Part shown: one piece after another, positions 1-36,891 of the stretch
Position numbering within the stretch: the first letter of the stretch is position 1
Layout of the letters: every line of letters begins with the position of its first letter
Origin: Diplocarpon mali
Taxonomy: Eukaryota; Ascomycota; Leotiomycetes; Helotiales; Drepanopezizaceae
Reading direction: 5' to 3'
Assembly: GCA_024741835.1 (NCBI GenBank)
Contig: JAENRP010000388.1
Coordinates: forward strand, 1 to 36,891
Length of the DNA stretch: 36,891 bases
Position numbers and translations under genes: made by a program
The notes under the pieces: model-generated
The model's input: the letters and a program-made list of their open reading frames with translations, nothing else
Told to the model about the DNA's origin: nothing
The model's database searches: none

Positions 1-3000
1 TAGTTTATAAATAATAATTATAAAGTAATCTTTAAAGCTAAAATCAAAGATAGACTTTATATTATCTTAAAGGTAATATTATAGAAATTGACTCTTAAGC
101 TAGACTTATAAGTGGGTTCCTTTAAGGAAAGTGCACTCTTTATCTTAATACAATTAAATAAGGATAAGGAGAATAGATGGACTCTTAAGCTAGGATCGTA
201 AGTAAAATTCGCAAAAATGACTCTTAAGCTAGGATTGCAAGTAGATTCTATAGATTCGCTAATAATAACTCTTAAGCTAGGATCGCAAGTGAAATTCGTA
301 GAAATGACTCTTAGGCTAGGACCGCAAGTAAAATTCGCGAATTCGTTAGAGACGACTCTTAAGCTAGGACCGCAAGTGGATCTTGCTATTTCTAGGAAAT
401 CGACTCTTAAGCTAAGACCGCAAGTAGATCTTGCGGTTTTATTAAAAACGACTCTTAAGCTAGGCTTATAATTAGAAAATGGCAAAACCTTAAACTGCTA
501 TTACTAGTCCTTTTTAGCTATTGATAATAAAGTATCGATTAATAATAGGCTATTAAAGCTATTAGAAGCCGAAAGCCTATTAAGGTATTAGCTAATGTAT
601 AAAAGATTCGTATATCTAAGACTAAAGAAATTAAAGGGCTTATATAAGGTCTTAATCTTAAAATAGAAGATCTAAGTATTAAAGGATCGCTTAATATGCC
701 GAATTTGCAAGCTGATAAAACTTTAAAATCGAATGCAAATTAAGCTTAATCTATAGAAAGATTCGATACTAGCACTAATATCTATTAATACTGCTAAACT
801 ATTTATAACCTTAATTAAAGGAAATAATTAGTTTTCTTAAATAGTAGATAATTCCACTTAATAGATATAGACTATTTACGCTAAGACTAAATCTAAGCTT
901 ATAAAAAAGCTAGAAACTTAAAAAGTGATAGAGGAACGCTAGACTTAATTAAAGCTAATAGCTATTAGGTTTAATAATATATTAAAGATTAAGGCAAAGC
1001 TTAATAAATAGGTAAAATAAGGAGTTTATTATAAATTAATTATAATATATAAAGGTTCTTACTAAAATAGTATTATTAAGCAAAGCATTTAGCAAGTAAA
1101 GACTAACTATTGCGCTCTACTATAAGATGCTAACCTACTATTAGAATTCTAAGACCTTGCGATTAAGGCAAACGCATACTTATAAAATAGAATAGGTAGT
1201 AGACTAATAGTTAATAGCACTTAAATATTACTATATAAGGCATATTTTAAATAGAAACTAAGCCTAGACTATATTTGCGTCTTTAAAAGCGTCTGCTACT
1301 CCTATATTAGCTTAAAGTCCTAGCCTGCGAGTATAAAGAGTAAGAAGCTAATAGATTAAGGTAAAGAGTATATATTTGTTAAGTATATTAAATAGATAAT
1401 AAAATAATAAATAGTATATGCGCTAGATCTAGGGTAAGTAATTATATCCTTAGTAATTGAGTTTGACGAATCTTAAAATAAGAGGAAGCTATCCTTAAAG
1501 CTTTATATAATTAAAGATTCGCAAGGTATACTACTTAATAGTAATACTATTAAGCCGAACTAATAACCCCTCTCTCTTAGCTTAAGTATATTAAGTATAC
1601 CTACTGATCGATAACCTGCTAATTGCCTAAAGGCCGAATAGACTATTCCTATTATCCGCGAATTGCTTAAAGTATAAAATAACTTTAATATTATTATCCC
1701 TTTAATTAAAGCACCTATAGTAAAGGATATTCTTAAAATAGGTATAAGTAATAATAAGCCTCTACTATTAGAAAGCAGTTCCTTAGATAATAAGCCTATA
1801 GAACCTATAGCTGAACCTACGCCTTTGAAAAGGAATAGAGACCTAGAATCAAAAGACGCCTTAGATAAACGCGAATCTAAGCGTATCTAAGCTATAATAG
1901 CGCATAGGATCTATAAGCTTGAACTTTAATAGAGCTTTGATAAAGATAATACGTTCCTAGCTACTAAGAGGATAATGAAAATCTCTCTTTTAAAGACGTA
2001 TAATAAAGCTATTAATAACCTAGAGAATAAAGCAGTATAGAATAAGGCAATCTAAGAGGAGATAAGCTCTTTTATTGCGAATAGTATATAGATAGAGGAA
2101 CTGACGCTAAAGGATATGAACCTAGTTTTAATAAAGTGGGTCTTTATAATTAAGACATATATAGATAGGACCTTAGAATATTATAAGGTAAGGCTTATAG
2201 CTAAAGGCTTCTCCTAATAGTATAAAGAAGATTACTTTAATATATTTATACTAATAGTTTATATAAATACCCTTTGCATATTTATAGCAATAGTAGCTGC
2301 TAAGGACCTTAAATGCAAATAGTATAATATTAAAAATGCATTTATTAAAGCGATTATAAAGGAACGGATTTTTCTCTCTTAATCTAATAGTATTCTTATA
2401 TACGCTAGCCACTCTCTTTATATACTTTATAGTATTTATAGGCTTAAATAATCAGCTTATAATTAGAATCTCTTATATAGCTCTGCTCTAATAGAAATGG
2501 GATTCGTTTAAAGCCTAGCTAACCCTTGTCTTTTTACCTATATTAAGCGTAGAATTAAGTTGCTCTTATATATTAATAATATTACTATAGCTACGAAAAC
2601 AACTACTTAATTAGATTGGTTCTTTATAATAATTCGGAAACGTTTTAATACTAAAGATCTAAGGGGAATTTATAAGATCTTCGGCATCTATATTATAAGG
2701 AACCGCTTTACTTAAGAACTCTAATTAGATTAAGAGTAGTATATTAAGAAGATCCTAGACCAAATAGGACTCTTTACTTATACTTTCAACTTTAAGCTAA
2801 AGTGTACTCTAATTAAAGGAAAGTATAATAAGTTAAAGCCTACTAATAAAAATAAGTAGAGAGGAGATTTAAAGAAGTACTAATAGGATATTAGAGCAAT
2901 TATATATACTATAGTATATATAAGACTAGATATCGCCTTTATTATTAGGCAACTTAGTCAGAACTTAAAGGATCTGACGATTCGATATAAGAATATAGTT

Positions 3001-3579
3001 AAGCAACTTAGAAGGTACTTTTAATTGATAATTATATAAAAGGTAAGATATAGACTAATGAAATATATAAGCGTAAAGCTTAAGGTATATATCGATTCTA
3101 ACTAGGCAAATATAAAAGGTTGGAAAAGTATATCTGGAAGCGTAATAGTACTATATAGCAGACCTATATTATAAGGAAGTAAGAAGTAGAAATCAATAGC
3201 TACTGCAAGCACTAAGGCCAAATATATATTAATATTATCAAATTGTAAGTAAGGATTATAAATCGCTTAAGTTCTAAAAGATATAGGTTTCGCTAAGTAT
3301 ATTAAATAAGATAGGAACTGTATTAATCTTTAAGCAGATAATATAAGAGCGATTGCATTTGTAAAGAACCTATACTTATATAAGCGATCGAAATATATTA
3401 ATATTACCTACTACTTTATCTATAACCTTATTGTGAAGAATAAGTTATCGATTACTTATATCTTAACCGATTGAATAGTAGCAGATGGATTTATAAAGCT
3501 ATTAAAGATAATTGCAAAGTTTAAAGCGTTTAAAGATATACTAAGGTTATAAAAGATAATAAGGGCTTAGCAGGCTTAA
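1..3579 (+). pseudogene. RIP-degraded copia gag-pol polyprotein, copy 1, partial
   Basis: One reading frame (phase of position 1) can be followed to TAA at 3577-3579 through many TAA/TAG codons that sit where Gln or Trp is expected. Order: palindrome-unit array (90-473); GAG-pre-integrase and integrase (about 550-1500), with an MPxS-like linker; reverse transcriptase from about 2100, with the families' KxRLIAKGF and KNAFIKA motifs and a YxDD box degraded to YINNI near 2570; RNase H near 3090-3240 with ST-A-Y core (ASTKAKY); and the C-terminal copia motif I-x-Y-x-x-I-x-x-L near 3400. No frameshift was found. It cannot encode a functional protein. The first third is outside the window. Confidence 0.9.
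90..473 (+). repeat. Array of eight in-frame 23-bp palindromic units in pol (copy 1)
   Basis: Units start (at ACTC) at 91, 181, 220, 268, 307, 355, 403 and 451. Start-to-start distances are 90, 39, 48, 39, 48, 48 and 48, all multiples of three. Each unit is a RIP-altered form of ACTCCTAGG...GCGAGT and reads T-L-K-L-G-P-Q-V or similar in the pol frame. The array lies between protease and GAG-pre-integrase. Spacers of 16 or 25 bp also resemble one another (for example AAATTCGCG, GATCTTGC). The last unit is the most eroded, ending ATT instead of AGT. Confidence 0.88.
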
Positions 3580-3584
3580 GGACG

Positions 3585-3734
3585 ACTCCTAGGCCCGCCT
3601 TACGAGTTAGGTTATATAGTCTTATAAAGGAAAGTTTTTAAATCGACTCTTAGGCCTAGATCGCGAGTTAAGTTATATAGTCTTATAAAGGAATATCTTT
3701 TAGGAAATTTGACTCCTAATCCCGCCTTACGAGT
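3585..3734 (+). repeat. Three palindromic units in the Copia-A 3' untranslated region (copy 1)
   Basis: Units at 3585-3607, 3646-3668 and 3712-3734 follow directly after the pol stop. They are closer to the inferred palindrome than most units in the coding array: the first reads ACTCCTAGGCCCGCCTTACG followed by AGT. Sequence between the units, including TTATATAGTCTTATAAAGGAA, is itself repeated, so unit plus flank was duplicated. The same three units occur at the matching place in copies 2 and 4. Confidence 0.85.
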
Positions 3735-3872
3735 AGGATTAGTGATTTTAATAGAGGTTACTATTAATTAATTGTTTTTAATTTAAAGAGATACTTAAGA
3801 GTTGGATTAGCGTAAAAGGATAGTTATTATTTTCCTAACTGTAGGTCAATTGGAGTAAGGTCTAAGTAGGGG

Positions 3873-4067
3873 TATTAAGATAGGTGATATAGCTATCACT
3901 TTGATATATTATTATATGACCCTACTGCTTAGTTAATAGGATGTTAATACATATATAGCTAAAGGGAAGAAAGGGGTAACCTTCTTTCCTTAACTCTTAC
4001 TAATATATCGACTATCGACCTTTAGAAGTTTCTATTACCTACTGCGCCGACTTATTTAAGCTTAATA
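3873..4067 (+). repeat. 3' LTR of Copia-A copy 1 (195 bp)
   Basis: It runs from TATTAAGATAGG to AAGCTTAATA. Comparison of seven LTRs in the window gives termini TATTGAG...CTCAATA. These are best read as RIP-altered TGTTGAG...CTCAACA, the canonical TG...CA ends with a 7-bp inverted repeat. A purine-rich tract lies just upstream. All seven Copia-A LTRs here are exactly 195 bp. Confidence 0.93.
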
Positions 4068-5101
4068 AAATCGTTCTATACTCTAGAGAAGTATCTTATA
4101 GCGCCGGAGTCTACTTTCTAAGAAGGCTGATCTACTATTAAGCTTAGAGCTATTTTAATAGCTTCTGTTATTATAGCGATTTTATATATTAAGGAATAAG
4201 AGTAGATAGATAAGGTTATATTATCTTTAGCTATTTAAGCTTTAGCTTTATCTCCTCTCTTCTTAAACTAGCACTTTGATTTCCAGTGGCCTAATTTACT
4301 ATAGTAATGACAATTTCCCTTCCTTTCTATTCCTCCTTTTTATATTCCTCTATATTATATTCCTCCTTTTCCTCTATCGCCTCTTCTTCTATCTCCTCTT
4401 CCTCTGAATCTGCCTCCTCTGCCTCTGCTACGGCTCCCTCGAGAGAGATTGGCTTCTATATTTAGGGCCGCTAATTGCGTAGCAATCGGGGTTACTTTAA
4501 GCTGTTCCCTATATAGTTGTTTATACTATTCGATCGCTATAATCGTCTATTAGAAGGTCTTGTCTTTGTCTTTAAGCTAAAGTTGTACTAAGGACTATAT
4601 TCTAATAAGAGGGAGGCTAATAATCAGCTGGTTTGTTATCTGACTATCGTTCAGGGGGTTATCGTAGCCTTTCAGGCGAGCTTAGATGCCTTTTAGCCTT
4701 CGAATGTAATCTTTAAGAGATTCGGAGTACGGTATATATTTGGCCTTATAGAATTCCTTAATCAGGTTCGTATAAGCTTCTATATTATTTATAAGAGTGC
4801 CTTTGCTATCTCTAATAGCATTCTAAAGAGCGTAAGCGTCTTTAGCAATAATCTCATTCTTATACTTCTTACTAATTAGGGAGGAAAGGCTTCTAGCTTT
4901 GATAGCTATAGCCTCTTAATTTTTCTTCTCCTATTTACTGTCTCCTTTAGAGGAGGAGGGGCGTAGAGGAACAGGGCCGAGAGCGTAGGAAATACAGCTA
5001 TTAGCTGCTAGAGTCTTAATAACTGTCGGTCTCCACTCCTAATAGTTGGCCCATTCGAGTATGACCTCGACTTCGGTATTATTAGCGGCTTTACTTATCA
5101 T
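4068..5101 (-). pseudogene. Copia-B gag and protease N-terminus, RIP-degraded
   Basis: The likely start ATG is at 5101-5099, and one frame continues to the insertion at 4068. The mid part resembles the copia gag core (UBN2-like), with KEFYKAKYIPYSESLKDYI near 4690-4760. It is followed by an arginine/glycine-rich RGG-type tract (about 4330-4450 on the plus strand) and a CCHC zinc knuckle at 4312-4271 read as C-H-Y-Y-S-K-L-G-H-W-K-S-K-C, where the second Cys has become Tyr. Near 4090-4130 is the protease signature V-D-S-G-A with the catalytic Asp kept. In-frame stops stand at Gln or Trp positions. RNA binding and packaging is the family role; this copy is dead. Confidence 0.88.
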
Positions 5102-5283
5102 ATTATTGAGTTATCGAATAAGAAGTATAAAAAAAGGGGGTAGAAAATAGGGGTAAAAAGGGGAAGAAGGTGTGTATATATGAGGGTATATAAAGAGGTA
5201 TTGTATAGTTGTGTTTTACTAAGAAGCAGGTTTGAGAGTTCTTTCTAATTGATTAAGTTAATCGATTCTAGGAATTGCTACTA

Positions 5284-5407
5284 TAATAGAATCTAAAGGT
5301 GTAGATTCTAGTTCTAAAGAGCTGAAGTAGTATATATACAAGGTAGGCTTACCAAGCCTTAGCCTCCGCTCCGTGCGGTAATCTCCGTACCTTATATATT
5401 TCTAATA
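5284..5407 (-). repeat. 5' LTR of Copia-B (about 124 bp)
   Basis: In sense orientation it begins TATTAGAAATATATAAGG and ends AGATTCTATTA, consistent with RIP-altered TGTTAGAA...TTCTAACA ends. A related copy in opposite orientation lies at 5975-6072, sharing ACCTTGTATATATACT and ACACCTTTAGATTCTA. The far end coincides with a sharp change from RIP-altered to normal base composition at 5408. Boundaries are inferred from those similarities. Confidence 0.7.
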
Positions 5408-5974
5408 AGAATGAATAACTCCGGTATACGTCAGAATCTCATTCAAGAGATCAGGCCCATAAGTGTCAAGGAGTAGATCCCAATCAAGGAGTTTCCAACC
5501 TAGCTTCTCCTTGTATCTAATACACCTGTAGCTTTCCCGACCTATGCTATATACTTGAGAACTAACATAGCATGCCAGAGAGGAACGGGTTCCATCGAGT
5601 CAAGAGGATCGACTCCAGAGATGAGTGCAGAGCAGTGGCTTGGCTGACCAAAGTAGTCTGCCCATCACAGATCACCATGGTTCCGACAATTACGATTCGT
5701 CTGCGGGGAGGAGTACGGACAAAGACACCGGGGATATACCTGACCGCCGCCCTCCTTATCTTCGGCGATGTCTGACTCAATGCTCACGTCGCTGATCCGT
5801 CGAGTATGAGCGCTCGATGAAGCTCCCTCCACTGCGCATCGTGTCGGGCCGAGAATATCCACTCCAGCCTCGACAGGTCTCAAGGTACGACAGGCAGACT
5901 CACGGCTCGACCATTTCGTTGCGCATTCGCCGTTTGGTCGCCGCCTGCGCACTCCCGATTCCGTGGGTTGCACC

Positions 5975-6072
5975 GGTTAGGATATACAAGGATTGTGCTT
6001 ATGTAATCGCACCTTGTATATATACTCCTACAGCTCCATAGATCTCGGAATCCACACCTTTAGATTCTAGTA
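5975..6072 (+). repeat. Solo LTR related to Copia-B
   Basis: It runs from about GTTAGGATATACAAGG to TAGATTCTAGTA, about 98 bp. It aligns with the Copia-B LTR at both ends, in inverted orientation to 5284-5407, while the middle differs and is shorter. It keeps CpA and TpG, so RIP has not touched it. Flanks are not retroelement sequence, and no clear 5-bp duplication is seen (GCACC before, CCCGA after). A solo LTR formed by LTR-LTR recombination is the simplest reading. Confidence 0.62.
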
Positions 6073-6885
6073 CCCGACCCCGCCTGATATCCCCCAGCCC
6101 GGTGTCCCTTGGCAGCCGGCGTCGACGAGGAATCAACTCCAAGTACGACGGAATCCGACGGTGCAGATGCCATGGTCCCTACCCAGCGGTGGCGCCGCGG
6201 CGATGCATAGGGCCCTGGCACTCACCACGAAGAATACCAAGGATGCACGCACGTCGAGGTATGCCAGTCAAGGCATGCGCTCATGTCCGAATACTAAGCC
6301 ACCTTTGTAAAGTGATCTATCTGCCTTTTCCCAAGATTCGAATCTTCGGGATGCACAACTCTAACCCCCTTTTATTCCGAAAAAAATAAGAGTACAACGA
6401 AATGAAACAGCGCTGAGCCGCATCTCGACCGACATGGAAGAAACAGCCCGAGAGAAAGGAGGCATACACAGACATGGAAGAAGCCGCTTGAGAGAAAAGC
6501 TCAGCCAGGTTGTCAGGTATAGGTGCGCTTGAAGATGACGTCTACGCGCCCTCGATGGAGTCGGATATTGGCATCATACGATTTAGTCTTTGCCCAGGGT
6601 GGAACACCATTCCCCAGCGCCTACTTGTACTTGGTACAGGATGAAAATAATATGAGTTTTTCTCGTCTGTGTGCACTTCGCGGCGATTCCAAAGGGTTCG
6701 GGTTTGCAGGGTCCGTATACAAGGGGTATATCCAATGATAGATGAATGTTGATTCGCTGCTTTTGGTATTTAAAGATTAAAGATTTAATATAAAGCTGAC
6801 ATTTCGTACGCCTATCCTAGAGATAATATTAAGGGAATGATATAGAGTAGCATTGCCCAGTATTTGGTATTCATAGGTCTGCGCA

Positions 6886-7037
6886 TAGACGAGAAACAGA
6901 CATTGTTTACCCTTGGTACGAAGTAGACGAGAAACTAACAGTATTTACCCTTGGTACAAAGTAGACGAGAAACTAGCAGTATTTACCCTTGGTACAAAGT
7001 AGACGAGAAACTACCATTACTTACCCTTGATACGAAA
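6886..7037. repeat. Tandem repeat, 4 copies of 38 bp
   Basis: Units start at 6886, 6924, 6962 and 7000, each beginning TAGACGAGAAAC and containing TTACCCTTGGTAC. The second and third are nearly identical; the outer two carry several substitutions. 38 bp is not a multiple of three, so it is not a protein repeat. It lies in the unmutated island, probably because each unit is too short to trigger RIP. No function recognised. Confidence 0.9.
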
Positions 7038-7758
7038 TATCTCCTCGAACTCCCATCTCCCACCAATCACCCTGAGCCTATTACCAGCTACTCGCTTGAC
7101 CGGCTTGGCGGCTACCGTTCCCCTCGCGTGTCTGGCCGGTCTCCTCTGGATCAACATCCGATAATGCCAACGCGAGGAGCAGAGCGTCTACGAGCCCACG
7201 CCAGAGGCACATCAACCGCTAGGACTTGCAAGGACCACTCCAGGAGACACCGCTGTCGCATCTGATCCCGCATACACGGTAGTAGGCACCGCATCGGGTC
7301 GGACTCCGTATTCCAGCTATGCGGCGTCCGCTTGGAGCTTCCGGACTCGAAACTGCTGCCTCCCAGTATCCGGGAAAAGGGGCGAAAGGGGGTGCGCGAC
7401 TCGAAAGGAGAACTCGAGTGCAGAGAGCGCTGAGCCTCCGCAAGATCTCGTGGGGATGCTCCGTCCCGTCTGCGCAGGCCGAACCATCTCCAGCGGACAT
7501 CATATCGAGGCTTGCACCCCGAGACTCCACCTTGCACACACGCTCGCGGGGGGTTGCTTGGTCGACGACGGAAAAGGAGGCGAGGCGGCCGTCCACCACG
7601 TCCGCTTTCCACCTAGTCTGCTTCGCTTCGCCTCGCTTCGGCTGGAGCTCTCAGGGGCCAAGGCAACAAATGGGATGGTAGCGATCTCATGGCGTGAGCG
7701 TGTCGCACCGCCGCACTCCGGGAGTTCTGGCAAACACCTTCCGGAATGGAAAGGGTGG

Positions 7759-7932
7759 TATTAGTCAGCCCTTAGGGTGCCTCAGGCACCTAGATGTACT
7801 ATAAATATCTTCCCTCGGAGTCTACTCCTCCGAGTCTAATATAACTCCCTATTATACCAGTTATTTGGTAGAGGAGCTAAGGAATTCTCGGCTTCATTTC
7901 GTTTATACGTTTCTACTAAGGCTATTCGCATC
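7759..7932 (+). mobile_element. Left part of host element D (LTR-like), interrupted by Copia-C
   Basis: TATTAGTCAG at 7759 may be a RIP-altered TGTTAGTCAG LTR start. It is followed by a perfect hairpin (7777-7791), a TATA-like motif near 7800, and a second inverted repeat near 7835-7855 (CTCGGAG...CTCCGAG). The sequence is continuous with 21563-22346 once Copia-C and one GCATC copy are removed. Family, exact start and LTR end are unresolved; the TATA motif would lie unusually close to the proposed LTR start. Confidence 0.5.
7777..7808 (+). promoter_or_regulatory. Hairpin plus TATA-like motif at start of element D
   Basis: GGTGCC-TCA-GGCACC is a perfect 6-bp stem with a 3-base loop at 7777-7791, followed by ACTATAAATATC at about 7797-7808. 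This arrangement fits an LTR core promoter. The role is inferred from position only. Confidence 0.35.
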
Positions 7933-8130
7933 TGTCGTGCAGAATGGGCGGAGTCTCCACTTATTCTGGAGACCCTCTACGTGACTCCTGCTGAGTCATA
8001 GACTCTCCCTTTTCTTTCCGAAGTCTCCTTACCATATATATATTAGAAAATAATACAATCAATTATCTTCATTTATATTAGCGAGCCTCTTAAGCGACCT
8101 AATGAAGGCCCTCCAGCTGACCGCACTATA
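7933..8130 (+). repeat. 5' LTR of Copia-C (198 bp)
   Basis: It starts TGTCGTGCAGAATGGGCGG and ends GACCGCACTATA. It aligns throughout with 21358-21557; the differences I saw are transitions apart from a 2-bp length change in a TATATA run. This copy is less RIP-altered than the 3' one. Confidence 0.92.
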
Positions 8131-8141
8131 GTTATAAGCCC
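8131..8141 (+). other. Primer binding site, half-tRNA-iMet type (Copia-C)
   Basis: GTTATAAGCCC follows the 5' LTR directly. It equals GTTATGAGCCC with one TG-to-TA change, which is complementary to the anticodon stem-loop region of initiator tRNA-Met. Drosophila copia and yeast Ty5 are known to prime from that internal, cleaved-tRNA position. Not confirmed against the host tRNA. Confidence 0.7.
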
Positions 8142-8525
8142 TATAAGCACTTTAATATGCTTTCTCTTTGCATACAACTAGCTAGAGGGCCCTTTAAGCT
8201 CCTGACTGACTTTTCGAGTATTTATAACGACTCGAAGGACCTTTATTTTAATTAATAAATCTCCATTTTCTAATCGAACCTTATTTGCAAACTTCATTTA
8301 TATACCTAACCTTTTCACTAGACTCTATTTAATATATCTAACTCTTTAAGTATCTTTAAGCCTTGCTTTAATACTTTTGCCTCTTAGGTAAAGTAGTTTA
8401 GTAAATATATATTCTTCGCTAAGCTTTATAATATTACCATTTTTGCCGATCTAAGACTCCTATTTAAGTCAATTATAGAGACTGAGCCTTAAGCTCCCTT
8501 TATATAGGAGCTTAAGGAACTAGAA

Positions 8526-11500
8526 ATGGCTAACCTTTGCGTAGTATACGCGAGGTTGTATAAAGAGTATGCAGCAATTCTATCTAAATAGATTTACGCC
8601 TGCTTTCCCTTAGGAGATCTATTAAAGGCTCCTCTTCTATAGGCTTCTTATAAGGATATTAAGGATAAATATAAAATCCTAATAAAGGAGTACTATATGC
8701 ATAAGGAAACTTAAAAGACCTAATGCAAATACTATAAGCTACTCTTAGAATAGGTCTCTAAGACTGTCGATAGAATGCTCTTAGCTTCTGCGATAGCTTA
8801 AGTATAAATCCAAGCTAAGAAGCTTTCCTTCTTAATACTTAATAAAGATACTCCTATAACTAGAACTACTACTAATAACCCGCATTCCATTTTAATAAAT
8901 TAGCAACTTTCACTCTAAGGCCTAGTATCTATTTTAAAGCGTGATATTACGCCTTCTAATAAGGCTATTTAATCTTAGATAAGGCTCTAGTATTGCAACA
9001 TATTACGCTAAGGCAAGACTAAGAGAATTAATACTTAATAGTAGATCTAGGAGTAATAAGAGGCGTACCGCTTAATAGAATAATACAATCTTCCTAAGAT
9101 TAAAGGGAGATTAGGAGTTACTAACTTTTTAAACTTAGTTATAATAAAGATTAATCCGAGTTAGGCGACTTACCTAAAGGAGGAAATTATCACTAATAAG
9201 CAAATAGGAACCTTATATAAATACAACCTAATGCAGCTAAGCCGCGCCCTAGCAGGTATTAAATCTAATAGAGCGATCGATAATAAAGGGCTAGTAGTTT
9301 TTACTACTTAAGAGTCTCTCTTAAATGCCGAAACCCCTTTGCAAGCTCTAGCAAGCAGCTCCCGAAATCGCTTTATAAGCTCTAGAAGGGAGATCAGGCC
9401 TAAGTGCCCTTATAAAGGCTTTAAAAATCACTATTAGAAGCCCTAGGACTATCGGAAACTATTATATACTATAGATAGGCGCAAGGAAAATATAAAGGTT
9501 CTCCCCTTGCAAGAGGAGGTCCTACGAATACAAAAGGCATTAAACGCAGGAGACTAGTTCAAGGGTCTTTAAGTATAGCTTAAGGAGAATAATATTACGG
9601 TAATAGCAATTGATAAATTCAAAGGAAAGGCTTTAGCCTTTAGGGAGAATAGTATAAGTAGCAAAAGGGAGAACTTACCAGTCTTTATAGTAATAGATCC
9701 CTTTGCTTTTAACGCTTTTAAAGAATTATTCAACGTCTACCACCTCTTTAAGCTAGAACGCCACCCGCTCTCCTTAAGTACGCTCCTTAATAATTGCGCA
9801 GCTACTTATATTATTAATTCAAAGGATTTACTTATCGCAAGCACCTTTAAGCCTTCTAGCGATTTGCAGCAATATATTAAAGCAGGTACCTTAAGACTCT
9901 TAATTATTAAAAGGGGTAATAGATATATAGCAGACTCTCTTTTATAATATAATAGCTCTCCTATAGGGATAATGCTACGCAATATTGCTATTATAAAGGA
10001 GTTTACTACTAATATCATCTTAAAGAGGCTCCTTGCGGATAAGGGTTTTTAATACTCTAGGGTAGACCTTACTTTACGCTCTAAGAGCATTAAAGACTCT
10101 ATAAAGCAAGCTTAGTTAAAGCGTTACTATAATCTCGTTTTCTTTAAATATAAGCCTATTAACTATTTAAATCTCTTAAATATACTTTAATATGACTTCT
10201 TTACTTTAATAGCGTTTCCTATAGCTAAGATAACACTTTATAATAGGTTTTAATCTAGCTATATACCTATTAAGGTACGGGATAATAATGCGTATACTTA
10301 GCACCTTTGCGCTAGCTACCTAGGCGCAGAGGCTCTTTAAGCGCTAGTTAAGTGCGCTAGGGGAATGAAGATCAAGGGAATATAAAGGCTAGAGTGCCTT
10401 ATATACGCAGTAGCGTCTGCTAGGCAAGTTATTTCTCGCACTACCTTTAAGAACTGATCTTTAAGGCCCTTCTTTAAGATCTCCTAGGATCTCTTTAACT
10501 TTTTAAACAACTTATACAATAGCTGCTTATAGGTTCTTTTAATTAAGGATAAGTATAGTAGTATACTTTGGACGTTCCTACTAAGATCGAAGGGCAAAGA
10601 CGTAGTTATAAAGGTCCTCTAGGCCTTTAAAGCATAGGTAAAACGCTAATATAGGCTTTCAATTTGCAAGATTAGGCAAGATAATAATACTTTAGTAATC
10701 TCCTTAAGGGAAGACTCTCTTATAAAGTACTAGAGATAGGTAAAAGAGGAAGGAATTAATTTAAAGCTTACTTCTACTTATATATACCAACCTAATAGAA
10801 GTGCAGAGCGAGTAAGAAGGGAGTTGATTAAACGCTCTATTAAAATAAGGATCTACGCCAGACTTCTAGCAAGCCTTTGACCAAAGGTTATAGAGACTGC
10901 TATATACCTCTATAATATCTCCCTACTCGCTAAGAAGAAAATGATCTTACTAAGCGAGGCTCTCTATAGTTAGTTTAAGCAATATTTTCGATTTTATAAG
11001 CCGCTGCTTATTAAGTAGATAATAGCAAGCTTAAAGCCCGACTAGAGTCGCGTTTATACGTATAGTGCTTGCGTATACCTTTTAATTAAGGAGAGGAAGG
11101 CAAGGAGGGACCGCCGAACCTTTAAAATTGAACTATAAAGGCACTTAAGTTACTTAATTAAATATATTACCTTTAATATTTATAAAATCTAAGTTCTTAT
11201 ACTCTAGTAAGTAATAACGACTTATAATATCGAATTCGATAAGTCTCTCTTCTATAGTCCAAAAGCTAAGCGCGCAAACCCTATATTACGCTAGGAACTT
11301 AAGACGACCTTCCAATTGATTAAAGAGAGAGAAGGAGCTTAGGACGCTAAGTTTAAAGGCATTTTCAAAGAATTAGAGCTTATCGCAGGGCTGAATGCAA
11401 TCGCTGTAAAAGAAGCCGCTATATAAGAAGAGCCTATATTATAGACTAACGCTACTCTATAGCCTTTAACTAATAATATAAAAGGTCTTAACTTAAATCT

Positions 11501-13456
11501 AAATTCTTTAAAAGACCTGCTTAGAAACTTAAGGGTAGAAGTAAGCAAACTAAAAGCCACTTCGCTAGTCTTTAAAAAGGCAAATGGCAACTAGAGCTTA
11601 AGGGTGATGATTCCCTACAAAGGCCCTATTAAAGAAGGAACTATAGACGACTTTAAGGGAGTCTTTAGAGACAAGTTCTATAAGGCGATCGGCAGATCTT
11701 TAGCTGCTATTTTATATAAGAATAGAGATAGCTTAAGAGCTCTAAGATAGAGTCTTCGATTATAAAGGCAGGCCTTAGTAAACTCTAATAGAAGGCTAGA
11801 AGTACTACTACTAAGATCTAGGAAGAGCTTTAATAATCTTATAAAAAGCGACCTAATAAGAGGAATAGGCCTTAATAATATAATACCTTAAGTTATAATA
11901 CTAGCTTAAAGACTATAAGCTTAAGAGATAAAGCTACCTAGACTTTTAAAGGAACCTTTAGCAATAATAAAAATAGAGGAGGAGACTTATAGAAAAAAGC
12001 GCAAAGAGGAACTCCTTCTTCTTAAGTAAAAGAGGATAAAACACTTAAGCGTTAAGCAATAGGAGACTTTAAAAGTATATACTACTGCTTTAAAGCATAT
12101 GCTCTTTTAAAGTAATATTAATCTACCTTGCTCCTTATATATATAGGAGTTTATATCAACCTTTTAAGTAAATAAATAAATAAGGAAGGATAAGAAGGAT
12201 TATTTAATAGTTTATATAGTTATTAAAGCTGCAATTGATAGTTAGGCAAAGGATAGAGCGCAATCTTCTAACTACCTATAGTACTAAGGCTCTTTACCAA
12301 AGCCTTTAAAAGGATGGCTAGACTTAGAGAAGCACCCTTTTGGCAAATGATTTAAGGAAAGAGGGCGCTAGGAGATTAGGAATTTAAAATCTCAGAGTTG
12401 CTAGAGAATCGTATAAAGGGATTACTTAAAACCCCTGCTAATACTATTAAAATAGGTTTTTACCTATAAGGTCAATAGCTCTAGTAAGCTTCTAAAGTGC
12501 CGATCATAGCTAGTTATGCAAAGGGATCTTTAAGACGAAGCTTCAATTTTCTTAACTTATATAGCTACGCTTGTAGTAAGGTCTTTTAAAGTACTAATAG
12601 TGCTTGCTGCGTACTTTAATATAAAAGTAAAGTAGTTCGATATTATTAACGCATTTATTAATACTCCTAGAGACCTAAGGAGTGCTTTAATTATATGCTT
12701 CTTATTAGATGGCTTTAAGCGCCTTAGTATGGTAGTAGAACTGGACCGCGCGCTCTATAGGCTAAAAGACTCTCTAGTGCTATAGTATAGGAACTTTGTA
12801 AAAATGCTTAAAGGCCTTCAACTTAAGCTACTAGGTAAGGAGCCTTGTATTTTTATAATAAAGGATCGCATAGTCTTTATAGCATTTTACATTAACGATA
12901 TTCAAGTATTATATAAGGCCTCTAACCTAGATTAGGCGACTTATCTAATTAAAGACCTAAAGAGGGCGTATAAGCTTACTATTATAAGAGATATCTCCTA
13001 GTTCTTTAAAGTAAGGATTATTTAAAATAGGAAGGCAAAGAGGATCTCCTTAGTTTATAATACCTATATTAAGAAGATCGCTCAAAAGTTTAAAGCTAAT
13101 ATAAGGAGAGTGCCTAGTACTCTATTGCTAAAGAAGGAATTTATTAAAAACTTAAGGTAAGCTTCTTTAAAAAAGGTAAAGGAGTATTAAGAGAAAATAA
13201 GCTCTATTCTTTATATAGCAATTATAATACACCTAGACGTTGCGTTTGCAGCCTTTTAACTGTCTTTCTTCTTAATTAATCCAAGCTTTAAGCACTTCTT
13301 AGCCGCAGACTAAATACTTTAATACTTATATAGTATGCACTTTTTAGGAATTGCCTATAGCTTTAAGGCCAAGGAATACCAATTGGTCGCTTCTTTAAAT
13401 GCTTCTTTTAAAGATGACCGAGAGACCCGCAGATCCTCTTAAGGATACGTCTTCTT
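8526..13456 (+). pseudogene. Copia-C gag-pol polyprotein, 5' part up to RNase H
   Basis: A single frame from ATG 8526 runs to the copy 2 insertion and continues at 19473. Together it is about 1,770 codons, with stops replacing Gln and Trp. N-terminal gag is followed by a Cys/His cluster near 9400-9450 (K-C-P-Y-K-G-F-K-N-H, second Cys mutated), then a protease-like site N-N-C-A-A-T-Y-I at 9789-9812 (from D-x-C/G-A-A-T-H-I). GAG-pre-integrase (G-M-K-I-K-G-I) and integrase follow at about 10290-11200. Reverse transcriptase lies at about 12540-13000, with F-D-I-I-N-A-F-I-N and Y-I-N-D-I (12888-12902) for the YxDD box. RNase H begins near 13360 and breaks at the insertion within R-R-S-S-x-G-Y-V-F. 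All motifs share one phase, so no frameshift is needed. Confidence 0.88.
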
Positions 13457-13651
13457 TATTGAGATAGGTGATACAGCTATCACTCCGATGTATTATCATA
13501 TGACCCTACTGCTTAGTCAGTAGGATATTGATACATATATAGCTAAAGGGAAGAAAGGGGAAACCTTCCTTCCTTAACTCTTATTAATATATCGACTATC
13601 GACCTTTAGAAGTTTCTATTACCTACTGCGCCGACTTATTTAAGCTTAATA
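13457..13651 (+). repeat. 5' LTR of Copia-A copy 2
   Basis: It runs TATTGAGATAGGTGATA to AAGCTTAATA, 195 bp. It keeps more CpA and TpG than its 3' partner. ATACATATATAGC near its middle could serve as a TATA region. Confidence 0.94.
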
Positions 13652-13663
13652 GGTTATAAGTCT
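13652..13663 (+). other. Primer binding site, half-tRNA-iMet type (Copia-A copy 2)
   Basis: GGTTATAAGTCT directly follows the LTR; copy 4 has GGTTATAAGCCC and copy 3 has GGTTATAAGCCT. These fit GGTTATGAGCCC, complementary to the anticodon region of initiator tRNA-Met, after RIP-type TG-to-TA and C-to-T changes. Confidence 0.7.
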
Positions 13664-13770
13664 TAAATAGACCGATAATAGATTATTAACTTCCTTTAAA
13701 AAGCACTTGCGCTGCAACTGTTAGTAGGAAGTTAAATGAGACTTATAATAAGAGGTAAGCAATTGGCAAA

Positions 13771-13910
13771 TAGGAGGTATGATTCCCTATTTAGCTAACC
13801 TATATTGCAAGAGGTATGATTTCTTACTCTATAACCCCTTTGGTACTGCAAGAGGTATGATTCCTTACTTTACTATATTTTATAAGAGGTATAATTCCTT
13901 GCGTTATAGC
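13771..13910 (+). repeat. Four direct repeats in the Copia-A leader (copy 2)
   Basis: A motif of the form AAGAGGTATGATTCCYTA recurs with GAGGT at 13773, 13811, 13852 and 13886, spaced 38, 41 and 34 bp apart. The same set is present in copies 3 and 4. It lies between the primer site and gag, where packaging or dimerisation signals are expected. The 60-codon open frame here is a by-product of the repeat. Confidence 0.8.
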
Positions 13911-14035
13911 TTAAAAACCCTTTTAATAAGAGGACTTCCTCCCTATTTAATACTTCTATAATACCTGCTATTTAATTATTTCAACTTTTCAATAGAAGGA
14001 GTGCCCTTAATTATTTAATTTATTTAATTTTAAAT

Positions 14036-17000
14036 GCAATTCTATTCGAAATAGCAATAGTATCCGATTCCGATCGAAACACTAAGTCTAAAGACCTCTA
14101 ACTCTCTTAGAAGAACTGGCAACGATAGTTCGACGATTTAAAGCTTTACTTTAAGAGTAAAGGCATTAAAATAGCGATTTAAAAGATACTTATTAAATAC
14201 GCAAGAATAGCCCTTTATACTCCCTCTACTAATTCGTCTACTTCTACTTTAATAGCTAATATAATTGCTAAGGATTTGCCAGATATACTAAATAAGCTTA
14301 GCCTAAGAGCTTTAGTAGATAATAACTAAGAATCCTAAAGGTAGATTTTAAATATAGAAAAGGAAAAGGAGTATAAGCTGGCCTTAGCTAAATGCAAGCT
14401 TAAGATTAATAGAGGTTTAAGCGATAAAGACTAAGATTTTATTCGAGTTTATAATAATATAAAGATAAGATAGGATATATTAAAGGTAAAATACTCTTAA
14501 ACAACTGCCCTTAATACCTAGCATTTGCTATAGCAGATCACTTCATTTTAGTATAAAAAAGATAAAGATAGTAAGGATATAGATATAAATATAGACTCTA
14601 CTTAGTCTATACTATATAAAGTAAGGAGGAGAGTAAGAGCCGTAGATCCTAGGATAGCTATGACTTTTAAGGAAACTCAGCTTTTTAGTTTCCTACTTAA
14701 TAGCCTCCCTCTTAAGTTTGCTATTATAAAACAATCTCTTCTTATTTAACCTAACCTTAAGATCTATAAGAAGATCGACCTCCTTTGAACTATTAAGCAA
14801 GACCTCGAAGGACGCTTTAAGTCGGCAAATGCCGCATTATAGGGCAACGATAAGCCTAAGAAGAGGAAAGAGCGCAGGACGAGCCCTCGAGCTTATCGGA
14901 GATGCTACTTCTATAATAGTGCTTATAATATTACTAATTATAAAGTTAAAAGGCAACTGATCGATATAGTTGCTAGCTTTAATATTAAGAAGCAATCGAA
15001 GCAAAAGTTAAGAAGCAAACTACCCTTATCCTATTAAAGGCTGTAACTATTAAGGAAAGGCAAAGGAAAAGGCTATTTAACCAGAACTTTAGCAGATACC
15101 TTTAATAATAATAGTAGGTTATTTAAACTTAAATCCACTTTTAATAATTTAAATAATAATTATAATAAAGATACCTACGTTTTAAAAGCCGATCTTTATA
15201 AGATCCTTAAATCCGACTGGTATAGTAATACTAGTTATATAGTATATATGATTGATAAACCCTACCTATTTAAAGGCCCGCTTATTAAAATAAAAAGGCA
15301 CTTTATTAAGGTTGGTAGTAAAAGGTTATATATAGATTCGATAGGTATAGTAGAGATAAATGTCGCTAGCGTTTCTTTCCTTTTGTAAAATATTCTCCTT
15401 ATACTTAGCTTAGGTATTAATCTTTTATCTAACTGCAAGATTTATATAAAGTTAAATTATATAAGAGTTTTCAATAATCAATTTATATAGTTTATAAATA
15501 ATAATTATAAAGTGATCTTTAAGGCTAAAATTAAAGATAGACTTTATATTATCTTAAAGGTAATATTATAGAAATTGACTCCTAGGCCGGACCTATAAGT
15601 AGGTTCCTTTAAGGAAAGTGCACTCTTTGCCTTAATATAATTAAGTAAGGATAGGGAGAATAAATAGACTCTTAAGCTAGGATTATAAGTAGAATTCGCA
15701 GAAATGACTCTTAGGCTAGGACCGCGAGTGAAATTCGCGAATTTGTCAAAGACGACTCCCGAGCTGGGATTGCAAGTGGATCTCGCTATTTCCAGGAAAT
15801 CGACTCCTAAGCTAAGACCGCGAGTAGATCTTGCGGTTTTATTAAAAACGACTCTTAAGCTAGGCTTATAATTAGAAAATGGCAAAACCTCAAACTGCTA
15901 TTACTAGTCCTTTCTAGCCGCTGATAATAAAGTATTAACTGATAATAGGCTATTAAAGCTATTAGAAGCCGAAAGCCTATTAAGGTATTAGCTAATATAT
16001 AGAAGATTCGCGTATCTAAGACTAGAGAAATTAAAGGGCTTGCATAAGGTCTCGACCCTAAAATAGAAGATCTAAGTACTAAAGGATCGCCTAGTATACC
16101 GAATTTGCAAGCTAATAAAACTTCGAAATCGGACGCAAACTAAGCTTAATCTATAAAAAGACTCGATACTAGCGCTAATATCTATTAATACTACTAGACT
16201 ATTTACAACCTCGATCAAAGGAAATAATTGGTTTTCTTAAATAGTAGATAACTCCACTTAATAGATATAGACTATTTGCGCTAAGACTAAATCTAAGCTT
16301 ATAAAAAAGCTAGAAACTTAGAAAGTAATAGAGGAACGCTAGACCTAGTTGAAGCTAATAGCTATTAGGTTTAATAACGCATTAGAGATTAGGGTAAAGC
16401 TTAACAAATAGGTAAAATAAGGAGTTTATTATAAACTAACTATAATATATAAAGGTTCCTATTAGAATAGTATCACTAAGCGAAGCATCTAATAAGTAGA
16501 GACTAACTATTACACTCTATTGCAAGATGCTGACCTACTACTGGAATTCTAGGACCTTATAGTTAAGGCAGACGTATACTTGCGAAATAGAATAGGTAAT
16601 AGACTAATAGTTAATAGCACCCGAATATTATTATATAAGGTATATTTTAAATAGAAACTAAGCCTGGACTATATCTGCGTCTTTAGAAGCGTCTGCTACT
16701 CCTATATTAGCCTAAAGTCCTAGCCTATAGGTATAAAGAGTGCGAAGCTAATAGACTAAGGTAGAGAGTATATATTTATTAAGTATATTAAATAGATAAT
16801 AAAACAATAGATAGTATATGCGCTAGATCTAAGGCGAGTAATTATATCCTTAGTAATTGAGTTCGATGAATCTCGAAATAAGGAAGAGCTATCCTTAAAG
16901 CTCTATATAACTAGAGATTCGCAAGGTATACCACTTGATAGTAATACTATTAAGCCGAACTAATAACCCCTCTCTTTTAGCTTAGGTATATTAAGCGCAC

Positions 17001-18979
17001 TTGCTAATTAATAACTTGCTAATCGCCTAAAGGCCGAATAGACTATTCCTATCGTTTGCAAACTGCCTAAAGTATAGAATAACTTTAATATTATTATCCC
17101 TTTAATTAAAGCACCTATAGTAAAGGATATTCCTAAAATAGGTATAAGTAATAATAAGCTTCTACTATTAGAAAGCAGTTCCTTAAATGATAAGCCTATA
17201 GAACCTATAGTTAAACCTACGCCTTTGAAAAGGAATAGAGACCTAGAACTAGAAGACGCCTTAAACGAACGCGAATTTAAGCGTATCTAGGCTATAATAG
17301 CGTATAGGATCTATAAGCTTGAACTTTAATAGAGCTTCGACGAAGATAATGCGTTCTTAGTTGCTAAGGGGATAATGAAAATCTCTCTTCTAAAGATGTA
17401 TAATAAAGCTATTAACGACCTAGAGAATAGAGTAGTATAGAATAAGGCAATCTAAGAGGAGATAAGCTCTCTTATTGCAAATAGTATATAGATAGAGGAA
17501 CCGATGCTAAAGGATGTGAACCTGGTTTTAATAAAGTAGGTCTTTATAATTAAGATATATATAGATAGGACCTTAGAATGTTATAAGGCAAGGCTTATAG
17601 CTAAAGGCTTCTTTTAATAGTATAGAGAAGACTACTTTAATACGTTTGCGCTAATAGTTTGCATAGATACCCTTTGTATATTTATAGCGATAATAGCCGC
17701 TAAGGACCTTAAATGCAAATAGTACGATATTAAAAATGCATTTATTAAAGCGATTATAAAGGAATAGATTTTTCTCTTCCGATCTAATAGTATTCTTATA
17801 TACGCTGGCCACTCTCTTTATATATTCTGTAGTATCTATAGGCTTAAATAATCAGCCTATAATTAGAACCTCTTATATAGCTTTGCTCTAATAGAAATAG
17901 GATTTGTTTAAAGCCTAGCTAACCCTTGTCTTTTTACCTATGCTAAGTATAGAATTAAGTTACTTTTATATATCGATAATATTACTATAGCTGCGAAAAC
18001 AACTACTCAATTAGATTAGTTCTTTATAACAATTTAGAAACGTTTTAATACTAAGGATCTAAGGGGGATTTATAAGATCCTCGGCATCTGCGTTATAAGG
18101 AACCGCTCTACTCGAGAACTCTAATTAGATTAAGAGTAGTATATTAAGAAGATCCTAGACCGAATAGGACTTTCTACTTATACTCCTAACTTTAAGCCAA
18201 AGCATATTCTAATCGAAGGAAAGTATAATAAGTTAGAGCCTACTAATGAAAATAAGTAAAGAGGAGATTTGAAGAAGTACTAATAGGATATTAAAGCGAT
18301 TATATATACTATAGTATATATAAGACCAGATATTGCCTTTATTACTAAGTAATTTAGTTAGAACTTAAAGGATCTAACGATTTAATATAAGAATGCAATC
18401 AAGCGACTTAAAAGGTACCTTTGATCGATAATCATATAGAAGGTGAGATATAAACTAATAAAATATATAAGCGCAAAGCTTAAGGTATATACCGATTCTA
18501 ACTAGGCAAATATAAAAGGTCGGAAAAGTATATCTAAAAGCGTAGTAGTATTATATAGTAGACCTATATTATAAGGAAGTAGGAAGTAGAAATCAATAGC
18601 TATTGCAAGCACTAAGGCCGAATATATATTAATATTATTAAATTGTAAGTAAGGATTATAGATTGCCTAAGTTCTAAAAGATATAGGTTTCGCTAAGTAT
18701 ATTAGATGAGATAGGAATTGTATTAATCTTTAAGCAGATAATATAAGGGCGATTGCACTTATAAAGAACCTATACTTATATAAGCGGTTGAAATATATCG
18801 ATATTGCTTACTACTTTATCCGCGACCTTATTATAAAGAATAAGTTATTAATTACCTATATCCTAACCGATTGAATAGTAGTAGATGGATTTATAAAGCT
18901 ATTAGAGACGGTTGCAAAGTTCGAAGTATTTAAAGATATACTAGGGTTGCAAAAGATAGTAAGGGCTTAGTAGGCTTAA
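14036..18979 (+). pseudogene. Copia-A gag-pol polyprotein relic, copy 2 (full span)
   Basis: One phase runs 4,944 bp from near ATG 14034 (the true start is uncertain, since the recognisable frame reads from 14036) to TAA 18977-18979. Gag has F-D-D-L-K-L-Y-F-K-S-K-G-I near 14130 and a degraded CCHC knuckle (C-Y-F-Y-N-S-A-Y-N) near 14905. The protease site D-T-G appears as N-T-S at 15227-15235 after S-D-W-Y-S. Six palindromic units follow, then GAG-pre-integrase (L-K-G-L-H-K-V, about 16035), integrase (about 16170-16900), RT with K-A-R-L-I-A-K-G-F (about 17600) and Y-I-D-N-I at 17969-17983, and RNase H with A-S-T-K-A-E-Y near 18610. A single gag-pol frame matches Ty5/copia-like organisation. 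Dead because of many stops. Confidence 0.9.
15578..15873 (+). repeat. Array of six in-frame palindromic units (copy 2)
   Basis: Units start at 15578, 15668, 15707, 15755, 15803 and 15851, all in the gag-pol phase. The first, ACTCCTAGGCCGGACCTATA plus AGT, is the best-preserved coding unit. Compared with copies 1 and 4, one 87-bp block (two units, spacing 48 plus 39) is missing, leaving the frame intact. Confidence 0.88.
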
Positions 18980-18984
18980 GGACG

Positions 18985-19134
18985 ACTCCTAGGCCTGCCC
19001 TGCGAGTTAGGTTATATAGTCTTATAAAGGAAAGTTTTTAAATCGACTCCTAGGCTTAGACTGCGAGTCAAATTATATAATCTTATAAAGGAATATCTTT
19101 TAAGAAATTTGACTCCTAGTCCTACTCTATAAGT
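18985..19134 (+). repeat. Three palindromic units in 3' untranslated region (copy 2)
   Basis: Units at 18985-19007, 19046-19068 and 19112-19134. The first reads ACTCCTAGGCCTGCCCTGCG plus AGT, close to the inferred founder. Phase differs between the first and the other two, as expected outside coding sequence. Confidence 0.85.
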
Positions 19135-19272
19135 AAGATTAGTGATTTTAATAGAGGTTGCTATTGATTGATTGTTTTTAATTTAAAGAGATATATAAGA
19201 GTTGGATTAGCGTAAAAGGATAGTTATTATTTTCCTAACTGCAGGTCAATCGGAGTAAGGTCTAAGTAAGGG

Positions 19273-19467
19273 TATTAAGATAGGTAATATAGCTATTACT
19301 CTAATATATTATCATATAACCTTACTGTTTAATTAGTAGGATATTAATATATATATAGCTAAAGGGAAGAAAGGGGAAACCTTCCTTCCCTAACTCTTAC
19401 TAATATATCGACTATCGACCTTTAGAAGTTTCCATTACCTACTGCGCCGACTTATTTAAGCTCAATA
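19273..19467 (+). repeat. 3' LTR of Copia-A copy 2
   Basis: It runs TATTAAGATAGGTAATATAG to AAGCTCAATA, 195 bp, preceded by a purine tract (AAGTAAGGG). Confidence 0.94.
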
Positions 19468-19472
19468 TTCTT

Positions 19473-19872
19473 CTTATTTAAAGGACCGATTATTTAAAAA
19501 GCGAATCGCTAAGCGACTATTACGCTTTCCTTTACTAAAGTAGAACTCTATAGTATGGTTTCTACTGCAAAGGAGATGATAGCTATAAAACGCCTCTTTA
19601 AGGAGATTCGTATAGACTCCCTCTTTAAATAGAATATATATTATAATAACTAATAAATAATTCGGCTAATTATTATAAAGAATAAGAAGATTAAAACAAG
19701 CCTCTAATATATCGAAATTAGCAATATATAGATCCGCTAGGAGTATTAGAGAGGAAGCTTTTAAATAATCTACCTCCCTACTAGAGAGATATACGCAGAT
19801 AGGCTTACTAAGAACCTAGACCATTAGAAGTTTAAAAGCTTTATTTGTTTATTAAACCTTTAGAGCTTTTAA
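19473..19872 (+). pseudogene. Copia-C gag-pol 3' end (RNase H C-terminus)
   Basis: Joined to 13456 at the TTCTT target, the frame resumes as F-K-G-P-I-I-x-K-A-N-R and continues through T-I-T-L-S-F-T-K-V-E-L-Y-S (the copia SSTEAEY region) and A-K-E-M-I-A-I-K-R-L. It ends after C-L-L-N-L near TAA 19870-19872. Stops at Gln and Trp positions are RIP products. This confirms that the two halves belong to one element. Confidence 0.9.
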
Positions 19873-21357
19873 ATAATCATTTAGCAACTTATACTTGTTA
19901 GCAAATAATCACTTATTATTAAGAGACTTATACTTATAAGCTCCTACTCTCTTATAATCACATTCATTTGTTTTCTCTTATAAAGCGTATTATAAAAGCT
20001 CTCCTTTTTTAAAAATATAAGATAGGTAACGTTCCTAAGTTACTATTATAAGGCGTAACCCTTTCTTAGATCCTCTTAGCTAGCGCTAGGAGCTGTAAAG
20101 CCATAGCTATAAGCTCTATATAGATCTCCTCTTAAGAGAGGCCTAGAGGTACTCCCTTGGCCAGAGGCCTGCTAGCGAATATACTAGCGATAGTAGGGGC
20201 GAAGGCAGGGGGTATAGCAGGGGCGATAAGGGCGAGGATAGCAAGGGCGGCGGCAATAGTAGGAGCAGCGATAGTAGGGGTAAGAATAGGAAAGACGAAG
20301 GGAGATACTATAGTAGTAGCTGCGATAGTAGTAGCAGATAGGATAAGAGTAGCGGTAGCGATAGTAGGGGCAAATAGGTCTGAGCCGAAGGGCCTAGGAG
20401 CAAATAGGAATAGTATACTAGGAGTAAGGGAGGCAGCGATACTACTATTCGCAGGAGTAGCGGGCCCTTTTAGCACTAGGGTCCGATCGCTCCTATCTTT
20501 TAAAATCAGCTTAAAACTTAATAAGACTTGATAAATGTACTATAGAAGCTCTAGAGCGCACCCTTTACTATATTAAGTAGTAGTGCTACCTCCTCTTTAA
20601 AGGCACCGCAGGCATAGGCCGATATAATAGCCTCCTAGGAGGCGAGGAGAGGTCCGCTGGCCTATTAGCAGCTATTGCTTAGCACTATATAATAAACGCA
20701 ATACGTACTAAAGGTACTATTAAAGTACTAATAATCGAGATTGCCAGTGCTCTTATATACGATATAATATATATACGCGTTATCGCGCTCTATTATAGGC
20801 TTAGGCATATAACGCGCAGTAGGGGCAGGGCTCTTAGGTAGTAGCAGTAGTAGCAAGGGCGGCGGCGGCAGCAGGGGCGATAGTAGTAGCGGCTTATTGC
20901 CTAGCAGGCGCTAAGACGATTGCGCTAAGGTTGCAGCTCCTAAAGGAGCGCTAGTAACCTAGCGCAAAGTCAGTATAATATAGGGTATAAGGACTCTAAG
21001 GGTCTTACTTTATAAGGGCGGCTAAGGCTATAATAAGCAGGAGTTCCTTTTATATTTAAAAATTATTAGTATAAAGACGATATTTTTAAATAATAAAGGA
21101 GGGTTATTTTTAAAAGAAGGAAAGAAGAACCTCTATAATAGAAATACTTTATAAGAAGCCTAATAGAGCATTAGCGTAGAATCGCGAAGATTCCTAAGCG
21201 CGCTTATTGCCTATAGCGACCCCTTTTATTTTAAAAGGAACGACCTTTAGAAGGGCGGCATATAAGATAGAGCCTCTTTTTCTTATAACTGCCATTCTTT
21301 CTTTTATTTTATCTATATAGCTAAGCGATTCTAAGAGTATCGCCTAACTAAGGAGTA
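19873..21357. other. Long 3' segment of Copia-C with G-rich minisatellites
   Basis: About 1.5 kb separates the pol stop from the 3' LTR. Two parts (about 20150-20480 and 20815-20900) are built from irregular GCGATAGTAGGGGC-like and AGCAGTAGTAGC-like units, and are richer in G than their surroundings. They produce Ala/Ile-rich open frames on both strands (20157-20531 plus; 20132-20476 minus) that I regard as repeat artefacts. The interval between them can be read on the minus strand as partly coding-like sequence, but no family is recognised and phases do not join. It may be a captured fragment or an extra, possibly antisense, frame. Confidence 0.5.
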
Positions 21358-21557
21358 TATTATGCAAAATGGGCAAAGTCTCCACTTATTCTAGAGACCC
21401 TCTACGTAACTCCTGCTAAGTCATAAACTCTCCCTTTTCTTTCCGAAGTCTCCTTATTATATATATATATTAGAAAATAATATAATCAATCATCTTTATC
21501 CATATTAGCGAGCCTCTTAAGCGACCTAATAAAGGCCCTCCAGCCGACCGCACCACA
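21358..21557 (+). repeat. 3' LTR of Copia-C (200 bp)
   Basis: It starts TATTATGCAAAATGGGC, the RIP form of the 5' LTR start, and ends GACCGCACCACA, keeping the original CA terminus. It is followed by the GCATC target duplication. Confidence 0.92.
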
Positions 21558-21562
21558 GCATC

Positions 21563-22346
21563 CTTATTCCAGTCCCTCTAACTCGACGCCGTTATCGTTT
21601 ACTATTAGGTTTAGCAAAGAGAGAAGTCTTTATCTGCTGGCTATTAGTTTAATAGCTACTACGCTATACTACTAGACTACCCTCTTAGCTATATATTACG
21701 TTAATCGGACTACTGCTTCTATTCCTAAAAGCGAACCTGCGTCAGCTATTAAGAGAACCTAAACCTTTAGTACGTAGGTACAAACCCTTCATTTGATGCG
21801 TTACTATTATATAAGGCTCCCTTCTTTAATAATTTCATTTCTCGCGTTATATAAGGAAGTAGCAAGACGCGTTTTCATATAATATCACTCTTAGAATAGG
21901 TAAGATAATACTAGTCTATGCCTGCCTCGGATTATACTACTACCTTTAATAGATAAGCTGGCCCTTTAATAGAACCTACTATTAAGCAATACTCTATAAA
22001 TAGGCTTAGATATATCTGCGTTACTAGCCAAGGTCTTTAAGGACGATTATAAGGTGCCACTTATTTTAAAACCTTATACCTATGTACTATATATACTAGC
22101 GTCGTCTAGTACCTTACCAAATTATCTATTAGATCAACGGTCGCTATTATCGACTAGTTCACCTATATTACCAACTAATACTAGCGAATTATTAAGTTCA
22201 AAGCTCTAAAGAGCACTTTCAATCGAAGACGCGTCTATAGCACTAATATCAGCCTATCTAAGGCAACTCGAATTCGATATTATAGCCCTTAACGAACCTC
22301 TTGCACTATAAATAGGTATTACCCTTCCTAAGTATAAACTATTTAA
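21563..22346 (+). mobile_element. Right part of host element D, unassigned
   Basis: This continues 7759-7932 after removal of Copia-C and ends where Copia-A copy 3 inserted. Near its end (about 22170-22346) a frame with few stops can be read, including I-E-D-A-S-I-A-L-I-S-A-Y-L and I-G-I-T-L-P-K, which could be retrotransposon gag, but I do not recognise the family. No zinc knuckle or protease is reached. Base composition is RIP-altered but less than in Copia-A. Confidence 0.45.
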
Positions 22347-22541
22347 TATTGAGATAGGTGATACAGCTATCACTTTGATATATTATCATATAACCCTATT
22401 GCTTAGTCAATAGGATATTGATATATATATAGCTATAGGGAAGAAAGGGGTAACCTTCCTTCCTTAACTCTTACTAATATATCGACTATCGACCTTTAAA
22501 AGCCTCCTTTACCTATTGCATTAACTTACTTAAGCTTAATA
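22347..22541 (+). repeat. 5' LTR of Copia-A copy 3
   Basis: 195 bp, TATTGAGATAGGTGATA to AAGCTTAATA, collinear with the other Copia-A LTRs. Confidence 0.93.
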
Positions 22542-22666
22542 GGTTATAAGCCTTAGATAAACCGATAATAGATTATTAACTTCCTTTAGAAAGCACTTGC
22601 GCTATAACTATTAGTAGGAAGTTGAACGAGACTTATAGTAAGAGGTAAGCAATCGGCGAATAGGAG

Positions 22667-22795
22667 GTATGATTCCCTATTTAGCTAACCTATATTGTAA
22701 GAGGTGTGATTCCTTACTCTATAACCCCTTTAGTATTATAAGAGGTATAATTCCTTGCTTTACTATATTTTGTAGAAGGTGTGATTCCCTATATT
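22667..22795 (+). repeat. Four direct repeats in the Copia-A leader (copy 3)
   Basis: Four forms of RAGAGGTRTGATTCCYTA occur in the same order and spacing as in copy 2. Two read GAGGTGTGATTCC or AAGGTGTGATTCC, suggesting the founder unit had GTGTGATTCC before RIP. Confidence 0.78.
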
Positions 22796-22927
22796 ATAGC
22801 CTAAAAACCCTTTTTAATAAAAGGACTTCCTTCCTATTTAATACTTTTATAATACCTGCTATTTAATCATTTCAACTTTTCGATAGGAGGAGTACCCTTA
22901 ACTATTTAATTTATTTGATTTTTTAAT

Positions 22928-24490
22928 GCAATTCTATTCGAAACGGCAATAGCTTCCGATTCCGATCGAAATACTAGACCTAAAGACTTCTAACTCTTTT
23001 GAAAGAACTGGCAATAATAGTTCGACGATTTAAAGCTTTACTTTAAGAGCAAAGGCATTGAAATAGCGATTTAAAAGACACTTATTAAATATGCAAGAAT
23101 AGCCCCTTATACTCCCTCTACCGATTCGTCTACTTCTACTTTAATAGCTAATACAACTGCTAAGGATTTGCTAAATATATTAAATAAGCTTAACTTAAGA
23201 GCTTTAGTAAATAATAACCGAGAACCTTAAAGGCAGATTTTGAATATAGAAAAGGAGAAGGAGTATAGGCTAGCCTTAGCTAAATGCAAACTTAAGATTA
23301 ATAGAGGTTTAAGCAACGAAGATTGAGATTTTATTTAAATTTATAATAATGCGAAAATAAGATAAGATACTTTAAAGGTAAAATACTCTTATATAACTGC
23401 CCTTAATACCTAATATCTATTATAGCAGATCACTTTATTTTAGTATAGAAAAGATAAAGATAGTAAGGATATAGATATAAATATAGACTCTATTTAATCT
23501 ATATTATATAAAGCAAAGAGGAGAGTAAAAGCCGCAGATCCTAGGATAGCTATAACTTTTAAGGAAACTTAGCTTTTTAATTTCCTACTTAATAGCCTCC
23601 CTCTTAAGTTTACTATTATAAAACAATCTCTTCTCGTTTAACCTAACCTTAAGATCTATAAGAAGATCGACCTCCTTTGAACTATTAAGTAAGACCTTAA
23701 AGGATGCTTTAAATCAGCAAATACCGCGTTATAGGGCAACGATAAGCCCGAGAAGAGAAAGGAGCGCAGGACAAGCCCTTAAGCTTATTAAGGATACTAC
23801 TTCTATAATAGTACTTATAATATTACTAATTATAAAGTTAGAAGGCAACTAATCGATATAGTTGCTAGCTTTAATATTAAGAAGCAATCGAAGTAGAAGT
23901 TAAGAAGCAAACTGCCCTTATCTTACTAAAGGCTGCAACTACTAAGGAAAGGCAAAGGAAAAGGCTATTTAGCCAGAACTTTAGCAAATACCTTTAATAA
24001 AGACAATAGGTTATTTAAACTTAAATCCACTTCTAATAATTTAGACGATAATTATAATAAAGATGCCTATATCTTAAAAGCCGATCTTTATAAGATCCTT
24101 GAATCCGATTAGTATAATAATACTAGTTGTATAGTATATATAACTAATAAATCCTACCTATTTAAAGGCCCGCTTACTAAAATAAAAAGGCGCTTTATTA
24201 AGGTTAGTAGTAGAAGGTTATATGCAAACTTAATAGGTATAATAGAGATAAATATTACTAGCGTTTCTTTCCTTTTATAAAATGTTCTCTTTATACTTAG
24301 CTTAAGCATTAATCTTTTATTTAACTATAAGATTTATATAAAATTGAATTGTATAAGAGTTTTTAATAATCAATTTATATAATTTATAAATAATAATTAT
24401 AAAGTGATCTTTAAAGTTAAAATCAAAGATAGACTTTATATTATCTTAAAGGTAATATTATAGAAATTGACTCTTAGGCCAGACCTATAA
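22928..24490 (+). pseudogene. Copia-A gag and protease relic, copy 3
   Basis: Gag runs in the same phase as in copy 2 with F-D-D-L-K-L-Y-F-K-S-K-G-I near 23025 and the degraded knuckle near 23795. The protease region follows near 24100-24130. The phase reaches palindromic unit 1 (ACTC at 24470) unchanged. The frame stops at the Gypsy-E insertion. Confidence 0.85.
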
Positions 24491-24690
24491 TGTTACGGCC
24501 GCATTATATACACGGTTATATCACATGTTGGTCAGGTGCACGAAGTCAGGTGCCCGCTAAGGTAGCAAGGTGGCTAGATCACGTGCACGCTAGTAAAGCA
24601 CTTATACTTATTCTAAAGGAGCTTTACTAAAGACTCTCTTTTCTTCTTTATCTTTTCTTCTTAATTATATAGCGTACCTCTTAAGGCAAT
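24491..24690 (+). repeat. 5' LTR of Gypsy-E, start clear, end approximate
   Basis: The start TGTTACGGCCGC is abrupt. The first 130 bp keep CpA and TpG (CACATGTTGG, CACGTGCACG) and look much less RIP-altered than the rest of the element. No second LTR is in the window and no convincing primer site was found, so the end is only estimated. Confidence 0.55.
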
Positions 24691-25749
24691 ACAGTTAGCA
24701 TTATTCGATTCTCGCCTTTTATACGCTTAAGAGTGAGTTATAATATAAGAAAAGATCAACTCAACCTCTGCTAAGAAGCTTAATATCTACTACCTTTAGA
24801 ATCGTTATTTCGAACTGCTTTAAGCAACTCGATCTCTTAATCTCAACTTCTATTATAAACTGCCTTAAGTAACTTATATATAGCACCTAGATCTTATTAA
24901 TCTAGTTTTTAAAGAAAGCTGAAAAACGACCTTCGAATATAAGATTAGCTCGTTTTTTCAACCCCTTACCTCCTCTATTTGGCAAATAGAGATTCACCTT
25001 CAATTTTAATTCGAAAAAATTTTATTTACTATGCCCTTGCTTTGCTAGCGTAAGCTGCTGCTTAAAGCAGTATAATAGCTTTTCTCTTCTTAACTTTCTC
25101 CCTCCTTTATAAATAACTCTATACTACTCTTTTTTATTAATAATATACTTATTAATAACTCTCCTTATACTCTTCGAAGCTCCTTACTCCTTCTTTTAAA
25201 ACCCTTAAATACAACTCGACTCCTTAAAGACACCTCCTTGCGAATAAGTCGTCGACCTTCTTTACACTTCCTATTAACTTATACTTATCGACCTATACTT
25301 ATCAACTCTTCCTTATACTCTTCAAAGCTCCTTACTCCTTCCTTCGAATACTTAGGTATAAAACTAAGGGACTTATACCTATATATATATATAGAGACTT
25401 AGTCAGCCTTAGTAGGTTATACTATACTATTAGAGACTAGGTCAACTTTAGTAGAGTAATAAGCTTTGGATCCCTGGACCCTACTTCTCCAGATTTGCAC
25501 TATACCCTTAGGTAACCTTATTGCAACTCCTAATTAGTAAAGAGAAGTGATCCTAAAGTAAAACCTTCTTTCTTAAGATTTATAAACCTATAATACCTTA
25601 ATATATACTCTACTAGAAGGCTTTAAGAACGTATATAGCTCTGCTTATACTGATCTTCCCCCTTTTAAATAGGTCACTATTTAGTATTAGGTCCCTTTAG
25701 ATTAAATCAGATAATATAAAGAGAGTTAATACTTATAACCTTTAATCTT

Positions 25750-27150
25750 ATGCCACTTAAGAGAAGTAAAAGGTTAACCGCACCTCTACTACTAGGCCTT
25801 ACTACTATTAGTTTTATAGGCTTTACTACTACTAGTTCCAGTTCTATAGGCCTTATTGCCAATCCTAGTCCTAGAGATATTCCCTCTCCTAAGCCTACTT
25901 AAGAAGAAACCTCCCCTAGTACCGATTTTACTCCTAGGCCTAGATTACAAGTAGATTCTTAAAATACTCCCTTTCTATTAATTAAAGTTAAGGAAGAACC
26001 AACATCTACCCTTACTATATTAGCTCCTCTTTTCTCAACTGCCTAATAGGCTAAAATCGCAAACCTCATTAGTGCTACTATAGCCGCTGCTCTTTAAAAT
26101 AATACTACTGCCCCTTTTTCCTTAAGTGCTAGCCCTTAGAATACTCAGTCCCTTACCGCCGACTTACTACCTTCCTTAGACTACTACCTCTCGATTATTA
26201 GACCTTTAGTCCTAGCCGTCGACCCCTATTGAATTAAGTACCCTTAAACCCATTTTAGCAACTACTAAGGTAAAATTACCTATAACGCTTAAAAGATAGC
26301 TATAAAGGTATTTATTTAAAAGTACTTAAGCAACTTTACTTTAAGAGAGGACTAGATCACTGCCTACTTTAAGTGTATAATAGGTAAAGCTTAGAACTTA
26401 ATCCTATAATATATAGATTCTATCTTTATTAGTAAGTTTATATATACTACTAATGTCCTTAGGGTTTTAGATTAAAGGTTCTTTAACTATAACTATATTT
26501 AATCTGCTAAGCTTAAATATAATAGGCTAATTATAGGTTTATTATTATATAATAAGTTCTAATCTAAGTTTATTATCCTTATTATAGTTAGAAAGATCGA
26601 TCAGTCTTACTAGTTTGATAATATTTGTAAAAAGGTCTCCCCGGCTTTAAAGAACGACCTTTAAGTAGAAAAGTATAAAATGAATAATAATTATACTACT
26701 TTAAATAAGTTCTTAGCTATTGCAGACCGCAAGGCTTATAATATTAAGTAAGAAAAGGCCTATAACGCTTAACAAGTCGCTCCTACCATCGCATTCTCTC
26801 CTTTAAAGGACCGCGTCCCTGGCATATTAAAAAGGGAGTTATAAAGACCTACTGCTATAGCTACCTCCTTAGCTCTTTGCACTCATTCTCTTTTACTAGC
26901 GACTTATTAAGAAAGGTCTGCTAGCTTAAAGCTATCATCTAGTCTCTGCTATAATTGCAAAGCCCTTAGTTATTATATAATAGACTGCTTAAAGCTAAAG
27001 AAGTAAGGCGAGTTTATAATAGCTAAAGTTAAGATGGAAAACAACCTACTATTAGGAAACTGCTAAGCTATAGCAAAGACTCCTATTATAGTATAAGTTA
27101 TAATTTATAGAAAGACTTAGATTTTGATTCCTACCTATTAATAGGCGGCT
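25750..27150 (+). pseudogene. Gypsy-E gag relic
   Basis: From ATG 25750 one phase with few stops leads through a Ser/Thr/Pro-rich N-terminus holding one in-frame palindromic unit (25930-25952, T-P-R-P-R-L-Q-V) and a capsid-like region (about 26250-26650) to a zinc knuckle near 26947, C-Y-N-C-K-A-L-S-Y-Y-I-I-D-C, whose His has become Tyr. The 3' boundary is approximate. Pol continues in a different phase, consistent with frameshift expression or a separate frame. Confidence 0.82.
25930..25952 (+). repeat. In-frame palindromic unit in Gypsy-E gag
   Basis: ACTCCTAGGCCTAGATTACA plus AGT, 23 bp. It reads T-P-R-P-R-L-Q-V in the gag phase and is followed by D-S, as in several Copia-A units. Confidence 0.82.
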
Positions 27151-28720
27151 GCTAGTTCTTAGTTTCTATAAAATTAACTTGAAATAGATCATTTATTAAA
27201 ACAGTTACCTATATTAATAGTAGAGCTAATATTTTCGGTATTATCAAGACGTCTTTAATATACTAGCTTTCTTAAAGACTTAAGGTAAAGTTTATTAAAC
27301 TGCCTAAACCGATTACCTCTATTAGTTATAATAGCCTTAAGGGAGAAACCATTCGATTCGCCGTCTTACTTACCCTTATAATTGATAGGCGATAAATAAA
27401 CTTCCCTTTCCTAATTATAAGCTTAAGAGCAATTAACGTTTTGATTAATAAGAAGTTCTTAAAGTATTATAACCTTAAATAGTCTTATAGAAAGGGAAAA
27501 AACAGCATCTCTTAGCCTAAGGATATACCTATTATCCCTTACTTTAATCGATGCATACTAATCGATCTTTTATAACTAATAAAACCCTTAATAGCTTAAT
27601 AAGACGTTGATTGTTAAGTAGCTATAATAGATGCCGAGGACAAAGACCTTAGAATGGCCTAAGCCTAGCTCTTAGTACTAGCAAGCACTAACGCCCTAAA
27701 TTCCACTCCTAGTCCTAGCCTATAAGTAAAATCTGCGAACTCGAATTCTACTCCTAGTCCCAGCCTATAAGTAAAACCTACTAATTCGATTCCTACTCCT
27801 ATGGCCTCTTATAGACCTAAGGATAGCAGTTTCTTTAAAGACTTAAAAAGAGATCTGAATTATATAAAGAAGGCCTTGCTAAGAGTACTAGACCCCTTGC
27901 TCCCTCTCTTAATAAAAAGGAATGCTACTCTAAAGCCGGCTTATTAAATCAGCCTAATTTTAGCCTTAGCAATCGGCGCCCTTTACTACTGCTTTATAAC
28001 TAAGGTAAGATAAGTTATATAAACTTAAGAACCGGCGCCTAAAGAGTTTATATTTATAAGCTTTATTTATAATTTAGATTAAGAAATCAATTGCTAAGAA
28101 TCGGTTAGGCAAGCTGAAATTAGCTCCCTTAGCCTTAGTTCGGCGCTATAAGCTAAGTATAAGAGCAATAATAAGCTAATAGATTAGAAGCTCCTGCCTT
28201 AGTACGCTAAGTTTAAGAACGTCTTCAATCGCTAGACCTTTAATTAACTGCTAGAACTTAGGCTAAGGGTAGATTATAAAATTGAGCTAATAAGCGAGAA
28301 CAACTTAACAATCGAACCCCTCTACCGCCTTATTAATAAATAGCTCTTAAAGGTCAAGAGCTATATTCTCGAGAACCTATATAAAGGATTTATTAAAGCT
28401 TTAAGTTCCCCTTAGGTAGCCTCAATCCTCTTTATTAGAAAAGCTAATAGCTCCTTATATCTATATATTAACTATTAGAAACTGAATGCCTTAATAAAGA
28501 AAGACCCTTACCTGATTCCCTTTATTAATAAGATAATAGTACGCATATTAAAAGCTTATGTTTTTATAAAAATCGATATATAATAAGCCTTTTACTATAT
28601 TTGTATATTAGCTAACGCTAAGGACCTAACTACCTTTCGCACGTGCTATAGGACTTATAAGTATAAGGTTTTACCATTCGGACTGACAAATAGGCCTACT
28701 ACCTTTTAAAGGTTTATTAA
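27151..28720 (+). pseudogene. Gypsy-E pol relic, protease to mid RT
   Basis: The protease active site D-S-G-A appears as N-S-R-A at 27216-27227, followed by N-I-F-G. Two clear and one eroded palindromic units lie between protease and RT. RT shows Y-I-N-Y-x-K-L-N (about 28464-28487; Y-R-x-L-N in the family), F-I-K-I-D (about 28562), and L-P-F-G-L-T-N-R-P-T-T-F near 28670-28706. The frame breaks after F-I-N at the ATTAA target of copy 4. Confidence 0.87.
27705..27817 (+). repeat. Two clear and one eroded palindromic units in Gypsy-E pol
   Basis: Units at 27705-27727 and 27750-27772 read S-T-P-S-P-S-L-x-V; a third, eroded unit may lie at 27795-27817. Spacing is 45 bp (15 codons). All are in the pol phase. 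The spacer K-S-A-N-S-N resembles Copia-A spacers such as K-F-A-N-S-L. Confidence 0.78.
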
Positions 28721-28915
28721 TATTGAGCTTAAGTGAGTCGGCATAGTAGGTATAGGAAACTTCTAAAGGTTAATAGTCGATATATTAGTAAGAGTTAAGG
28801 AAGGAAGGTTACCCCTTTCTTACCTATAGCTATATATATATCAATATCCTACTAACTAAGCAGTAGGGTTATATAATAATATATTAGAGTAATAGTTATA
28901 TTACCTATCTTAATA
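28721..28915 (-). repeat. 3' LTR of Copia-A copy 4
   Basis: On the plus strand it runs TATTGAGCTTAAGTGAGTCGG to ATCTTAATA; on its right lies the complement of the purine tract (CCCTTACTTAGA). Confidence 0.93.
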
Positions 28916-29053
28916 CCCTTACTTAGACCTTACTCCGATTGACCTGCAGTTAGGAAAATAATAACTATCCTTTTGCGCTAATCCAACTCTTAGGTATATC
29001 TTTAAATTAAAAACAATCAATTAATAGCAACCTCTATTGAAATCACTAATCCT

Positions 29054-29205
29054 ACTTGCGAAGTAGGACTAGGAGTCAAATTTCCAAAAGCGTTCCTTTA
29101 TAAGACTATATGATTTGACTTGCGGTCTAGGCCTAAGAGTCGATTTAAAAAAAAACTTTACTTTATAAGACTATATAACCTAACTCGCAGGGCGGGCCTA
29201 GGAGT
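29054..29205 (-). repeat. Three palindromic units in 3' untranslated region (copy 4)
   Basis: Units at 29183-29205, 29118-29140 and 29054-29076, in element order. The first, ACTCCTAGGCCCGCCCTGCG plus AGT in sense orientation, is among the best-preserved in the window and shows the stem ACTC..AGG / CCT..GAGT clearly. Confidence 0.85.
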
Positions 29206-29210
29206 TGTCC

Positions 29211-32200
29211 TTAAGCCTGCTAAGCCCCTACTATCTTCTACAACCTTAGTATATCTTTAAATGCTTTAAACTTTACAATTATCTTTAATAGCTTTATAAA
29301 TCTATCTGCTACTATTCGATCGGTTAAGATATAAGTGATTAATAACTTATTCTTTGCAATAAGGTTATAGATAAAGTAATAGGTAATATCGATATATTTT
29401 AATCGCTTATACAAGTATGGATTCTTTATAAGTGCAATCGCCCTTATATTATTTACTTAAAGATTAATACAGTTCCTATCTTATTTAATATACTTAGTAA
29501 AACCTATATCTTTTAAAACTTAGGCGATCTATAATCCTTGCTTATAATTTGATAATATCGATATATATTTAGCCTTAGTACTTATAGTAGCTATTGATTT
29601 CTACTTCCTACTTCCTTACGATATAGGTCTACTATATAGCATTATTATGCTTTTAGATATACTTTTCCGACCTTTTATATTTGCCTAATCGGAATCGGTA
29701 TATACTTTAAGCTTTGCGCTTATATATTTTGTTAATCTATATCTTACCTTTTGTATAATTATTAATCGAAGGTACCTTTTAAGTCGCTTGACTGCATTCT
29801 TATATTAAATCGTCGGATCCTTTAGGTTCTGATTAAGTTGCCTAGTGATAAAGGCGATATCTAGTCTTATATATACTATAGCATATATAATCGCTCTAAT
29901 ATCCTATTAGTACTTCTTTAGATCTCTTCTCTACTTATTTTTATTAGCAGGCTCTAACTTATTATACTTTCCTTTAATTAGAGTACGCTTTAGCTTAAAG
30001 TTGGAAGTATAAGTAGAGAGTCCTATTCGGTCTAGGATCTTCTTAATATACTGCTCTTAATTTAATTAGAGTTCTTAAGTAGAGCGGTTCCTTATAACGC
30101 AAATGCTAAGGATCTTATAAATTCCCCTTAGATCCTTAGTATTAAAACGTTTCCGAATTATCATAAAGAACCAATCTAATTAAGTGGTTATTTTCGCAGC
30201 TATAGTAATATTGTTAATATATAGTAGCAACTTGATTCTACGCTTAATATAGGTAAATAGATAAGGGTTAGCTAAGCTTTAAACGAATCCTATTTCTACT
30301 AAAGTAGAACTATATAAGAGGTTCTAATTATAGGCTGATTGTTTAAGCCTATAGATACTATAAAGTATATAAAGGGAGTAGCTAGCGCATATAGTAATAC
30401 TATTAGATTAGGAGAGAAAAATCCGTTCCTTTATAATTGCTTTGGTAAATACATTTTTAATATTATACTATTTGCATTTAAGGTCCTTAGCGGCTACTAT
30501 TACTATAAATATACAAAGGGTATCTATGCGAACTGTTAGCGCAAATGTATTGAAGTAGTCTTCTTTATACTATTAGGAGAAGCCCTTAGCTATAAGCCTT
30601 GCCTTATAATGTTTTAAAGTCCTATCTGTATATATCTTAATTATAAAGACCTACTTTATTAATACTAGGTTCATATCCTTTAATATCGGTTCCACTATTT
30701 ATATACTATTTGTAATAAGAGAGCTTATCTCCTCTTAGATTGCCTCATTCTATGCTGCTCTATTCTCTAGGTTGTTAATAGCTTTATTATACGTCTTTAG
30801 AAGAGAGATTTTCATTATCCCTCTAGCGGCTAGGAACGCATTATCTTTGTCGAAGCTCTATTAGAGTTCGAGCTTATAGATCCTATGCGCTATTATAGCC
30901 TAGATACGCTTAGACTTGCGTTCGTCTAAGGTATCTTTTGGTTTTAAGTCTTTATTCCTTTTTAAAGGCGTAAGTTCAGCTATAGGTTCTATAGGCTTAT
31001 TATCTAAGGAACCGCTTTCTAATAGTAAAGGCTTATTATTACTTATACCTATTTTGAGAATATCCTTTACTATAGGTATTTTAATTAAAGGGATAATAAT
31101 ATTAAAGTTATTCTATACTTTAGGCAGTTTGCGAATAATAGGAATGGTCTATTCGGCCTTTAGGCGACTAATAGGTTGTCGATTAGCAGGTGCGCTTAAT
31201 ATACCTAAGCTTAGAGAGAAGGGTTGTTAGTTCGGCTTAATAGTATCACTATTGAATAGTATACCTTGCGAATCTCTAGGTATATAGAGCTTTAAGGATA
31301 GCTCTCCCTTATTTTAAGATTTATCAAACTTAACTACTAAGGATATGATTACTTACCTTAGGTTTAGCGCATATACTATCTATTGCTTTATTATCTATTT
31401 AATATACTTAATAAATATATACTCTTTACCTTAGTCTATTAGCTTCTTACTCTTTATACTTATAGGCTAGGACTTTAGGCTAATATAGGAGTAGCAGACG
31501 CTTTTAAAGACGCAGATATAGTCTAAGCTTAGTTTCTATTTAAAATATGCCTTATATAGCGATATTTGGGTACTATTGACTATTAGTCTACTACCTATTC
31601 TATTTCGCAGGTATACGTCTGCCTTAACTGCAAGGTCTTAGAATTCTAATAGTAGGTTAGCATCTTATAATAGAGTGCGATAATTAGTCTCTGCTTACTA
31701 AATGCTTCGCTTAGCAATGCCATTCTAGTAAGAACCTTTGTATATTATAATTGGTTTATAGCAAACTCCTTATTTTGCCTATTCGTTAAGCTTTACCTTA
31801 ATCTTTAATATATTATTAGACTTAATAGCTATTAGCTTTAATTAGGTCTAGCGTTCCTCTATCACTTTCTAAGTTTCTAGCTTTTCTATAAGCTTAGATT
31901 TAGTCTTAGCGCAAATAGTCTATATCTACTAAATAGAGTTATCTACTATTTAAAAAAACTAATTATTTCCTTTAATTAAGGTTATAAATAGTCTAGTAGT
32001 ATTAATAGATATTAGTGCTAGTATCGAATCTTTCTATAGACTAAGCTTAATTCGCATCCAATTTTAAAGTTTTATTAGCTTGCAAATTCGGCATACTAGG
32101 CGATCCTTTAGTACTTAAATCTTCTATTTTAGGGTCGAGACCTTATATAAGCCCTTTAATTTCTCTAGCCTTAGATATACGAATCTTTTATATATTAGCT

Positions 32201-34241
32201 AATACCTTAATAGGCTTTCGGCTTCTAATAGCTTTAATAGCCTATTATTAGTCGATACTTTATTATTAGCAGCTAGAAAGGACTAGTAATAGCAGTTCGA
32301 GGTTTTGCCGTTTTCTAATTGCGAGCCTGGCTTAGGAGTCGTTTTTAATAAAACCGCAAGATCTACTTATAGTCTTGGCTTAAGAGTTGTCTTTAACGAA
32401 TTCGCGAATTTCACTTGCGGTCTTAGCCTAAGAGTCGTTATTAGCAAATTTGCAAAATCCACTTACGGTCTTAGCCTAAGAGTCATTTCTACTAAATTCA
32501 CTTATGATCCTAGCTTAAGAGTTATCTTTAAGGACACTTTATACTCTATTTATAGTCTTGACTTAAGAGTTATTTTCGCGAATTTTACTTGCGATCTTAG
32601 CTTAAGAGTCTATCTATTCTCCTTATCCTCGCTTAATTGTATTAGGGTAAAGAGTGCACTTTCCTTAAAGGAATCTACTTATAAGTTTGGCCTAGGAGTT
32701 AATTTCTATAATATTACCTTTAAGATAATATAAAGTCCATCTTTGATTTTAGCTTTAAAAATCACTTTATAATTATTATTTATAAACTATATAAATTGAT
32801 TATTGAAAACTCCTATATAATTTAACTTTATATAGATCTTATAACTAGATAAAAGATTAATACCTAAGCTAGGTATAAGGAGAATATTTTATAAAAGGAA
32901 AGAAATGCTAGCAATATTCATCTTTACTATACCTATTGAGTCTATATATAACCTTCTACCGCTAACCTTAATAGAGCGCCTTTTTATTTTAGTAAATAGG
33001 CCTTTAAATAGGTAGGGTTTATTAGTCATATATATTATATAATTAGTATTACTATACCAGTCGGATTTAAGGATCTTATAAAGATCGGCTTTTAAGATGT
33101 AAGCATCTTTATTATAATTATCATTTAAATTATCAGAAGTGGATTTAGGTTTAAATGACTTACTATTATTATTAAAGGTATCTGCTGAAGTTTTAGCTAA
33201 ATAGCCTTTTCCTTTGCCTTTCTTTAATAGTTGCGGCCTTCGGTAGGATAAGGGCAGTTTGCTTCTTAACTTCTGCTTTAATTGCTTCTTAATATTAAAG
33301 CTAGCGACTATATCGATCAGTTGCCTTCTAACTTTATAATTAGTAATATTATAAGCACTATTATAGAAGTAGTATCCCTAATGAGCTTAAGGGCTTGTCC
33401 TGCGCTCCTTCCTCTTCTCGGGCTTGTCGTTACCCTATAATATAGCATTTGCCAATTTAAAGCGTCCTTTAAGGTCTTATTTAATAGTTCGAAAGAGGTC
33501 GATCTTCTTATAGATCTTAAGGTTAGGTTAAATGAGAAGAGATTATTTCGCAATAGCGAACTTAAAAGGGAGGCTATTAAGTAAGAAATCAAAAAGCTGA
33601 GTTTTCCTAAAAGTTATAGCTATCCTAAGATCTATAGCTCTTACTCTCCTCCTCGCTTTATATAGTATAGACTAAGTAGAGTCTATATTTATATTTATTT
33701 CTTTACTATCTTTATCTTTTCTATATTAAAATAAAGTGATCCGCTATAGTAGATACTAAGTATTAAGGGCAGTTATTTAAAAGTATTTTACTTTTAAAGT
33801 ATCTTATCTTATCTTTACATTATTATAAACTTAAATTAAATCTCTATCTTTATCGCTTAAACCTCTATTGATCTTAAGCTTACATTTAGCTAAGGCCAGC
33901 CTATACTCCTTCTCCTTTTCTATATTTAAAATCTACCTTTAAGAATCTCGGTTATTATCTACTAAGGCTCTTAGGCTAAGCTTATTTAGTATATCTAGTA
34001 AATCTTTAGCAATTATATTAGCTATTAAAGTAGAAGTGGACAAATCGGTAGAAGGAGTATAAGGGGCTATTCTCGCGTATTTAATAAGTATCTTTTAAAT
34101 CGCTATTTCAATGCCTTTGCTCTTAAAGTAAAGCTCTAAATCATTGAACCATTATTGCCAGTTCTTTTAAGAGAGTTGGAGGTCTCTAGGCCTAGTGTTT
34201 CGATCGGAATCGGAAGCTATTGCCGTTTCGAATAGAATTGC
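29211..34241 (-). pseudogene. Copia-A gag-pol polyprotein relic, copy 4 (full span)
   Basis: It reads in one phase over 5,031 bp, exactly 87 bp longer than copy 2, to TTA (29211-29213 on the plus strand, a TAA stop). The same motifs recur at matching offsets: gag near 34150, the eroded zinc knuckle near 33375, protease near 33060, GAG-pre-integrase near 32180, RT Y-I-N-N-I near 30210 and RNase H near 29570. Its reading is blocked by the same class of Gln/Trp-derived stops. Several open frames on the opposite strand are shadows. Confidence 0.9.
32317..32699 (-). repeat. Array of eight in-frame palindromic units (copy 4)
   Basis: In element order the units begin at 32699, 32609, 32570, 32522, 32483, 32435, 32387 and 32339 (each 23 bp to the left). 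Spacings 90, 39, 48, 39, 48, 48, 48 are identical to copy 1. All share the gag-pol phase. Confidence 0.88.
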
Positions 34242-34377
34242 ATTTAAAATCAAATAAATTAAATAGTTAAGGGCACTCTTCCTATTGAAAAGTTGAAATG
34301 ATTAAATAGCAGGTATTATAAAAGTATTAAATAAGGAGGAAGTCCTTTTATTAAAAAGGGTTTTTTAGGCTATAACG

Positions 34378-34512
34378 TAAGGAATCACACCTTTTACGAA
34401 ATATAGTAAAGCAAGGAATCATACCTCTTATAATACTAAAGGGGTTGTAGAGCAAGGAATCATACCTCTTGCAATATAGGTTAGCTGAATAGAGAATCAC
34501 ACCTCCTATTCG
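34378..34512 (-). repeat. Four direct repeats in the Copia-A leader (copy 4)
   Basis: On the plus strand the motif appears as GGAATCACACCTTTT, GGAATCATACCTCTT (twice) and GAATCACACCTCCTA, the reverse complement of the leader repeats of copies 2 and 3. Confidence 0.78.
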
Positions 34513-34615
34513 CCGATTGCTCGCCTCTTATTATAAGTCTTATTCAACTTCCTACTAATAGTTGCAGCGCAAGTGCTTTTTAAAGGAAGTCAATAATCTA
34601 TTATTAGTCTATTTA

Positions 34616-34627
34616 GGGCTTATAACC
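34616..34627 (-). other. Primer binding site, half-tRNA-iMet type (Copia-A copy 4)
   Basis: GGTTATAAGCCC in sense orientation is the best-preserved of the three Copia-A sites, one TG-to-TA change from GGTTATGAGCCC. It abuts the 5' LTR. Confidence 0.72.
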
Positions 34628-34822
34628 TATTAAGCTTAAGTGAGTTAGCGCAGTAGGTATAGGAAACTTTTAAAGGTCGATAGTCGATATATTAGTAAGA
34701 GTTAGGGAAGGAAGGTTACCCCTTTCTTACCTTTAGCTATATACGTATCAATATCCTACTGACTAAGCAATAGGATCATATAACAATACATCGGAGTGAT
34801 AGCTATATCACCTATCTCAATA
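34628..34822 (-). repeat. 5' LTR of Copia-A copy 4
   Basis: 195 bp; on the plus strand TATTAAGCTTAAGTGAG to CCTATCTCAATA, followed by the ATTAA duplication. Confidence 0.93.
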
Positions 34823-36473
34823 ATTAATAATATTCTCTTTAAGCACCTTAACGATTTCTACTTTGCTTACTTAAATAATATTCTAATCTACTTAAAAAAC
34901 TCCCTTAACTATGAGATTTATATTAAGAAGATCTTAGGAATTCTTTAACGCTATAGCCTTTAAGTAGATATTAAGAAAAGCGAGTTTAAGGTTATTAAGA
35001 TTAGGTTCCTAGGATTTATTATTAAAGTTTATAAAATTAAGGTAGACCTTAATAAGGTCTTAGTTATTTAGGAGTAGAAATACGCTAAGAATATACGCAG
35101 TATATAAAGCTTCCTAAGGTTTTATAACTTCTATCGAAGGTTCATTTAAAGCTATAGTTGTATTTACCGACCCTTGATAGCTCTTATAGGAAACGTTCCT
35201 TTTGATTTTAACGACACTTATAAGGAAGCTTGGGAAGCTCTGCGCTTAAGGCTTTAAACGACCTCGATTTTATACTACTATTACCCTTAGAAGTAGATAA
35301 GGCTTAAGACCGACGCCTTTGATAGTATAGTCGCTAGTATACTCTCCTAACTTTAGGAAGACGAGAACTACTACCCAATTAGGTACTTCTTAAAGACAAT
35401 AAATAACGCCGAGCTGAATTACCCTATTTATAATAAGGAGCTCCTAGCGATTTTTAGATCGTTCTACTAGTATAAGGTAGAGCTACTTAAGGCTTAGAAA
35501 ATAGTATATATATATATAGATTATAAGGCCTTTAAGTACTTTATAATAACTAAGGACTTAATAGCCTAGCAGGCTCGCTAAGCGAAGTTCTTTGCTAATT
35601 TCAACTTCTTTATTATATACTAAATAGGCATAATGAATACGCTAGCTAATACACTCTTATATTAAGACTAGGAGCTAACCCCTCTTAAGGCTAAGAAACG
35701 AGCTTTACGCCATTAGCAGCTCTTACTTAACGATAAGCTTTCTATAGAAGTACTTGCTACTAGAGGCGATTCTACTCCTAGGCCCGGCCTATAAGTAACT
35801 TTAGCGCAGGTCGATTCCACTCCTAGGCCTGGCCTATAAGTAACAACTATGCCAATCGCGCTAATAGAGGCACCTGCTGACCTAATGTCTAAGGTCGAGT
35901 ATAATATGGCGAGCTACTATATTATCGATAAGGTCATTTAAGCTAATAAGACCTCCCTTGAGCTATAGAAGTTCTAAGACAAGGCGTAGAGCTATAGCCT
36001 TAACTATGAACTTAGCTAAGGGAAACTCTTCTTCTAAAGTAGACTTGTTATACTATCCTAACCTCCTGAACTGCGAACAGCCTTAATTTATTATATATAT
36101 AAGTAACCTTGCGTCGCATATGCTAGAATCGGGAAAACAAGGCTTTTAATAGGAAGAAAATACTATTAGAAAAGTCTTAGTAGTAATATTAGCACTTATA
36201 TTTAGAACTATTATTATTCGAGAATGAAAGCTTATTATAATAAGACCCTAGGTTTCCTGCAACCCTTGCTAATTCCTAAATGAGCTTACTAATACTTGAT
36301 AATGGATTTTATAAAGCTTCCGCTTAATGAACTCGGTTATAATTTTGCCCTTGTAATTATTGATAGGTTGTTAAAGAAGGCAGTTTCGGTTCTATACTAT
36401 AATTCGATTGACGCAAAAGGCTTTATAGAATTGTTTTTAGTTTACTAAATATGCTATTTTAGTATGCCTAATA
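34823..36473 (+). pseudogene. Gypsy-E pol relic, RT box to integrase
   Basis: The frame resumes after the duplicated ATTAA as N-I-L-F-K-H-L-N-D and reaches the YxDD box as A-Y-L-N-N-I at 34865-34882. RNase H begins at K-T-D-A (Asp kept, 35312-35314) and includes E-L-N-Y-P-I-x-x-K-E-L-L-A-I near 35410-35450. Two palindromic units lie between RNase H and integrase. Integrase has an eroded zinc-binding region near 36190-36230 and M-D-F-I-K-L-P with the first catalytic Asp at 36305-36307. It stops near M-P-N, before the second catalytic Asp. Confidence 0.86.
35774..35841 (+). repeat. Two in-frame palindromic units in Gypsy-E pol
   Basis: Units at 35774-35796 (ACTCCTAGGCCCGGCCTATA plus AGT) and 35819-35841 each read D-S-T-P-R-P-G-L-x-V, 45 bp apart, in the pol phase downstream of the copy 4 insertion. 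They are the best match to the inferred founder sequence in a coding region. Confidence 0.87.
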
Positions 36474-36565
36474 TAAAACAGAGGGGAGACAACACAAGAA
36501 TAGGCCTAAGGGAAGACTTAAAAACAAGAGGAGGAAGCACCATAAGCAGGCTCTCTTAGACAAGA

Positions 36566-36732
36566 TGTTAGGAACAAGTCCTAAGTATAGGGTATATTCA
36601 GTACTATAGCGATACGCGCTATCTTTATATATAGAAGATGGCCCTTTTATCCTCCTACCGTCCTGCGTCGATCATATGATATATATTATAAGACCTATCT
36701 ATCTTAGGTCTTTATATATATCTTAAATAACA
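36566..36732 (+). repeat. Probable LTR of Copia-F (about 167 bp)
   Basis: It runs TGTTAGGAACAAGTCC to CTTAAATAACA, with inverted ends TGTTA...TAACA. Only one copy is in the window, so boundaries rest on the termini alone. Confidence 0.5.
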
Positions 36733-36734
36733 AA

Positions 36735-36753
36735 AGTAGTAGCCCCTACTACT
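36735..36753 (+). other. Perfect hairpin directly downstream of the Copia-F LTR
   Basis: AGTAGTAG-CCC-CTACTACT is a perfect 8-bp stem with a 3-base loop. It overlaps the place where a primer site is expected; TAGTAGCCCC could be a RIP-altered TGGTAGC-type site. The role is inferred from position. Confidence 0.45.
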
Positions 36754-36891
36754 ATTAGCAAAGAATATAAAATAATATAGGTTAAGGCAATAGCATATCA
36801 ATTATTAGTAAACCTTAAGTGCGAGAAAACTAATATATTAAAAGGCCTAAACTAGGGCTATATTATTATTAAAGGTAAAAGAAAAAAAAGG

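What the first reader, a model, noticed from the sequence alone, without database searches (positions are those of the whole stretch)
90..35841. A 23-bp in-frame palindromic repeat shared by unrelated copia and gypsy elements
Seen: about 38 copies of a unit near ACTCCTAGGCC-N-GGCCTGCGAGT, with 23 in Copia-A gag-pol (one truncated), nine in the Copia-A 3' untranslated region and five or six in Gypsy-E gag and pol. Copia and gypsy elements have no recent common ancestry, so sharing needs transfer, mobility or convergence. Every coding unit is in the same codon phase, reading roughly T-P-R-P-G-L-Q/R-V. Known parallel: Rickettsia palindromic elements inserted in-frame in genes. I know of no fungal nuclear equivalent. 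Inference: a small, protein-tolerated, mobile or gene-converting palindrome.
Basis: partly seen in the sequence, partly recalled or inferred. Interest (0 to 1): 0.88.

Follow-up and report, generated by a model that had tools for sequence, protein, structure and literature searches.

The report
Palindrome shared across fungal retroelement families
A 23-base, nearly palindromic DNA word recurs hundreds of times in a likely Diplocarpon fungus, at unrelated places inside five different repeated elements, at least three of them likely retrotransposons, and often within coding DNA; it was likely copied from element to element rather than inherited from one ancestor.

Summary
Genome-wide a pattern search gives 525+550 strand-wise matches at up to two mismatches, none for the reversed control. 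The unit sits at about 17 sites with unrelated flanks in five repeated elements: Copia-A, Copia-B, Gypsy-E, G1 (likely gypsy) and an unidentified repeat X. In blastn between four of them, 91 of 104 short matches contain the unit. Copia-A has units in one linker where Copia-B has none, and the reverse at another. Mirror positions 9 and 15 occur in all four combinations across unrelated elements. I read this as a short palindrome copied between retroelements, likely by template switching in reverse transcription, then multiplied as tandem arrays. Against active mobility: no empty site was seen within any family, and 40 of 40 sampled places are repeats, none an evident host gene. The same-phase rule fails once (G1, frame 2), and the shared block reaches about six bases further left at some sites. 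The mechanism is inferred; selection for a shared signal is not excluded.

The parts
91..113 (+). Copia-A copy 1, site S1 (coding, frame 1; stretch read by motif as the pre-integrase linker)
181..473 (+). Copia-A copy 1, array S2: units at 181, 220, 268, 307, 355, 403, 451; periods 39 and 48
3585..3734 (+). Copia-A copy 1, 3' units at 3585, 3646, 3712; spacing 61 and 66, not multiples of 3
15578..15600 (+). Copia-A copy 2, site S1
15668..15873 (+). Copia-A copy 2, array S2: units at 15668, 15707, 15755, 15803, 15851 (two fewer than copies 1 and 3)
18985..19134 (+). Copia-A copy 2, 3' units at 18985, 19046, 19112
24470..24492 (+). S1 unit cut off where Copia-A DNA stops and other DNA begins (TGTTACGGCC...)
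25930..25952 (+). Gypsy-E coding unit, frame 1 (9/15 = G/A here, T/C in another copy, L132)
27705..27772 (+). Gypsy-E coding units at 27705 and 27750 (period 45), frame 1
29054..29205 (-). Copia-A copy 3, 3' units at 29183, 29118, 29054
32317..32609 (-). Copia-A copy 3, array S2: units at 32587, 32548, 32500, 32461, 32413, 32365, 32317
32677..32699 (-). Copia-A copy 3, site S1
35774..35841 (+). Gypsy-E pol units at 35774 and 35819 (period 45), frame 1; single in 21 fetched copies (L055, L065-L084), 2-4 in L092, L095, L098, L101, L111, L123, L127, L128

Best explanation
The unit is a 23-base near-palindrome (about 29 bases with a GATTYC left edge at some sites) that was likely copied between repeated elements, likely retroelements, of one fungal genome and then multiplied locally as tandem arrays. 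Shown: the same unit at about 17 unrelated sites in five elements, in both orientations, in open coding stretches and in 3' ends; variant states shared across unrelated elements; array size differing between copies. Inferred: the copying happens when reverse transcriptase pauses at the palindrome and switches template between co-packaged RNAs of different elements, or within one RNA. Inferred: copies persist where the encoded short Pro/Gly/Arg peptide is tolerated, which would explain the linker positions and the bias to one reading frame. Inferred: C-to-T wear (RIP-like) later blurred the GC-rich unit.
For: Reversed-pattern control is 0 in each of the 8 pattern searches of the genome. Between-element blastn at E<=0.01: 91 of 104 matches contain the unit (several copies per element, so matches are not independent). 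Copia-A has units in a linker where three Copia-B loci have none, and Copia-B has them before its protease where Copia-A has none. Mirror pair 9/15: G/C 34, G/A 47, T/C 12, T/A 7 of the 100 listed of 467 (counted by eye); the same kind of change at the neighbouring pair 10/14: 0 of 100 listed of 198. At G1 site S10, ten copies are 5 T/A and 5 G/C, none mixed. One Gypsy-E pol site holds 1, 2, 3 or 4 units. 10 of 11 coding sites use frame 1 (binomial 1.3e-4 against 1/3). 40 of 40 sampled places fall in repeats.
Against: No empty site within any family: 21 of 21 at the Gypsy-E pol site (20 of the 40 best matches to a query that held the unit, plus the query, so biased to filled copies) and every Copia-A copy fetched (selected with a query that held S1). 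No chimeric junction or constant target duplication was found. Copia-A also carries a partial unit further along (1310, 16710, 31458), so its lack of units in that part is not claimed. The 9/15 states could arise by recurrent mutation, since mirror positions share their context; position 14 does vary in another way (G to C in Copia-A S3a 12 of 12 and S3c 9 of 9). Four of the five G/C copies at S10 (L058, L062-L064) were fetched by a pattern that demanded G/C. RNA folding of 8 unit stretches beats shuffles clearly once (z -3.8; the other seven -1.2 to 0.1). G1 and X have no Pfam match that makes them retroelements.
Confidence: 0.43

Rival explanations
1. A selected shared signal: the palindrome is a binding, RNA dimerisation or packaging site used by several elements through a common host or element factor, kept by selection once acquired.
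For: The fetched copies of each family keep it; both orientations occur, as a palindromic site would allow; it lies near the element end in Copia-A and Copia-B as well as in coding DNA.
Against: Position varies widely; at the Gypsy-E pol site the unit changes about as fast as its flanks (transitions 2.3 against 1.7 per column, transversions 0.13 against 0.07); near-exact 23 bases is more than convergence on a site would need.
Confidence: 0.23
2. A free miniature DNA element, like the Rickettsia palindromic elements, that inserts anywhere and survives mainly in repeats.
For: Precise unit, many sites, in-frame tolerated, palindromic, mixed orientation; weak GATTYC-like edges on the left of 8 of 15 sites and, mirrored, on the right of 6 of 15, against 3.9% of random positions (motif chosen after seeing the data).
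Against: 40 of 40 sampled places are in repeats; no empty sites within families; no constant target duplication seen; 23 is not a multiple of 3, so a bare 23-base insertion would break the frame.
Confidence: 0.19
3. Inheritance from one ancestral retroelement followed by tandem duplication and rearrangement.
For: Copia-A and Copia-B are related (tblastn of pieces, best E about 1e-5 at the RNaseH end); arrays grow by tandem duplication; Copia-A has a partial unit (1310) in the general region where Copia-B has S6, which could be a shared old site.
Against: Other sites differ between the two copias and between them and the other elements; outside the unit the elements share almost no matching DNA.
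Confidence: 0.11
4. Selection for the peptide (T-P-R-P-G-L-R-V and relatives) in each protein.
For: Frame bias, 10 of 11 coding sites.
Against: The same bases occur in 3' ends (F2, S3); the same codons recur in different elements; both orientations occur; one site uses another frame.
Confidence: 0.03

Closest known systems
Rickettsia palindromic elements (recalled; search listings only)
   Same: Short palindrome-bearing repeats found inside open reading frames, read in a tolerated frame (recalled).
   Different: Here nuclear, likely fungal, 23 bases instead of roughly 100-150 (size recalled), and found in repeated elements rather than host genes.
Mitochondrial GC clusters, e.g. GC42 of yeast (PMC4478555, passages read)
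   Same: Short GC-rich palindromes in AT-rich DNA, with merging and shuffling of units; RNA-mediated copying is suggested there too.
   Different: Those are mitochondrial, 42 bases for GC42, flanked by AG or ACT direct repeats, and show absence at homologous positions; none of that was shown here.
[quoted passage not shown]
   Same: Coding tandem repeats with dyad symmetry, partly tied to mobile elements.
   Different: PARCELs encode a 25-residue amphipathic motif in ORFs without assigned function, many membrane-targeted; here an 8-residue Pro/Gly/Arg peptide in broken retroelement genes.
Conserved hairpin site of fungal GalEa copia elements (PMC5445492, passages read)
   Same: A palindrome conserved across fungal copia families.
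   Different: That one is 9 bases at the edge of the 5' LTR; the unit here is 23 bases, internal, at varying positions, and also in a gypsy element.

Membership tests
Rickettsia palindromic element-like inserts | Short palindromic unit inside coding sequence without breaking the frame | tested here: met
   (e.g. 177 open codons around the unit in L036)
Rickettsia palindromic element-like inserts | Same insert in unrelated genes with empty relatives | tested here: inconclusive
   Unrelated sites met; empty sites only between Copia-A and Copia-B, aligned by motif, none within a family
Rickettsia palindromic element-like inserts | Insertion into host genes | tested here: not met
   0 of 40 sampled places in an evident host gene; most other places were not examined
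Mobile GC clusters (mitochondrial type) | Constant short direct repeats flanking each copy | tested here: not met
   Flanks of 15 sites compared by eye; no constant direct repeat
Mobile GC clusters (mitochondrial type) | Presence/absence between strains | not testable with these tools
   One genome held, no relatives
MITE | Terminal inverted repeats plus target site duplication | tested here: not met
   Inverted repeat yes, target duplication not seen
Minisatellite array | Tandem copies with spacer, size varying between copies | tested here: met
   but arrays do not explain sharing across elements
GalEa conserved hairpin site | 9-base palindrome at the 5' LTR edge | tested here: not met
   Unit is internal and 23 bases

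The most novel reading that the evidence does not exclude
A selfish palindrome that lives on retroelements: a short hairpin sequence that reverse transcriptase itself copies from one co-packaged retroelement RNA into another, so that copia and gypsy families of one genome trade a common tag, with exchange running through the palindrome's centre.
Probability: 0.32. Interest if true: 0.86.

Novelty: new variant of a known kind. Interest (0 to 1): 0.63.

Why it matters
Small in-frame palindromes are known from Rickettsia, and mobile palindromes from mitochondria. A nuclear fungal one, shared by copia and gypsy elements and found so far only in repeats, would point to exchange of very short sequence between retroelement classes. 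It would make hundreds of natural records of such exchange available for testing reverse-transcriptase template switching and palindrome correction in a genome.

Tried and rejected
Single recombination between Copia-A and Gypsy-E: rejected, five elements and about 17 sites. Peptide convergence: rejected, the same bases stand outside coding DNA. Chance: rejected, controls 0. Rfam gave no match in the window. RNA folding against shuffles was unremarkable for 7 of 8 stretches. Protein homologues: a Copia-B unit array and a Gypsy-E triple unit found nothing; a G1 gag-like piece found one Diplocarpon coronariae protein, 85% over 85 residues, which covers the stretch between two unit sites and holds no unit peptide. 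Pfam: no retroelement match for the Copia-A pieces tried, nor for G1 or X; an RVT_1 match in L011 lies upstream of the G1 gag-like frame on its strand, so it cannot be assigned to G1. Bacterial and archaeal genomes: no exact match. Recurrent C-to-G at position 5 of the Gypsy-E pol unit as palindrome correction: 3 of 21, but two of the three share a further change, and L127 and L128 show such units in arrays, so not taken as independent events. A loose flank rule set mixed sites and was replaced; the S3c cluster was trimmed to 9 of 21 by its right flank and one L009 row was dropped from F3b. In one search, 109 of 357 units fell below the site threshold; most are Copia-A array units or weak matches with three changes, some are Copia-B arrays and new sites, read by eye. 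Five duplicate rows (362 to 357) were dropped.
Full report
What is there. The window is contig C388 of an unnamed 49.4 Mb genome in 676 contigs. It is AT-rich (34% GC) and full of broken repeats. Three Copia-A copies (1-4172 partial, 13457-19572, 28721-34823 reversed) and a fragment (22347-24490) were found by self-comparison. At one Gypsy-E site changes between 21 copies are mostly transitions (1.67 against 0.066 transversions per flank column), which fits RIP-like wear; RIP itself is inferred.

The host. A gag-like piece matches a Diplocarpon coronariae protein at 85% over 85 residues. A published D. coronariae genome has 51.5 Mb with 20.7% LTR/Copia (PMC11527701, passages read). The host is therefore likely D. 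coronariae or a close relative; no tool names it.

Genome-wide. ACTCCTAGGCCNGGCCTGCGAGT at up to two mismatches has 525 and 550 matches on the two strands, control 0 and 0; some places can count on both strands. The strict form ACTCNNNGGCCNGGCCNNNGAGT has 315 distinct places, control 0. Expected at two mismatches from base composition alone: under 0.01. An exact RIP-tolerant form was absent from the bacterial and archaeal genomes held.

The elements. Gypsy-E: RT_RNaseH_2 E=1.1e-8, above its cut-off, and weak RVT_1 (0.0036) on one side of the pol unit, weak Integrase_H2C2 (0.14) on the other; so that unit lies between RNaseH and integrase. Copia-B: RVT_2 E=0.00022 and 0.0012, below the cut-off, and a weak gag_pre-integrs match (0.035). 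Copia-A: no Pfam match in the pieces tried; long terminal repeats and tblastn similarity of pieces to Copia-B. G1: gag-like, no Pfam match; called gypsy by look only. X: AT-rich, repeated, no family at a curated cut-off. Domain names beyond these are read from motifs by recall.

Sites. Copia-A: S1 and array S2 in a linker, S3 at the 3' end. Copia-B: F3 (also S7) before the protease, S6 before a KKRGRP motif, F2 after the RNaseH end. G1: F7, F6, S10, S16. Gypsy-E: 25930, 27705/27750, and the pol site. X: four units in L137 at 360, 2004, 2190 and 3420. That is 17 sites, counting each array as one.

Sampling. Of 40 places fetched for context (31 listed, 9), all fall in these sites: F2 17, F3 8, Gypsy-E pol 6, X 3, G1 3, Copia-A 3' 2, Copia-B S6 1 (counted by eye). 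None is in an evident host gene. A search for other flanks gave 9 places: F3 3, F2 2, S10 4. Most of the genome's places were not looked at.

Boundaries. Blastn between samples of Copia-A (1 stretch), Copia-B (4), Gypsy-E (5) and G1 (3) gives 104 matches at E<=0.01; 91 contain the unit. Of the 13 others some are part units, one is a 173-base match of Copia-A to L049, and two are a separate shared stretch at window 36468-36555. Only the five best unit matches per pair were listed: some coincide with the 23 bases, several (e.g. L021 against L036, L101 against L091) start 4-6 bases further left and end at or one base after the right end. A GATTYC-headed form has 130+114 matches at one mismatch, control 0. 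So the shared block is likely about 29 bases at some sites. As 23 is not a multiple of 3, an in-frame insertion must have brought or duplicated further bases.

Phase and orientation. Frame 1 holds at A-S1, A-S2, B-S6, B-S7, G1-F6, G1-S10, E-25930, E-gag, E-pol and X-2004; frame 2 at G1-F7. 10 of 11 gives 1.3e-4 against 1/3. X-2190 and X-3420 look like frame 1 too but were not counted. The copies are worn, both strands are often open, and G1-S10 is the least sure. B-S7, G1-F6 and G1-S10 are reversed to the coding strand. The GC-rich form is open in all frames by inspection, so the bias likely reflects what the protein tolerates. At the Copia-A 3' end spacings are 61 and 66, not multiples of 3; in coding arrays 39, 45, 48 and 54.

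Empty sites. Between families: L012, L021 and L024 (Copia-B) have no unit between S7 and S6, a stretch that holds the LWHYRLGY-like motif, where Copia-A has S1 and S2; Copia-A has no unit between 13457 and 15578, where its protease motif lies, while Copia-B has S7 just before the protease. The alignment is by motif. Copia-A has a partial unit at 1310, 16710 and 31458, so nothing is claimed for the S6 region. Within families: none. The Gypsy-E pol site has one unit in 21 of 21 fetched copies (20 of the 40 best of 185 candidates, plus the query) and two to four in L092, L095, L098, L101, L111, L123, L127, L128 and the window.

Variant states. Position 15 is A in 59 of 59 Copia-A array units other than the last, 11 of 11 S3b, 13 of 13 G1-F6, 11 of 12 B-S6b and window 25930. 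It is C or T in 10 of 10 last array units, 10 of 12 S1, 12 of 12 S3a, 9 of 9 S3c, 33 of 33 F2, 27 of 27 F3a, 16 of 16 F3b, 12 of 12 F7, 44 of 44 Gypsy-E pol and 8 of 8 gag units; B-S6a is mixed (7 A, 6 C) and so is G1-S10 (5, 5). Position 9, its mirror, is T in S3c (9 of 9), Gypsy-E gag (6 of 8), G1-S10 (5 of 10) and B-S6a (2 of 13). All four 9/15 combinations are found: of 100 listed of 467, G/C 34, G/A 47, T/C 12, T/A 7; T/A alone has 37 places. The same kind of change (C to A, G to T) at the neighbouring pair 10/14 is absent from 100 listed of 198; position 14 does change G to C in Copia-A S3a and S3c. At G1-S10 ten copies are 5 T/A, 5 G/C, 0 mixed; outside the unit one column partly follows this split. 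At the 25930 site the window has G/A and L132 T/C. This fits exchange through the palindrome's centre between two unit types, or correction of one arm by the other. Recurrent mutation at mirror positions is the alternative.

Mechanism. Sampled places all in repeats, mixed orientation, linker and 3' positions and shared variant states fit copying between retroelement RNAs during reverse transcription. Gene conversion between DNA copies would fit much of it too. Selection for a shared signal is not excluded. On rechecking I lowered the best reading from 0.45 to 0.43, because G1 could not be tied to a reverse transcriptase and Copia-A has a partial unit near the S6 region.

Novelty. Searches of the held papers gave parallels but no report of this unit; Diplocarpon with palindrom and retrotransposon gave none. 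Subscription papers and preprints are mostly not held.

Noticed in passing
window 24470-24495: The Copia-A fragment stops inside an S1 unit and TGTTACGGCC follows, as if another LTR element had inserted in the unit; units make up a few percent of Copia-A, so chance is possible.
   Followed up: partly
window 36468-36555: A stretch of 71-88 bases is 96% and 88% alike to L058:1342-1412 and L036:702-789, at different places relative to the G1 units: another short dispersed repeat or the edge of a further element.
   Followed up: partly
window 5668-7761: A GC-richer island (57% GC in 7001-8000) among AT-rich repeats with overlapping open frames in several phases and a 38-base tandem repeat at 6886-7033; no Rfam match at gathering score.
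   Followed up: partly
L040:1000-1521: Next to the F2 unit lie repeated blocks near TTCTATTAAGGGGTGATTTTTTTT, and the Copia-B element ends near ...CCTCATTGCTACA.
   Followed up: partly
L126:125-147 and L062:1626-1648: A perfect or near-perfect palindrome directly before an A-rich run, close to the G1 S10 site (site S16).
   Followed up: no
L127:1-271: A Gypsy-E-like pol site with four units, mostly with G at position 5, and a left flank unlike the other copies.
   Followed up: no
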